From Oscillibacter sp. (lineage in GTDB: Bacteria; Bacillota; Clostridia; Oscillospirales; Oscillospiraceae), in assembly GCA_022797935.1 (NCBI GenBank), contig JAAWLO010000009.1:1-52095 (forward strand): a stretch of DNA of 52,095 bases, given 5' to 3'. Shown in pieces: positions 1-52,095 of this stretch. The notes below the pieces were generated by a model. The model was not told the DNA's origin. It made no database searches and was given only the letters and a program-made list of their open reading frames with translations. How positions within the stretch are numbered: the first letter of the stretch is position 1; the number at the start of each line of letters is the position of its first letter. Both the position numbers and the translations under genes were made by a program.

Positions 1-192
1 TTTTATAGCCAGCGCAGTTGAAAAGAATCCAAGGGATTCTTTTCAACGAACCGCCGCTCAGGCGGCGGTTTGAGCCGCGAAGCGGCTGCCTGCGCCTGAC
101 TTCATAGGAAACGCAGCTGCGCTCCGCGCAGCGGCGGGCCCAGGGCCCGCCGGTTGAAAAGGAGCCTCCTTTTCAACTGCGTTGACTATAAA
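1..192. repeat. Palindromic intergenic repeat element (full-length copy)
   Basis: The two ends form an imperfect inverted repeat of about 25 bp: TTTTATAGCCAGCGCAGTTG at 1-20 matches the complement of 172-191. Inside are further hairpins: 18-47 (14-bp arms around AA), 49-70 (CCGCCGC-type arms), a GC-rich one near 132-152, and 153-177 (GTTGAAAAGGAG arms). There is no convincing coding frame. Partial relatives lie at 4104-4155 (one terminus) and 31478-31538 (the central part), so this is a dispersed family, MITE- or REP-like. The left end coincides with the window edge, so it may extend further. No target duplication can be assessed. Confidence 0.6.
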
Positions 193-193
193 A

Positions 194-211
194 CAGACTC
201 TAGTCTGACCG
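194..211 (-). terminator. Possible weak terminator after the alcohol dehydrogenase gene
   Basis: On the minus strand a short hairpin (CAGACT/AGTCTG, 2-nt loop, 194-207) is followed by TTTTAT, which is also the end of the palindromic element. The stem is only 6 bp. The strong hairpins of the repeat just downstream could equally provide the transcript end. Confidence 0.3.
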
Positions 212-253
212 AACAGGAGAGGGATTATACAAGGGGGCCGGAAAGAAGAGGGC

Positions 254-1435
254 TTACCGGTCCGCCAGCCGGAGGATGGCTTCCATCTCCCGGGGACCGG
301 CCTTGACGAAATTGCCGAAGGGGAAGCCGCCGGGCTTCTCGCCCCGGTGAGCAACCATGGCGGGAATGTCCTCGCTTTTGGCCCCCAGCTCCTGGAGGGT
401 GACGGGCATCCCCAGGTCCTGGAAGAAGCGCCGGAGGCGGGCAATGCCCTCCCGGGCGGTGTTCTCCGGGGCGGCGAAGTCCATTTCACAGCCGAAGACC
501 TCCACCGCCAGCCGGGCGAAGCGCATGGGGTCCCGGGGGCAGGCGTATTCCATCCAGGCGGGGAAGACCACCGCCAGACCCGCGCCGTGGGCGCAGTCGT
601 AGAAGGCGGAGAGCTCGTGCTCAATCTGGTGGCTGCCCCAATCCTGCACCCGGCCTACGCCGCAGGAGTTGTTGTGGGCCAGCATGCCCGCCCACATGAG
701 GTCCGCCCGGGCGGCGCAGTCCTCCGGATGGGCCAGGGCCCGGGGGGCGGCGGAAAGCAGGGTTTTCAGCAGGGCTTCGCAGAGGCGGTCCGTCAGGGCC
801 ACATCAGACGTCGTGGTAAAATACCGCTCCAGAATGTGGGCGATCATGTCCACCGCGCCGCAGGCCGTCTGATAGGCGGGCAGGGAGCAGGTGAACTGGG
901 GGTTCAGAATGGAGAATTTCGGGCGGATGACGTCGGTCTTGGGGCAGCCCCACTTCCGGTTCCCCTCCTCGTGGGTGATGACGCAGCTGTCGCTGCCCTC
1001 GCTGCCGGCGGCGGAGATGGTCAGCACCGTGCCCACCGGCAGGGTGGACTGGATTTTTGCTTTGCCGGAGAAGAAGTCCCAGAAGTCCCCGTCATAGCCC
1101 GCGCCGAAGCCAATGGCCTTGGCGGTGTCAATGACGCTGCCGCCGCCCAGGGCCAGGAGGAAGTCACAGCCCTCCCGCCGGAGGAGCTCTATGCCCTCAT
1201 AGACCTTGCCGCTGCGGGGGTTGGCCTGGATGCCGCTGAGCTCGCAGAAGGGGAGATTCCCCGTTTCCAGGGAGGCGGTGACCGCGCCGTACGCGCCGTT
1301 GCGCCGGACCGAGCCGCCGCCGGTGACCAGCAGCACCTTCGTGCCGCCGAAACGCCGGACCAGCTCCGCCGTCTGCTGTTCCGCGCCGCCGCCAAAGGCA
1401 AAGAGGGTGGGGGAATAGAAGGTAAAGTTATCCAT
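254..1435 (-). CDS. Iron-containing alcohol dehydrogenase (butanol dehydrogenase/YqhD type)
   Basis: This 393-residue protein is predicted to interconvert aldehydes or ketones and alcohols with NAD(P)H in the cytoplasm. The N-terminal Rossmann-like half carries the dinucleotide motif GGGSVIDTAK (97-106). The helical C-terminal half has the metal-ligand pattern of group III alcohol dehydrogenases: D196 and H200 (AVDMIAH), H269 and H283 (SHQIEHEL...CAHGAG). Length matches the BdhA/YqhD family. The ATG at 1435 is chosen because AAAGGAGT precedes it; an upstream in-frame extension has no RBS. It is the last gene of a minus-strand operon with the 2-hydroxyacid dehydrogenase and the FAD enzyme. Substrate and metal (Fe or Zn) cannot be told from sequence. 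Confidence 0.9.
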   Translation of the reverse strand: MDNFTFYSPTLFAFGGGAEQQTAELVRRFGGTKVLLVTGGGSVRRNGAYGAVTASLETGNLPFCELSGIQANPRSGKVYEGIELLRREGCDFLLALGGGSVIDTAKAIGFGAGYDGDFWDFFSGKAKIQSTLPVGTVLTISAAGSEGSDSCVITHEEGNRKWGCPKTDVIRPKFSILNPQFTCSLPAYQTACGAVDMIAHILERYFTTTSDVALTDRLCEALLKTLLSAAPRALAHPEDCAARADLMWAGMLAHNNSCGVGRVQDWGSHQIEHELSAFYDCAHGAGLAVVFPAWMEYACPRDPMRFARLAVEVFGCEMDFAAPENTAREGIARLRRFFQDLGMPVTLQELGAKSEDIPAMVAHRGEKPGGFPFGNFVKAGPREMEAILRLADR

Positions 1436-1466
1436 GTTTGACTCCTTTCGTGTGCGGTCCGGCGGC

Positions 1467-2438
1467 TCAGTAGCCCCGGGCGCGGTCCACCAGATTCTGA
1501 AGCGGCCGCCCCGCCCCGTAGTTCTCCAGGTCCTGGCAGAAGAGGGCCACGTTCTGGTCACAGGTATAGCCCAGGGTCATATTGCCGGACACATGGGGGG
1601 TGAGAATCAGGTTCCGGGCGGACCACAGGGGGTCGTCCGCCGGGAGGGGCTCCGGGGTCATGACGTCCAGCGCCGCCCCCGCCAGGGCTCCGGCGTCCAG
1701 GGCCTCCCGCAGGGCCTCCTGGTCCACGGAGCTGCCCCGGCCCACGTTGATGACAGTGGCGGTGGGGGGCAGCAGGGCCAGCCGTTCCCGGTTCAGGATG
1801 CGGAAGGTCTCCGCCGTCCCCGGCAGGGCCATGATGAGATTCTGCGTTTGGGGCAGAACCCCGTCCAGGGCGGAGATGGGCAGAACCTCGTCATAGACGT
1901 CCTCCCGGGCCTTGCCGCTGCGGCTGAGACCGGTGATGCGGGCGGCTCCCATGCCCCGCAGGCGCTGGGCCACGTGATAGCCGATATTGCCCAGGCCCAG
2001 GAGGGTGAAGGCGTTGTCCCGGATGGAGCGGACCGGCAGCTGGTTGCTCCAGCTCCGGTTCCGCACGACGGCCTCATATTCCGGCATCCGCCGCAGGAGC
2101 ATCAGCTGCACCATAATGACGTGTTCCGCAATGGTGACGCCGTAGCAGTTGCTGTTGGTCAGCAGGCAGTCCGGGTTGGCGAAGAGGGAGGGGTCCTGGC
2201 AGTAGGGGTCCACCCCGGCGAAGGAGCAGCAGTACCACTTCAGGCTGGCCGGGGCCTCCCGCAGGAGCTCCGGGGAGTGGGCATAGAGGATTTCGCAGTG
2301 CTGGAGGCAGGCTTTGGCCTCCGCAAACTGGTCCGGCGTGAAGAAGTGGGCCTGAAAGCCCTGGGCCTCCGCCGTCCGGCGGATGCGGTCCCGGTGGGCA
2401 TCCGACAGGAATTCCAGGCAGACACAGATTTCTCTCAT
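1467..2438 (-). CDS. D-2-hydroxyacid dehydrogenase (GhrA-like)
   Basis: A 323-residue NAD(P)-dependent 2-hydroxyacid dehydrogenase that should reduce 2-oxoacids (glyoxylate/hydroxypyruvate type) to D-2-hydroxyacids. The nucleotide-binding motif GLGNIG is at 148-153. The catalytic set is in place: R234 (NVGRGS), E263 (MTPEPL) and H282 (TPHVSG). The start ATG has a perfect AGGAGGT site upstream. It lies 31 bp upstream of the alcohol dehydrogenase gene and 45 bp downstream of the FAD oxidoreductase gene, suggesting one redox operon. Exact substrate is unknown. Confidence 0.88.
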   Translation of the reverse strand: MREICVCLEFLSDAHRDRIRRTAEAQGFQAHFFTPDQFAEAKACLQHCEILYAHSPELLREAPASLKWYCCSFAGVDPYCQDPSLFANPDCLLTNSNCYGVTIAEHVIMVQLMLLRRMPEYEAVVRNRSWSNQLPVRSIRDNAFTLLGLGNIGYHVAQRLRGMGAARITGLSRSGKAREDVYDEVLPISALDGVLPQTQNLIMALPGTAETFRILNRERLALLPPTATVINVGRGSSVDQEALREALDAGALAGAALDVMTPEPLPADDPLWSARNLILTPHVSGNMTLGYTCDQNVALFCQDLENYGAGRPLQNLVDRARGY

Positions 2439-2483
2439 TAGGGATACCTCCTCAAAGTAAGACGGAAATGGCAGACAGGAACA

Positions 2484-4079
2484 TCAGAGGGAATGAGATT
2501 CTCCGGCGTCTCGCAGCAGAGCGGCGGCACAGCGCAGACCGTCCGCCGCGGCGGAGAGGATGCCTCCGGCATACCCGGCTCCCTCGCCGCAGGGATACAG
2601 CCCCCGGAGCGGGGAACGGCAGTCCTGGTCCCGGAGAATCCGCAGGGGCGAGGAGCTTCGGCTCTCCACGGCGGTGAGGACCGCGTCGGGGTGGTCGTAG
2701 CCCCGGAGCTTCCGGCCCAGAAGGGGCAGGGCCTCCGCCAGGGCTTCCCCCGCGAAGGGGGGCAGGCAGTCCCAGAGGTTGGCCCAGGTGACGCCGGGGC
2801 GGTAGCTGGGCAGAACCCGCCCCGGACCCGTGGAGGGACGGCGGGCCAGAAAATCTTCCACCCGCTGGGCCGGAGCCCGGTAGCCTCCGCCGCCCAGAGC
2901 ATAGGCCGCCTCCTCCAGACGCCGCTGGAAGGCCACGCCCGCCAGGGGACCGGAACCGCCGAAGTCCTCCGGCGTGACGCCCACCAGCAGGCCGCCGTTG
3001 ATGTTCTCCTGATCCCGGGCGAAGGCGCTCATGCCGTTGGTTGCCACCCGCCCGGTCTCGGAAGCGGCGGCGACCACCTGTCCCCCGGGGCAGACGCAGA
3101 AGGAGAACACGCCCCGTCCGCCGGACAGGTGGCAGGAGAGCTTGTAGCTGGCGGCGGGAAGGCCGGGACGGCCCGCGTACTGCCGGTACTGGGCGGCGTC
3201 GCAGTCCGCCTGCCGGTGTTCAATCCGCAGGCCCACGGCAAAGGGCTTGGCCTCCATTGGAACCCCCCGGGCGTGCAGCATGGCGAAGCTGTCCCGGGCG
3301 GAGTGGCCGGGGGCCAGAATCAGCCGCCGGCAGGGGAGGACCTCCCTGCCTCCGGGGCCGGAAATCTGAATGGCGCGCAGAGCGCCCTGTTCCAGCTCCA
3401 GGTCCTCCAGCCGGACGCCGAAGCGGAGGTCCGCCCCCAGGGCCAGGAGCTCCCGCCGGAGCGTCTGCAGAACGATGCGGAGGTAATCCGTGCCCACGTG
3501 GGGCCGGGCGTCCACCAGAATGTCCTCCGGCGCGCCCCAGGCGGCCAGACGCTCCAGGATGAAGCGGTGGCTGGGGTCCCGGGTGCCGGTGTTCAGCTTT
3601 CCGTCGGAAAAAGCGCCCGCGCCCCCCTCGCCAAACTGGACGTTGGATTCCAAATCCAGGATTCCGGCGTCCCAAAAGCGTTCCACGGCGGCCCTGCGGG
3701 CCTCCACAGGCTGCCCCCGCTCCAGGAGGACCGGACGCTGTCCCGCCGCCGCCAGGGCCAGGGCCGCGAAGAGTCCCGCCGGGCCCGCGCCCACCACCAC
3801 CGGCGGCGGTCCCGGCAGGGGCGGCCTGGGTTCTGGCAGCCGGTAGACCGGCGGGGGAAGATAGGGGGAGACCTTCCGGTTCCGGCAGCGGCGGAGAACG
3901 GAGGACTCCCGGTCCACCTCCACGGCCACGGAGCAGACCAGCACCGGCGGGTCCTCCCGGGCGTCCAGACTCCGGCGAAGCAGCCGCAGGGAGCGGAGCG
4001 CCGGAACCCGAAGCAGGCGGGCGGCCTCGCGGGACAGGTCTCCGCCGGGAGGAAGGCGGAGGCCCTCGATTTTCAGCAT
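2484..4079 (-). CDS. FAD-dependent oxidoreductase of the COG2509 type
   Basis: A 531-residue flavoprotein. An N-terminal domain of about 90 residues, rich in Arg and Pro, precedes the FAD-binding motif GAGPAGL at 97-103. The middle contains the family signature around VQFGEGGAGAFSDGKLNT (about 148-165), and the C-terminus has a second FAD-contact motif, CGEGAGYAGGI (about 498-508). This architecture fits the conserved but uncharacterised FAD-dependent dehydrogenases common in Firmicutes. The ATG follows GAAAGGAGA. It is the first gene of the minus-strand redox operon. The reaction is not known; an electron transfer or dehydrogenase role is inference from the fold. Confidence 0.85.
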   Translation of the reverse strand: MLKIEGLRLPPGGDLSREAARLLRVPALRSLRLLRRSLDAREDPPVLVCSVAVEVDRESSVLRRCRNRKVSPYLPPPVYRLPEPRPPLPGPPPVVVGAGPAGLFAALALAAAGQRPVLLERGQPVEARRAAVERFWDAGILDLESNVQFGEGGAGAFSDGKLNTGTRDPSHRFILERLAAWGAPEDILVDARPHVGTDYLRIVLQTLRRELLALGADLRFGVRLEDLELEQGALRAIQISGPGGREVLPCRRLILAPGHSARDSFAMLHARGVPMEAKPFAVGLRIEHRQADCDAAQYRQYAGRPGLPAASYKLSCHLSGGRGVFSFCVCPGGQVVAAASETGRVATNGMSAFARDQENINGGLLVGVTPEDFGGSGPLAGVAFQRRLEEAAYALGGGGYRAPAQRVEDFLARRPSTGPGRVLPSYRPGVTWANLWDCLPPFAGEALAEALPLLGRKLRGYDHPDAVLTAVESRSSSPLRILRDQDCRSPLRGLYPCGEGAGYAGGILSAAADGLRCAAALLRDAGESHSL

Positions 4080-4103
4080 AGCCTGTCTCCTTTCATCAGA
4101 TGA

Positions 4104-4155
4104 ATATAGTCAGCGCGGTTGAACAGGAGGCGCCTGCTCAACCGGCGGGCCACAG
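4104..4155. repeat. Partial copy of the palindromic repeat (one terminus)
   Basis: The stretch starting ATATAGTCAGCGCGGTTGAA closely matches the complement of the right end of the element at 1-192, including the GTTGAA-AGG/CCT-TCAAC hairpin and the following CGGCGGGCC. It then diverges. It lies in the leader of the FAD oxidoreductase gene, between the putative promoter and the start codon. Confidence 0.5.
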
Positions 4156-4166
4156 GTTCTGAGAGC

Positions 4167-4195
4167 AGTATACCATAGATTGCCCGCCGGAGGAA
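4167..4195 (-). promoter_or_regulatory. Putative promoter of the redox operon
   Basis: Minus-strand extended -10 TGG-TATACT (TATACT at 4167-4172), with a poor -35 TTCCTC 17 bp upstream (4190-4195). It would start transcription just before the partial repeat and the FAD oxidoreductase gene. Confidence 0.4.
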
Positions 4196-4223
4196 GGCTT
4201 TTTTTCGGCGGACAGCGGAAAAA

Positions 4224-4246
4224 GCCCTCCCGGAAGCCGGGAGGGC
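4224..4246 (-). terminator. Rho-independent terminator
   Basis: A perfect 10-bp GC stem (GCCCTCCCGG / CCGGGAGGGC, 3-nt loop) is followed on the minus strand by TTTTTCCG. It sits 35 bp past the stop of the cysteine-rich gene. Confidence 0.8.
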
Positions 4247-4281
4247 AAAAAGGGGGATTTCCCTGTTCGGAGCGGGAGGGG

Positions 4282-5121
4282 TCAGCGGCCGCAGGCGCAG
4301 CAGCATTTGGCGTCTTCGTAATTCTCCGGCGTCCGAACGGTGTTGGGCGGGAAGAACTCGCCCACCGGGAAGCAGATGTTGCGGAAGATGCCGCAGGGGT
4401 CCTCGGTTCCGCTGCCGCAGGAGCACTCCTTGTCGGGCATGCAGTAGTCGTACACGGGAACCACCAGTTGGGTGTCCCGCTCCAGGCGGACAATGGAGAA
4501 TTGACCCAGGGTGACGTAAATCCGGCGGCTGTCGTCCCCGCTGGAGAGTTCCCCGTCAAAGCAGCTGTTGACGAAGGAGGGGACCTCGCACAAATCGCAG
4601 TCGCACTCCCGCTTGCCGCAGCAGTCCATGATGCGGGCGTCCAGCACAATGGGGTCCACAGCCTCCACCACGGCAATGGGCAGGTTGGAGCGGCTGGCCA
4701 GCTGAAGGTCCGGCTCACCGGTGCGCAGCTCCGAGGAGAAGATTTTCGCGTTGCCCTCGCTGCCGAAGAGGATGGCCCGCTTGTCGAAAACGCACAGGCC
4801 TTCCACGGTTACCGGAGCGGGGCAGCTGAGATAGGCCTGGAGGGTGACGGCGTAGAAAAAGCGCATATCGACGGTGTAGAAGCCCCGGTTGAAGCTGACG
4901 GGCTCCACGTCTACATAGACGTACAGCAGCTTTGCCGTGCCGCCCTTCACCGACAGGGCCCGGTTGATGACGTCCACGTATTGGAGCTTCGGGTAGAAGC
5001 GCAGGTCTTCAATGCAGTCTTTATCCCGGCAAGAATCGTAAATTTTCCTTGTATGGATGCAAACCGCCTCACGGACGCCGTTGAGATTCTCCACGGGGCC
5101 GGGCAGAATTTTGTCAGGCAT
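4282..5121 (-). CDS. Cysteine-rich conserved clostridial protein, function unknown
   Basis: A 279-residue protein with no signal peptide and roughly 19 cysteines, clustered in CRDKDC near residue 32, MDCCGKRECDCDLC in the middle, and CMPDKECSCGSG and CCCACGR at the end. Such patterns suggest metal binding or disulfide cross-linking, as in spore-coat-like proteins, but I recognise no characterised domain. The ATG at 5121 is preferred over one 16 codons upstream because AGGAGGT lies at the right distance. It is a single-gene unit with its own terminator. A spore or envelope role is only a guess. Confidence 0.7.
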   Translation of the reverse strand: MPDKILPGPVENLNGVREAVCIHTRKIYDSCRDKDCIEDLRFYPKLQYVDVINRALSVKGGTAKLLYVYVDVEPVSFNRGFYTVDMRFFYAVTLQAYLSCPAPVTVEGLCVFDKRAILFGSEGNAKIFSSELRTGEPDLQLASRSNLPIAVVEAVDPIVLDARIMDCCGKRECDCDLCEVPSFVNSCFDGELSSGDDSRRIYVTLGQFSIVRLERDTQLVVPVYDYCMPDKECSCGSGTEDPCGIFRNICFPVGEFFPPNTVRTPENYEDAKCCCACGR

Positions 5122-5224
5122 GACAATACCTCCTAGTAAGTAGCTGATGAAAGAACGGAGTCCTTTCAATTCAGTCTATGCTCTGCCCCTCGGGAGGTGC
5201 GGGGGACCGGGAAAAAGGTCTCCG

Positions 5225-6307
5225 TTACTCGTACTGCAGTGTGCTGACGCGGGGGGTGATGATGCAGACATAGCTGTTCCCCTGGCCCAGAGCCAGCGGT
5301 TCCCCCTCCGCCGTCCGGTAGACGAAGGGACTGTTCCGGTCATTCCGGCTCCATTGAATGGGAATGGCCTTCCCCTGACGGAAATAGGTTCCCGTGCCCT
5401 CGCCGGTGGTTTTGACCCGAAGGCGTCCCTCCGTGTCCCCGGAGATGACCCCGATCGAAGTCTCCAGAACCAGCAGATTTACCGTCTGAACCTGCTGGCC
5501 GGTGCTGCCGTCCAGATGCTCCTTGCCATACTGACTCACCCGATAGCAGCCGCCGGCGTCATCGTAATCAAACACCGCCGTCTTGTAATTGGAAAACCGC
5601 AGTGTAACCTGCCGGGCGGGCTCTCCCTGAGCCGGGTCCTCTGTGAAAAGCTGAAGGCAGTTCCAATCGCTGTCGTGCTCCGTGGGGAAGGAGGCTCCCG
5701 CCAGATAGTCCAAAATGTTTTTGCCGGAAGTCACCAGACTGTGTTCATAGCCGTTGTTTCGTTTCCGGTCCGGGTCCCGCCAGAAGATTTTGGCGTCCTC
5801 ACCGCCCCGGACGCCGTCCATGTGGTCCACCCGCCAGCTCCGGAGGTTGGAATAGGCTTCCTGGCTGCCGCCTGCGTGGACGAACACCGCGTCATGGCCC
5901 AAAGCCAGCTCCACGAAGTAGGGCCGGGCAGAGCGGACGCTGCCCAACCGTTCGATTCCCTCCACGGATTGATAGACCCCCAGCATCCGGGTGATGCCGC
6001 CCTCTACGGGGACTTCATAAATAATGTCAGCCTGGGAGATGCCCAGCTGAGGCTGCGCCGCCTTGAGGTTGTTCAGCATCACCGCAATGGGGCGTTTTTC
6101 CTCGTCCTCCGGTTCCATAGGCAGGCCCGTGAGCGGATTGGTTCCGGCGGGAACATAGGGTTCCGGTTCCGGCGGAGGGGAAGGAAGCGGCGGCTCCTGA
6201 GAATCCGGGGGAACAGGCGGCTCCTCCCCGGCGTCCTTACCGCCGCAGCCTCCCAGGGCCAAAACCATCCACACTGCCAGCAGAAATGCGCAGATCTTCG
6301 TTTTCAT
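5225..6307 (-). CDS. DUF3048 (YerB-like) lipoprotein
   Basis: A 360-residue exported lipoprotein: a lipobox-like ALGGC sits after a short hydrophobic stretch (Cys21), followed by a Pro/Glu-rich linker to about residue 55. The DUF3048 N-terminal part is recognisable from PLTGLP, RPIAVMLNN and ADIIYE..VEGGITR; the C-terminal part ends with a G-x-NSYVCII strand. YerB of Bacillus subtilis is the named relative; its function is unknown. The gene is transcribed alone from a good promoter, divergent from the DUF4364 gene. The RBS is AAAGGCGG. Confidence 0.88.
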   Translation of the reverse strand: MKTKICAFLLAVWMVLALGGCGGKDAGEEPPVPPDSQEPPLPSPPPEPEPYVPAGTNPLTGLPMEPEDEEKRPIAVMLNNLKAAQPQLGISQADIIYEVPVEGGITRMLGVYQSVEGIERLGSVRSARPYFVELALGHDAVFVHAGGSQEAYSNLRSWRVDHMDGVRGGEDAKIFWRDPDRKRNNGYEHSLVTSGKNILDYLAGASFPTEHDSDWNCLQLFTEDPAQGEPARQVTLRFSNYKTAVFDYDDAGGCYRVSQYGKEHLDGSTGQQVQTVNLLVLETSIGVISGDTEGRLRVKTTGEGTGTYFRQGKAIPIQWSRNDRNSPFVYRTAEGEPLALGQGNSYVCIITPRVSTLQYE

Positions 6308-6341
6308 CTCGCCGCCGCCTTTCTTGTCTCAGATTGTCCCT

Positions 6342-6370
6342 ATGATACCAATGTTGGGCGAAGCCGTCAA
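6342..6370 (-). promoter_or_regulatory. Promoter of the YerB-like gene
   Basis: On the minus strand, -35 TTGACG (6365-6370) and -10 TATCAT (6342-6347) are separated by exactly 17 bp, 35 bp before the start codon. Confidence 0.65.
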
Positions 6371-6422
6371 GACGCATTTCCCCCAATTTCGACAGAGGGA
6401 AAAAAGGGATTTCCCGGTGGGC

Positions 6423-6451
6423 TTGCGTTTCTGTCCGGGGCGGGGTATAAT
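6423..6451 (+). promoter_or_regulatory. Promoter of the DUF4364 gene
   Basis: -35 TTGCGT (6423-6428), a 17-bp spacer and a perfect -10 TATAAT (6446-6451), about 60 bp before the ATG. Confidence 0.65.
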
Positions 6452-6510
6452 GGAGAAAACCGGGGAGAAAACCCGCCTTCTGGGCCCCGGACCAGAGAGG
6501 AGACGCCGCT

Positions 6511-7044
6511 ATGCCGGGACCCGGTTTCATCCAAGACCCGTTGGAACTCAAGTTTCTGATTCTCTATATTGCCGCCCGCGTCATAGAGCCCGTACCTTTT
6601 GACGTTCTGCTGGACCTGACCCTCTGCGACGACGCCATTGATTATTTTGATTTCTCCGACTGCCTGGCCAATTTGGTCCGGACGGAGCACCTGACTCTCT
6701 CCGCTGAGGGACTCTACGCACTGACGGAGAAGGGGCGGCGGAACAGCGTCATCTGCGAGTCCAGCCTGCCCTATTCCATCCGCCGCCGCTGCGACCGGAA
6801 TCTGGAGGCCTGGAACCGGAAACTCCAGCGGCAGCGGCAGGTACGGGCGTCCACGGAGCGCAGGCCCAACGGCACCTGGACCGTCCGCCTGGGCCTCAGC
6901 GATGACAAGGGGGGACTGCTGGATTTGCGGCTGATGGCGCCCGGCGAGGAGATGGCCAAAGCGATGGCGGAGCGCTTTCGCCAATCACCGGAAAAGCTGT
7001 ACGGCCAGATGATTCAGCTGCTTCTGGAAGGGGAGGAAACCTAA
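6511..7044 (+). CDS. DUF4364 family winged-helix-like protein
   Basis: A 177-residue protein matching the DUF4364 family of Clostridia. It opens with the typical 'LELKFLILYI' segment. The N-terminal ~75 residues look like a winged-helix fold (helix-rich, then YALTEKGR), and a C-terminal domain of about 85 residues follows. The family is presumed to regulate transcription, but no target is known. The ATG follows GAGAGGAGA. It is monocistronic, with its own promoter and a hairpin right after the stop. Confidence 0.8.
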   Translation: MPGPGFIQDPLELKFLILYIAARVIEPVPFDVLLDLTLCDDAIDYFDFSDCLANLVRTEHLTLSAEGLYALTEKGRRNSVICESSLPYSIRRRCDRNLEAWNRKLQRQRQVRASTERRPNGTWTVRLGLSDDKGGLLDLRLMAPGEEMAKAMAERFRQSPEKLYGQMIQLLLEGEET

Positions 7045-7075
7045 AAAAAGAGCCGCACGGCAAACACCGCGCGGC
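7042..7075. terminator. GC hairpin after the DUF4364 gene
   Basis: The stem GCCGCACGG/CCGCGCGGC (one mismatch, 6-nt loop, 7052-7075) is preceded by an A-tract. On the plus strand the U-tract is missing (CCAAAAC follows); on the minus strand a run of T follows. It probably ends the plus-strand transcript inefficiently or works mostly against antisense transcription. Confidence 0.5.
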
Positions 7076-7234
7076 CAAAACAAAGGGTGGGATATTGGAA
7101 AGCTTCCAAGAGTATTCTACCACAGCTGCCAGCATTTGTAAACAGGGAATTGCAAAAAATTTAACTTTTTTGAAATTATTTTTGGAAGCAGCCGGTTGGC
7201 CAAGAAAAAAATCGTGAAAAAGTGAAAAATCCCC

Positions 7235-7263
7235 TTCCCATTTCAGGACAAATGTGTTATATT
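7235..7263 (+). promoter_or_regulatory. Promoter of hpf
   Basis: -35-like TTCCCA (7235-7240), a 17-bp spacer, and extended -10 TGT-TATATT (7258-7263), preceded by an AT-rich stretch (7139-7225) that could act as an UP-like element. The start codon is about 45 bp downstream. Confidence 0.55.
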
Positions 7264-7309
7264 AGATAAAAGGGGCTGGGTCCTCTTTCACACGAAAGGA
7301 GCGATTTGC

Positions 7310-7855
7310 ATGAAGTATACGTATGCCTGCAAGAAGGTCTCCCTGAACGATTCCATCAAGGCCTACACAGAAAAGAAGATTTCCAAGCTGGAAAAGTATT
7401 TCCGGGACGATACCACTGCCTTTGTGACCTTCGCCGTGGAGAAGGACCACCGCTGCACGGTGGAAATTACGGTGCGCAGCGGAGCCGCCCTTCTCCGGGC
7501 CCAGACCGAGGCCCCGGATGGGGATATGCGGGGGGCTGTAGACGCGGCGGTGGGTTATATTGAGCGTCAGATTCTCAAGAACAAGACCCGCCTGTCCAAG
7601 CGCCTGCGCAGCGAGGGCTTTCCGCCTCCTGCCCCGGTCAGCGAGTTTGACGTGGCGGAGGAGAAGGAGTTCTCTGTGGTGCGGACGAAGCGCTTCGCTG
7701 TGAAGCCCATGAGCACCGAGGAGGCCATTCTTCAGATGAACCTGCTGGACCACAGCTTTTTTGTCTTCCGGAACGACAGCGACGACAGTCTTTGCATTGT
7801 CTACCGCCGGAAGAGCGGCGGCTATGGCCTTATTGTCACCGACGAAGAGGAGTAA
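7310..7855 (+). CDS. hpf: Ribosome hibernation-promoting factor, long form
   Basis: At 181 residues this is the long HPF. The N-terminal S30AE/YfiA domain (about 1-100) binds the decoding centre of the 30S subunit. A linker leads to the C-terminal dimerisation domain (about 120-178, beginning EFSVVRTKRFAVKPMS), which pairs two 70S ribosomes into a 100S particle in stationary phase. The sequence KPMSTEEAILQMNLLDHSFF is the family hallmark. The RBS is AAAGGAGCG. Transcription is from its own AT-rich promoter and ends at a perfect hairpin. Confidence 0.96.
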   Translation: MKYTYACKKVSLNDSIKAYTEKKISKLEKYFRDDTTAFVTFAVEKDHRCTVEITVRSGAALLRAQTEAPDGDMRGAVDAAVGYIERQILKNKTRLSKRLRSEGFPPPAPVSEFDVAEEKEFSVVRTKRFAVKPMSTEEAILQMNLLDHSFFVFRNDSDDSLCIVYRRKSGGYGLIVTDEEE

Positions 7856-7889
7856 TGGTTTCTGTGCCTTCGCAGAAGAAAACCGGATC

Positions 7890-7924
7890 AGCCGCGCGGT
7901 CTGCGAACCGCGCGGCTGTTTTCC
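7890..7924 (+). terminator. Terminator of hpf
   Basis: A perfect 11-bp stem (AGCCGCGCGGT / ACCGCGCGGCT, 6-nt loop) is followed by GTTTTCC. Confidence 0.85.
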
Positions 7925-7978
7925 GTCCGTCCGGCGGAGGCGCGTTCCAAATCAGGCATGAAAAACATAAAATTTTCC

Positions 7979-8006
7979 TTGACATTTTCTTAGAATCCGG
8001 TATAAT
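7979..8006 (+). promoter_or_regulatory. Strong promoter of rpsF-ssb-rpsR
   Basis: Consensus -35 TTGACA (7979-7984) and consensus -10 TATAAT (8001-8006), 16-bp spacer. The ~70-nt leader contains a small CTCA/TGAG hairpin (about 8041-8055). Autoregulation by S6:S18 is known for many rpsF leaders, but I cannot confirm the motif here. Confidence 0.8.
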
Positions 8007-8083
8007 AAATAGGCTTGCAGACGCAGGCAAATCCTTGCTCTCATGTTGTTGTGAGGGCCATTTGTCCAAAAGGAGGTGCAAAC

Positions 8084-8380
8084 ATGGCAAAGGTAACTGC
8101 CAATTATGAGGTCGTTTACATTATCGACCCTGCACAGGGGGAAGAGGGCCTTGCCGCCACCGTGGCGAAGTTCCGTACCCTGGCAGAGCAGAACGGCTCC
8201 GCCGTAGAGGTGGAGGAGTGGGGCAGCCGCCGTCTGGCATACCCCATTGACTACAAGAATGATGGTTATTATGTCCTGATGAGCTTCACCAGCGATCCGT
8301 CTTTCCCCAAGGAGCTGGACCGCGTGCTGCGGATTACCGATGGAATCCTGCGTTCCCTGATCGTCTGCAAAGGCGAGTGA
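8084..8380 (+). CDS. rpsF: 30S ribosomal protein S6
   Basis: A 98-residue protein with the S6 pattern: an N-terminal strand (NYEVVYIIDP), a central EVEEWGSRRLAYPIDYKNDGYY segment, and a C-terminal LDRVLRITDGILRSLIV. S6 binds 16S rRNA in the platform as a heterodimer with S18, encoded two genes downstream. The ATG is fixed by AGGAGGTG; a longer reading upstream lacks an RBS. Confidence 0.97.
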   Translation: MAKVTANYEVVYIIDPAQGEEGLAATVAKFRTLAEQNGSAVEVEEWGSRRLAYPIDYKNDGYYVLMSFTSDPSFPKELDRVLRITDGILRSLIVCKGE

Positions 8381-8391
8381 GGTGAACCCCC

Positions 8392-8901
8392 ATGCTGAAC
8401 CGAATTATCATCATGGGCCGCCTGACCCGGGACCCGGAGCTGCGCCGCACCCAGAGCGGCACGGCTGTGACGTCTTTCTCCCTGGCGGTGGAACGGGATT
8501 TCCGTTCCCAGAGCGGCGAGAAAGAGACGGATTTTATCGACGTGGTGGCCTGGCGGAGTACGGCGGAGTTTGTCAACAAATACTTCTCGAAGGGCCGCAC
8601 GGCTGTGGTGGAAGGACGTCTGCAAATCCGTGAATGGACCGACCAGGAGGGCCGGAAGCGCCGCAGCGCGGAGGTCGTGGCGGACAACATCTATTTCGGT
8701 GACTCCAAACGGGAAAATAGCGACAATGTTTCGCCTTACTACTCTGATTATGGTCCCCCACCCCAGCGGGGAGGCCGGGAGAGTTCTCCCAGTTCGGAGT
8801 TTTCAGGCCGGGCGTCCGGCGGCGTTTCCGCGCCCCGGGGCGGTTATCACAATCCGTCTGATTTCTCTGATATGGGGGAGGACGGCGAGCTGCCGTTTTG
8901 A
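8392..8901 (+). CDS. ssb: Single-stranded DNA-binding protein
   Basis: A 169-residue SSB. The OB-fold occupies about 1-107 (MLNRIIIMGRLTRDPELR at the start; FIDVVAWRSTAEF in the middle). A Gly/Ser/Pro-rich disordered linker follows, and the acidic tip DGELPF docks SSB partners in replication and repair. It lies 11 bp after rpsF, the usual Firmicutes rpsF-ssb-rpsR order. Confidence 0.97.
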   Translation: MLNRIIIMGRLTRDPELRRTQSGTAVTSFSLAVERDFRSQSGEKETDFIDVVAWRSTAEFVNKYFSKGRTAVVEGRLQIREWTDQEGRKRRSAEVVADNIYFGDSKRENSDNVSPYYSDYGPPPQRGGRESSPSSEFSGRASGGVSAPRGGYHNPSDFSDMGEDGELPF

Positions 8902-8980
8902 GTTTTCCGGCGTCCGGCGGACGCCGTACCAGCGCCTCTGCGGTTCGCGGACGCGCATCTTTTGAAGGAGGAAGCATTTC

Positions 8981-9232
8981 ATGGCTTTTGATCGTGAATC
9001 GAGACCCTCGCGTCCCATGCGGGGCAAGCGCCGTAAGGTTTGCCAGTTCTGCGCGGAGAAGTGCGAGCATATCGACTATAAGGACGCGGCCAAGCTGCGC
9101 CGTTTCATCTCGGAGCGGGCCAAGATTCTGCCTCGCAGAACCACCGGCACCTGCGCCATGCACCAGCGCCAGCTGACCGAGGCCATCAAGCGGGCCCGTC
9201 AGATTGCTCTGCTGCCCTACGTGATGGATTGA
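8981..9232 (+). CDS. rpsR: 30S ribosomal protein S18
   Basis: An 83-residue S18: basic N-terminus, KVCQFCAEK (a Cys-containing, zinc-ribbon-type variant), then [20 protein letters not shown] and the end [14 protein letters not shown]. It is preceded by GAAGGAGG. The 79-bp gap after ssb contains a short GGCGTCC/GGACGCC hairpin (8909-8925). A strong terminator follows the stop. Confidence 0.97.
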
Positions 9233-9241
9233 TTCAAAGAG

Positions 9242-9278
9242 AACAGCCTGTTCCAAAGAGGGACAGGCTGTTTTTTTT
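9242..9278 (+). terminator. Terminator of the rpsF operon
   Basis: A stem of about 11 bp (AACAGCCTGT / ACAGGCTGTT with a small bulge) is followed by eight T. It lies between convergent genes and touches the stop codon of the minus-strand alkyltransferase gene. Confidence 0.9.
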
Positions 9279-9588
9279 ACGGTGTTTCCGGCGTCCACTG
9301 ACAGCGTTCCAGGTCTGCGGTTCCGTCCGGACGAAACGGAACGCCCTCCGCCTCCAGCAGAGCCCGCTGGCCGCCGGGACCATGCAGGTCAAAGGCGGCT
9401 TTGGTTCCGCCAAACCGGTCCACCACCCGGTGGCAGGGCACGGCGGGGTCCCGGCAGGCCGCCAGGGCATAGCCTACGGTCCGGGCACAGCGGGGCCGTC
9501 CTGCCAGGCGGGCGATTTGACCGTAAGTGGCCGTTTTCCCCGGGGGAATCTGGCGGATGATGGTGTAGAACGCGGCAAACAGGCTCAT
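9277..9588 (-). CDS. Methylated-DNA--cysteine methyltransferase domain protein (MGMT family)
   Basis: This 103-residue protein consists of only the catalytic/DNA-binding domain of O6-alkylguanine alkyltransferases: wing-helix part TYGQIARLAG (21-30), ARTVGYALAA (35-44, with the Arg finger), and active-site PCHRVV (51-56, Cys52). The reactive cysteine is present, unlike ATL proteins with PWHR, so direct alkyl transfer is possible. The Ada/Ogt-type N-terminal domain is missing. It is a single gene, convergent with rpsR. Confidence 0.85.
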   Translation of the reverse strand: MSLFAAFYTIIRQIPPGKTATYGQIARLAGRPRCARTVGYALAACRDPAVPCHRVVDRFGGTKAAFDLHGPGGQRALLEAEGVPFRPDGTADLERCQWTPETP

Positions 9589-9655
9589 GATGTTCCCCTC
9601 TCACAGATGTTTGGTTTCCGGCGGCGAAAAGGGCCCTGCCGCAGGTATGACCCCA

Positions 9656-9684
9656 TTGTATCACAGAAAAGAACGTGGTACAAT
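9656..9684 (+). promoter_or_regulatory. Putative promoter of the transglutaminase-like lipoprotein gene
   Basis: TTGTAT (9656-9661), a 17-bp spacer and TACAAT (9679-9684), 34 bp before the start codon. Confidence 0.45.
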
Positions 9685-9717
9685 ACGGTGAGAACAGACT
9701 GCGAAAGAGGAGGCCCT

Positions 9718-10911
9718 ATGAAAAAACAATGGATCAGACTGCTTCTGGCCGGACTGCTGCTGCTTTCCGCCTGCGGGCAGAAGGAGGCGGAACCCCGTAC
9801 CGCGTGGACGCCGGAACAGATTGCCTGGGAGCTGGCGGAGGAGGGGAACACGCTGCCCCTGACGGCCGTGGAGGACGTGCCTGCCTATCTGCGGGATTAT
9901 TATGGGATTGAAAGCGGCGTCACCGGCGGAACCATTCTCTGCGCCGGCGGGGCCTCCGCCCAGGAGATTGCGGTTCTCCAGCTGGAGGAGGCGGGGGATG
10001 TGCTTTCCCGTCTGCAGGCGTATCTCCAGCGCCGCCAGGGGGATTTCGCGGGATATCTTCCAGAGGAGGAGGCGCTGCTGGAACGAGCCGGGACGGCGCT
10101 CCAGGGAGATGTGGCGGTGCTCTTCGTCTGCCCGGAGCCGGAAGAGGCGGCGGAGGCGTTTCAGCGGGTTTTTACGGAGGAGCCGCCGGAGGAATTGCCG
10201 GAATTGGCACGGCCCCCGGAGAAAGAGGAGCCGGTATCCCAGGAACCACTGGAGGAGAGACCGGAGCCTCCGGAAGAAGAAGCGCCGCCCGAGACCGGGG
10301 AACCGCCGGATCCTCTGCCGGAGTCCCCGTGGGAGTATGACGCCGCCCGTCTTCTGGATGCCTGGGAGGCGGGGGACTGGAGCGGCCTGCCGCAGCGGGA
10401 CCAGGAAATCCTGGCAGTCTGTCAGGAAGCGCTGGCCCAGACGGAGGGCCTGTCCCCGCCGGAGGCGGAGCGGGTACTCCATGACTGGATGCTGGCGTGG
10501 GGGCACTATGATACCAACCGTCTGGCGAATCTGCCGGACTACGAGGAGAACCCGGACAACGAAAATCCCTATGGTTTTCTGATTGGCCGGGTGGGCATCT
10601 GCCGTGGCTATACGGCTACCTTCCAATTGCTGATGGATTTGGCGGGAATTCCCTGTATCTCCGTGGAGGGGACCGCCAATACCGGCCGGGAAGAACACGC
10701 CTGGAATCTGGTGCAGCTGGAAGGGGAGTGGTACGCCGTGGACGTCACCTGGAACGACCCCACCACCATCAACCCCGTGCAGGAGTACCAGGCGCACCGG
10801 TATTACAATGTGACCAGCGACTTTCTGCGGGATACTTACCATTATTGGGACGAGACGTCGGTGCCGGAGGCCACAGGAAAGACGTATGCCTACCGGCCGC
10901 AGGGGAGCTGA
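9718..10911 (+). CDS. Lipoprotein with transglutaminase-like domain
   Basis: A 397-residue lipoprotein: a signal with lipobox LLSAC (Cys19), an N-terminal domain of about 120 residues resembling DUF4358 (DYYGIESG...), a long Pro/Glu-rich linker (about 150-205), and a C-terminal transglutaminase/protease-like fold. The triad is visible: C295 (GICRGYT), H327 (EEHAWN) and D342 (VDVTWND). The family hydrolyses or cross-links peptides at the cell surface; the substrate is unknown. The ATG follows AGAGGAGG. The EEP-domain gene follows after 34 bp, probably co-transcribed. Confidence 0.85.
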   Translation: MKKQWIRLLLAGLLLLSACGQKEAEPRTAWTPEQIAWELAEEGNTLPLTAVEDVPAYLRDYYGIESGVTGGTILCAGGASAQEIAVLQLEEAGDVLSRLQAYLQRRQGDFAGYLPEEEALLERAGTALQGDVAVLFVCPEPEEAAEAFQRVFTEEPPEELPELARPPEKEEPVSQEPLEERPEPPEEEAPPETGEPPDPLPESPWEYDAARLLDAWEAGDWSGLPQRDQEILAVCQEALAQTEGLSPPEAERVLHDWMLAWGHYDTNRLANLPDYEENPDNENPYGFLIGRVGICRGYTATFQLLMDLAGIPCISVEGTANTGREEHAWNLVQLEGEWYAVDVTWNDPTTINPVQEYQAHRYYNVTSDFLRDTYHYWDETSVPEATGKTYAYRPQGS

Positions 10912-10945
10912 AGTTCCCTTGGGAGAGAAAAAGGAGGGATGTACC

Positions 10946-11974
10946 ATGGAGGGATTAACCCGGGAGGAGCGCCGCCGGTTTGGGGCGCTGCTGGAGCAAA
11001 GGCCCCAGGCAGAGGTGATGGCCCGGATTCCCCAGTTTTCCCAAGCGGAGCCATTCGGCTTCGCCCCGCCGCCGCCGGAGCCTGCAGAGGCCGTGGGCGT
11101 GCTGGTATTCAACATGGAGAGAGGCGTACATCTGGGCGCTTTGGGCGATTTTCTGGAGCGCTGCCCGGAGGTCCGGCCCTTTGACGTGATTCTGGCCAAC
11201 GAATTGGACGACGGCTGTGTCCGTTCCGGCGGGAGGCACACCGCCCGGGAGCTGGCCCGGCGGCTGGAGCTGAATGGAGCCTTCGGTCTGGAGTTTGTGG
11301 AGCTGGTAAATCCGGAAGACCCCAAGGGTTTTCATGGGAATGCGATTTTCTCCCGCTGGCCCCTTCGCTGGGCGCGGGTTGTCCGTTTGCCGGAGGCATA
11401 TAACTGGTATTTCGACCGCCAGAGGCGAATTGGCGGCCGGGTGGCGGTACTGGCGGAACTGGACGTGGGCGGAAAGCCTCTGGGCGTGGGGACCCTTCAC
11501 CTGGAGAACCGCACCCACGGCCCTGGGCGGCAGGCCCAATTGGAGGCGGTGCTGGAGGCGGCGGACGCCTGGTTTGCCCCGGAGACGCCGGTGGTCCTGG
11601 GCGGCGATTTGAATACCAATACCTTTGACGGGCGGGACAAGGACGCCATCCAGGCCATAGCGGCCAGTCCGGCCCTCCGGCGGCGCTGTCTGGAGGACGT
11701 GGGGCTCTGGGAGGGCTCCCTCCCGGCGGCGGAGGCCCGGGGCTACCGCCTGCTGCCGGAAATTCCGGCGGAGACCCGGCGGAAGCCGCTGCCGGGAGGC
11801 GGCTGGCTGGGCCTGCGGCTGGACTGGCTGCTGGTCCGGGGCTTGGCGGCCAGGGAGAGCCGCACGGTTTCCACCCGGAAGGAGGATTGGACCTTCCGCG
11901 GCCTGGAGTCCTTCCCGGGACCGGAGCTGTCGGACCACAATGCGGTGTGGGCCTCCCTGGTCTGGCCCCGCTGA
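10946..11974 (+). CDS. Endonuclease/exonuclease/phosphatase (EEP) fold protein
   Basis: A 342-residue EEP-superfamily enzyme, predicted metal-dependent phosphodiesterase or nuclease. The motifs in order are N56 (FNMERG), E86 (ANELDDG), N132 (GNAIFSR), H185 (TLHLEN), D221 and N223 (GGDLNTN), and the terminal D330-H331 (LSDHN), so the active site is complete. No signal peptide is seen, so it is cytosolic. The ATG at 10946 is set by AAGGAGGG; an in-frame ATG 20 codons earlier lacks an RBS. Substrate (DNA, sugar phosphate or lipid head group) is unclear. Confidence 0.82.
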   Translation: MEGLTREERRRFGALLEQRPQAEVMARIPQFSQAEPFGFAPPPPEPAEAVGVLVFNMERGVHLGALGDFLERCPEVRPFDVILANELDDGCVRSGGRHTARELARRLELNGAFGLEFVELVNPEDPKGFHGNAIFSRWPLRWARVVRLPEAYNWYFDRQRRIGGRVAVLAELDVGGKPLGVGTLHLENRTHGPGRQAQLEAVLEAADAWFAPETPVVLGGDLNTNTFDGRDKDAIQAIAASPALRRRCLEDVGLWEGSLPAAEARGYRLLPEIPAETRRKPLPGGGWLGLRLDWLLVRGLAARESRTVSTRKEDWTFRGLESFPGPELSDHNAVWASLVWPR

Positions 11975-11988
11975 AAAAAGAAACAAGA

Positions 11989-12019
11989 GCACCCCCCGCG
12001 GCCGGTCCGCAGGGGGTGC
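11989..12019 (-). terminator. Terminator of the atp operon (bidirectional)
   Basis: The stem GCACCCCC...GGGGGTGC is followed on the minus strand by TCTTGTTTCTTTTTT. It begins only 4 bp past the atpC stop codon and also lies 15 bp after the convergent EEP gene. Confidence 0.8.
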
Positions 12020-12023
12020 GTTC

Positions 12024-12427
12024 TCATCCGCGGGCCTTTACCCGCAGGCGGTTCATGGCGCGGGCCAGAGTGGCCTGGGCCAGCTGGTGTTCCTGGCGGC
12101 TCCTGCGCTGCAGAAGTGCCTCCCGGGCCTCGTCGGCCTCCCGCTTGGCCCGCAGAGCGTCGATTTCCTCCGGCCGCTCAGCGGAGTCCACCAGAACCAG
12201 TACCTCATTTTTCTCCACCTTCACCATACCGGCGGAGACGGCAGCCAGCTGCACCGGCTGGCCGGGAATCTGATAGCGCAGCACACCGGGGAGAATGGCG
12301 GCAATCATGCTGCTGTGATGGGCCAGAATGCCCATCTCCCCATCGCTGGCGGGAATGGTGAGGCTGACGCAGGGGCCTTCGTAAAAACTCCGGTCCGCCG
12401 CCAGAATGTGTACGAGAAAGGTATCCA

Positions 12428-12428
<1 letters not shown>
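12024..12428 (-). CDS. atpC: ATP synthase F1 subunit epsilon
   Basis: A 134-residue epsilon subunit: an N-terminal beta-sandwich (about 1-85; TFLVHILAADRSFYEG, then GEMGILAHHSSMI) and a C-terminal two-helix domain rich in Ala/Arg that can inhibit rotation. It is the last gene of the operon. The ATG overlaps the atpD stop (TGATG), implying translational coupling; a GTG one codon upstream (12431) is an alternative. Confidence 0.95.
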
Positions 12429-14721
<2,293 letters not shown>

Positions 14722-14722
14722 G

Positions 14723-16462
14723 TCACGCCTCCCGCTTTCCGGCCTTCTGGGCCAGGGCGGCGATTTCCGCCCGGTCCTCCGGCGTCAGCTGGCCGGTGAG
14801 GTCTATGCGGCTGCAGAGATCCGGAGCCTCCTCCCCGGCCAGGGCCAGCAAGCGGTCCCGATAGGCGTCAATCTCCTCGGAAGAGAGGTCCTGCATAGCG
14901 TGATTCAGGGCGGAAACCAGCAGAATGACCTGCCGGTGCTGGGAGAGGGGGGCGTATTGGGGCTGCCGGAGGAGGCGCATCAGGCCCTGCCCGTAGCGGA
15001 GCTGGCGTTTGGTGGCGTCGTCCAGGTCGCTGGAGAACTGCGTAAAGACCTCCATTTCCCGGTATTGGGCCAAATCCAGCCGGATGGCCCCGGCGGCGGA
15101 ACGCATGGCCTTGGTCTGGGCCGCGCCGCCCACCCGAGAGACGGAGAGGCCCACGTTGACAGCGGGCCGCTGTCCGGCGAAGAAGAGGTCGCTCTCCAGG
15201 AAAATCTGTCCGTCGGTAATGGAAATGATGTTGGTGGGGATGTAGGCGGACACGTCGCCTGCCTGGGTTTCCACGATAGGCAGGGCGGTCATGCTGCCGC
15301 CGCCCAGCTGGTCGGAGAGGTGTGCGGAGCGCTCCAGCAGGCGGGAGTGCAGGTAGAACACGTCGCCGGGGTAGGCCTCCCGTCCCGGGGAGCGCTCCAG
15401 CAGCAGGCTCAGGGTGCGGTAGGCAATGGCGTGCTTGCTCAGGTCGTCGTAGACGATCAGCACGTCTTTCCCCGCCCGCATGAAGAACTCGCCCAGGGCG
15501 CAGCCGGCATAGGGGGCTATGTACTGCAGAGCGGCAGAGGCGCTGGCGGGAGCGCTGACCACGGTGGTATATTCCATAGCCCCCCGCTGGGTGAGGTTTT
15601 CCACAATCTGCGCCACGGAGCTGGTTTTCTGTCCAATGGCCACGTAGATGCAGACCACATCCTTGCCCTTCTGGTTGAGGATGGTGTCCAGGGCAATGGC
15701 GGTTTTGCCGGTCTGCCGGTCGCCGATAATCAATTCCCGCTGGCCCCGTCCAATGGGGAACATGGAGTCAATGGCCAGCAGACCGGTTTCCATAGGGGCG
15801 TTGACCGGCTGGCGGTCCAGGATGCCGGGGGCGGGGGACTCCATAGGGCGGAAGCCCTCGGCCAGGATGCGGCCCTTGCCGTCCACGGGAACGCCCAGGG
15901 CGTCCACAACCCGGCCCAGGAAGGCCTCTCCCACCGGCATACCGGCGGTTTTCAGCGTCCGGCGGACCATGCTTCCGGCGGATACCTCCTCGCTGCCGTG
16001 GAAGAGGATGCAGCTGAGCTGGCTGCGCCGCAGGTCCTGCACCATGCCCTTCACGCCGGAGGCAAAGACGAGAATCTCGCCGTACTGGGCGTGGTCCAGG
16101 CCGCTGACCGTGGCGATTTCCCCGTCCACGGACAGGACCTCGCCGATTTCCTCCGGAGCGGGGGTGACGGTCCAGTCCTCCACGGCCTGCCGCATCAGGG
16201 GCAGGATGTCCCCCTGGCCCGCGTCCAGCTGGCGGATGTAGTCCCGGAACTGGCGGACCCGGCCTTCCGGAGTCCAGTCATAGATGTCGGAGCCCACCTG
16301 AAGGCGGAAGCCCTCCCGCAGAGCCTCGTCCGGTTCCCAGTGGAGGGGAATTTTCCGCTGGTATTTTTGGGCCAGGAAGTTGGCGAAGCGCTGGAGCTGT
16401 TCCTCCGAGGGCTGGGCGGCGCTGCGCAGAACCGCCGTCACGCGGCTTCTAGCGCTTCTCAT
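14723..16462 (-). CDS. atpA: ATP synthase F1 subunit alpha with N-terminal delta-subunit C-terminal domain (fusion)
   Basis: At 579 residues this is about 75 longer than a normal AtpA. From about residue 100 it is a standard alpha subunit, with P-loop GDRQTGKT (247-254), the APYAGCALGEFF segment and SVSRVGGAAQ. Residues about 5-80 instead resemble the C-terminal domain of subunit delta (AtpH): SAAQPSEEQLQRF...QRKIPL (14-40), D45, then VGSDIYDWTPEGRVRQF (56-72), matching the delta pattern LSEQQL...RKVKL...GDMVIDGSVRGRL. Residues 81-105 replace the normal alpha N-terminus that binds delta. No separate atpH or delta N-terminal domain exists between atpF and atpA, where it normally lies. The gene overlaps atpF by 14 nt. 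See findings. Confidence 0.93.
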   Translation of the reverse strand: MRSARSRVTAVLRSAAQPSEEQLQRFANFLAQKYQRKIPLHWEPDEALREGFRLQVGSDIYDWTPEGRVRQFRDYIRQLDAGQGDILPLMRQAVEDWTVTPAPEEIGEVLSVDGEIATVSGLDHAQYGEILVFASGVKGMVQDLRRSQLSCILFHGSEEVSAGSMVRRTLKTAGMPVGEAFLGRVVDALGVPVDGKGRILAEGFRPMESPAPGILDRQPVNAPMETGLLAIDSMFPIGRGQRELIIGDRQTGKTAIALDTILNQKGKDVVCIYVAIGQKTSSVAQIVENLTQRGAMEYTTVVSAPASASAALQYIAPYAGCALGEFFMRAGKDVLIVYDDLSKHAIAYRTLSLLLERSPGREAYPGDVFYLHSRLLERSAHLSDQLGGGSMTALPIVETQAGDVSAYIPTNIISITDGQIFLESDLFFAGQRPAVNVGLSVSRVGGAAQTKAMRSAAGAIRLDLAQYREMEVFTQFSSDLDDATKRQLRYGQGLMRLLRQPQYAPLSQHRQVILLVSALNHAMQDLSSEEIDAYRDRLLALAGEEAPDLCSRIDLTGQLTPEDRAEIAALAQKAGKREA

Positions 16463-16946
16463 GGGGGTTTCCTCCTCCCTCCGCCAGATTCAGAAATTCG
16501 TCGAAGGGGTCCGCGTTGGGCCGGGCGGTCAGCTTCTTCACGGCCTCCGCCGCCAGCTCCCGCAGTTCCCGCTGGGAGTCCTTGAGGATGCGCTCCCGGC
16601 TGTGTTCGGCCTCGGCCTGGGCCTTGGCGGCGATCTGTCTGGCCTGGGCCATCTGCTCTTCCACGGACTGCTGCACCGCCGCCTGGGCCTTGGCCCGCGC
16701 CTGATGGATTTCCTCTTCCGCCCCGTCCAGCTTGGCCTGATAGGCGGCCTTCAGTTCCTCGGCCTCCTTCAGCTTGGCGGCGGCCTGGTCCTCCAGGGCC
16801 TGGTAATGGGCGGCGCGTTTGTCCATGAATTGCTTCACCGGCTTGAACAGCAGGAAATACAGTCCGCCGGTGAGAATGGCCAGATTCATCCAGTGCAGCA
16901 GAATCTGCTGCCAGTCAATATTCAGGGGAATGTTCACACCGTTCAC
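16449..16946 (-). CDS. atpF: ATP synthase F0 subunit b
   Basis: A 165-residue b subunit: one N-terminal membrane helix (about 11-34, ILLHWMNLAILTGGLYFLLF), then a long Ala/Glu/Lys/Gln-rich coiled coil to about 140 forming the peripheral stalk. It starts with GTG 5 nt after the atpE stop. Because delta is not encoded separately, its C-terminus presumably docks onto the delta-like N-terminal domain of AtpA. Confidence 0.95.
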   Translation of the reverse strand: MNGVNIPLNIDWQQILLHWMNLAILTGGLYFLLFKPVKQFMDKRAAHYQALEDQAAAKLKEAEELKAAYQAKLDGAEEEIHQARAKAQAAVQQSVEEQMAQARQIAAKAQAEAEHSRERILKDSQRELRELAAEAVKKLTARPNADPFDEFLNLAEGGGNPHEKR

Positions 16947-16951
16947 CTGCC

Positions 16952-17314
16952 TTATAACACGAAGATGATGAGGATAACCACCAGCAGGGCATAAATGATG
17001 GCGGTTTCAATAAAGACCAGGCCCAGCATCAGGGTCGTGCGGATTTTCCCCTCGGCCTCCGGCTGGCGGGCAATGCCCTCGGCGGCCTTGCCGGTGGCGA
17101 GGCCCATGCCCAGAGCGCCGCCCAGGGCCGCCAGGCCAATGGCGATGGCGGAGGCCATACCCTTGCCGGAAGAGGCGCTTTCCTCCGCCTGTTCCGTGGG
17201 CTCTGCAGCGGGGGCGGCGCCGGTCTCTCCAGCGGCCAGGGCGGGGATGCACAGGGTCAGGGCCAGAGCCAGCAGCAGTCCGGCCAGGGTGCATGTTTTC
17301 AGAAGCTTGTTCAT
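16952..17314 (-). CDS. atpE: ATP synthase F0 subunit c with signal-peptide-like N-terminus
   Basis: A 120-residue c subunit, about 40 longer than usual. Residues 1-28 look like a cleavable signal peptide ([20 protein letters not shown], then ALAAG), followed by an Ala/Glu/Pro-rich stretch (29-50). The normal hairpin comes next: helix 1 (53-80), loop ARQPE (82-86) and helix 2 with the ion-binding E103 ([11 protein letters not shown]). The residue equivalent to the Na+-ligating Gln of helix 1 in Ilyobacter is Met70, while Thr104 and Tyr108 are kept, so H+ versus Na+ use is ambiguous. Confidence 0.93.
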
Positions 17315-17334
17315 GTCAAAGGACCTCCTAAATT

Positions 17335-18153
17335 TTATTTTTCTCCATTGTTAATGGTTTTTTCCGCCGGTTCCGAGACTTCGCCGTAGTACAGCGCCGT
17401 CAGCATGGTGAGCACGTAGGTCTGAATCAGCGCGTGGAGCAGGGTGAAGAGCACGCCCACTACCACCGGCAGCACGAAGCTCAGCCGGACAAAGTAGTAC
17501 ACCAGCTCCGTCACCAGCAGGCCGCTGAGCAGAGCGCCGAAGAGCCGGAAGCTCATGGAGATGGGCAGGGAAAATTCCTTCAGGGCCTTCCCGATGCCCT
17601 TCACGCCGTTTCCGGCAATGCCTCCGGAGACGATCACCAGATAGGACAGCACGCCCAGGGCAATGGCGGCGTTGACGTCAGACAGAGGGGCGGGAAGGGT
17701 GATGGGTTCCCCGTGAACGGTGATGGCCTGCAGGCCCAGGAGTTCAAAGAGGGTGCCCATGAAGATGTACGCGCCGGCGGCGAAGATGTAGGCCCCCAGA
17801 AAGCCGTGGCGGTGGGGGCTGCTGTTTTTGGACATGCTGTCAAACAGGCCCACGGCCTCCTCCAGAATCAGCTGGAGCTTCCCAGGCTGGTACTGGAGTT
17901 TCGGAATCAGGAAGACGCGCAGGAGCAAGGCGGCCAGCAGCAGCAGTCCCGTCACGGTGAAGGCGGAGATGAGACCGGGGTTGACCTCCTTCAGGCCAAA
18001 GAGACTGACGCGGTTGACGTCGTGGAGCACAGCGTCCCGCATGGCCTCCTGGACGCTCTCCGCCCGCCCGGGGGAACCGGTGAGCAGCGCGCCGGCCAGC
18101 AGCAGCAGAATGGCTGTCAGCCAGAGCGCCAGTGCCTTTTTGTGTTCTTTCAT
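17335..18153 (-). CDS. atpB: ATP synthase F0 subunit a
   Basis: A 272-residue stator channel subunit with a hydrophobic, signal-like N-terminus (8-25) before the usual fold. The essential arginine is R203 in [12 protein letters not shown]; the common Asn after RLFG is Ala here. Late helices run [28 protein letters not shown]. It is first in the operon; no atpI precedes it. The RBS is AGAAGGAA, and a consensus promoter lies 50 bp upstream. Confidence 0.95.
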
Positions 18154-18202
18154 TCGGCATTCCTTCTCTCAATCTGTTTTTGCGGAGGCATGGATCAATT
18201 AA

Positions 18203-18230
18203 ATTATAGTAGTTCTTCCGCCCATGTCAA
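18203..18230 (-). promoter_or_regulatory. Promoter of the atp operon
   Basis: On the minus strand, perfect TTGACA (18225-18230) and perfect TATAAT (18203-18208) with a 16-bp spacer, about 50 bp upstream of atpB. Confidence 0.85.
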
Positions 18231-18320
18231 GAGTTGGAAGAGAGAAACTGTTTCCATTTTTACCGGCAAGGGCTGAGAAAATCAGGTCTTAACGAATTCT
18301 TTATATCCGGAATCTGGACA

Positions 18321-18351
18321 AAAAAAGGGAGCCGCAGGCAGAGCGGCCCCC
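18321..18351 (-). terminator. Terminator of the transporter/GLUG operon
   Basis: On the minus strand GGGGGCCGC pairs with GCGGCTCCC around a 7-nt loop, followed by seven T (18320-18326). It is 12 bp past the stop of the GLUG-protein gene. Confidence 0.8.
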
Positions 18352-18362
18352 AAGGGAACGGG

Positions 18363-21300
18363 TTATGCGGCGGTTTTTCGCTTGTTCCGGTGTTTTTTCG
18401 CGGCCAGAATCGCCGCCGCCAGAAGGACGCCTCCGCCCGCCGCCGGAAGCAGCCAGCGGTTCTCCGTCTGCGGCAGGATGCAGAAAGTGCCCTCCGTGCC
18501 CTCCATAGACAGCAGCAGATACTGCCCGTTCCGGACGGCTTCCGTTTCCCGCCATTGGCCGTCCCGGTACTGCCAGACCGCCGCGCCGCCGGCAGGACCC
18601 AGCAGCCGCAGAGGAACGGTATCCTGGCTGGTGAGCTCCGTACCGGAGAGGGAGACGTCCCAGACGCGGATGCCGGTCCCGGCCTGCGGCGGCGTCTGGG
18701 CGCTGTCCCGCACCCGCAGGACGGCGTCCTGGGTGAATTGTCCCTCCGCCAGAGCCAGGGAGCGTTTTCCGCTCTCGTCCAGTTCTTCGCTGGCGGCCAG
18801 CGTGACCCAGGGTTCGTAGACCGCCTCCAAGGTGACGTCCGCCTTGGGAACGGCGGGGGGTTCCGGCCAGAAGCCGTAGTATCCCTCCTGAGCGGGAACA
18901 GCGGGGAGGTCCAGACGGGTCAGGCCGTCGCCGTAGGCAAAGGGGATTTGGGCGACGGTCTCTTCCCCGGCCAGCAGGGTCAGGGTGAAAGCGGTGAACG
19001 CCGCCGGGAGGTCCGGCAATTGCCGCAGCTCCTCAAAGGAAATGGGTTCCGCCTGTCCGGCATAGCTGACGCCGTCCACGCCCGCCGTGCCGGTGTTCAG
19101 AAAGCGGTTGCCGGAGAGGAGGCCGCTGGAGTCCGCGCCTCCGGCAATGGCCCCCAGGCACTCCGTACCGGCCTCTATGGTGACGATTGCGAAGCAGTCC
19201 TGCAGGCGGCTGCCCCAGCCCGCGATTCCGCCCACGTAGTTCCCGCCGGAGAGGGCGGCTTTTCCGTAACAGCTCCGGATGGAGGACCCGGACCATCCGG
19301 CCACGCCGCCCACGTAATCTCCGCTGGTGCTGGAGACGGGCCCGAAGCCCTGGCAGTTCCAGGCGGTGCCCATGTCCATACGGCCCACGATTCCCCCGGC
19401 GCAGTCCTTTTTCGCCGTGATACGGCCCTGGTTCAGGCAGTCTTCCAGCACGGCCTTGGTCTCATAAGTGGAGCCGAAGGAGAAGCGGCTGGAGGCGTCG
19501 TCCTCCGGGTCCAGACCGAATTCCAAAGCCATAGCGCCGGCAATGCCGCCTACGTTCCGGTCACCGTCTGCGGTTCCCTCATTCCGGCAGTTTTCCACCT
19601 TGCCGTAGCGGGTGGCGGCGATATTTTCCTCAGAGGTGTCCTCCACCAGTTCCCGGCGGCTGTCTCCGCCGTCCCGGGCGTCCTCCAGGGCGTCCAGAAG
19701 AACGGAGGATACCGTGTGGAACTGGCGGTTGATGGCCTGCAGGCTGGCGGAGAGCTGGCTGCCGCTCCGGTCCATGGCGTTGTGCAGGTCCTCCAGTTCC
19801 TGGCCCAGACCGGCCAGGGAGTCGAAAATGCCCCGGCCCGCTTCCCGGACCGTATCACCCAGAGGCGTAAACTGTGTGGGACCGGCATCCGCCAAATCCT
19901 GGGTAACGGAGCGGAGAAGGGCAAAGGCCCGCTCCAGACCCTGGCCAATGGGCACGCCCACGGCGGCGGCGTCCCCCAGCATCCGCAGGGCGTCTCCCAG
20001 CGCTCCGGAGAGGTCTCCCAGAGAGTCCAAGGCGGTTTGCAGGGCCCGGATGGCCTGATTCAGCCGTCCGGCGGCATCTCCCAGACCCTGGAGGGCCACA
20101 CCGGCCTCCCGCAGAGAGGCGCGGACCTGAGCCCAGTCCAGGTTGGTGTTGGCATGGAGGGTGTTCAGTGCGCCCCCCGCCTGCCGGAGGGAGGAGCCCA
20201 GGTCCTTCAGGGCCTTGGACAGCAATTCCAAAGCGGCCCGGGCGTCCTCAGCGGAGGGGATGCCGGTGAGGGCTTCCCGCAGGGCGTCCGCCGCCTGTCC
20301 CGCCTGGTCCAGCGCGGACCCAAAGTCCTCCAGAGCGCCGGAGAGGTCCGCCAGGGCAGCGTCAACGGCATCCTGGTCTTGAATCACCACGGCGCTGCGC
20401 AGAGCGTTCACCGCTGTCTGCAAATCCCGTACCGCGGCGGACAAAGTCTCGCCCGCCTGCCGGAAGAGACCGGCGGCAAGGCTGGCGCCGCCGGAGACCC
20501 CGCTTCCCTGACTGGCCGCGTCCCCCAGGGCCCCCAGGGCCTCCTCCAGGCGCCGCGACAGCGTTTCCGCCCGTTCGGAGACGCCGGAGAGCTCCTCCAG
20601 GGCGGGGGTCAAATCGTCCAGCGCTTTGGTGACGGAGGCGCTGAGGCTGTTGAGGGAGTCTATGTTTTCATCCGTGAAGTCCGCCAGATGGTCCATCAGG
20701 TCTTCCGTGTGATTCCGGGCGGTACCGGCGGTGAGGCCCATACTGGTGAGGCGTTGGGAAAGGCCGTCCCCGTTGTGCTCAGCCTGTGTGATGGCTCCGC
20801 TGATGAGATGGTCCAGGGTGTTCAGCTCCTGGCGGAGGCGGTCCAGGGTTCCGCTGTCCGGGGAGAGGGCCACGTCCGGTTCCGCCTGCCCCACAATGCC
20901 GCCCACGTCCTTCCGTCCCAGGACGGTCCCCCGGTTGGTGCAGCCGGAGAGATGGCCGCACTGCCGCCCGGCAATGCCTCCGATGTTGTAGCCCACATGG
21001 GGATAGCCCACGGCGCCGGTGTTGAGGCAGCTGTAGAGGATGCCGCTGGAGAAACCGGCAATGCCGCCGGTATCGCTGTGGCTTTTCAGGAAGCCGACGT
21101 CCTCCTCGCTGCGGGCTTCCGCCGCGTCCAGGGGCAGGGTCAGGCCGTCCGCCCGCACCGGTTCCTGGCTGGGGGTAGCGGTGTTGATGCTGGCCTGGTT
21201 TTCACAGTGGAGCAGGGAGCCCAGGTTCCGACCCGTGACGCCGCCGGTGAAGGACTCGCCGGAGACGCTGCCGCAGGTAACCGTTCCGGCGATTTCACCG

Positions 21301-21800
21301 CTTTCCCGGTTGAGTCCCGCGATTCCCCCCACGGCGCTGACGCCCTCCACAATGCCCTGAAAGCGGCAGTTCCGCAGAGCGCCGGCGTTGTCGCCCACCA
21401 GACCGCCCACATTGACCGCGCTGCCGCCGGGGCGGATGACGCCGGTGACGTTCAGGTCCTGGACCACCGCGCTCTCCTGGAGATAGCGGAAGAGGCCGGT
21501 GTTGGACCCGGAAGCGGTGATGCGCAGGCCGGTGATGCGGTGCCCGCCGCCCAGAAAGGTTCCGCCGAAGGTGGGAACCGGCGTGAAATCCGTCCCGGTC
21601 AGGTCCAGGTCGGCGGTGAGCCGGACGGTTTTCCCCTGGGACCAGGCGTCCAGGGAACAGGCCTCGGCGAAGGCCAGGAAATCCCCGGCAGAGGCAATGG
21701 TGAGATCGGCCTTCTCTCCAGCGGCGGCGGCCGGCAGAGCGGAGGACAGCAGGCACCCGGCCAGCAGCAGGGCGCTGAGTCGTTTTACAGGCTTACGCAT
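18363..21800 (-). CDS. Large exported GLUG-repeat protein with central helical/coiled-coil region
   Basis: 1145 residues. The start at 21800 has AAAGGAGGGGG. The N-terminus is an export signal; LAGC at 13-16 could be a lipobox, but ALPAAAAG at about 21-28 is an equally good signal-peptidase I site. Residues ~130-315 hold several GLUG-type repeats (VGGLVGDN, VGGIAGLN, TGGIAGFSS, IGGIAGRQ) typical of beta-helical surface proteins. Residues ~320-710 are Ala/Leu/Asp-rich, helical and quasi-repetitive (LxxLxxAL). Further GLUG repeats lie at ~735-880. The C-terminus has one membrane helix and a basic tail (KKHRNKRK). The gene overlaps the MMPL transporter gene by 8 bp, so the pair probably acts together at the envelope. 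Ligand unknown. Confidence 0.8.
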   Translation of the reverse strand: MRKPVKRLSALLLAGCLLSSALPAAAAGEKADLTIASAGDFLAFAEACSLDAWSQGKTVRLTADLDLTGTDFTPVPTFGGTFLGGGHRITGLRITASGSNTGLFRYLQESAVVQDLNVTGVIRPGGSAVNVGGLVGDNAGALRNCRFQGIVEGVSAVGGIAGLNRESGEIAGTVTCGSVSGESFTGGVTGRNLGSLLHCENQASINTATPSQEPVRADGLTLPLDAAEARSEEDVGFLKSHSDTGGIAGFSSGILYSCLNTGAVGYPHVGYNIGGIAGRQCGHLSGCTNRGTVLGRKDVGGIVGQAEPDVALSPDSGTLDRLRQELNTLDHLISGAITQAEHNGDGLSQRLTSMGLTAGTARNHTEDLMDHLADFTDENIDSLNSLSASVTKALDDLTPALEELSGVSERAETLSRRLEEALGALGDAASQGSGVSGGASLAAGLFRQAGETLSAAVRDLQTAVNALRSAVVIQDQDAVDAALADLSGALEDFGSALDQAGQAADALREALTGIPSAEDARAALELLSKALKDLGSSLRQAGGALNTLHANTNLDWAQVRASLREAGVALQGLGDAAGRLNQAIRALQTALDSLGDLSGALGDALRMLGDAAAVGVPIGQGLERAFALLRSVTQDLADAGPTQFTPLGDTVREAGRGIFDSLAGLGQELEDLHNAMDRSGSQLSASLQAINRQFHTVSSVLLDALEDARDGGDSRRELVEDTSEENIAATRYGKVENCRNEGTADGDRNVGGIAGAMALEFGLDPEDDASSRFSFGSTYETKAVLEDCLNQGRITAKKDCAGGIVGRMDMGTAWNCQGFGPVSSTSGDYVGGVAGWSGSSIRSCYGKAALSGGNYVGGIAGWGSRLQDCFAIVTIEAGTECLGAIAGGADSSGLLSGNRFLNTGTAGVDGVSYAGQAEPISFEELRQLPDLPAAFTAFTLTLLAGEETVAQIPFAYGDGLTRLDLPAVPAQEGYYGFWPEPPAVPKADVTLEAVYEPWVTLAASEELDESGKRSLALAEGQFTQDAVLRVRDSAQTPPQAGTGIRVWDVSLSGTELTSQDTVPLRLLGPAGGAAVWQYRDGQWRETEAVRNGQYLLLSMEGTEGTFCILPQTENRWLLPAAGGGVLLAAAILAAKKHRNKRKTAA

Positions 21801-24246
21801 GGGATTGGTCCCCCTCCTTTCCGCTCTCCTCCTGGAGGGCGCCGGCCGCCACGGCGGCATGGATGGTGCCGTGGAGAATGCCGCTGAAATCCGCGTCCAC
21901 CACGCCGGAGATGTAGCCCCGGACGTGGCCGTCCACCCGCAGAGTTCCGGAACGGGTCTGAAGGGGCAGGCGGGCCTTGAGGGTGAAAGCGGTCTTTTCA
22001 ATGATGATGTCGCCCAGAAGCAGAATCTGGGGCAGGATGCCCATAACCAGGAAGATGGAAATCAGGGTCCCCCGGCCCAGGCAGACGCCGATGGAGGCAA
22101 TGGCGGGGTTGGAGGACAGGAAGCCAATGAGGATGCCGGCGGAAGCCAGAATCGTACCGGAGGTGATAATGGTGGGGAAGGCCTCGTTGAGGGATTCCAC
22201 CACCGCGTCCTTCAAAGGCATGGTCTGCTTGAGTTCCACATAGCGGTTGGCAATGACAATGGCATAGTCGATATTCGCGCCCATCTGGATGGAGCTGACC
22301 ACCAGATAGCTGAGGAAGAACAGGGGCTCCTGCTGAAGGTAGGGGAAGGAGAAGTTGATCCAGACGCTGCCCTGAATCACCAGAATCAGCAGCACAGGCA
22401 GTCCCGAGGACTGGAAGGTGAACACCAGCACCAGAATGACAAAGACGATGGTGAGGATGCCGATCAGCAGGTTGTCATTGCCGAAGGAGGCGGAGAGGTC
22501 GGCGTCGCTGGTGGAGTTGCCCACCAGAAGCGCGTCTTCCGGATAGTAGCGGTTCACCACGCCGTGAAGCGTATCCAGGAACGCGAAGGTTTCCGGGCTC
22601 TCCTCCGGCAGGTTCAGCTGCAGAACCAGGCGGCTGTAGTGCTCGCCCTTGAGCTGGAGCTGCGCGTCGGACAGCTGCTGGTGGAGGTCCTCTATAGTCT
22701 CCGTCATCTCGCTGTCCAGGGAGACGTAGCCCTGTTCCATCTGGTCATAGACGAAGAGGAACATGTCGATCAGGGGCACGCCATAGCTGTCCACGCCGGA
22801 AACCAGCTGGCCGTAGGTCTCCTGGTTCACGGCGTAGGCGGAGTAGAGGAGGCGGGCGGCCTCAATATCCAGGTCGGTCATCTCGGCGAACTGCCGGGGC
22901 GTCAGCCGGTCGGTGAGGACATAGCCGTCCATGGCCTCCACATTGGCGAGGCCCAGCACGGAGTCTGTCTCCGGCATCCGCTCCAGTTCCCGCAGGAGCC
23001 GCCCCTCCCGCTCATAGTCCCCCTGGGGGACCAGAACCGCCAGGGTATTGACCCGGCCAAAGGCGTCGTTGACCTTGGCCTGGGCGATTTGGGCGTCGTT
23101 TTTCCGAATGGTGGTCAGGTCCGTCTGTCCGTATGCGTAGGGACAGCGGTTGGAGAAAAGAAATCCGCCAATGAGCAGCACCACAAACAGGGGCGGCATG
23201 ATGTACCGGGTTTTCACCGCCAGACGGCCCCAGGCGGAAATCTGGGGGACGAAGCTGCGGTGATGGGTGCGGTCAATCAGGGCACTGAAGCTCAGCAGCA
23301 GGCCGGGCATGAGGGTGAAGACGCTGAGGAGGCTGAGGATAATGGCCTTCATCAGGACCAGGCCCAGGTCGTAGCCAATGCGGAACTGCATGAAGCACAT
23401 GGCCCCCAGGCCGGAGAGGGTGGTCATGGAGCTGCCGGAGATTTCCGGAATGGCCTTGCTCAGGGCGGCGATCACGGCCTCCCGGGCCTCTTGGTGTTCC
23501 CGTTCCTCGGTGTAGCGGTGACAGAGGATGATGGCGTAGTCAATGGCCAGAGCCAGCTGTAGCACCACCGCCACGGAGTCGGAGACGAAGGAGATTTCCC
23601 CGAATATAAAATTCGTGCCCTTGTTCATCAGGGCGGCCATGCCGAAGGTCATCAGCAGCACGGGAATCTCCATGTAGGTGTGGGAAGTGAACAGCAGCAC
23701 CAGCAGGATGATGCCCACGGCAATGAGCATGACCACCTGCATCTCGGCCTCCAGACTCTCGGAGGCGGAGTTTCCGGTGTCGCCGGTGACATAGACGTCG
23801 CGGCCCTCCAGCAGCCCGGTCAGGCCGGCCAGACCCTCCAGGCTTACCGGGTCCTCCGCGCCGCCGTCGTAGGTGACGGAGAAGAGGGCTGCGCCCCTGT
23901 CATAGTGCTCCGTGCTGTTTTCGAAGGCCACTTCCTTCACGCCGGGCAGGGCCCGGGCCTCTTCCGCCAGAGCCTCCGCCTGCGCGAAGGAGAGATGATC
24001 CACCAGAATACGGCTGGTGCCGAAGGTGGTGAACTCGTCCTCCATGATGGTCAGCCCCCGGCGGGTTTCGGTGGTGTCAGGGAGGTAACTGGTGAGGTCG
24101 TCGTTGACGTCCACCCAGCCGCTGGAGAACACGCAGAAAATGGCCGCGCCTATGTAGATCAGATAAAAGGCCTTCCGCTTGTCGACAATGAAAGCAGACA
24201 GCCGTTCCATAGGACTTTGCTTTTCCGGATGGTCCGGATGGTTCAC
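21793..24246 (-). CDS. MMPL/RND-superfamily transporter
   Basis: An 817-residue polytopic protein with internal duplication, each half having one membrane helix, a large extracytoplasmic loop and a block of about five helices. The charged in-membrane motifs are LAIDYAIILCHRYTEER in the first half and ANIDYAIVIANRYVELK in the second, as in MmpL/YdfJ exporters driven by the proton gradient. The start is GTG at 24246, 8 nt after AAAGGAGT; an upstream ATG lacks an RBS. Translation is coupled to the GLUG surface protein. Substrate (lipid, peptide or drug) is not predictable. Confidence 0.88.
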   Translation of the reverse strand: MNHPDHPEKQSPMERLSAFIVDKRKAFYLIYIGAAIFCVFSSGWVDVNDDLTSYLPDTTETRRGLTIMEDEFTTFGTSRILVDHLSFAQAEALAEEARALPGVKEVAFENSTEHYDRGAALFSVTYDGGAEDPVSLEGLAGLTGLLEGRDVYVTGDTGNSASESLEAEMQVVMLIAVGIILLVLLFTSHTYMEIPVLLMTFGMAALMNKGTNFIFGEISFVSDSVAVVLQLALAIDYAIILCHRYTEEREHQEAREAVIAALSKAIPEISGSSMTTLSGLGAMCFMQFRIGYDLGLVLMKAIILSLLSVFTLMPGLLLSFSALIDRTHHRSFVPQISAWGRLAVKTRYIMPPLFVVLLIGGFLFSNRCPYAYGQTDLTTIRKNDAQIAQAKVNDAFGRVNTLAVLVPQGDYEREGRLLRELERMPETDSVLGLANVEAMDGYVLTDRLTPRQFAEMTDLDIEAARLLYSAYAVNQETYGQLVSGVDSYGVPLIDMFLFVYDQMEQGYVSLDSEMTETIEDLHQQLSDAQLQLKGEHYSRLVLQLNLPEESPETFAFLDTLHGVVNRYYPEDALLVGNSTSDADLSASFGNDNLLIGILTIVFVILVLVFTFQSSGLPVLLILVIQGSVWINFSFPYLQQEPLFFLSYLVVSSIQMGANIDYAIVIANRYVELKQTMPLKDAVVESLNEAFPTIITSGTILASAGILIGFLSSNPAIASIGVCLGRGTLISIFLVMGILPQILLLGDIIIEKTAFTLKARLPLQTRSGTLRVDGHVRGYISGVVDADFSGILHGTIHAAVAAGALQEESGKEGDQSHA

Positions 24247-24279
24247 GGGGAACACTCCTTTCCAGATAAATGATGAGAT

Positions 24280-24308
24280 ATCATACACGCTTCAATGGGC
24301 AAAATCAA
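24280..24308 (-). promoter_or_regulatory. Putative promoter of the transporter/GLUG operon
   Basis: On the minus strand, TTGATT (24303-24308), a 17-bp spacer and TATGAT (24280-24285), 34 bp upstream of the GTG start. Confidence 0.5.
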
Positions 24309-24342
24309 GAGCAAATCGGAAAAAAGAGGCCAGAAATTGTAA

Positions 24343-24511
24343 GAACCTGTATTCATAACCGGGGGATGCCGGATGGGCGCGGATTTTTTCCGCCAGACAA
24401 GGACGGGTTTCGCGGGAATCCTGAGAGCCTGACGGATTTCAAGGGAAATGGACGCGGTATGGCGGGAAAAAGACCGCTCATACGGCGGCCAACGGTTGTG
24501 AATACAGGTTC
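24343..24511. mobile_element. 169-bp MITE-like element with 19-bp terminal inverted repeats
   Basis: The ends GAACCTGTATTCATAACCG (24343-24361) and CGGTTGTGAATACAGGTTC (24493-24511) are inverted repeats with 18 of 19 matches. Each is flanked directly by TAA (24340-24342 and 24512-24514), consistent with a 3-bp TNA target duplication as made by some IS5-family elements. The interior has no transposase-sized reading frame, so it would need a transposase supplied in trans. It sits in the intergenic gap between the cheY-like gene and the transporter promoter. Confidence 0.55.
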
Positions 24512-24520
24512 TAAACAATT

Positions 24521-24554
24521 ATCAAAAGAAGAGGGGCCGCCGGGGGCCCCTCTT
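24521..24554 (-). terminator. Terminator of the fapA-cheX-cheY operon
   Basis: A stem AAGAGGGGCC / GGCCCCTCTT (24529-24538 with 24545-24554) is followed on the minus strand by CTTTTGAT. It lies about 60 bp past the cheY-like stop and next to the MITE-like element. Confidence 0.65.
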
Positions 24555-24610
24555 TCGGATTCCGGATGCAGTTTTTCGGTTTGCCGCCTGGTGTGGGGGG
24601 GGGGAGGGAA

Positions 24611-24997
24611 TCATGATTCCTCCGTCTCCGCGTCCGCCAGCACCTGTTCAAACACATCCAACAGCTGTTGACGGTCGAAGCATTTATCCAGAAAGGCCTT
24701 GGCTCCAACTTCTCTGGCCTCTGTAAAGGTGTCTTCATAGGCCAGAGAGGACAACATAACAATCTTGGCGTCGGGGTATTCCTCCAGAATGGCCTGTACC
24801 GTTTCCAGGCCGTCCATACCCGGCATGATGATATCCATGGTCACCAGGTCCGGATTCACCTGTCCGTATTGCTCCAGCGCCTCGTTCCCATCCTGGCAGT
24901 AGGCCACGATTTCATAGTCCGAATCCGCCAACAGGGCCTCGATTTGCAGAAAGACCATGCGGGAATCGTCCACCACCATGATACGCTTGCCCATCAT
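24611..24997 (-). CDS. CheY-like stand-alone response regulator
   Basis: A 128-residue single receiver domain. The acid pocket is D10-D11 (VVDDS), the phosphoacceptor D55 (LVTMDIIMPGMDG), the switch residues S83/S84 (VMLSS), and the conserved lysine K105 (FLDK, followed by Cys rather than the common Pro). There is no output domain, so it signals by protein interaction, as CheY does at flagellar motors or kinases. It is third in the fapA-cheX-cheY unit. Start may be M1 or M2. Confidence 0.88.
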   Translation of the reverse strand: MMGKRIMVVDDSRMVFLQIEALLADSDYEIVAYCQDGNEALEQYGQVNPDLVTMDIIMPGMDGLETVQAILEEYPDAKIVMLSSLAYEDTFTEAREVGAKAFLDKCFDRQQLLDVFEQVLADAETEES

Positions 24998-25019
24998 TTA
25001 TCGCCTCTTTTCATAGTTT

Positions 25020-25490
25020 TCAGGGTGCTGCCTGGGTCCGGGGAATGTGATGCGTCAACTGGGCGCTCTGACGCTCTCCGCCGGAATAAGTCAGTACAAA
25101 TTGGCACAGGCGGTCTTCCGGCACGTAGCGCCCGCGGTGAAAACTGGGGACGCTGAAGCGGGCGGCTACCTGTGTCGCTTGGAACAGCAAGGCGGCAATT
25201 TTTCCGCAGAGAATGTTGAAATACTCTTTGCTGAAGTCCTCCAGGTCCTGTGGGGAAACCGTATCGGTATACATGGCGTTTTGGGCCATGCGGGAGAGCA
25301 GGGCGGCGTCCGCGCACAGGGACAGGCTGGAGTGAAAGCCCTTGTGAAAGGAGATGTACACGGTGCACAGGTCCCCGTCCAGGGGCTCGCCGCTCCGGCA
25401 GAGCCGCACGCCGGCGGTCTGCTCCGTCACCTCCCGCACGGCCTGGTCCAGCAGTTCCTCCAGGCGTTCCTGAGACAGGTTATTTTCCAT
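25020..25490 (-). CDS. CheX-like chemotaxis phosphatase
   Basis: A 156-residue protein of the CheC/CheX/FliY phosphatase type. The signature ExxN is E89-N92 within FSKEYFNILCGKIAA, the helix that enters the CheY active site to speed dephosphorylation; only one such motif is present, as in CheX. It lies 22 bp upstream of the cheY-like gene, so the substrate is probably that regulator. The ATG at 25490 follows AAGGAAGGAGA. The family assignment rests on motif and context. Confidence 0.72.
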   Translation of the reverse strand: MENNLSQERLEELLDQAVREVTEQTAGVRLCRSGEPLDGDLCTVYISFHKGFHSSLSLCADAALLSRMAQNAMYTDTVSPQDLEDFSKEYFNILCGKIAALLFQATQVAARFSVPSFHRGRYVPEDRLCQFVLTYSGGERQSAQLTHHIPRTQAAP

Positions 25491-25587
25491 AAATGTGCAG
25501 TCTCCTTCCTTTGAGAGGGGCGCGGCAGAAAGCGCAGGCTCTGAAAGCCCGCGCCATTCGCCGGAAGCCAAAGGGGGTTCCGTGATC

Positions 25588-27300
25588 TCAGATGATGCAG
25601 ATCTCATCGAATTCCAGAGAGGCCAGACAGGGCCGGAGTTTCTCCGAAAACCGGTAGGACGCATCCCCAATGGCCAGTATGGTATTGGGAAAGACCGTGT
25701 CACAGGTCATGCGGCACTGGCTCAGGTCCGGGTCGTCGGTCTCCTGGAGCTTGCGCTCTTTATCCAGCAGGCTCAGCTTGTTCTGACTCATGGCCAGCTG
25801 TACCTTCAGCTTGCTTATGCGGTTGAATTTGGAGGGGCTCTCCGGCTGCGGCTCCAGCTGCTCCAGCTCCGTCTCCATGCCGCGGATTTCCCGGGCCAGC
25901 ATGTCGTAGTCAAAGGACTGGCAGGGCTGGCCGCCCAGGACGATATTGGTCCGGGTCTCGGAACGGGAGCCAATGATTCCGGCGCTGACTTCCCGGGCGG
26001 CCTTGATTTTGCCGCCGATAATCGTCTTTCGTCCGGACCGGACCGTCACCACGCCGTCGCAGTAAACGTCGCAGTTGATGATGCACTCGGTGTTGACCTG
26101 TTCCTTGACATAGATGCAGCTGTTTTCCAGAAACTTGGCGAAGATACTCCGCTGGGCCCGAATAATGGCCTGACTGTCTCCCTGGATGCCCCGGGCCACC
26201 ACCAGGTCTCCGCCGGCCTCCACGGTACAGGCTTCCACCACGCCGTCCACGGTGATGTTGCCCATGGCCCGGACGGTGAAGCCGCTGCAAATATCTCCAT
26301 GGACGCAGACGTCGCCCACGAAATTGATGTTGCCCACAGAATAGTCCACATTCCCGTCGATTTCCATCAAAGGCTTCACTTGAAAGCCCCGGTTGTCGAA
26401 CTCCACGTGGCCGGGAATGGCGGCCAGGAGTTCCTTGCCGTCCTCGGAGAGAACGGTGTTGCGCCCCTTCGGGATGCGGACAGGCTTGCCCACGCGGACG
26501 GGGATTTCCTTGCCCAGCACATTCCGGCCGGGCACGCCGTCGGTGGGGGAGAGGATGCGGCAGATGACGCCGCCCTGCTCCACGTTATGGATGAAGTTCA
26601 GATTGGTGTAGTCCACCCGGTTGTGTTCGTCCACCGTCAGCTCCCGTTTTTCCACCCGGGGAAAGAGGTCCTCAATCCACCCGTCGGCGCCGGGGACGGC
26701 GGCGGAGCCTCTGGCCACGGGGAAGAGCTGAAAGTAGCGGTTGGGACTTTGAGCCAGGCCGTCCAGCAGCTCCTCGTCAAAACCGTAGCAGACCTTTTTG
26801 CTGGCCAGGGCCTTGTCCAAAATCTCCCGGTCCACCTCCCGGCCCTTGCCGCAGGGCGGATAGACCAGAATCCAGGCGGTCAGGTTGTCCTGGGCGATAT
26901 AGACTACCGCCTGAGCGTCCAGGTCCGGCGGGACGGGGGGCCCTGCGTCTTCCGTTTTTTTGGGTTGGAGCTGGGCGAGACGGGCGTTGGCCGAGGAGTT
27001 GACCAGCATCTGAAGCCGCAGAAGGTCCTGCCTGGCCTTGTTTTCCTCCATAGCTGCCGGGTCTCCCAGGCACAGGGAAGGCCGGGGAAGCCAGCCCGCC
27101 TGCTGGCTGCGGAGACTCCACAGCTGAAAGATGGCGTGTTCCTGGGGAAGCTCCAGGGTGGTATAGCGGGGGGGACCATCCAGCTCCGGCTGGGGCGGGG
27201 AGAATTCTTCCAGGGCCGCCTCAGCAGCCTCCTCCGGTTCTGCAGTCTCTGCCGCCTTTCCGCGGAAAAGCCGGGACAGCAACGGTTTTTTAAATTCCAT
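25588..27300 (-). CDS. FapA family (DUF342) protein
   Basis: 570 residues. An acidic/Ala-rich N-terminal region (to about 130) is followed by the FapA/DUF342 core: DGVPGRNVLGKEI, then a right-handed beta-helix of short strands (GNVDYSVGNINFVGDVCVHG, then GNITVDGVVEACTVEAGGDL) from about 320 to 440. A C-terminal coiled coil (about 475-520) and a small beta domain complete it. Vibrio FapA affects chemotaxis signalling and flagellum assembly, and B. subtilis YlxF-region homologues are cytosolic scaffolds. Here it heads an operon with CheX- and CheY-like genes but no flagellar genes. Confidence 0.85.
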   Translation of the reverse strand: MEFKKPLLSRLFRGKAAETAEPEEAAEAALEEFSPPQPELDGPPRYTTLELPQEHAIFQLWSLRSQQAGWLPRPSLCLGDPAAMEENKARQDLLRLQMLVNSSANARLAQLQPKKTEDAGPPVPPDLDAQAVVYIAQDNLTAWILVYPPCGKGREVDREILDKALASKKVCYGFDEELLDGLAQSPNRYFQLFPVARGSAAVPGADGWIEDLFPRVEKRELTVDEHNRVDYTNLNFIHNVEQGGVICRILSPTDGVPGRNVLGKEIPVRVGKPVRIPKGRNTVLSEDGKELLAAIPGHVEFDNRGFQVKPLMEIDGNVDYSVGNINFVGDVCVHGDICSGFTVRAMGNITVDGVVEACTVEAGGDLVVARGIQGDSQAIIRAQRSIFAKFLENSCIYVKEQVNTECIINCDVYCDGVVTVRSGRKTIIGGKIKAAREVSAGIIGSRSETRTNIVLGGQPCQSFDYDMLAREIRGMETELEQLEPQPESPSKFNRISKLKVQLAMSQNKLSLLDKERKLQETDDPDLSQCRMTCDTVFPNTILAIGDASYRFSEKLRPCLASLEFDEICII

Positions 27301-27363
27301 TCAGCCACCTCCTGTCTGCGGACCGGCCATGGGCCGCGCAGATGTTCTGTCATTCCGTTTCCC

Positions 27364-27392
27364 ATTATACCAGATACTCCGCCGGATAGCAA
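27364..27392 (-). promoter_or_regulatory. Promoter of fapA-cheX-cheY
   Basis: On the minus strand, TTGCTA (27387-27392), 17 bp, and extended -10 TGG-TATAAT (27364-27369); AGGAGGT precedes the fapA ATG. Confidence 0.65.
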
Positions 27393-27496
27393 ACGAATTT
27401 TACAAGGCTGCTGCCGGTGTTCCCGCAGGGAAAAATTTCGGGTAAAAGGCAATATTTTCCGCCTTATCATTTCAGGATATTCCAATTCGCCGGAGA

Positions 27497-28042
27497 TTAT
27501 CCCAAGGGGCCAGGCCGCGAAGTTTGACAGGCTCCGCGGCGGACCACGTAGCGGGAATGGGGCATATCCACCCCCCGGTAGTGCTTGACCCAATGGTCTT
27601 TGACGGTCATGCCGGTTCGGAGGGCCACCCGCTGAGAGGGAAGATTCGTGTCCCGGATGATGGAACAGACTTCCTCACGGTCCAGCACATGGAAGGCGTA
27701 TTCCCTGCAGGCTCTGGCGGCCTCCGTAGCGTAGCCCCTGTGCCAGAATGTTCGCTGAAAGAGGTAGCCGATTTCCAGGACTTCCAAATCTTTCCAGGGC
27801 TGCATGGTAAGGCCGCACTGCCCGATTGCTTCGCCGGTCTCTTTGAGGACTACCGCCCACAGGCCGAAGCCCCAGGCCTGGTAACGGGCAAGCTGCCGGT
27901 CCAGCCATTCCTGGGTTTCCGCCCGGCTGAAAGCGCCTTCGTAGGCGTACATCGTTTCTTCGTCCTGCAGAATGCGCCCCAAGGCGTCCAGGTCGTCCTG
28001 TGTCATTTCCCGCAGGCTTAACCGCGCCGTCTCCAGAATCAT
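27497..28042 (-). CDS. GNAT family N-acetyltransferase (RimJ/RimL type)
   Basis: A 181-residue acetyltransferase: TARLSLREMTQDDLDAL at the start, LEIGYLFQRTFWHRGYATEA (about 90-109) as the acetyl-CoA-binding beta4-alpha3 region with the Q/R-x-x-G-x-A type loop, and LPSQRVALRTGM near 133-144. Likely acetylates an N-terminus or a small-molecule amine using acetyl-CoA; the substrate is unknown. Single gene with its own promoter. Confidence 0.85.
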   Translation of the reverse strand: MILETARLSLREMTQDDLDALGRILQDEETMYAYEGAFSRAETQEWLDRQLARYQAWGFGLWAVVLKETGEAIGQCGLTMQPWKDLEVLEIGYLFQRTFWHRGYATEAARACREYAFHVLDREEVCSIIRDTNLPSQRVALRTGMTVKDHWVKHYRGVDMPHSRYVVRRGACQTSRPGPLG

Positions 28043-28081
28043 GATATCCCCCCTTACGGTGTTCCGGTTTGAACCACGCCT

Positions 28082-28110
28082 ATTCTAAAAGAAAAATTTG
28101 GCCTTGTAAA
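28082..28110 (-). promoter_or_regulatory. Promoter of the acetyltransferase gene
   Basis: On the minus strand, TTTACA (28105-28110), 17 bp and TAGAAT (28082-28087), about 40 bp before the start codon. Confidence 0.5.
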
Positions 28111-28185
28111 GAGGTTTCGGCGGAAAGGAGAGAGAATGCGGAAGCATCCGAATTCTTTTGCGGCCGCAGCTATCCGCCGCCTGGG

Positions 28186-28233
28186 TGCGGGAGAAGGCTC
28201 CCCGATGAATGCGGGAGAAGGCTCCCCGATGAA
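28186..28233. repeat. Perfect 24-bp tandem duplication upstream of leuA
   Basis: TGCGGGAGAAGGCTCCCCGA plus TGAA (24 bp) occurs twice head to tail (28186-28209 and 28210-28233) with no mismatch. Each unit contains a GGGAG...CTCCC hairpin. It lies 9 bp upstream of the leu operon -35 box. Confidence 0.85.
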
Positions 28234-28242
28234 AATTTGTCC

Positions 28243-28271
28243 TTGACAAACGGGAAAAAATACGGTATCTT
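28243..28271 (+). promoter_or_regulatory. Promoter of the leu operon
   Basis: Perfect -35 TTGACA (28243-28248), 17-bp spacer, -10 TATCTT (28266-28271). Transcription would start near 28278 and run into the T-box leader. Confidence 0.75.
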
Positions 28272-28277
28272 ATTTCC

Positions 28278-28567
28278 CAACAGCAAAAGGAACAGATGCA
28301 ATGACAGGGAGAAAATCCTTTCAGGACGCTTCAGAGAGCCGCCGGTTGCTGCGAGGCGGCGCGGAGAGGAAGGATGTCACTGGCCCTTGAGCATTTCCGC
28401 TGAGGCTGCGGCTTAGGCGGAAACGGGCTTCCTCACCGTTACCAGAGAGGCGGAATTCCCCCGGCAGGGGCTGATTCCGAAAGCGGGCATGCAAATGCCA
28501 AGAAGAGTGGTACCGCGGAAGCAGGGCTTTCGTCTCTTTTACGAAGGAGACGGGGGCCTTTTTTGTT
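28278..28567 (+). promoter_or_regulatory. T-box riboswitch leader (leucine)
   Basis: The leader has the stem I signature AGAGAGCC...GGTTGCTGCGAGG.GGC (28333-28360), the conserved T-box sequence AGAGTGGTACCGCGG (28502-28516) and a terminator helix GGGCTTTCGTCTC / GAGACGGGGGCC followed by T7 (about 28522-28564). Uncharged tRNA would pair with the T-box bulge and prevent the terminator, switching on leuACDB when leucine is short. A plausible specifier codon is CTT (Leu) at 28386-28388, just before GAGC; that assignment is tentative. Confidence 0.88.
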
Positions 28568-28610
28568 GCCTGGAGGCGCGTTCAAACAGGAAAACAGGAG
28601 GAACGAAGGA

Positions 28611-30155
28611 ATGAAACGAATCAAGATTTTCGACACAACCCTGCGGGACGGCGAGCAGTCCCCTGGGTGCAGCATGAATTTGGCGGAGAAGATTGAGATG
28701 GCCAAACAGTTGGAGCGTCTGGGGGTGGATATCATTGAGGCGGGCTTTGCCATTGCCTCTCCCATGGACCACAAGAGTGTAAAGACCATTGCCGCCGCCG
28801 TGGAGAACTGCACGGTAGCCAGTCTGGCCCGCTGCACCAAAGGCGATATCGACGCGGCCTGGGACGCTGTGAAAGAGGCGAAGCACCCCCGCATCCACAT
28901 CTTCCTGGCCACCAGTGACATCCACATGGAGTATAAGCTGAAGATGACCCGGGAAGAGGTGCTCCAGCGCATTACGGACATGGTGGGCTATGCCAAGAGC
29001 TTCTGCCAGGACATTGAGTTCTCCGCCGAGGACGCTTCCCGGTCCGACAAAGCCTTTCTGGCCCAGTGTTATTCCAACGCTGTGGCCGCCGGGGCCACGA
29101 CGCTGAATGTCCCGGATACCGTAGGCTATTCCACCCCCCAGGAAATGGGGGATCTGATCCGCTATCTCCGGGAAACCGTCAAAGGCGTTGAGGCTGTGGA
29201 CATCTCCGTTCACTGTCATGATGATCTGGGTCTGGCCGTAGCCAATACCCTGGCCTGCATTCAGGCGGGGGCTACCCAGGTGGAATGTACCGTCAACGGC
29301 ATTGGCGAGCGGGCAGGCAACGCCAGCCTGGAGGAAATCGTTATGAACCTTCGTACCCGGAAGGATTTTTACGGTGCGGATACGGCGATCAACACAAAAC
29401 AGATTTACCGTTCCAGCAAGCTCCTCAGTTCCATTACAGGCGTAGCGATTGCCCCCAGTAAGGCAGTGGTGGGGGCCAACGCCTTCGCTCACGAGTCCGG
29501 CATCCACCAGCACGGTGTTATCGCGAATGCCCAGACCTACGAGATCATGAATTCCGCCGAGGTGGGCATTCCCCAGAACACCATGGTCCTGGGCAAGCAT
29601 TCCGGCAAGCATGCCCTGCGGGAGAAGCTGGAGTCCATGGGCTACGAGCTGGGGGAGGAAGAGCTGGAAGGCGTGTTTGCCCGCTTCAAGACCCTGGCGG
29701 ACAAAAAGAAGAACATCACCGGCTCCGACCTGGAGTCCCTGGTGCTCCACCGCCGGAACAACAGTCTCAACGCCCAGACCGGCGCCTGCCGTCTCCTGGG
29801 ACACCTCATCAACACCAGTACCAGTTCCAGCCTGCCCACCACTTCCTATGTGAAGCTGGAGCGGGACGGCCAGGTGATGGAGGATGTGGCGGTGGGTTCC
29901 GGCCCGGTGGACGCCTCCTTCACGGCTATCAACCGGATGCTCGGCATGGATGTGCGTCTGGAGAGCTTCAGCCTCAACGCGGTCACCGACGGCGAGGACG
30001 CCATTGGCGAGGCCATTGTGAAGCTGAAGGCCCCCAACGGCGAGGGCTATACCGGCACCGGTCTCTCCACGGATATCATTGAGTCCTCGATTCGGGCCTA
30101 TGTCAACGGCATCAACAAGATGATGGAGGGGGAGGCCGCCGGAACGGCGGAGTGA
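28611..30155 (+). CDS. leuA: 2-isopropylmalate synthase
   Basis: The 514-residue first committed enzyme of leucine synthesis: 2-oxoisovalerate + acetyl-CoA to 2-isopropylmalate. The TIM barrel starts with IFDTTLRDGEQSPG (6-19), has the metal-binding HCHDDLG (about 201-207) and NGIGERAGNASLEE. The C-terminal LeuA regulatory domain (about 390-505) mediates leucine feedback. The ATG at 28611 follows AGGAGGAACGAAGGA, 45 bp after the T-box terminator. Confidence 0.97.
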   Translation: MKRIKIFDTTLRDGEQSPGCSMNLAEKIEMAKQLERLGVDIIEAGFAIASPMDHKSVKTIAAAVENCTVASLARCTKGDIDAAWDAVKEAKHPRIHIFLATSDIHMEYKLKMTREEVLQRITDMVGYAKSFCQDIEFSAEDASRSDKAFLAQCYSNAVAAGATTLNVPDTVGYSTPQEMGDLIRYLRETVKGVEAVDISVHCHDDLGLAVANTLACIQAGATQVECTVNGIGERAGNASLEEIVMNLRTRKDFYGADTAINTKQIYRSSKLLSSITGVAIAPSKAVVGANAFAHESGIHQHGVIANAQTYEIMNSAEVGIPQNTMVLGKHSGKHALREKLESMGYELGEEELEGVFARFKTLADKKKNITGSDLESLVLHRRNNSLNAQTGACRLLGHLINTSTSSSLPTTSYVKLERDGQVMEDVAVGSGPVDASFTAINRMLGMDVRLESFSLNAVTDGEDAIGEAIVKLKAPNGEGYTGTGLSTDIIESSIRAYVNGINKMMEGEAAGTAE

Positions 30156-30193
30156 ATCGAAAAAAGCATATTTAATAAGGAGCGTGGAAACAA

Positions 30194-31453
30194 ATGGGAA
30201 TGACCATGACACAGAAAATCCTGGCCAAACACGCGGGACTGGACAGCGTCCGGGCGGGCCAGCTCATCCAGGCCAAGCTGGATTTGGTGCTGGGCAACGA
30301 CATCACCACTCCCGTGGCGGTGAACGAATTTGAGAAAGCGGGCTTTGACAAGGTATTTGACAAGAGCAAGATTGCCCTGGTGATGGACCATTTTGTCCCC
30401 AACAAGGACATCAAGGCCGCCACCCAGTGCCAGCAGTGCCGCACCTTTGCCCGGCGTTTTGACATTGACAACTATTTCGACGTGGGCGAGATGGGCATTG
30501 AGCACGCCCTGCTGCCCGAAAAGGGCCTGGTGGCCCCCGGTGACGCCGTCATTGGCGCCGACTCCCACACCTGTACCTACGGGGCCCTGGGCGCGTTCTC
30601 CACCGGCGTGGGCTCCACGGACATGGGCGCCGCTATGGCGGCGGGGGAGACCTGGTTCAAGGTGCCTTCCGCCATTCGGGTGAATCTCACGGGAACGCTT
30701 CGGCCCTTCGTCTCCGGCAAGGACGTCATCCTGACCCTGATTGGCATGATCGGTGTGGACGGGGCCCGGTATCAGTCCCTGGAGTTCACCGGGCCGGGCG
30801 TGGCCGGGCTGACCATTTATGACCGCCTGACCATTGCCAACATGGCCATTGAGGCCGGCGGCAAAAACGGCATTTTCCCCGTGGACAGCGTGACCCGGGC
30901 CTATGTGGAAGGCCGGGTGAACCGCCCCTGGACAGCCTTCGAGGCCGACCCCGACGCGGAGTACGAGCGCACGGTGGAAATCGACCTGAGCCAGGTGGAC
31001 TGCACCGTGGCGTGGCCCCACCTGCCCGAAAACGCCCACAGCGCCCGGGAGGGCAAGGACATTGCCGTTGACCAGGTGGTCATTGGCTCCTGCACCAACG
31101 GACAGCTGCCGGACCTGGCCGCCGCCGCCGCGGTGTTCAAGGGCCGTCATCTGGCCAAGGGCGTCCGGGCCATTGTCATTCCGGCGACCATGAACGTCTA
31201 CCGGGAGGCCATGAAGCTGGGCTATATTGATATCTTTATGGACGCGGGCTGTATTGTCTCCACCCCCACCTGCGGACCTTGCCTGGGCGGCTACATGGGC
31301 ATTCTGGCCGCCGGAGAGCGCTGCATCTCCACCACCAACCGCAACTTTGTGGGCCGTATGGGCCATGTGGACAGCGAGGTCTATCTGGCCTCTCCCGCCA
31401 CTGCCGCCGCGTCCGGCGTCGCGGGCCACATTGCGCACCCGGACGAGGTTTGA
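30194..31453 (+). CDS. leuC: 3-isopropylmalate dehydratase large subunit
   Basis: A 419-residue subunit of the [4Fe-4S] enzyme that isomerises 2- to 3-isopropylmalate. Cluster ligands are in GSCTNGQ (about 297-303) and TCGPCLGG (about 357-364); [20 protein letters not shown] is also typical. The length is that of the short archaeal/clostridial LeuC/HacA subfamily (about 420, versus about 466 in E. coli). It partners with LeuD. RBS is AAGGAGCG. Confidence 0.96.
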
Positions 31454-31477
31454 CCGCCGGAAAACGAGAATCTGGTG

Positions 31478-31538
31478 ATAGCCCAAGCGGCTGTTTGCGC
31501 CTGCCATCCTAGGAACCGCAAATGCGCTCTGCGGCTAT
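31478..31538. repeat. Hairpin repeat between leuC and leuD, related to the central part of the 1-192 element
   Basis: ATAGCC and GGCTAT close the structure, and an inner TTGCG/CGCAA helix is visible. The run AAGCGGCTGTTTGCGCCTG, then CCTAGGAA.CGCA..TGCGCT.TGCGG, matches the central segment of the 1-192 element (79-131) with few differences. It lies in the 117-bp leuC-leuD gap and could affect mRNA processing or the relative output of the two subunits. Confidence 0.5.
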
Positions 31539-31570
31539 ATTCTGTGAAATCTGAGAAAGAGGTTTGAACA

Positions 31571-32071
31571 ATGAACGTACAGGGAACCGTTCACAAGTAC
31601 GGGGATCACGTGGACACGGACGTCATCATCCCCGCCCGTTATCTCAACACGCCCAACGCCAAGGAGTACGGCGTCCACTGCATGGAGGATATCGACAAGG
31701 ACTTTGTAAAGAAGGTAAAAGAGGGGGACATTATGGTGGCCGGGGTGAACTTCGGCTGCGGCTCCTCCCGGGAACACGCCCCCGCCGCCATCCAGGCCTG
31801 CGGCGTCAGCTGTGTAATTGCCGCCACCTTTGCCCGGATTTTTTACCGCAATGCCATCAACATCGGTCTGGCGATTCTGGAGTGCCCCGCCGCCAGCGCG
31901 GGCATTGACGCCGGGGACCAGGTATCCGTGGACTTCGATACCGGCGTCATCACCAATCTGACGAAGAACGAGACCTATCAGGCGGAACCCTTCCCGCCCT
32001 TCATCAAAGACATGATTGAAAAGGGCGGACTCATGGCTTCGCTGAAGGCCAGAAAGGCGGCGGCGGAATGA
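31571..32071 (+). CDS. leuD: 3-isopropylmalate dehydratase small subunit
   Basis: A 166-residue swivel-domain subunit: [15 protein letters not shown] at 14-28 and the substrate-binding loop [11 protein letters not shown] at about 59-69. It completes the LeuCD isomerase. It is separated from leuC by a hairpin repeat and overlaps leuB by 4 nt (ATGA). Confidence 0.96.
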
Positions 32072-33138
32072 AGAAGACCATTGCCGTCATCCGGGGCGAC
32101 GGGATCGGCCCTGAGATTGTAGGGGAGACCCTGCGGGTGCTGGATGCTGTAGCGGAGAAGTTTGGGCATCAGTTTACCTATGTGGAAGCGCCCATGGGCG
32201 GAAATGCCATTGACGCCTTCGGCGTGCCTCTGCCGGACTCCAGTCTGGAAACCTGCCTGACGGCCGACAGTGTGCTCCTGGGAGCGGTGGGAGGACCCAA
32301 ATGGGATGCGCAGCCCTCCGCCAACCGGCCGGAGCGGGGCCTTCTGAAGCTCCGTTCCGCCATGGGATTGTACACCAACATCCGCCCGGCCCGGATGTTC
32401 TCCGAGCTCTCCGCCGCCTGCCCCCTTCGGGCGGACATTGCGGCCAAAGGTATTGACTTCGTGGTGGTCCGTGAGCTCATTGGCGGACTGTATTTCGGCG
32501 AGCACACCACCTCTGAGGCAGACGGCGAGCAGAAGGCCGTGGACGTCTGCTCCTATGCGGAGCATGAGATTCGCCGGGTGGCCCACGTGGCCTTCGGCAT
32601 GGCCCGGAAGCGCCGGAAGCGGGTGACCTCCATTGACAAGTCCAATGTGCTGGACACCTCCCGGCTGTGGCGGAAGACGGTGGAGGAAGTGGCGAAGGAA
32701 TACCCGGATGTAGAGCTGCTGCACATGTACGTGGACAACGCCGCCATGCAGATCGTCCGGGACCCCAGCCAGTTCGACGTGATCGTGACGGAGAATCTCT
32801 TCGGGGATATTCTTTCCGACGAGGCCAGTCAGATCACCGGGTCCATTGGCATGATTCCCTCCTCCAGCATGGGAGAAGGAACCCGGGGGCTCTACGAGCC
32901 CATCCACGGCTCCGCCCCGGATATTGCGGGTCAGAACAAGGCCAACCCCATTGGCACGATTTTGGCGGGCGCCATGATGCTGCGCTACAGCTTTGATATG
33001 GCCGCCGAGGCCGGCGCCGTGGAGGCCGCTGTGGACGCGGCTCTGAAAGCGGGATTCCGCTGCGGAGACATCTGGAACCAGGGCGGGACTCTGGTGGGCT
33101 GCAGGGAGATGGGCGCGGAAATCTGCCGGCGCATCTGA
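32068..33138 (+). CDS. leuB: 3-isopropylmalate dehydrogenase
   Basis: A 356-residue NAD-dependent enzyme that oxidises and decarboxylates 3-isopropylmalate to 4-methyl-2-oxopentanoate. Motifs: GDGIGPEI (9-16), [15 protein letters not shown] (substrate loop with the Leu/Arg residues of LeuB), [13 protein letters not shown], and [20 protein letters not shown] (metal Asp residues, about 244-263). It is last in leuACDB, followed by a strong terminator. Confidence 0.97.
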
Positions 33139-33235
33139 GACCCTGCGCGGAAGCGTTCTCCAACAGGGAAAAATTTCGCGCCTTCCGCCGGTTCCGGCGG
33201 TCAAATAGGGCCTGTTATCGAAAAAGGAAAAGCCG

Positions 33236-33278
33236 TCCTCCGGCGGGAACCAGACGTTCCCTGCCGGAGGCGTTTTTT
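33236..33278 (+). terminator. Terminator of the leu operon
   Basis: A long stem, CCTCCGGCGGGAAC / GTTCCCTGCCGGAGG (33237-33270, one mismatch), is followed by CGTTTTTT. It separates the leu genes from the tubulin/vWA system. The rest of the 33139-33440 gap holds only this and the next promoter. Confidence 0.9.
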
Positions 33279-33314
33279 CATGCGGGACACAGAGGCGAAA
33301 AACGGAAAAAATGG

Positions 33315-33343
33315 TTGAAAAAAAGCTGCTTCTGTGGTATAAT
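33315..33343 (+). promoter_or_regulatory. Promoter of the tubulin/vWA/GTPase operon
   Basis: -35 TTGAAA (33315-33320), 17 bp, extended -10 TGG-TATAAT (33338-33343). It lies after the leu terminator and gives a 5' untranslated region of about 90 nt. No other convincing promoter was seen in the following 18.5 kb. Confidence 0.8.
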
Positions 33344-33440
33344 AGTGTAAATGCGTATATGGTTAAAAGCAGGGACGGCAGGACGGCAAGTCCGATTGCC
33401 GTTTATTCCATTTCACGGAAGAAGGGCAGGGACCGGCAAG

Positions 33441-35510
33441 ATGAAAAGAAGTCGTTTGTTTCGGTGCATCCTTGTGCAGGCGCTGGCGTGGACTTTGATG
33501 CTGGCCTTCGTTGGGGCCGCCGCACCGGAACCGCTGGAAGAGAACCGCTTTAATGTGGCAGTGGTCGTGGACGCCAGCGGCTCCATGAAGAGTACGGACC
33601 CGGAAAAATACCGCTTCCGGGCAATTACCCAGTTTGTGAATCTGCTTGCGGAGCGGGGAAACTGGCTGGGCAGCGTGATTTTCCACACGGATGTGGCCGG
33701 GGGAGAGGGTCTCACGCGGCTGGACAGCCAGACGGACAAGAAAAACGCGGTTGCCGCAATGGAGGCGGTCCCTGCGGATGGAGACTGGACCAACATTGGC
33801 GCGGGCCTGGAGCGGGCGGTCTCCATGCTGAAAAGCGAGGGGGACGCCAGCCTGCCTTCCGTCATCCTCCTGCTCAGCGACGGCAACACGGATATGGCCA
33901 CGCCGGAGGAGAGAAAGGCCTCTTTGGACCGGAAAGCCGGGGCCATCCAGGCTGCCCGGGAGAGCCGGATTCCCATTTACAGTGTCTGCCTCAACGCGAA
34001 CCGTACGGCGGATGTGGCGGAGATGCGGCAGATTTCCGAGGCGACGGGGGGCAGCTTCCAGGAGGTGACCGCCGCCCAGGATCTGCAGGATACCTTCAAC
34101 GCCTTCTATGAGCTGATTTACGGAGCCACCACCTTCCCGCTGGCGGACGACGTTTTCCCCGCCTCCGGGCGTCTGGAGATTCCCTTTGACGTTCCGGGCC
34201 TGGGTGTGGAGGAGGTCAACATCATTGTTTACGGCAGTGCTTCCAAGCTGTTTCTCAACCGGCCGGATGGGTCGCTGAGTGATGTTGTGCCCCAGGTCTA
34301 TCAGGACTTCTCCATGATGAAGCTGACGGAGATTATCCCCGGCTCCTGGACGCTGGTGACCGAGGGAACCCCGGGAGACAGCATCAAGATCAATCTGGTT
34401 TACAACACCAATTTGGGTGTGCAGCTCTCTGCGGAGCCGGACCGGCAGATACTGAACCCGGCGGACGCGGTGACCTTCACGGCCCGGCTGACCGAGGGCG
34501 GCGCGGCCGGAGGCCAGGACTGCACCGGGTATTCCGCGGAGCTTCTGGTAATGGATGCTTATGGGGAAGTGCTGGAGAGCCTTCCCATGGAGGCGGCGGG
34601 GGACAGCTTCGTTCTGACCCGCAGCTTTGGCGAGGGCGCTTACTATTACAAGGCCGCCGTCTCCGGCAATCACATTGCCAGGGAGTCGGCGCGCCTGGGC
34701 CCGCTGTCCTTCTCGGAGGAGGCCGCCACCGGCCAGGAACTGAACAATACGCCGCCGGTACCCGTCAAGGAGGTGGTGGAGGCCACTGTAAAGGTCTGGC
34801 CCATCAAGGGCGGCAGCTATACCCTGGATTTGAACACCTTGGCCTCGGACGGACAGGACGAAACCCTGGAGTACCGGATTCTCTCCAGCTCCTTCCTGGA
34901 GGGAGAGGACTACACGGTGGACGGAGACGGCGTGCTCCATATGGATCATTTCAGCCTCAGCAAGGGCGCGTTTACCATCCGGGCCACGGACTCGGGAGGC
35001 CTCTACTGCGACATCGAGGTGATTGTTCGGGCTTTGAACATCGGAAAGATGACTCTGCTTGGGATGCTGCTGCTGGCCCTGCTGGGGGCGGCGGTTCTGG
35101 GCGTGCTGCTTTACCTGGCGCTGACAAAGCCCTTCCGGGGAGATATTACCGTTCAGTCCTACGCGCCGCCGGGAGCCGTCAAGAGTGCGAAGCGGAGTCC
35201 CCGGCGGGGGCGCTGCAAGCTGTCGCTGTTTGGTCTGGACAATGTGGGGCTGGATTACCGGAGGTGTTATTTCCAGGCCAGCGGCAAGAACTACATTGAT
35301 CTGTGCACCAACCTGCCGGTAATTTACAACGGCCAGGAGACCAAGAAAGTGCGGATTGCCAGCGGTATGCGCATTACGGTGACCGCCCGGAGAGGGGAGG
35401 CCCGCAATCTCCAGATTTATTTCGAAAGCCGTATGAGAACCGGCTATCGGGGCGCGGCGAGGGGAAAATCCTCCAGACCGCCCCGGAGGAACCAGCCGCT
35501 CCGGCGTTGA
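33441..35510 (+). CDS. Exported, membrane-anchored von Willebrand factor A domain protein
   Basis: 689 residues. The N-terminus is a signal sequence (1-28, ending GAAAPEP). The vWA domain follows at about 37-235, with complete MIDAS DASGSM (44-49), the central TNIGAG segment and LLLSDGNTD. The extracytoplasmic beta-rich region (about 240-530) resembles Ig-like/cadherin-like repeats (QDETLEYRIL...FTIRATDSGG). One membrane helix lies at about 538-562, then a basic cytosolic domain of about 125 residues (RSPRRGRCKLSLFG...) that could contact cytosolic partners. The ATG at 33441 is chosen for the signal peptide and AGGGA; an in-frame ATG at 33351 sits at the transcription start and lacks an RBS. 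First gene of the eleven-gene operon. Confidence 0.85.
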   Translation: MKRSRLFRCILVQALAWTLMLAFVGAAAPEPLEENRFNVAVVVDASGSMKSTDPEKYRFRAITQFVNLLAERGNWLGSVIFHTDVAGGEGLTRLDSQTDKKNAVAAMEAVPADGDWTNIGAGLERAVSMLKSEGDASLPSVILLLSDGNTDMATPEERKASLDRKAGAIQAARESRIPIYSVCLNANRTADVAEMRQISEATGGSFQEVTAAQDLQDTFNAFYELIYGATTFPLADDVFPASGRLEIPFDVPGLGVEEVNIIVYGSASKLFLNRPDGSLSDVVPQVYQDFSMMKLTEIIPGSWTLVTEGTPGDSIKINLVYNTNLGVQLSAEPDRQILNPADAVTFTARLTEGGAAGGQDCTGYSAELLVMDAYGEVLESLPMEAAGDSFVLTRSFGEGAYYYKAAVSGNHIARESARLGPLSFSEEAATGQELNNTPPVPVKEVVEATVKVWPIKGGSYTLDLNTLASDGQDETLEYRILSSSFLEGEDYTVDGDGVLHMDHFSLSKGAFTIRATDSGGLYCDIEVIVRALNIGKMTLLGMLLLALLGAAVLGVLLYLALTKPFRGDITVQSYAPPGAVKSAKRSPRRGRCKLSLFGLDNVGLDYRRCYFQASGKNYIDLCTNLPVIYNGQETKKVRIASGMRITVTARRGEARNLQIYFESRMRTGYRGAARGKSSRPPRRNQPLRR

Positions 35511-35544
35511 AATCTGAAATCCATACTTTGAGGAGGAACGAGAT

Positions 35545-38500
35545 ATGGCGGTTTATTCCAAGCTGCTTCTGAGTGCTGGCGGCGGCATTGTGTCCACCAT
35601 GCAGCAGGCGGAGCAGTCCAAGAACACGGCGACTCTGCTCATTGGCTTGGGCGGAACAGGCATTGACTGTCTGCGCACCATCAAGACCCAGGTGTACTCC
35701 CGGCTGCGGCCCGATGATGTGGAGGCTATTGTGCCCAAGTATGAGCACATTCGCTTCCTGGGAGTGGACACGGCGGAGCGTACCCAGGGGGACCCGGATG
35801 AGGATGACTGCCAGAAGGCCGGCGCGCAGATGGCCCTGAACGACACGGAGTTTTTCTCGATTGCCAATCCCCATGTGAAACGGGCCTTCAGCAACACCAA
35901 GGCTTTGGAGATGCGGGAAGAGCTGTCCTGGCTGCGCTGGGAGGACATACCGGCCCCAGACCTGGGCAAGGCCGGTGCCGGCGGCATCCGTCAGGTGGGG
36001 CGCTACATGATGATGGACAAATCCAAGTCCTTCATGAGCCGGGTGGAACAGGAGCTGAATGCCGCCAAGGCAGGCCTGCTGGACCCCACGGTGTACGTGC
36101 ATATTTTCTCCGGCCTCAGCGGCGGAACCGGAGCGGGCTGCTTCCTGGATGTGTGCTACATGGTGCGGCACATTGCCAACCGCCTGGGCGGCGTGACGGT
36201 TTTCGGCTATTTCTACCTTCCGGACGTCAACCTCTCGGTCATCCCCCTGTCCAACACGAAGACCCGGGCCTACATTCCGAAAAACGGCTACGCGGCCATG
36301 CAGGAGCTGGATTACTGCATGCAGCTGCAATACAACGGCGGCAGTTTTGTCCAGACCTATCAGGACCACACCACCGTGGCCTGGAAGGAGCCGCCGGTGG
36401 ACATGTGCCATCTGATCTGCGCCACCGACGCCTCCAACAACGTCATTGAAAACGCGTATGACTATGCCATGAACGTCACGACGGAGTACGTCATGGACTT
36501 CCTGACCCATTCCAATACCAGGTTTGGCCTGGAAGAGCAGCTGGCCAACTTCCGGGCCATGGTCCGGGCGGCGGACGACATGAAGGTCATTGGCTCCTGT
36601 TTGGCCTACTGCGTGATCGGCGCGTCCTGTGCCTGTATTCCCCTGCGGGAGATCAATACCTACCTGGCATCCATGCTCTTCGAAAAATTCTCCCGCGTTG
36701 GAACCGCCGTGCCCACGAAGGAGGATGTGGAGAATCTGGCCGTCACCTCCCTGGCCCGGGGGGTTCAGAGCGTGTCCGATATTTATAACGCGCTGTATCA
36801 GGAGCTGCGGGAGGGCGTTGACAGCAGTTTCAGCGCCTATATTGACGACTGGAAATACGTCCGGGACTACGGCAACCACGAGCTGGTGAGCAGCTATACC
36901 AAGCAGAAGGCCGAAAAAGTCAATGTGATGGAGCGAAACAGCCAGAGCATGGTGTCTCTGGAAAACCAGCAGTCCCTGATCAACCGGGTGCGGAGTCAGC
37001 TGGCCGCCGTGATTCAGGACTGCGAACGGGGCCCCGTCTTTGCCTACGGCCTGATTTCCGCCGCCAAGAGCCACAATCTGCTGAATATCATAGATGGCCT
37101 TCTGGCGGAAAACACCTCCCGCTGGAATCAGGAGGCCGCGCAGAAGCAGCTGCGTTACGACGACTACGAAAGAGCCCGGGCGGATTTCGAAAACCGGCGG
37201 AAACAGAATCTGCTGGACAGCGATAAGAAGCGTTTTGCCGTCTATGAGGATACGCTGCTGTTCACCCAGCAGCACGAGCTGGAGATGGAGACCTACCAGC
37301 GGCTGGACTTTGTGTTCAAGAGCCTGCGCAAGCAGCTGGAGGATGTCACCGCCTCCTATTACATCAAGCTCAGCCGGGTGATGGAGACCCTGATTCAGAC
37401 CTTCCGGGAGAACCGGGAGGCCCTGGCCAGCGAGAAGGTTATGCAGGCAAAGGGCTCGTTTGCCATCCCTATGATGACCATTGAAGAGATGAAAAAGCCC
37501 CTGGACGAGGAGATTGCGAAGATCGACGCGGCCCAGCGGCTGAGCGAGTTCATGCGCCTGTTCCTGGATAAGGAGGAGGCCTGGCTGGCGGAGGACGAGG
37601 GCAAAATCGCGCGGCTGGTCAACAGCTACTTTGTGGAAAACGTCTTCCAGGATTTTGCCAACCGGACCATCACCGCCTTCCTGTCGGATAAATACCACGC
37701 CAATTCCGGCGAACACGCGGGCAAGGGCGTGGAATGGCTGACGAACAAAATCTACAGCGACTGGATGAAGATGCTGACAGACAGGGCCAGCCCGCTGTTC
37801 TATTTCAACAACGGCGTGTGGCGGGAGGATCAGACCGCGAAACTGGCCTTCCTCTCCGTGCCCACCTCTTCCGCGCCCATTCTGGCCGCTGCCGACAAGA
37901 TGTACGAGGCAGACAATCTCTGGGAGAAAAAGGAAAGCGCCCTGACGGACCGGATTTTTGTCATGTGCAGCGCCTGCGCCCTGCCTCTGAGCGCCTACAG
38001 CAACTGCGCGGAGTACGAGGAGATGTGCTTCAGCACCAATGACCCCGGCAAGCATTACTACGAGGGCAAGCCGGTTCCCGGCATGGTCTTTGACGATTGG
38101 CGGAACCTCTCCTCCCTGACGCCGCAGAGCCTGCTGCATCTGGACCGTGCGCCCTACCGGATGCGGGAGCTCATCCAGGAGGCCCAGGAGCTCTATGAGG
38201 AGGCCAGCCGCTTTGGGGTGTTTGACGGGGAAAACCGTATCTGCGCCCCGGACGAGGCGGGCGTCAAAGCGCTGGACGCGCTGCTGAAACAGGCGGAGGA
38301 CCGGACCGCGCAAGCCGGTAAAGCCGCGGACCTGCCGGAGCTCCAGAACCTGCTGGAGCAGCTGCAGGGAGCCCGGAAGGTTCCCATGCGGGCCACAAAG
38401 AACAGCATGCCCAACGACGGCTACGCCGACAAGAAGGAGACCCGGCTCAGCGTGCAGAAGGACCACTTTGTGGCAGCGCCACCCTATCACAGTCTGGTGC

Positions 38501-39009
38501 GGGAGATTCTCCGGCAGCTCCAGACCCAGGACGCCAGAGCGGCGGAGGCCATCCAGAGGCTGGAAGAGAAAATTGCCCGGATTGGTGAGGGCGGCCGGGC
38601 GCTGGCGGACTATTGCGACGCCCTGTTTACCGGCATCATCCACCTGGAGGGCCGGATGGTGGTGTACCGGAAGAACCAGTTCGGCGCGGTGACGGAAACG
38701 GTTCTGTCGAAGCGGGGAGAGGAGTTCCCCTTTAACGCGATTCCCGTCTACCAGGGCTTCCTGAGTTACCAGACTCTGCTGGCCGGCGAGGACCGGGAGA
38801 CCATCCGCCGCTGTGTGGACGAGCGCTACAACACGAATTCGCCGGAAATCAAGGCATCCGGCGAGGCGCTGAAGACCGAGCTGGCGGACAACAAGGTCCA
38901 GGCCTGGAGTATGAATGCGGAGGCCTTCTCGGAGAAGGCGGAGATTATGGAGTTCGTCATCAGACTGAAGCAGCGGTTCAGCAGCTTCTGCATGGAAAAC
39001 GGAATCTGA
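35545..39009 (+). CDS. Tubulin-like GTPase-domain protein (Tubulin_2/FtsZ-like superfamily)
   Basis: 1154 residues. The N-terminal Rossmann part opens with LLIGLGGTGIDCLRTIK (31-47), and the tubulin/FtsZ G-loop signature appears as GLSGGTGAGCF (190-200). FLGVDTAE (71-78) is at the position of the ribose/phosphate contacts. From about 440 on it is mostly helical, with coiled-coil stretches (about 530-660) unlike FtsZ, so it is a member of the large bacterial tubulin-like family rather than a division protein. It should bind GTP and may polymerise. The ATG follows TTGAGGAGGAACGA, the best RBS of the operon, 34 bp after the vWA gene. Function is unproven. Confidence 0.85.
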   Translation: MAVYSKLLLSAGGGIVSTMQQAEQSKNTATLLIGLGGTGIDCLRTIKTQVYSRLRPDDVEAIVPKYEHIRFLGVDTAERTQGDPDEDDCQKAGAQMALNDTEFFSIANPHVKRAFSNTKALEMREELSWLRWEDIPAPDLGKAGAGGIRQVGRYMMMDKSKSFMSRVEQELNAAKAGLLDPTVYVHIFSGLSGGTGAGCFLDVCYMVRHIANRLGGVTVFGYFYLPDVNLSVIPLSNTKTRAYIPKNGYAAMQELDYCMQLQYNGGSFVQTYQDHTTVAWKEPPVDMCHLICATDASNNVIENAYDYAMNVTTEYVMDFLTHSNTRFGLEEQLANFRAMVRAADDMKVIGSCLAYCVIGASCACIPLREINTYLASMLFEKFSRVGTAVPTKEDVENLAVTSLARGVQSVSDIYNALYQELREGVDSSFSAYIDDWKYVRDYGNHELVSSYTKQKAEKVNVMERNSQSMVSLENQQSLINRVRSQLAAVIQDCERGPVFAYGLISAAKSHNLLNIIDGLLAENTSRWNQEAAQKQLRYDDYERARADFENRRKQNLLDSDKKRFAVYEDTLLFTQQHELEMETYQRLDFVFKSLRKQLEDVTASYYIKLSRVMETLIQTFRENREALASEKVMQAKGSFAIPMMTIEEMKKPLDEEIAKIDAAQRLSEFMRLFLDKEEAWLAEDEGKIARLVNSYFVENVFQDFANRTITAFLSDKYHANSGEHAGKGVEWLTNKIYSDWMKMLTDRASPLFYFNNGVWREDQTAKLAFLSVPTSSAPILAAADKMYEADNLWEKKESALTDRIFVMCSACALPLSAYSNCAEYEEMCFSTNDPGKHYYEGKPVPGMVFDDWRNLSSLTPQSLLHLDRAPYRMRELIQEAQELYEEASRFGVFDGENRICAPDEAGVKALDALLKQAEDRTAQAGKAADLPELQNLLEQLQGARKVPMRATKNSMPNDGYADKKETRLSVQKDHFVAAPPYHSLVREILRQLQTQDARAAEAIQRLEEKIARIGEGGRALADYCDALFTGIIHLEGRMVVYRKNQFGAVTETVLSKRGEEFPFNAIPVYQGFLSYQTLLAGEDRETIRRCVDERYNTNSPEIKASGEALKTELADNKVQAWSMNAEAFSEKAEIMEFVIRLKQRFSSFCMENGI

Positions 39010-39043
39010 GGCGGGCGAATCTGCGGCGGAAAGACAGGGGGCG

Positions 39044-39070
39044 GGGGAGCCGTGGGAAACACGGTTCCCC
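39044..39070 (+). other. Intercistronic hairpin after the tubulin-like gene
   Basis: GGGGAGCCGTG pairs with CACGGTTCCCC (11 bp, one G-U, loop GGAAA). No T-run follows (TGTGCCTTT), so it is more likely an mRNA-stabilising, processing or partial-attenuation element in the 125-bp gap, the largest in the operon. Confidence 0.55.
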
Positions 39071-39134
39071 TGTGCCTTTCAAAGGCGCCGCGCGTCTTGC
39101 CTCCGCGTATTTCAAAGGACTGCGAGGTTCATAT

Positions 39135-41006
39135 ATGCTTACGATCCAAAGTCTTATTCAGCATGTGGAAAACCGTCTGCGTCAAATTGACCGGGACCAG
39201 AGCGATACCACAGGCGGAGAACCCCAGTATCCGCAGCTGGTGGTCTATCTGGGAGACGGTGCGGACCAGGCGCACCCGCAGCTGTGCGAAAGCCTGCTGT
39301 CCATCTGGCCGCAGTACGAAAAGGAGCTGAAGTTCCTGCGGGCGGAGGCGGCGGAGGAAGGGCTCTCTTTGGCAGAGCTGTTCCCCGATGGCGGAGAAGC
39401 CGTGGAGCAGACAGAGGACGGCGTGCGGGAATTGGCGTCGGCGCTCTTTGGCACCCGGATGCACTTCCGGGACCGGACGAAGCTGCTGGTATATTACATT
39501 CTGGATACCTCCAGTTTTGTAGGACCGGAGGATTTCCTGGCCTGGATGCCCCGCATCCGTAAGCTCAAGGATTTGCTGTGCGCCAGCCCTGGCGACGTGC
39601 TGGATGTGCTCTTCCTTCTGCTGAACGAAAATCTGGTCCGCCGGAAGACAGCGGGACAGATTCGAAACTGTCTGAGCGGCTTCTGTGATGGAAACGAGGT
39701 CCGCCGGACGGTGGACAATGTCATGCTGCTGAGCAACCGCAGAAGTGACAACGCCATTCTGGAGGACTGGGAGATGTGCTATAAAATCATCTCCGCCAGC
39801 ATCCTCCTGTCCAACAACGCGGATACGCAGGTGGCCAAAGCTTTTTTCAGCAATGCGGTGACGGCGGCCAGTTATGCCCGGGAGGAGAAGGCCCTGCCGC
39901 AGATTGGGCAGGTGGTGGTCAAAAGCCTCTTGGGGGAACTGACCCTGCCGGCCCTGGAGGGCAATCCTCTGGAGGATCCCCGTCTGCCGGAGAAGCTGGG
40001 CCTGACCCAGCAGGGGACCATTGGTATGCTGGACCAGTATGCGGAGAACAGCCTCTTTGATCTCCTGCCTACGGAGGACCAGCTGGAGTTTTTCCCCCGG
40101 CGGGATGACCGCGCCTGCGCCATGAGCCAGTTCACGGCCAGAGAGTTTGACGAGTACACAATGGGCGCCTGGGAGCAGTGCCTCATCCGGCTGGCCGAAA
40201 GCGTGGGAGAGAGGCTGGCTCTGAATGCCGACATCCGCGCGGAGTGGCGGAACCGCTTCCGGGAGGGCCTGACCCGGCAGTTCAGCAACGAAGAGATTTT
40301 GTACCTGAATGAGCATCTGGAGGACGTGCGGACTCTGCTGTCGAATCCCCGGGTGCCGCCCCAGGACGCCCCTGTGCTGGCGGCGGCGCGGGAGCAGCTG
40401 AAATACCGGCTCTCCAGCGACCGGGAGCTGGCGGGGATTTTCCTCTCCGCCCTTCAGGAACAGGGGTGGGCCGCCCAGGATTTCGCGGACCAGTGGAATG
40501 GCCTGCTGAAGTCCGTGCGCAGCGTCCACACGGTGCGGGACGGCAACATTACGGTCTTTTACGAGCGGCAGGTGCGGAGCTTTTATAACCGTCATGGCAC
40601 GGCCATGGAAGCCGCGTTTTCCAAGATGCACGATACCGAGGAATTGGAAAAATTCCTGTATAAAACGCTGGACCAGATCCTGGACAGCGACGCCATTTTC
40701 TCCGCCCCCTTTGAAAAGGAGCTGGAGAGCCGGCTGAACGAGGAGTCCATGATTGCCGACGCGAAGCAGTACATCCGGGAGAAGCTGACGGGAAAAGACG
40801 TCTGCGTCTACCTCCAGACGGATTTCGATTTGGGTGCGCCCATCCTTTCCGCCATTCTGCTGAAGGGCGGCAGTCCGCTGCACAACAGCCTGCGGATGAA
40901 TCTGGCGCCCACTACGTACTACTACAACACCGGCCGGGGCAGCGCGGCGGAGGCACTGGTAATCTACGAGGTCTCCCAGCAAAATCTGGTCAACGGGGAG
41001 GCGTAA
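39135..41006 (+). CDS. Unrecognised helical protein of the tubulin/GTPase system
   Basis: 623 residues, no signal peptide or membrane helix, mostly alpha-helical. The first ~80 residues include a possible small alpha/beta motif (QLVVYLGDGADQAHPQL); the rest alternates amphipathic helices with LLxxLL-like segments; the end (about 540-615) looks beta-containing (KDVCVYLQTDFDLGAPI). I recognise no family. The start at 39135 has GCGAGG upstream; a 21-codon longer version is possible. It is followed after 3 bp by the next gene, implying a stoichiometric partner. A cytosolic scaffold or adaptor for the tubulin-like protein is a guess from context only. Confidence 0.7.
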   Translation: MLTIQSLIQHVENRLRQIDRDQSDTTGGEPQYPQLVVYLGDGADQAHPQLCESLLSIWPQYEKELKFLRAEAAEEGLSLAELFPDGGEAVEQTEDGVRELASALFGTRMHFRDRTKLLVYYILDTSSFVGPEDFLAWMPRIRKLKDLLCASPGDVLDVLFLLLNENLVRRKTAGQIRNCLSGFCDGNEVRRTVDNVMLLSNRRSDNAILEDWEMCYKIISASILLSNNADTQVAKAFFSNAVTAASYAREEKALPQIGQVVVKSLLGELTLPALEGNPLEDPRLPEKLGLTQQGTIGMLDQYAENSLFDLLPTEDQLEFFPRRDDRACAMSQFTAREFDEYTMGAWEQCLIRLAESVGERLALNADIRAEWRNRFREGLTRQFSNEEILYLNEHLEDVRTLLSNPRVPPQDAPVLAAAREQLKYRLSSDRELAGIFLSALQEQGWAAQDFADQWNGLLKSVRSVHTVRDGNITVFYERQVRSFYNRHGTAMEAAFSKMHDTEELEKFLYKTLDQILDSDAIFSAPFEKELESRLNEESMIADAKQYIREKLTGKDVCVYLQTDFDLGAPILSAILLKGGSPLHNSLRMNLAPTTYYYNTGRGSAAEALVIYEVSQQNLVNGEA

Positions 41007-41009
41007 TCT

Positions 41010-41666
41010 ATGCAATATCAATACTGTCCCCACAATCCCGCGCGCTACGCCACGAATCTGCTTCGGGAGCGGGGAAGTAGCCGCCTGTATTGGGAAAATG
41101 CCGACGGGCAGGATGTGCTGCTGGTGCAGACGCCCTTTGGCGTTCCGGCAGCGGAGCGGATGGAGGCCCTCTGCCAGGCCATGGGGAAGACGCTGATTCA
41201 GCCGGGGCGTTATACGGAGGTGCTTCCGGGCGTTTGGGTCCGCTTTGTCTCCGCCATGGACAAGGTGCAGATGAACGGCTGTCCCATCAACACGGAGGCC
41301 AGCACCTACACCGTCTTCAGCTGTCTGACGGAGGGGGAGGTCTGTTCGATTTTTGCCCCCCAGCCCTGTCAGGCCATGATTTCCGCCGATTGCAGCATTC
41401 CCATGCGCATTCGTGTGGAGGTGACGGAGCAATTCCGGCGGCGGCGCCAGGGGCTGTTTGGCCATGTGATGGAGCCCACGGGATTTTATACGCTCTCCTT
41501 TCCCCGGGAGTTGGCGGGAACCTACCAGGAGGGCGGCCTGTTCTACCGGGCGGGAGGCCTGGAAATTCCGGTAACCCGGCAGATGCTGGAGCAGGGCGTG
41601 GTGTATGTAAAAACGGACATACGGCCGGAACTTGTCTCCAGGAACAAGGGACTGGAGCTGATTTGA
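41010..41666 (+). CDS. Unrecognised small protein of the tubulin/GTPase system
   Basis: 218 residues, soluble, no signal. Predominantly short hydrophobic strands suggest a beta-rich fold. Six cysteines are scattered (C6, then GCPINTE, SCLTEGEVC, PCQAM, DCSIP) without a clear zinc-binding pattern. It starts 3 bp after the preceding stop, with GGGGAGG as RBS, so the two are probably translated together. No family recognised. Confidence 0.7.
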   Translation: MQYQYCPHNPARYATNLLRERGSSRLYWENADGQDVLLVQTPFGVPAAERMEALCQAMGKTLIQPGRYTEVLPGVWVRFVSAMDKVQMNGCPINTEASTYTVFSCLTEGEVCSIFAPQPCQAMISADCSIPMRIRVEVTEQFRRRRQGLFGHVMEPTGFYTLSFPRELAGTYQEGGLFYRAGGLEIPVTRQMLEQGVVYVKTDIRPELVSRNKGLELI

Positions 41667-41717
41667 CGCGCCCCGCTGCCTGAGCTTGGGGATTTTGACG
41701 AGAAGGAGCGATTGAAG

Positions 41718-43433
41718 ATGAGCTTTGAAATCACCTGTCCGTACTGTTTCCGGAAGATGCAGGATACGGAGGTTCTGTTCCGCTCAGAGAAGGTCAACCA
41801 GGGCGAATGCGGCCTTCTGCCGGATGAGTACGACGGCATTGAGGATTTTAAGGTGCGTTACGACGGCCCGGACAAGGAGAGTATCCTCCGGGGCTATCAG
41901 GAGTGGGAGTTTTTCGCCGCAGGGCCGGACCCGGTTTACGAGGAGTTCTGGGCGGAGTTCAACGGCACCACGGAGTACAACCCCACGGACGAGGTGATGC
42001 CGCCTTATGTGAAATCCTACTACCGCAAGGTGATTGACCCCAGCCTGCCGGAGCACCGGCGCTATCTGAAGCCCCAGGGGCCGGGGGATTTCTTCATCCG
42101 GGACCAGGGCATGGTGTCGGGCATTGAGCTGGCATCGGGGAATGTGACCGGGAAGAATATCTGCAACCGCCGGGTGTGCCCCCACTGCCACAATCCGCTG
42201 CCCGACGGCTATGGCCGGAACCCTGTGAAGTTTGCCACGGTGATTGGCATCACCGGCGCGGGCAAGACGATTTATCTCTCCCAGCTCCTGAAGGACATGA
42301 CGCTCTATGTGGTAAAGGCGGGGCTGTCCGCCATGGACAGCGGCCCGGAGGTCCAGACGTTCCTGGACAGAAACATTGTCGCGGCCGGGGCTCCCCTGCC
42401 GGGTTCCACGCCCTTCAGCCAGCTTCAGCAGCCGTTGTTCTATGAGATGAGCCGGGATGACGGCAATCAGGGCCGGGTACAGGAGACCTTCGTTCTGTAC
42501 GACGTGGCGGGCGAGGTGTTCATGCGGGGTGACGCGGCGCTGATTCGAAAATTTGCCCCGTATGTAAAGCACGCGGACGGATTGATTATTCTCATCTCCC
42601 CCTTGCAGCTGCGGGTAGTCAACAGCGTCATGACCGAGGAGGAGCGGGAAAAAGCGAAAAAAGAGGCCCGGCCAGACACGGTTTTCCGCACAATTCACAA
42701 TATCTTCGCACAGGAGAACGGCAATACCCGGTGCAAGGTGCCCCTGGCGGTGTGCGTCTCCAAGGCGGACTTGCCCATGATGCAGCGGGTGTTCAGCCGG
42801 GACCTTCAGGATATGCTGCGGAAGAACGTGGAGGGTGTGCGGGACGCCTGCGGTTTTTACCTGCCCCTGTTCAACGCCACCGAGTATAACCCCATTTTCA
42901 ACGAGCTCTTCAGGTTCTTCCAGAACAATGAAATCGATCTGGCCCAGTACATCCACACCTCCTACGCCTCCTATGCCTATTTTGCCTTCACCGCTCTGGG
43001 GTGCAGCGTAGAGGAGCGGAAGAAAATCAAGGACAGCGAATATGAACGGATCAAGCAGCAATGCAAGGAGCGGGATATGGATCCGCCGCCCCAGTATGTT
43101 CCTGTGGACGACCCCAAGATCAAGGATGTGCTGTGCGAGCGGACGGCGGAGGGAAAGCTGTATGTCCGCTCCTTCCCCGGCGGAACGATTCTGCCCAAAC
43201 GGGTGGAGGAGCCGCTGCTGTGGCTGTTCAGCCAGTTGGGGTACATAGCCTCCGACGTGCTCATTGATGATCCCACCAAGCCGAAGATTACCTGCCCCGC
43301 CTGTGGAAGCTTTGCCACAGAGGAACTGCCGGAGGACCAGCGGGAGCAGGTGAGCGGCTGGTGGAAGTTCCGGAAGGTCGAGTATTTCAACCGTGTGTGC
43401 CGCGAGTGCGGTCATTGCTGGGAGCAGAATTAA
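41718..43433 (+). CDS. Zinc-finger-flanked P-loop GTPase (TRAFAC-like)
   Basis: 571 residues. CPYC (7-10) and CPHC (154-157) form a split zinc ribbon ahead of the G domain. The G domain has P-loop GITGAGKT (177-184), a T231 candidate for switch I, G3 DVAG (262-265), and G4 SKAD (348-351) in place of NKxD, so guanine specificity is likely. The C-terminus carries a second zinc ribbon (CPACG ... CRECGHC, about 524-567). The ATG at 41718 is 9 nt after AAGGAG; the in-frame TTG at 41712 is too close to it. It fits the 'distinct GTPase' that accompanies tubulin-like and vWA proteins in a predicted membrane-remodelling system. Confidence 0.85.
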   Translation: MSFEITCPYCFRKMQDTEVLFRSEKVNQGECGLLPDEYDGIEDFKVRYDGPDKESILRGYQEWEFFAAGPDPVYEEFWAEFNGTTEYNPTDEVMPPYVKSYYRKVIDPSLPEHRRYLKPQGPGDFFIRDQGMVSGIELASGNVTGKNICNRRVCPHCHNPLPDGYGRNPVKFATVIGITGAGKTIYLSQLLKDMTLYVVKAGLSAMDSGPEVQTFLDRNIVAAGAPLPGSTPFSQLQQPLFYEMSRDDGNQGRVQETFVLYDVAGEVFMRGDAALIRKFAPYVKHADGLIILISPLQLRVVNSVMTEEEREKAKKEARPDTVFRTIHNIFAQENGNTRCKVPLAVCVSKADLPMMQRVFSRDLQDMLRKNVEGVRDACGFYLPLFNATEYNPIFNELFRFFQNNEIDLAQYIHTSYASYAYFAFTALGCSVEERKKIKDSEYERIKQQCKERDMDPPPQYVPVDDPKIKDVLCERTAEGKLYVRSFPGGTILPKRVEEPLLWLFSQLGYIASDVLIDDPTKPKITCPACGSFATEELPEDQREQVSGWWKFRKVEYFNRVCRECGHCWEQN

Positions 43434-43454
43434 GGACCGGATACGGAGGACGTC

Positions 43455-45893
43455 ATGACAGAAACGATTATGCAGTGCTGCTACACCAACGCGGTGAAAG
43501 AGGGCGGCGGAACGGTTGCCTCCGGCTGGCAGGCGGTAGCGGTGTCGGACGGTCTTCCGTCTGATGCCTACGCCGGCTGCGTAAACCTGCAAAGCGCCCA
43601 CTCCCTGCTGCAGGAGGACCTGGGGGCGCTTCGCCTGCTGGAGGTTGCCGGGGACGGCGCGTATGTCTATGTCTGCCGGACGCAGTTTGGGCTGACAGAC
43701 CGCCTGGGCCGTCCGAATCTGTTCTCCCATGCCTATATCTTTTCCTGGCGAAGGGAAGAGGTCCTGGAGGACCCCAACCTGTTTCTGACGCTGGAGGAGA
43801 GCAACTTTGCCAGGGACGAGGCCTCCGCCGCCGTCCGGACGGCGCTGGTACGGCGGGAACCCTTTACGCTGGCGGGGGCCCTGGAGCGGGCCGGCATGAC
43901 GGAGGATACCTACCGGGTATTGCTTCAGTGCGTCTATGCCCAGTTCACGCAGCGCCAGGAGGGCAAACCCCTCTTTGTGCAGTACGACGGTACGGAAGAA
44001 CAGATGATGGCCATTCTGTACTGCGTGTATAGGGGAATGCCTTACTGCGTGCGGCGGAACCTCTCGGCGGCGTCGGCGGCTTCCGGCGGGGGCCGGCGGC
44101 GGGACTTGGTGTTTTCCGTGCAGGCCCTTGGGGAGGAGCGCTTTTTGCTTCCCCAGACCGGGGAGAACAACCTCCTGACGCCCCGCATGGCGCGGCGGAT
44201 TGCCCGCTGCGGGTTTGTGGACTATGCCGCCGGGCGCGGCGGGGAGACCGCAGATTACTTCCGGAGGTTGGAAGAGCTGGCTCTGGAGCTTGGAGACGCC
44301 TCGGATGAACTGACCCTGAAAATTGCGCACCAGATGCTGGAAGCCCCGCCAATTCCGGAACTGGAGGAGGGGGATCTCTACAGCCGTCTCAGTGATGCCC
44401 TGCGGGTCCGGGACTGCGGCAGCGGGCGGATGGAGGACTATATCCGGGAAATGCTGGAAGAGGTCTGCCGCCGGGGGCTGGTGCTGACGGAGGAGAGCGA
44501 ACGGAATTTGGCCCGCTGGCTGGCGGGGCCGGTGCAGGAACGGCTGGCGGATGCCGGGGAGAAGTACAACCTCTGCCGTCTGCGGGAGCTGCCGCCGGAA
44601 GACGCGGCGCGGCGGCTGAACAGCCTGTCCCGGCCTGTGTTTGACCGGTATGGCCGGACATTGCGGGAGAGCTTCGCGGGCCTGGAGATTCTGGATGTCT
44701 ATTACGCTGTCTACGGTCTGGAGAGGCAGCCCCTCACTTGGGCGGGCCTGGAGGCCTTCTGGCTGGAGTCCCGCCGGTCCGGCGGCGGAAGGAAGACGAA
44801 GGACGCCGTGGACGCGGCTGCCTGGAGGCTTTACGACGCGGAACTGGAGCTGCCGGACCGGGCCCAGGCGGCTTATGACGCGCTGATGCGCCTGATGGGC
44901 TGTCTGTTGAGTCCGGAGCGGCTTTCGGGCTGCGGCTTGACGGCGAAGGAACGCTATTGGGAGAAGCAGTCTCTGGAGACCTTTTCCCGGGCCCGGGGAG
45001 AGGAATACCGGGCTATGGCCGATGGCTCGGGGCGAAGCGGACGGTTTATAGCCTTCTGCACCATGCTGGACGCCTATTCCGCCGGCGGAGACGGGACCTT
45101 GTTCCGGGCCTTCCGCCGCTTTGTGGAAGAGAATGCCCAGGTGTTTGCCCAGCCTCAGCAGATTCGTCCTTTCCGCAAACGGCTGGAGGAGGAATTGCTG
45201 GCTATTTCCCCCGGCGCGGAAACGCTGTTCCCCTGGCTGGATGTGCTGTCTCAGCCGGAGGAAGCGGATTTGGCGGAGACGGTGGAGGCCTTGCGGGAGG
45301 ACGTGGCCCGGCGGAATTTTGACGCACTGGTGGACGTGTACCGGCAGGCTCCCTGGAAGAACGGACGGGCTGTGAGTGAGGCCCTGGCGCGGGAGTGCCA
45401 GGCGGCTGATACGCCGGAGCAGTGGGTGCCCGTGGATGTGTGGCTGGTGATGGGTGCGTCCATCTGGCCGGGGAATGCCTTCCGGATCTTTGATGAAGCG
45501 GAGCGGCAGGCGGTGCTGGCGGACCCAGCGCTGGCGGCGGCAGGAAGCTGCCTTCTGGAGGAGGAGCCTTATACCTCCCAGGCGGAGGCCTATGTCCGGA
45601 GGAAGGGAACGGCGCATAAGGCCGTCCATGGCTGGCTGAACGAAGTCAAGGCCGCCAGACGCCGCCGGCAGGCGGAGGAGCGCCGGAGCCGGAAGGAGTC
45701 GGAGGGCTCGGTCCTGGACTGGGGGCGGAACATTTTCACCCAACTGACCTCCGGAGGAGATCGGCAGGGCCGCCGTGTGGCCGGCAAAGAGGCGAAACAA
45801 GGCCGCCGGATTGCCGGAGAAGACGGGAAGAAGGATGAACCGGCGAAAAACCGTTCCGCCCCGCTCCAGAAAGAGGAAGAGAAGAAGCTCTGA
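43455..45893 (+). CDS. GTPase-associated protein 1-like (GAP1-like) large protein
   Basis: 812 residues, cytosolic. The N-terminal ~270 residues (QCCYTNAVKEGG..., VASGWQAVAVSDGLP, TQFGLTDRLGRPN, LPQTGENN) resemble the N-terminal domain of GTPase-associated protein 1, a partner of P-loop GTPases in NTP-dependent bacterial systems; this match is from memory of the pattern. The middle (about 270-700) is helical. The C-terminal ~70 residues are very rich in Lys, Arg and Glu and probably disordered. It follows the GTPase gene by 21 bp. A shorter paralogue ends the operon. Likely regulates or adapts the GTPase. Confidence 0.65.
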   Translation: MTETIMQCCYTNAVKEGGGTVASGWQAVAVSDGLPSDAYAGCVNLQSAHSLLQEDLGALRLLEVAGDGAYVYVCRTQFGLTDRLGRPNLFSHAYIFSWRREEVLEDPNLFLTLEESNFARDEASAAVRTALVRREPFTLAGALERAGMTEDTYRVLLQCVYAQFTQRQEGKPLFVQYDGTEEQMMAILYCVYRGMPYCVRRNLSAASAASGGGRRRDLVFSVQALGEERFLLPQTGENNLLTPRMARRIARCGFVDYAAGRGGETADYFRRLEELALELGDASDELTLKIAHQMLEAPPIPELEEGDLYSRLSDALRVRDCGSGRMEDYIREMLEEVCRRGLVLTEESERNLARWLAGPVQERLADAGEKYNLCRLRELPPEDAARRLNSLSRPVFDRYGRTLRESFAGLEILDVYYAVYGLERQPLTWAGLEAFWLESRRSGGGRKTKDAVDAAAWRLYDAELELPDRAQAAYDALMRLMGCLLSPERLSGCGLTAKERYWEKQSLETFSRARGEEYRAMADGSGRSGRFIAFCTMLDAYSAGGDGTLFRAFRRFVEENAQVFAQPQQIRPFRKRLEEELLAISPGAETLFPWLDVLSQPEEADLAETVEALREDVARRNFDALVDVYRQAPWKNGRAVSEALARECQAADTPEQWVPVDVWLVMGASIWPGNAFRIFDEAERQAVLADPALAAAGSCLLEEEPYTSQAEAYVRRKGTAHKAVHGWLNEVKAARRRRQAEERRSRKESEGSVLDWGRNIFTQLTSGGDRQGRRVAGKEAKQGRRIAGEDGKKDEPAKNRSAPLQKEEEKKL

Positions 45894-45927
45894 CCGGCGG
45901 AAGCACACAGAGAGGAAGAGGAATGCT

Positions 45928-46947
45928 ATGGGGGCGTGGAAGTATCTCCGCCAACAGGACTTGTACTGCAGCGCCCTGTTCGGCAGCGGAATATACATCT
46001 GGGAGGGGAACCGGACGCGGGACCCCCTGACCGGCAGAGAGGTTCCGCTGCTGGTCAGTCTGGTCACCGGAGAGGCGTTTTTCCTGCGGACCGGAGGAGC
46101 CGGCTGCCGGAAGATGGTCCGAAAGCCGCCAGGGCGGGAGTCGATCCTGTGGCCCAGCGATTGCCTGCGTCTGGAGAAGGAACGGGGAGAGGCACTGTTT
46201 TCGCCTTCGGAGGAAACACTTTTGCCGGAAGACGTCCTGCTCTTTCCCCATGGGACCTATCCCGCCGTGGTCAGCGGGCAGCAGAGACTGGCGCAGATAT
46301 CCGGTCCCAGCTGGAAGAAGCCGGAGGTGCGGCGTTTGGCAGCGGAGCTTCTCCAGGCAGTGGAGAGCGTCAACCGGGGCGGGTATCTTTTCATAGACAT
46401 CCATCCCGCCCGCTTTTATGTGACGGGGGAGGACCGGGTGTGTCTGGATTTTTCGGAGTGGATTGTTCCTCTGACGGGCGGCGGAGACCGGACGCCGGAG
46501 GGGTGTCCGCCCTTGGAGTTTGCGGACCCGGCCCTGGTGCAGGGCCGCATTGCCCGGGCGGACGCCAGGTCCCAGAATTACAGCCTGTGCGCCTTGCTGT
46601 TCTATCTGTTTTTGGGGCGGTATGCCTACGACGGGCGGCTGATGCGGGGGTATCCGGACGACACGCCCCAGCGGCATTATCTGAAGTTCCGGGACTACTG
46701 CCGGATGCCGGTGTTCATCTTTGACCGGGAGGACAGCCGGAACCGCCTGGGAACATTTGGAGAGCAGCAGCAGGCCATCCAACTATGGGAGGAACTGCCG
46801 GAAAACCTGCGGGTGATGTTCAGCAGAACGCTTTGCCAGGGAAACGCGGAGCGGACTCTTCCGGGGTACTATCCGCCTCCGGGGGAATGGCTGGCGCGTT
46901 TCCGGGAACTGGGCTGGCTGGAGGAGAGAGAGGAGGCGCGGGGATGA
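45928..46947 (+). CDS. Degenerate protein-kinase-fold protein (probable pseudokinase)
   Basis: 339 residues. The C-lobe landmarks of Ser/Thr kinases are recognisable: FIDIHPARFYV (155-165) for the catalytic loop, VCLDFSEW (171-178) for DFG, EFADP (197-201) for APE, YSLCALLFYLFLGRYAYDG (218-236) for helix F and after, and a terminal R...PPPGEWLARFREL. However, the catalytic-loop Asn is Arg162, DFG is DFS, and no Gly-rich loop is clear in the N-lobe, so activity may be lost or atypical. The ATG at 45928 follows GAGGAAGAGGA. It overlaps the Sel1 gene by 4 nt. Assigned by motif reading only. Confidence 0.65.
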   Translation: MGAWKYLRQQDLYCSALFGSGIYIWEGNRTRDPLTGREVPLLVSLVTGEAFFLRTGGAGCRKMVRKPPGRESILWPSDCLRLEKERGEALFSPSEETLLPEDVLLFPHGTYPAVVSGQQRLAQISGPSWKKPEVRRLAAELLQAVESVNRGGYLFIDIHPARFYVTGEDRVCLDFSEWIVPLTGGGDRTPEGCPPLEFADPALVQGRIARADARSQNYSLCALLFYLFLGRYAYDGRLMRGYPDDTPQRHYLKFRDYCRMPVFIFDREDSRNRLGTFGEQQQAIQLWEELPENLRVMFSRTLCQGNAERTLPGYYPPPGEWLARFRELGWLEEREEARG

Positions 46948-47963
46948 GCGCAGAGGAAGCACGGGCGGCGAAAGACCGTTGGGCGCTTTTAACGGCTGCC
47001 ATTGCCTCGGCGGCGGAGACCGGCGGAGCGGAGATTTTTCAGGACCCGGTCAGACTGCGGGAGGCCCTGAAGGGAGCCGGGGCAGCGGAAGCCGATTTCT
47101 GCCGGGTGTGTCTGATGACCCAGGCGGCCGGTTTTTGGGAGCTGCTGGGGACGAACCGGCGGACGCCCCAGGCGGACCTGGACCGTTATCTCCAGAATGC
47201 GGTCCGGGAGACGGGCTTTACCCGGGAAATGGTGCTGAATCTGACGGGCTGCATTCTGTCCGCCCTGGGCGGCGCGGTTTTGTGGGGCCAGTCCTCCGGA
47301 GAACAGGCGCCCTGGCCGGTGATGGGGGCGCTGGCGGCGGAGGCCTTTGCGCGGCCGCTGCAGGCGCTCCGGAGTGAAATCCCGGGGGCGTTTCAGAACA
47401 AAGGCCGTCTGGACGTCAACCGGTTGGAACAGCTGGTGAACCTGGGGATTCCCGAGGCGAAGTACTACATGGGCCTGTGTCTGCTGAAAGGCGTTGAACT
47501 GGAGAAGAATGAGGAACGGGGCCTGGCCCTGCTGGAGGAAGCGTCGGAGATGGGCAGTGCCGCGGCGGCGGCTGCTCTGGGGGATTATTATTATGCTCTG
47601 GGGGGCTCGGACCATTGGAGCCGGGCTTTCCGGTACTATACCGGCAATGGCGCGGCGGCACTGAACAAGCAGGGGAAAAACGCCGTTGCCGCCATGCTGA
47701 ACCAAGAGCGGTATAACCGCCGGATCCTGGTTTTGTGCGGGGGCTTGCTGGCGGTGTGTATCGCGACGGTTCTCTGGCCTCCGGCAGCGGCGCTGTACGG
47801 GTCGAAACCGGTCTGGGGATGGCTGGCGGCAGCCGTGCAGGCGGCCCTGCTGGCGCTGGGCGTGGTTTTCCACCGGCGCAGGCCCTATGACGGACTGTAC
47901 GAATTGCCTGTGGCCATGTCTGCCGTGTGGGCGTGCTATATGGCCCTGCGGTTTTTGACGTAG
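46944..47963 (+). CDS. Sel1-repeat membrane protein
   Basis: 339 residues. The N-terminal helical domain (1-145) is unrecognised. Two to three Sel1/TPR-like helical repeats lie at about 170-240 (AKYYMGLCLLKG, GLALLEEASEMGSAAAAAAL, WSRAFRYYTGNG), which usually bind protein partners. Three membrane helices follow, from about 260 to the end. The N-terminal part is probably cytosolic. The start overlaps the kinase-like stop (ATGA) with AGAGGAGG as RBS, so the two products are coupled and may form a membrane-recruited complex. Confidence 0.7.
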   Translation: MSAEEARAAKDRWALLTAAIASAAETGGAEIFQDPVRLREALKGAGAAEADFCRVCLMTQAAGFWELLGTNRRTPQADLDRYLQNAVRETGFTREMVLNLTGCILSALGGAVLWGQSSGEQAPWPVMGALAAEAFARPLQALRSEIPGAFQNKGRLDVNRLEQLVNLGIPEAKYYMGLCLLKGVELEKNEERGLALLEEASEMGSAAAAAALGDYYYALGGSDHWSRAFRYYTGNGAAALNKQGKNAVAAMLNQERYNRRILVLCGGLLAVCIATVLWPPAAALYGSKPVWGWLAAAVQAALLALGVVFHRRRPYDGLYELPVAMSAVWACYMALRFLT

Positions 47964-47977
47964 AAAGGGGGAGCGGC

Positions 47978-49591
47978 ATGAAGGATTATCAGGATGAAGC
48001 CCCGAAGCGGGACGGGAAGCTGTTCCCCAAGAAAAACGGACTGCTTTTTTTCGGCCTGAACCTGCTGCTGATCGGTCCCCAGATATTCCGGAAATTCTCT
48101 CTCTGGGGTGCGGCGGGGGCGGCGGCGCTGCTGCTGGTTCTGCTGGTTCTGACCTTAAAGCGCGCAAACGACTGGGAGCCTGCCAGCCGGGATTTGCCCT
48201 TGTTGGCCGTCTTTGACCTGTGTGTGCTGCTGGTGCTGTCCCATGCGGAGCTGCGGGGGCAGTTCGGGCTGCAGAACGCGGACTTTCTCCTGCGGGGCCT
48301 GCGGAGCTTGGGAAGCTTTTGGCTGATTCCGGCAGGCGCGGCGCTGTGTCTGGCACGGGTGGAGAACCCGCCTCTGCTGCGCCTGTGGGTGAAAGCCCTG
48401 GGACGGACGGCAGTGGGCGCGGGACTGCTCCTGATGCGGTGGAGCAGCGGGTCTCTGCTGGTTTTCTATGGCGAGGGGAAGCGGCTGCTGGTGATGTACC
48501 TGCTGTGCGCCCTGGTGTGGTACCTGCTGTGTACGGTATCCTTCGGTGTGGAACCGGAGGGACTGCAGCGGGATTTCTGGCTGTCCCGGCTGCTGCTGGC
48601 GGTATTTTTGGTTCTCTGTTTGCTGGAACCGGTTGTACTGCGGGAATTTCTGCTGCGTCTGGCGGATTGGGCGCGGGAAGCCGCCGCCGGTGTCTGGTGG
48701 AAGACGGCCCTGACGGCGGCGGTGCTGGCCGGGAGCGCGGCGGCGGTTTATGAATACGACCGGAACCGCATGGGCCCGGACGCGGCGGTGCTGGGGATTC
48801 TGGCCAGCGGCGCGGTGCTGCTGCGGGGACTGACGGAGTGGTATTTCGCCTTCAACGGGGGACTGCTTCTGGTATTTCTGGTGGGAAGCCTGTTCTGTCT
48901 CTTCAACGAGGCGGAAAACCGAAAGACGTTTGGTTTTGCCAATCTGGTTTTCCTGCCGCTTCAGCTGGGCGCTTTGCTGGCGGCGGCGATGCTGCTGAAG
49001 CGGGGCCTGTGGGCCATGGTGCTGCTGCTGTGCGTCTATGGGTGTTTGTTCTTTGTGCTCTCTGGCCGGCGGACCACCTCCAAGCGGTGGCTGTTCTATT
49101 GGCTGACGCTGCTCTCCTGTCCACCGGCAGCGGCGGCGGCGTATCTTTGGCGGATGCGCTTTTTGCCGGAGACCATGAAGGCCCTTGGCGCGGTCTACGC
49201 GGTGCTGGCACTGGGCATGGTGATTCTCCATTGGCCGCATCCAGACCGGCGGAGCGCGCACCCGAATGATAAGCGGGCCCTGTGTGTGCTGATGGCCCTG
49301 TTAAGTCTGGCGGCGTCCGCCCGCTATGGGACAGCCGTGCAGATATCCTTCCAGGAGGCGGATTACACGGCGTCCATCACCTTGACGGCCCGGGGAAAGG
49401 AGAACGCGATTCGTTCCGCCGGGTATGTCTGGAGCGGCGCGCTGGAGGAACCCGGCCCGGCAGTGCGGCGGCTTTCTGCCGGAGAGACGGTTATCCCCAT
49501 TGAGGGAGAGAAGCTGACGGTCCTGGTAACGGACGCCTTTGGAGCGTCGACAGAGGTGACGGATTGGTATCCCGGCTGGATGCGGAAATAG
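47978..49591 (+). CDS. Polytopic membrane protein with C-terminal extracytoplasmic domain
   Basis: 537 residues with about 12 hydrophobic segments of membrane-helix length between residues 20 and 460, separated by short charged loops. A soluble tail of about 75 residues (from TAVQISFQEADYT) is beta-rich and probably outside. No transporter signature is evident. The start ATG follows AAAGGGGG. It lies between the Sel1 membrane protein and the second vWA protein and is presumably the membrane core of the system. Function unknown. Confidence 0.7.
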   Translation: MKDYQDEAPKRDGKLFPKKNGLLFFGLNLLLIGPQIFRKFSLWGAAGAAALLLVLLVLTLKRANDWEPASRDLPLLAVFDLCVLLVLSHAELRGQFGLQNADFLLRGLRSLGSFWLIPAGAALCLARVENPPLLRLWVKALGRTAVGAGLLLMRWSSGSLLVFYGEGKRLLVMYLLCALVWYLLCTVSFGVEPEGLQRDFWLSRLLLAVFLVLCLLEPVVLREFLLRLADWAREAAAGVWWKTALTAAVLAGSAAAVYEYDRNRMGPDAAVLGILASGAVLLRGLTEWYFAFNGGLLLVFLVGSLFCLFNEAENRKTFGFANLVFLPLQLGALLAAAMLLKRGLWAMVLLLCVYGCLFFVLSGRRTTSKRWLFYWLTLLSCPPAAAAAYLWRMRFLPETMKALGAVYAVLALGMVILHWPHPDRRSAHPNDKRALCVLMALLSLAASARYGTAVQISFQEADYTASITLTARGKENAIRSAGYVWSGALEEPGPAVRRLSAGETVIPIEGEKLTVLVTDAFGASTEVTDWYPGWMRK

Positions 49592-49611
49592 AGCGAAAGA
49601 GGTGCGGTAAT

Positions 49612-50835
49612 ATGCGGCGGCAAAAAGTGTTTCATCTGCTCATACTGGTGGTTTCGGCGCTGATGGGCGCGGCGGTGTGGTTTGTGTGCGAGGGGCTTTA
49701 TGATGCCCTGGTGGATTCCCTGGCCAGACCGGTGCTGATGGGCCTTCTGTTTGGTCTGTTGGCTCTGGCGGCGGGCGGTGTTTTTGCCGTCAGTCTCTTG
49801 CGGGGGACCTTTGAGCAGGATGTGGTGACCGGCGGTTCCGCCCTTGCGGCCGGAGGAATTCTGATGGGGCTGGTGTTGCTGGTGGCGGTGTTGGCGGCGC
49901 TGTTTCAGTGGCTGTACAGTCTCCGCCTCTCCGGGGAAGCGGCGAAGCCCACCTCTTACATCTTCCTTTTGGACGATTCCGGCTCTATGTTGGACAACGA
50001 CCCCCATCAGCGCCGGTTCAGCGCCATTGGCCAGGTACTGGAGGGGCAGGAGGAAGAGATTCCCTACATGGTCTATGGTTTTGCGGAGAACGTTTCCCTG
50101 CTGCGGGAGATGGGCCCCCTACAGGCGGGCGAGGACCCGGGCGTACTGACGGGAAACAGTGACGGCGGAACGGCCATGGGAACCGTGCTGGCCCAAGTAT
50201 TGGCGGATTACGAAGCGGGCCTCTGGGACGGCGGCGCGTCGCCGAAAGTGATTCTGCTCTCTGATGGAATCCCCACGGATTTCCAGAGTTTTTCGGATAT
50301 CAGCGAGCTTCTGAAGGAGTATGTTCAACAAGGCGTCAGCATCAGTACCGTGGGTCTGGACGGCGTAGACGGCGAGATGATGGAGCGAATCGCCAGCCGG
50401 ACCGGGGGCGTCTTCGTGGACATTCAGGACGCCGCCCGTCTGGGGGAAGCCATGCTCTCGGCGGCCAGCCGGTATGCGGAAGAGGACCTGGTGACGGCGC
50501 GGTATACCGGCGGCATATTGCCCGGGGTGCTTCGGGTCCTGTTTTTAACGCTGCTGGGCCTGGGAATTGGCCTGGCGGCGGCGGTGGCCTATGGTCAGAC
50601 AGAGTCTCTGAATCTGATTCTGTCCACATCGGCGGCAAAGGCCCTGGCGGGAGCGCTGCTGCTGGAGCTTTGCACGGCCAGGCTGGGGAACCGGGTATTT
50701 TGGTGGCTGCTGTGGGTGCTGGCCGCCGCCACAGTCTGCACGCGGACAGCGTCTCCGATTCCTGTCCGGAGGACGAGACCGGTCCAGCGAAGACGGGGCA
50801 GGAGCCGTTCCAACCGGATGTTGGGGAGATCATAG
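49612..50835 (+). CDS. Multi-pass membrane protein with vWA domain
   Basis: 407 residues. Three N-terminal membrane helices (about 8-27, 41-63, 79-104) are followed by a vWA domain (about 115-290) with MIDAS D121-x-S123-x-S125 (LLDDSGSM), GGTAMG and LLSDGIP, so metal binding is intact. Three further helices (about 303-385) lead to an Arg-rich tail (RRTRPVQRRRGRSRS). With a basic N-terminus and tail inside, the vWA domain is placed outside, as in the first gene of the operon. RBS AAAGAGG. Probably a ligand- or partner-binding subunit. Confidence 0.8.
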   Translation: MRRQKVFHLLILVVSALMGAAVWFVCEGLYDALVDSLARPVLMGLLFGLLALAAGGVFAVSLLRGTFEQDVVTGGSALAAGGILMGLVLLVAVLAALFQWLYSLRLSGEAAKPTSYIFLLDDSGSMLDNDPHQRRFSAIGQVLEGQEEEIPYMVYGFAENVSLLREMGPLQAGEDPGVLTGNSDGGTAMGTVLAQVLADYEAGLWDGGASPKVILLSDGIPTDFQSFSDISELLKEYVQQGVSISTVGLDGVDGEMMERIASRTGGVFVDIQDAARLGEAMLSAASRYAEEDLVTARYTGGILPGVLRVLFLTLLGLGIGLAAAVAYGQTESLNLILSTSAAKALAGALLLELCTARLGNRVFWWLLWVLAAATVCTRTASPIPVRRTRPVQRRRGRSRSNRMLGRS

Positions 50836-50859
50836 AAGCGGAAAAGGAAGGGAAAGGCC

Positions 50860-51999
50860 ATGGAACCGGTATATCAGTGCCGTTACAGCAATGCGTCCCA
50901 GACCGTGGGCAGTCAGGTGACCTCCGGCTGGCAGGTGACCTTTGCCTCGCCGGGAATTCCAAAGGAGGCCTACCAGGTCTGTGTAAAGCTTCAGGCTGCC
51001 AACTCGCCCATCTGCGCCCGGGCGGCAGAGGAGGACGGAACCCCGCTGAATCTCCTGGAGCTGGTGGGAGACGGCAATTACCTGTATGTGCTGCAGACGC
51101 AGTTTGGTCTGACAGACCGCCTGGGCCGTCCCAATATGCAGTCCCATGCCGTGATCTTTCATACCTGGAACAACGAACCCCTGCTGAAAAATCCCAATTA
51201 CTTTCTGGCTCTGCATCCGGTGACCTTCCAGAAAGAGGATGATACGGTGATCTATCAGAGCCGGTCCCTGTCTCTGGAGGAGGCTATGGTTCTGGCGGGA
51301 TTGGACCGGGTGCGCTATGCGGCATTGGTAAAGTGCGTGTTTGCCCAGCTGGAGAGCCGGAAGGCCTCCCGGCCCCTGTATATCCAGTACGACGGCAACC
51401 CGCGGCGCCTCCAGGGGATTCTCCATTGCCTCTGCGCGGGAATGCCCCGCTATCTGGTGCGGAATCTTCGGGTGGCCTCCTGTCCCACGGCCAATGACAG
51501 CGGCAAGGACCTGGTGTTCAGCCGGGCGGCCAAAACACGGGGACGGTTTTTCGTTCCCCAGACCGGGGAGAACAATGTGCTGACCAACCGTCTGGAGCAG
51601 ACCATCCGCCGCTCCGGCTATGTGGATTACGCCGTGGAACAGCTGCCGCTGGAGGAGTTTCCCGCGTTTTTTGAGGCCTTGGAGGATATTGCGTCCAGCA
51701 TGGGAGACGCCTCTTCCGCGTGGCATCCGTTTTCGAAGCTGGCGTTCCAGTTTTGGAAGCGGCAGGACGACGCCGTCTTTTCGGACACGGAACTGGAGAG
51801 TAATTTCAGCGACGCCCTGCGCCTGCCTCCGTCGGGGAACCGGATACTGGAAAACGTGCTGACCCGGATGCTGCGGGAGGCCAACCGGCGGAAGCTGGTC
51901 CTGCCGGCAGAGAGCGAGACCCTGCTGTATGCCTGGCTGGACAGCGCCCGCTCCGATGAGCTAAAGGAGGCCGGACGGCAGTACCGGAAAAACCGCTAG
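50860..51999 (+). CDS. Short GAP1-like paralogue
   Basis: 379 residues, aligning along its whole length with residues 1 to about 380 of the 812-residue protein at 43455. Shared blocks are Y-x-N.....SGWQ, TQFGLTDRLGRPN, YDG...GIL/AIL.C...GMP, PQTGENN and, near the end, MLRE/MLEE..RR.LVL..ES. The match runs to ELKEAGRQY, then the stop, whereas the longer copy continues for another 430 residues. Some stretches are nearly identical at DNA level, including a 20-bp block at 44151/51556. It could be a deliberate short form or a 3' truncated duplicate; the window ends 96 bp later. Confidence 0.65.
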   Translation: MEPVYQCRYSNASQTVGSQVTSGWQVTFASPGIPKEAYQVCVKLQAANSPICARAAEEDGTPLNLLELVGDGNYLYVLQTQFGLTDRLGRPNMQSHAVIFHTWNNEPLLKNPNYFLALHPVTFQKEDDTVIYQSRSLSLEEAMVLAGLDRVRYAALVKCVFAQLESRKASRPLYIQYDGNPRRLQGILHCLCAGMPRYLVRNLRVASCPTANDSGKDLVFSRAAKTRGRFFVPQTGENNVLTNRLEQTIRRSGYVDYAVEQLPLEEFPAFFEALEDIASSMGDASSAWHPFSKLAFQFWKRQDDAVFSDTELESNFSDALRLPPSGNRILENVLTRMLREANRRKLVLPAESETLLYAWLDSARSDELKEAGRQYRKNR

Positions 52000-52095
52000 G
52001 CCTTGTTTGAAAAATGGCAAAACGCCGTTTCAGGGCATCTTTTTCTGCCAGGACTGCGTTGATTGGACTGGAAATCCGTCAGGATTCCTGCGTCC
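52000..52095. other. Window end, no gene seen
   Basis: After the last stop codon no terminator with a T-run, promoter or reading frame can be supported. The sequence is less GC-rich than the genes before it, and might belong to an intergenic repeat. Confidence 0.4.

Follow-up and report, generated by a model that had tools for sequence, protein, structure and literature searches.

According to our analysis, eleven reading frames, all in the same orientation and without internal stops, lie at positions 33441 to 51999 of the window, by which we mean the whole stretch of 52,095 nucleotides from Oscillibacter sp. that was analysed. The frames (g01 to g11) and the signals upstream of them are as follows.

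About 33234 to 33278, forward strand: intrinsic terminator of the upstream leu operon (fold of -29.3 kcal/mol, z -5.1, then T6).
33315 to 33343, forward strand: promoter-like site TTGAAA-17-TATAAT with TG (11/12 match).
33441 to 35510, forward strand: g01, vWA1 protein with a signal-like N-terminus, vWA domain, beta-rich predicted ectodomain, one transmembrane (TM) segment and a basic tail (PF00092, 5.1e-12).
35545 to 39009, forward strand: g02, tubulin-like protein (Tubulin_2 / FtsZ-like 1) of 1154 aa (PF13809, 1.2e-57).
39135 to 41006, forward strand: g03, predicted alpha/beta domain, perhaps vWA-like and without MIDAS, plus helical domain (AlphaFold2 pLDDT 73, pTM 0.51).
41010 to 41666, forward strand: g04, two predicted beta-sandwich (FN3-like) domains (AlphaFold2 pLDDT 87).
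41718 to 43433, forward strand: g05, DO-GTPase2 with N- and C-terminal zinc-ribbon-like cysteine pairs (PF19993, 5.6e-8, over the cut-off).
43455 to 45893, forward strand: g06, GAP1 protein with weak GAP1-N2 and GAP1-M parts and a polar C-terminal tail (PF20013, 3.6e-4).
45928 to 46947, forward strand: g07, pseudokinase-like protein (profile matches to kinases in the PDB).
46944 to 47963, forward strand: g08, Sel1-like protein with TM-like segments (PF08238, 6.5e-5, below the cut-off).
47978 to 49591, forward strand: g09, polytopic membrane protein with 8 TM-like segments (ATG at 47978).
49612 to 50835, forward strand: g10, vWA2 protein with three N-terminal TM-like segments, vWA domain, then a TM segment (PF00092, 3.9e-8).
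50860 to 51999, forward strand: g11, second, short GAP1-like protein with N and middle parts only (similarity to g06).

With starts chosen against the relatives, the successive gaps from g01 to g11 measure 34, 125, 3, 51, 21, 34, -4 (ATGA), 14, 20 and 24 bases; nine of the ten are below 60 bases, the exception being the one upstream of g03. A preliminary description of this DNA had reported exactly such a layout (eleven same-facing genes, mostly <60-bp gaps, one ATGA overlap) downstream of a strong leu terminator, and both points hold, none of 200 shuffles having folded as well as the terminator. The strong promoter that it also reported stands in part: the site is well placed and the best of the four found in 19 kb, but the number of sites is at chance level (mean of 3.8 in shuffles), so that only quality and place favour it. 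One promoter for all 11 genes is plausible. Since the contig ends at 52095, 96 bases past the g11 stop, a further operon gene may lie beyond.

Both vWA proteins harbor an intact MIDAS, of which the residues D45-S47-S49, T118 and D148 in g01 and D122-S124-S126, T188 and D219 in g10 are invariant (three sequences each). Hydropathy places TM-like segments of g01 at residues 6-29 and 527-556, and the order of hydrophobic segments in g01 and g10 suggests that their vWA domains would lie outside the cell. Three g01 proteins, searched at E 1, gave no match to YtkA. An FHA-like tail considered for g01 was unsupported, as the PDB search with the whole protein, tail included, returned the vWA part alone. 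Among the other membrane proteins, g08 has TM-like segments at 96-115, 258-287 and 289-311 and a Sel1 score of 23.8 bits against the Pfam cut-off of 30.7, while g09 has relatives with 26% identity in genomes G231 and G338 and a profile match in G091. The second vWA protein and the polytopic protein were correctly recognized in the preliminary description.

The Tubulin_2 match, obtained for g02 from the internal Met at 35605, spans residues 11-362, with vWA and GTPase genes in the same operon. The loop GGTG.G is invariant in five sequences and reads SGGTGAG in the window, a variant of the GGGTG(S/T)G loop of FtsZl1 (Makarova and Koonin 2010, PMC2875224). It is the one Tubulin_2 match in this genome (84% complete), and a normal FtsZ is encoded elsewhere in the same cell, which makes g02 unlikely to be a division protein. 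Tubulin_2 was found in three and GAP1-N2 in one of 14 control genomes, Corynebacterium glutamicum having both.

In g05, the GITGAGKT, DVAGE and SKxD motifs and the Cys pairs are invariant between two sequences. Taken alone, g06 falls under the GAP1-N2 Pfam cut-off (21 bits vs 24), and the whole-genome GAP1-N2 search at E 0.001 gave no match in its own genome; PF20013 matches six of seven aligned GAP1 proteins at E up to 1, the best at 2.5e-8. The last 85 residues of g06 are 46% charged, compared with 29% overall; four of five relatives have a much shorter polar tail. Over query residues 3-375, the g11 protein shares 42% identity with g06. It was considered as a GAP1 protein cut at the contig end and rejected as such, because the frame closes with a stop codon at 51999, 96 bases before the contig ends; as a separate gene it was seen only in the window operon and in none of the relatives' loci compared. 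The Sel1 protein and the two GAP1-like proteins of the preliminary description are present, although Sel1 and the GAP1-N2 of g06 score below their cut-offs and g11 was not seen beside the relatives' operons.

Active Ser/Thr protein kinases carry a catalytic Lys, an Asn and a DFG motif, and Tribbles proteins are pseudokinases. The best PDB profile match of g07 is Tribbles (7.7e-5), with active kinases nearly as good (from 2e-4), and none of five g07 proteins was matched by any Pfam model. In five sequences, R55 aligns at the Lys position and R163 at the Asn position, the DFG-like motif is DFS, DYS or NYS, and the HRD Asp is retained. From these residues g07 looks catalytically degenerate, and it resembles Tribbles in this and in its profile matches, a resemblance of fold that implies neither ancestry nor function. 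The earlier label of kinase-like protein holds for the profile matches, less so for the catalytic residues.

Structure models were used for g03 and g04, whose fold matches have TM-scores up to 0.42. The g03 model looks, weakly, like a vWA-like domain plus helices (best Foldseek E 6.3e-3); six g03 sequences have no DxSxS downstream of the first strand, and profile comparison gave no similarity of g03 to g01 or g10. We rejected g03 as a hidden second tubulin, given no profile similarity to g02 and best fold matches of the model that are not tubulins. The best matches of the g04 model are tandem FN3 domains, again weak (E 2.6e-3, probability 0.91, TM-scores about 0.3). Both proteins had been called unrecognized; g04 indeed has no Pfam match, but it may be an FNIII component.

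The order Tub-g03-g04-GTPase-GAP1 is conserved in 12 genomes, including this one, from four genera and two families, and direct comparison with relatives gave protein identities of 30-49%. The preliminary description had named gene-order conservation as the check on its reading and scattering in relatives as evidence against it; the order was kept and scattering was not seen. Loci G115, G060, G022, G081, G066 and G052, with few or no matches to the window profiles, were left out, and G006, G089 and the rearranged G055 were also excluded from the count. By profile comparison, the distant loci G006 and G089 have no homologue of g03 or g04, G055 has g03 and G458 has both, while a g03 match in G211 (9.2e-4) was unsupported. 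The g01-g10 order is intact in three genomes (the window, G338 and G231) and interrupted by a contig break in G091. In G777, the genes from the tubulin through the kinase are present with no vWA match within the locus, and in G774, G809, G757 and G810 other genes replace g07-g10, which indicates that the system can do without its sensor and membrane parts.

G458, from another family, reads vWA1-Tub-Tub-g03-g04-GTPase-GAP1-kinase-like-Sel1-like-polytopic, in the same order as the window. It differs in its two tubulins, matching the published Firmicutes form discussed below, and, within the stretch read, it showed neither a vWA2 match nor g11. Two tubulin genes lie side by side or near each other in G458 and G808.

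Of 86 genomes in the genus, 10 have a tubulin relative, and of 400 in the family, 5 have g03, each count including this genome and one weak match; the weak tubulin match of G753 has no profile match in 20 kb. Flanking genes differ between loci. The G808 flank was checked by Pfam and has a type III restriction pair at a distance of ~4 kb from the operon, while the other flanks, inspected by eye, resembled housekeeping genes. The operon is accessory. An order-wide GAP1-N2 search matched 9 of 394 genomes, G416 among them, six being pilus-like loci and one G091, and was discarded as a way to further systems, its matches being mostly pilus-like; the GAP1-N2 locus of G715 is HSP70-type by its look.

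GAP1-N2 double-GTPase systems were predicted from genomes by Kaur et al. (2020, eLife 9:e52696, PMC7159879), who place the class among conflict systems and within whose systems a kinase theme also occurs. Their Firmicutes tubulin form, as outlined there, comprises a DO-GTPase that bears zinc ribbon(s) and a Walker B Glu, a GAP1-N2 protein downstream of it with a highly polar C-terminal extension, a pair of tubulins, two vWA proteins, of which one is polytopic with its vWA domain predicted to lie outside, a vWA fused to YtkA and an FNIII-repeat component. Five of eight features taken from this outline are found in the window, namely the zinc-ribbon DO-GTPase, the downstream GAP1, its polar tail, a Tubulin_2 gene and two vWA proteins, one polytopic; g04 is perhaps the expected FNIII part, by its weak model matches. 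The window departs from the outline in having one tubulin instead of two and a short extra GAP1 (g11), and its pseudokinase, Sel1 and polytopic proteins go unmentioned in the account of that form.

The operon is probably a rarer, one-tubulin version of this system, of a kind already known, and we found no experiments on the tubulin-type GAP1-N2 class in the open-access literature. The precedent first invoked was that of FtsZl1 loci, which combine an FtsZ-like N-terminal domain with vWA and P-loop GTPase genes and often with kinases and membrane proteins, and for which membrane remodelling is a prediction (PMC2875224). Pfam matches to Tubulin_2, VWA and DO-GTPase2 confirm the fit of the core, which extends to the kinase-like and membrane proteins. 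However, no OmpA-like gene was recognized here, GAP1 and FNIII do not figure in that description while the window has GAP1 and perhaps FNIII, and Kaur et al. offer the fuller precedent, remodelling being one of several predicted roles.

We deem it probable that the operon encodes a tubulin-type GAP1-N2 double-GTPase system, accessory and in a one-tubulin form, which would work as a membrane-anchored, GTP-switched scaffold in envelope stress or conflict. The two membrane proteins whose MIDAS vWA domains are predicted outside may bind a peptide, the wall or a foreign ligand, and the polytopic and Sel1-like membrane partners would relay this binding to a cytosolic g05-g06 complex. There, the conserved pair of DO-GTPase and GAP1 could form a GTP on/off switch, and three putative non-enzymatic adaptors, namely g03, the FN3-like g04 and the pseudokinase g07, would act alongside it. 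The switch would govern GTP-dependent assembly of g02 at the membrane, its GTP loop being conserved and its polymerisation presumed, and the scaffold might then, in the least certain step, alter or protect the envelope upon stress or an invader. Outside-to-inside signalling to a scaffold, as first suggested, would be a reasonable interpretation. This explanation is supported by the family matches, the five Kaur features, the conserved five-gene order and the accessory spread; against it stand the single tubulin, YtkA not found, FNIII resting on weak fold matches, the GAP1-N2 of g06 under its cut-off, the short polar tail in four of five relatives, the lack of a Pfam match for g07, the weak g03 and g04 folds and the dispensable sensor parts. 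An analogy to the integrin-cytoskeleton link, in which outside MIDAS vWA receptors would gate the GTPase/GAP1 pair, a pseudokinase and FN3 adaptor would replace enzymes and a single-species tubulin-like filament would be nucleated under the membrane, is doubtful.

Three alternatives differ from the favoured explanation mainly in biological role, and their probabilities overlap. A strict anti-phage or inter-bacterial conflict system, whose scaffold would act through the membrane proteins to lethal or inhibitory effect, would agree with the placement by Kaur et al., the accessory operon at differing genome places, the restriction pair near G808 and a weak PADLOC hit for g07 (PD-T4-6, 5.5e-4); yet no effector domain was recognized by Pfam in the ten of eleven operon proteins scanned, the other PADLOC matches (scan without g08) are at 0.011 and worse, and flanks other than that of G808 look housekeeping-like by eye, so we regard this role as rather unlikely. 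The same Pfam scan detected no PSP family protein, which weighs against a PSP-like envelope-stress system, with a GTPase switch and scaffold stabilising a damaged membrane, even though DO-GTPase genes with a predicted membrane-stress role occur in some PSP operons (PMC11237479); we consider it unlikely. Equally improbable in our view is a membrane-remodelling or vesicle machine without invader sensing, in which vWA and GTPase would position a tubulin-like filament that shapes the membrane: the core with its membrane proteins (g01, g08, g09, g10) fits the 2010 prediction, but patchy spread and dispensable membrane parts better suit a conditional system than basic architecture. As for unrelated genes lying together by chance, g11 and the accessory genes do vary across loci, but the identical g02-g06 order in diverged genomes at different places renders this highly implausible.

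Should the favoured explanation be true, a compact cytoskeleton-like sensor would be present in some Oscillospiraceae of the gut. The comparison narrows the system to a testable core, the five genes Tub-g03-g04-GTPase-GAP1, around which vWA2 and the genes for the kinase-like, Sel1-like and polytopic proteins seem to be optional extras, as does vWA1 in one locus; this split shows which genes to reconstitute first.

The window is the entire contig G000:C29 of a draft genome of 2.69 Mb that is 84% complete. According to its reading frames, eleven genes (g01 to g11) run in a single direction at 33441-51999, preceded in order by a leuB-like gene, which we take to be leuB from the look of its sequence, a strong terminator and a promoter-like site. 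Pfam, run on 10 of the 11 operon proteins, matched vWA in g01 and g10, Tubulin_2 in g02 and DO-GTPase2 in g05, with GAP1-N2 in g06 and Sel1 in g08 falling below its cut-off. NCBIfam and PADLOC, each run without g08, gave g01 further matches of the vWA type and pointed weakly to a kinase in the case of g07. Nothing of note was found in the three collections for g03, g04 and the polytopic membrane protein g09. The last protein, g11, resembles the N-terminal part of g06 at 42% identity.

The nucleotide- and metal-binding signatures are retained, and hydrophobic segments are present. The GGTG.G loop of the tubulin-like g02 (SGGTGAG in the window) is invariant in five sequences, and the genome also encodes a standard FtsZ away from the operon. 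Two g05 sequences share GITGAGKT, DVAGE, SKxD and the zinc-ribbon-like cysteines without change, and the MIDAS residues of g01 and of g10 are invariant in three sequences each. The profile of g07 leads to kinases, with Tribbles as best match; Arg occupies the Lys and Asn positions, the DFG-like motif is variable and the HRD Asp is kept, as we place the kinase motifs. Five g07 family members were compared with Pfam, and none matched a model. The C-terminal tail of g06 is strongly charged; of five relatives, four have a much shorter one. The AlphaFold2 model of g04 (pLDDT 87) has two beta-rich halves, for which Foldseek returned tandem FN3 domains first, at an E value of 2.6e-3 and TM-scores of about 0.3. 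That of g03 (pLDDT 73) shows an alpha/beta domain followed by helices; its higher-probability matches included TFIIH and Ku80 chains, presumably vWA folds, as well as a Gal/GalNAc lectin and C11 proteases, while LacI came first by E value and no match fell below 6e-3.

The order Tub-g03-g04-GTPase-GAP1 (g02 to g06) is conserved in 12 genomes, as follows.

Window: g01 to g11
G231 and G338 (one other genus, same family): g01 to g10 in the same order, 26-48% identity
G091: g02 to g10 on one contig, g01 on a second
G774, G809, G757 and G810: g01 to g06, other genes where g07 to g10 would be
G777: g02 to g07, no vWA match in the locus; upstream, a gene resembling alaS
G808: g01 to g08, preceded by vWA2 and another tubulin-like gene
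G766: contig ends within g06 (GAP1 cut), uninformative on downstream genes
G458 (another family): g01, two tubulins, g03 to g08, polytopic protein

Four pieces cut by contig ends (L036, G752, and C352 and C189 of G808) fit this order and stand outside the count; G752 ends within g03 and is likewise uninformative further downstream. The G055 copy (L029, L024) is rearranged, with tubulin pieces on two contigs, a g03-like gene, a GTPase-like gene and vWA1. The farther Tubulin_2 loci of G006 and G089 have vWA-Tub-...-GTPase in common with the window, and their middle genes do not match. The distant G006 system (L017/L018) reads vWA-Tub-621 aa-228 aa-GTPase-954 aa (TM)-vWA-kinase; its middle genes have no similarity to g03 or g04, and its kinase looks active (Pkinase, 1.1e-32). 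Two further observations concern neighboring genes.

L109:66-1076 (-), G774: secreted-looking protein after GAP1, one of two (the other in G757) of about 340-360 aa in short genus operons; the G774 copy, the one scanned, had no Pfam match
L116:4910-9998 (-), G808: restriction-modification pair of type III, some 4 kb from the operon on its upstream side; a single case, in the one flank scanned with Pfam

Of 86 genus genomes, 10 have a relative of g02 (one weak), and of 120 genomes sampled from the family, 11 have Tubulin_2; both counts include our own genome. The g03 gene was found in 5 of 400 family genomes (own included, one at 9e-4) and in 2 of 391 of the class sample, namely our own and G458. 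Among 14 control genomes, three gave a signal for Tubulin_2 and one for GAP1-N2; both signals are present in Corynebacterium glutamicum. A leuB search matched 49 of 61 genus genomes, at least four of them over short pieces alone; in the 12 compared downstream of leuB, reading frames vary from genome to genome and none holds a g02 relative. The flanks of the G231, G338 and G091 operons also differ. Because of this patchy spread, the differing stretch after leuB and the differing flanks, we regard the operon as accessory, and it has probably moved.

Membrane remodeling by a system with the same tubulin family was predicted earlier, in the account of FtsZ-like 1 loci by Makarova and Koonin 2010 (PMC2875224). 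In their treatment of GAP1-N2 DO-GTPase systems, Kaur et al. 2020 (PMC7159879) describe about 52% of GAP1-N2 neighborhoods as tubulin-centered, with an FNIII protein as a standing component, and a Firmicutes form with a pair of tubulins, a pair of vWA proteins of which one is polytopic, and a polar-tailed GAP1. Against that form as described there, the window agrees in five of eight features, YtkA and FNIII being counted on neither side, and it differs in tubulin number. Its kinase-like protein is degenerate and lies in the tubulin theme; the active-kinase theme is restricted to Actinobacteria in that description.

In the mechanism we propose, the vWA domains would lie outside the cell, the GTPase-GAP1 pair may act as a switch, the tubulin-like protein would assemble into a polymer, and g03, g04 and g07 are putative adaptors. 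Conflict and stress roles are both candidates for its biological function.

GAP1-N2-matching proteins of about 910-945 aa also adjoin pilin-like and PilB/PilC/PilD/PilT-like genes, names that we assume from the look of the sequences, in six genomes of the order.

L063:9634-12384 (-): pilus-locus protein with a GAP1-N2 match
Loci in G689, G521, G420, G636 and G659: the same, G659 with an additional, cut copy

The GTPase profile had no match in the stretches read around these six loci, and the G714 protein of this set matches GAP1-M too (8e-4). With a GAP1-like domain in pilus loci, the GAP1 family may have a wider role.
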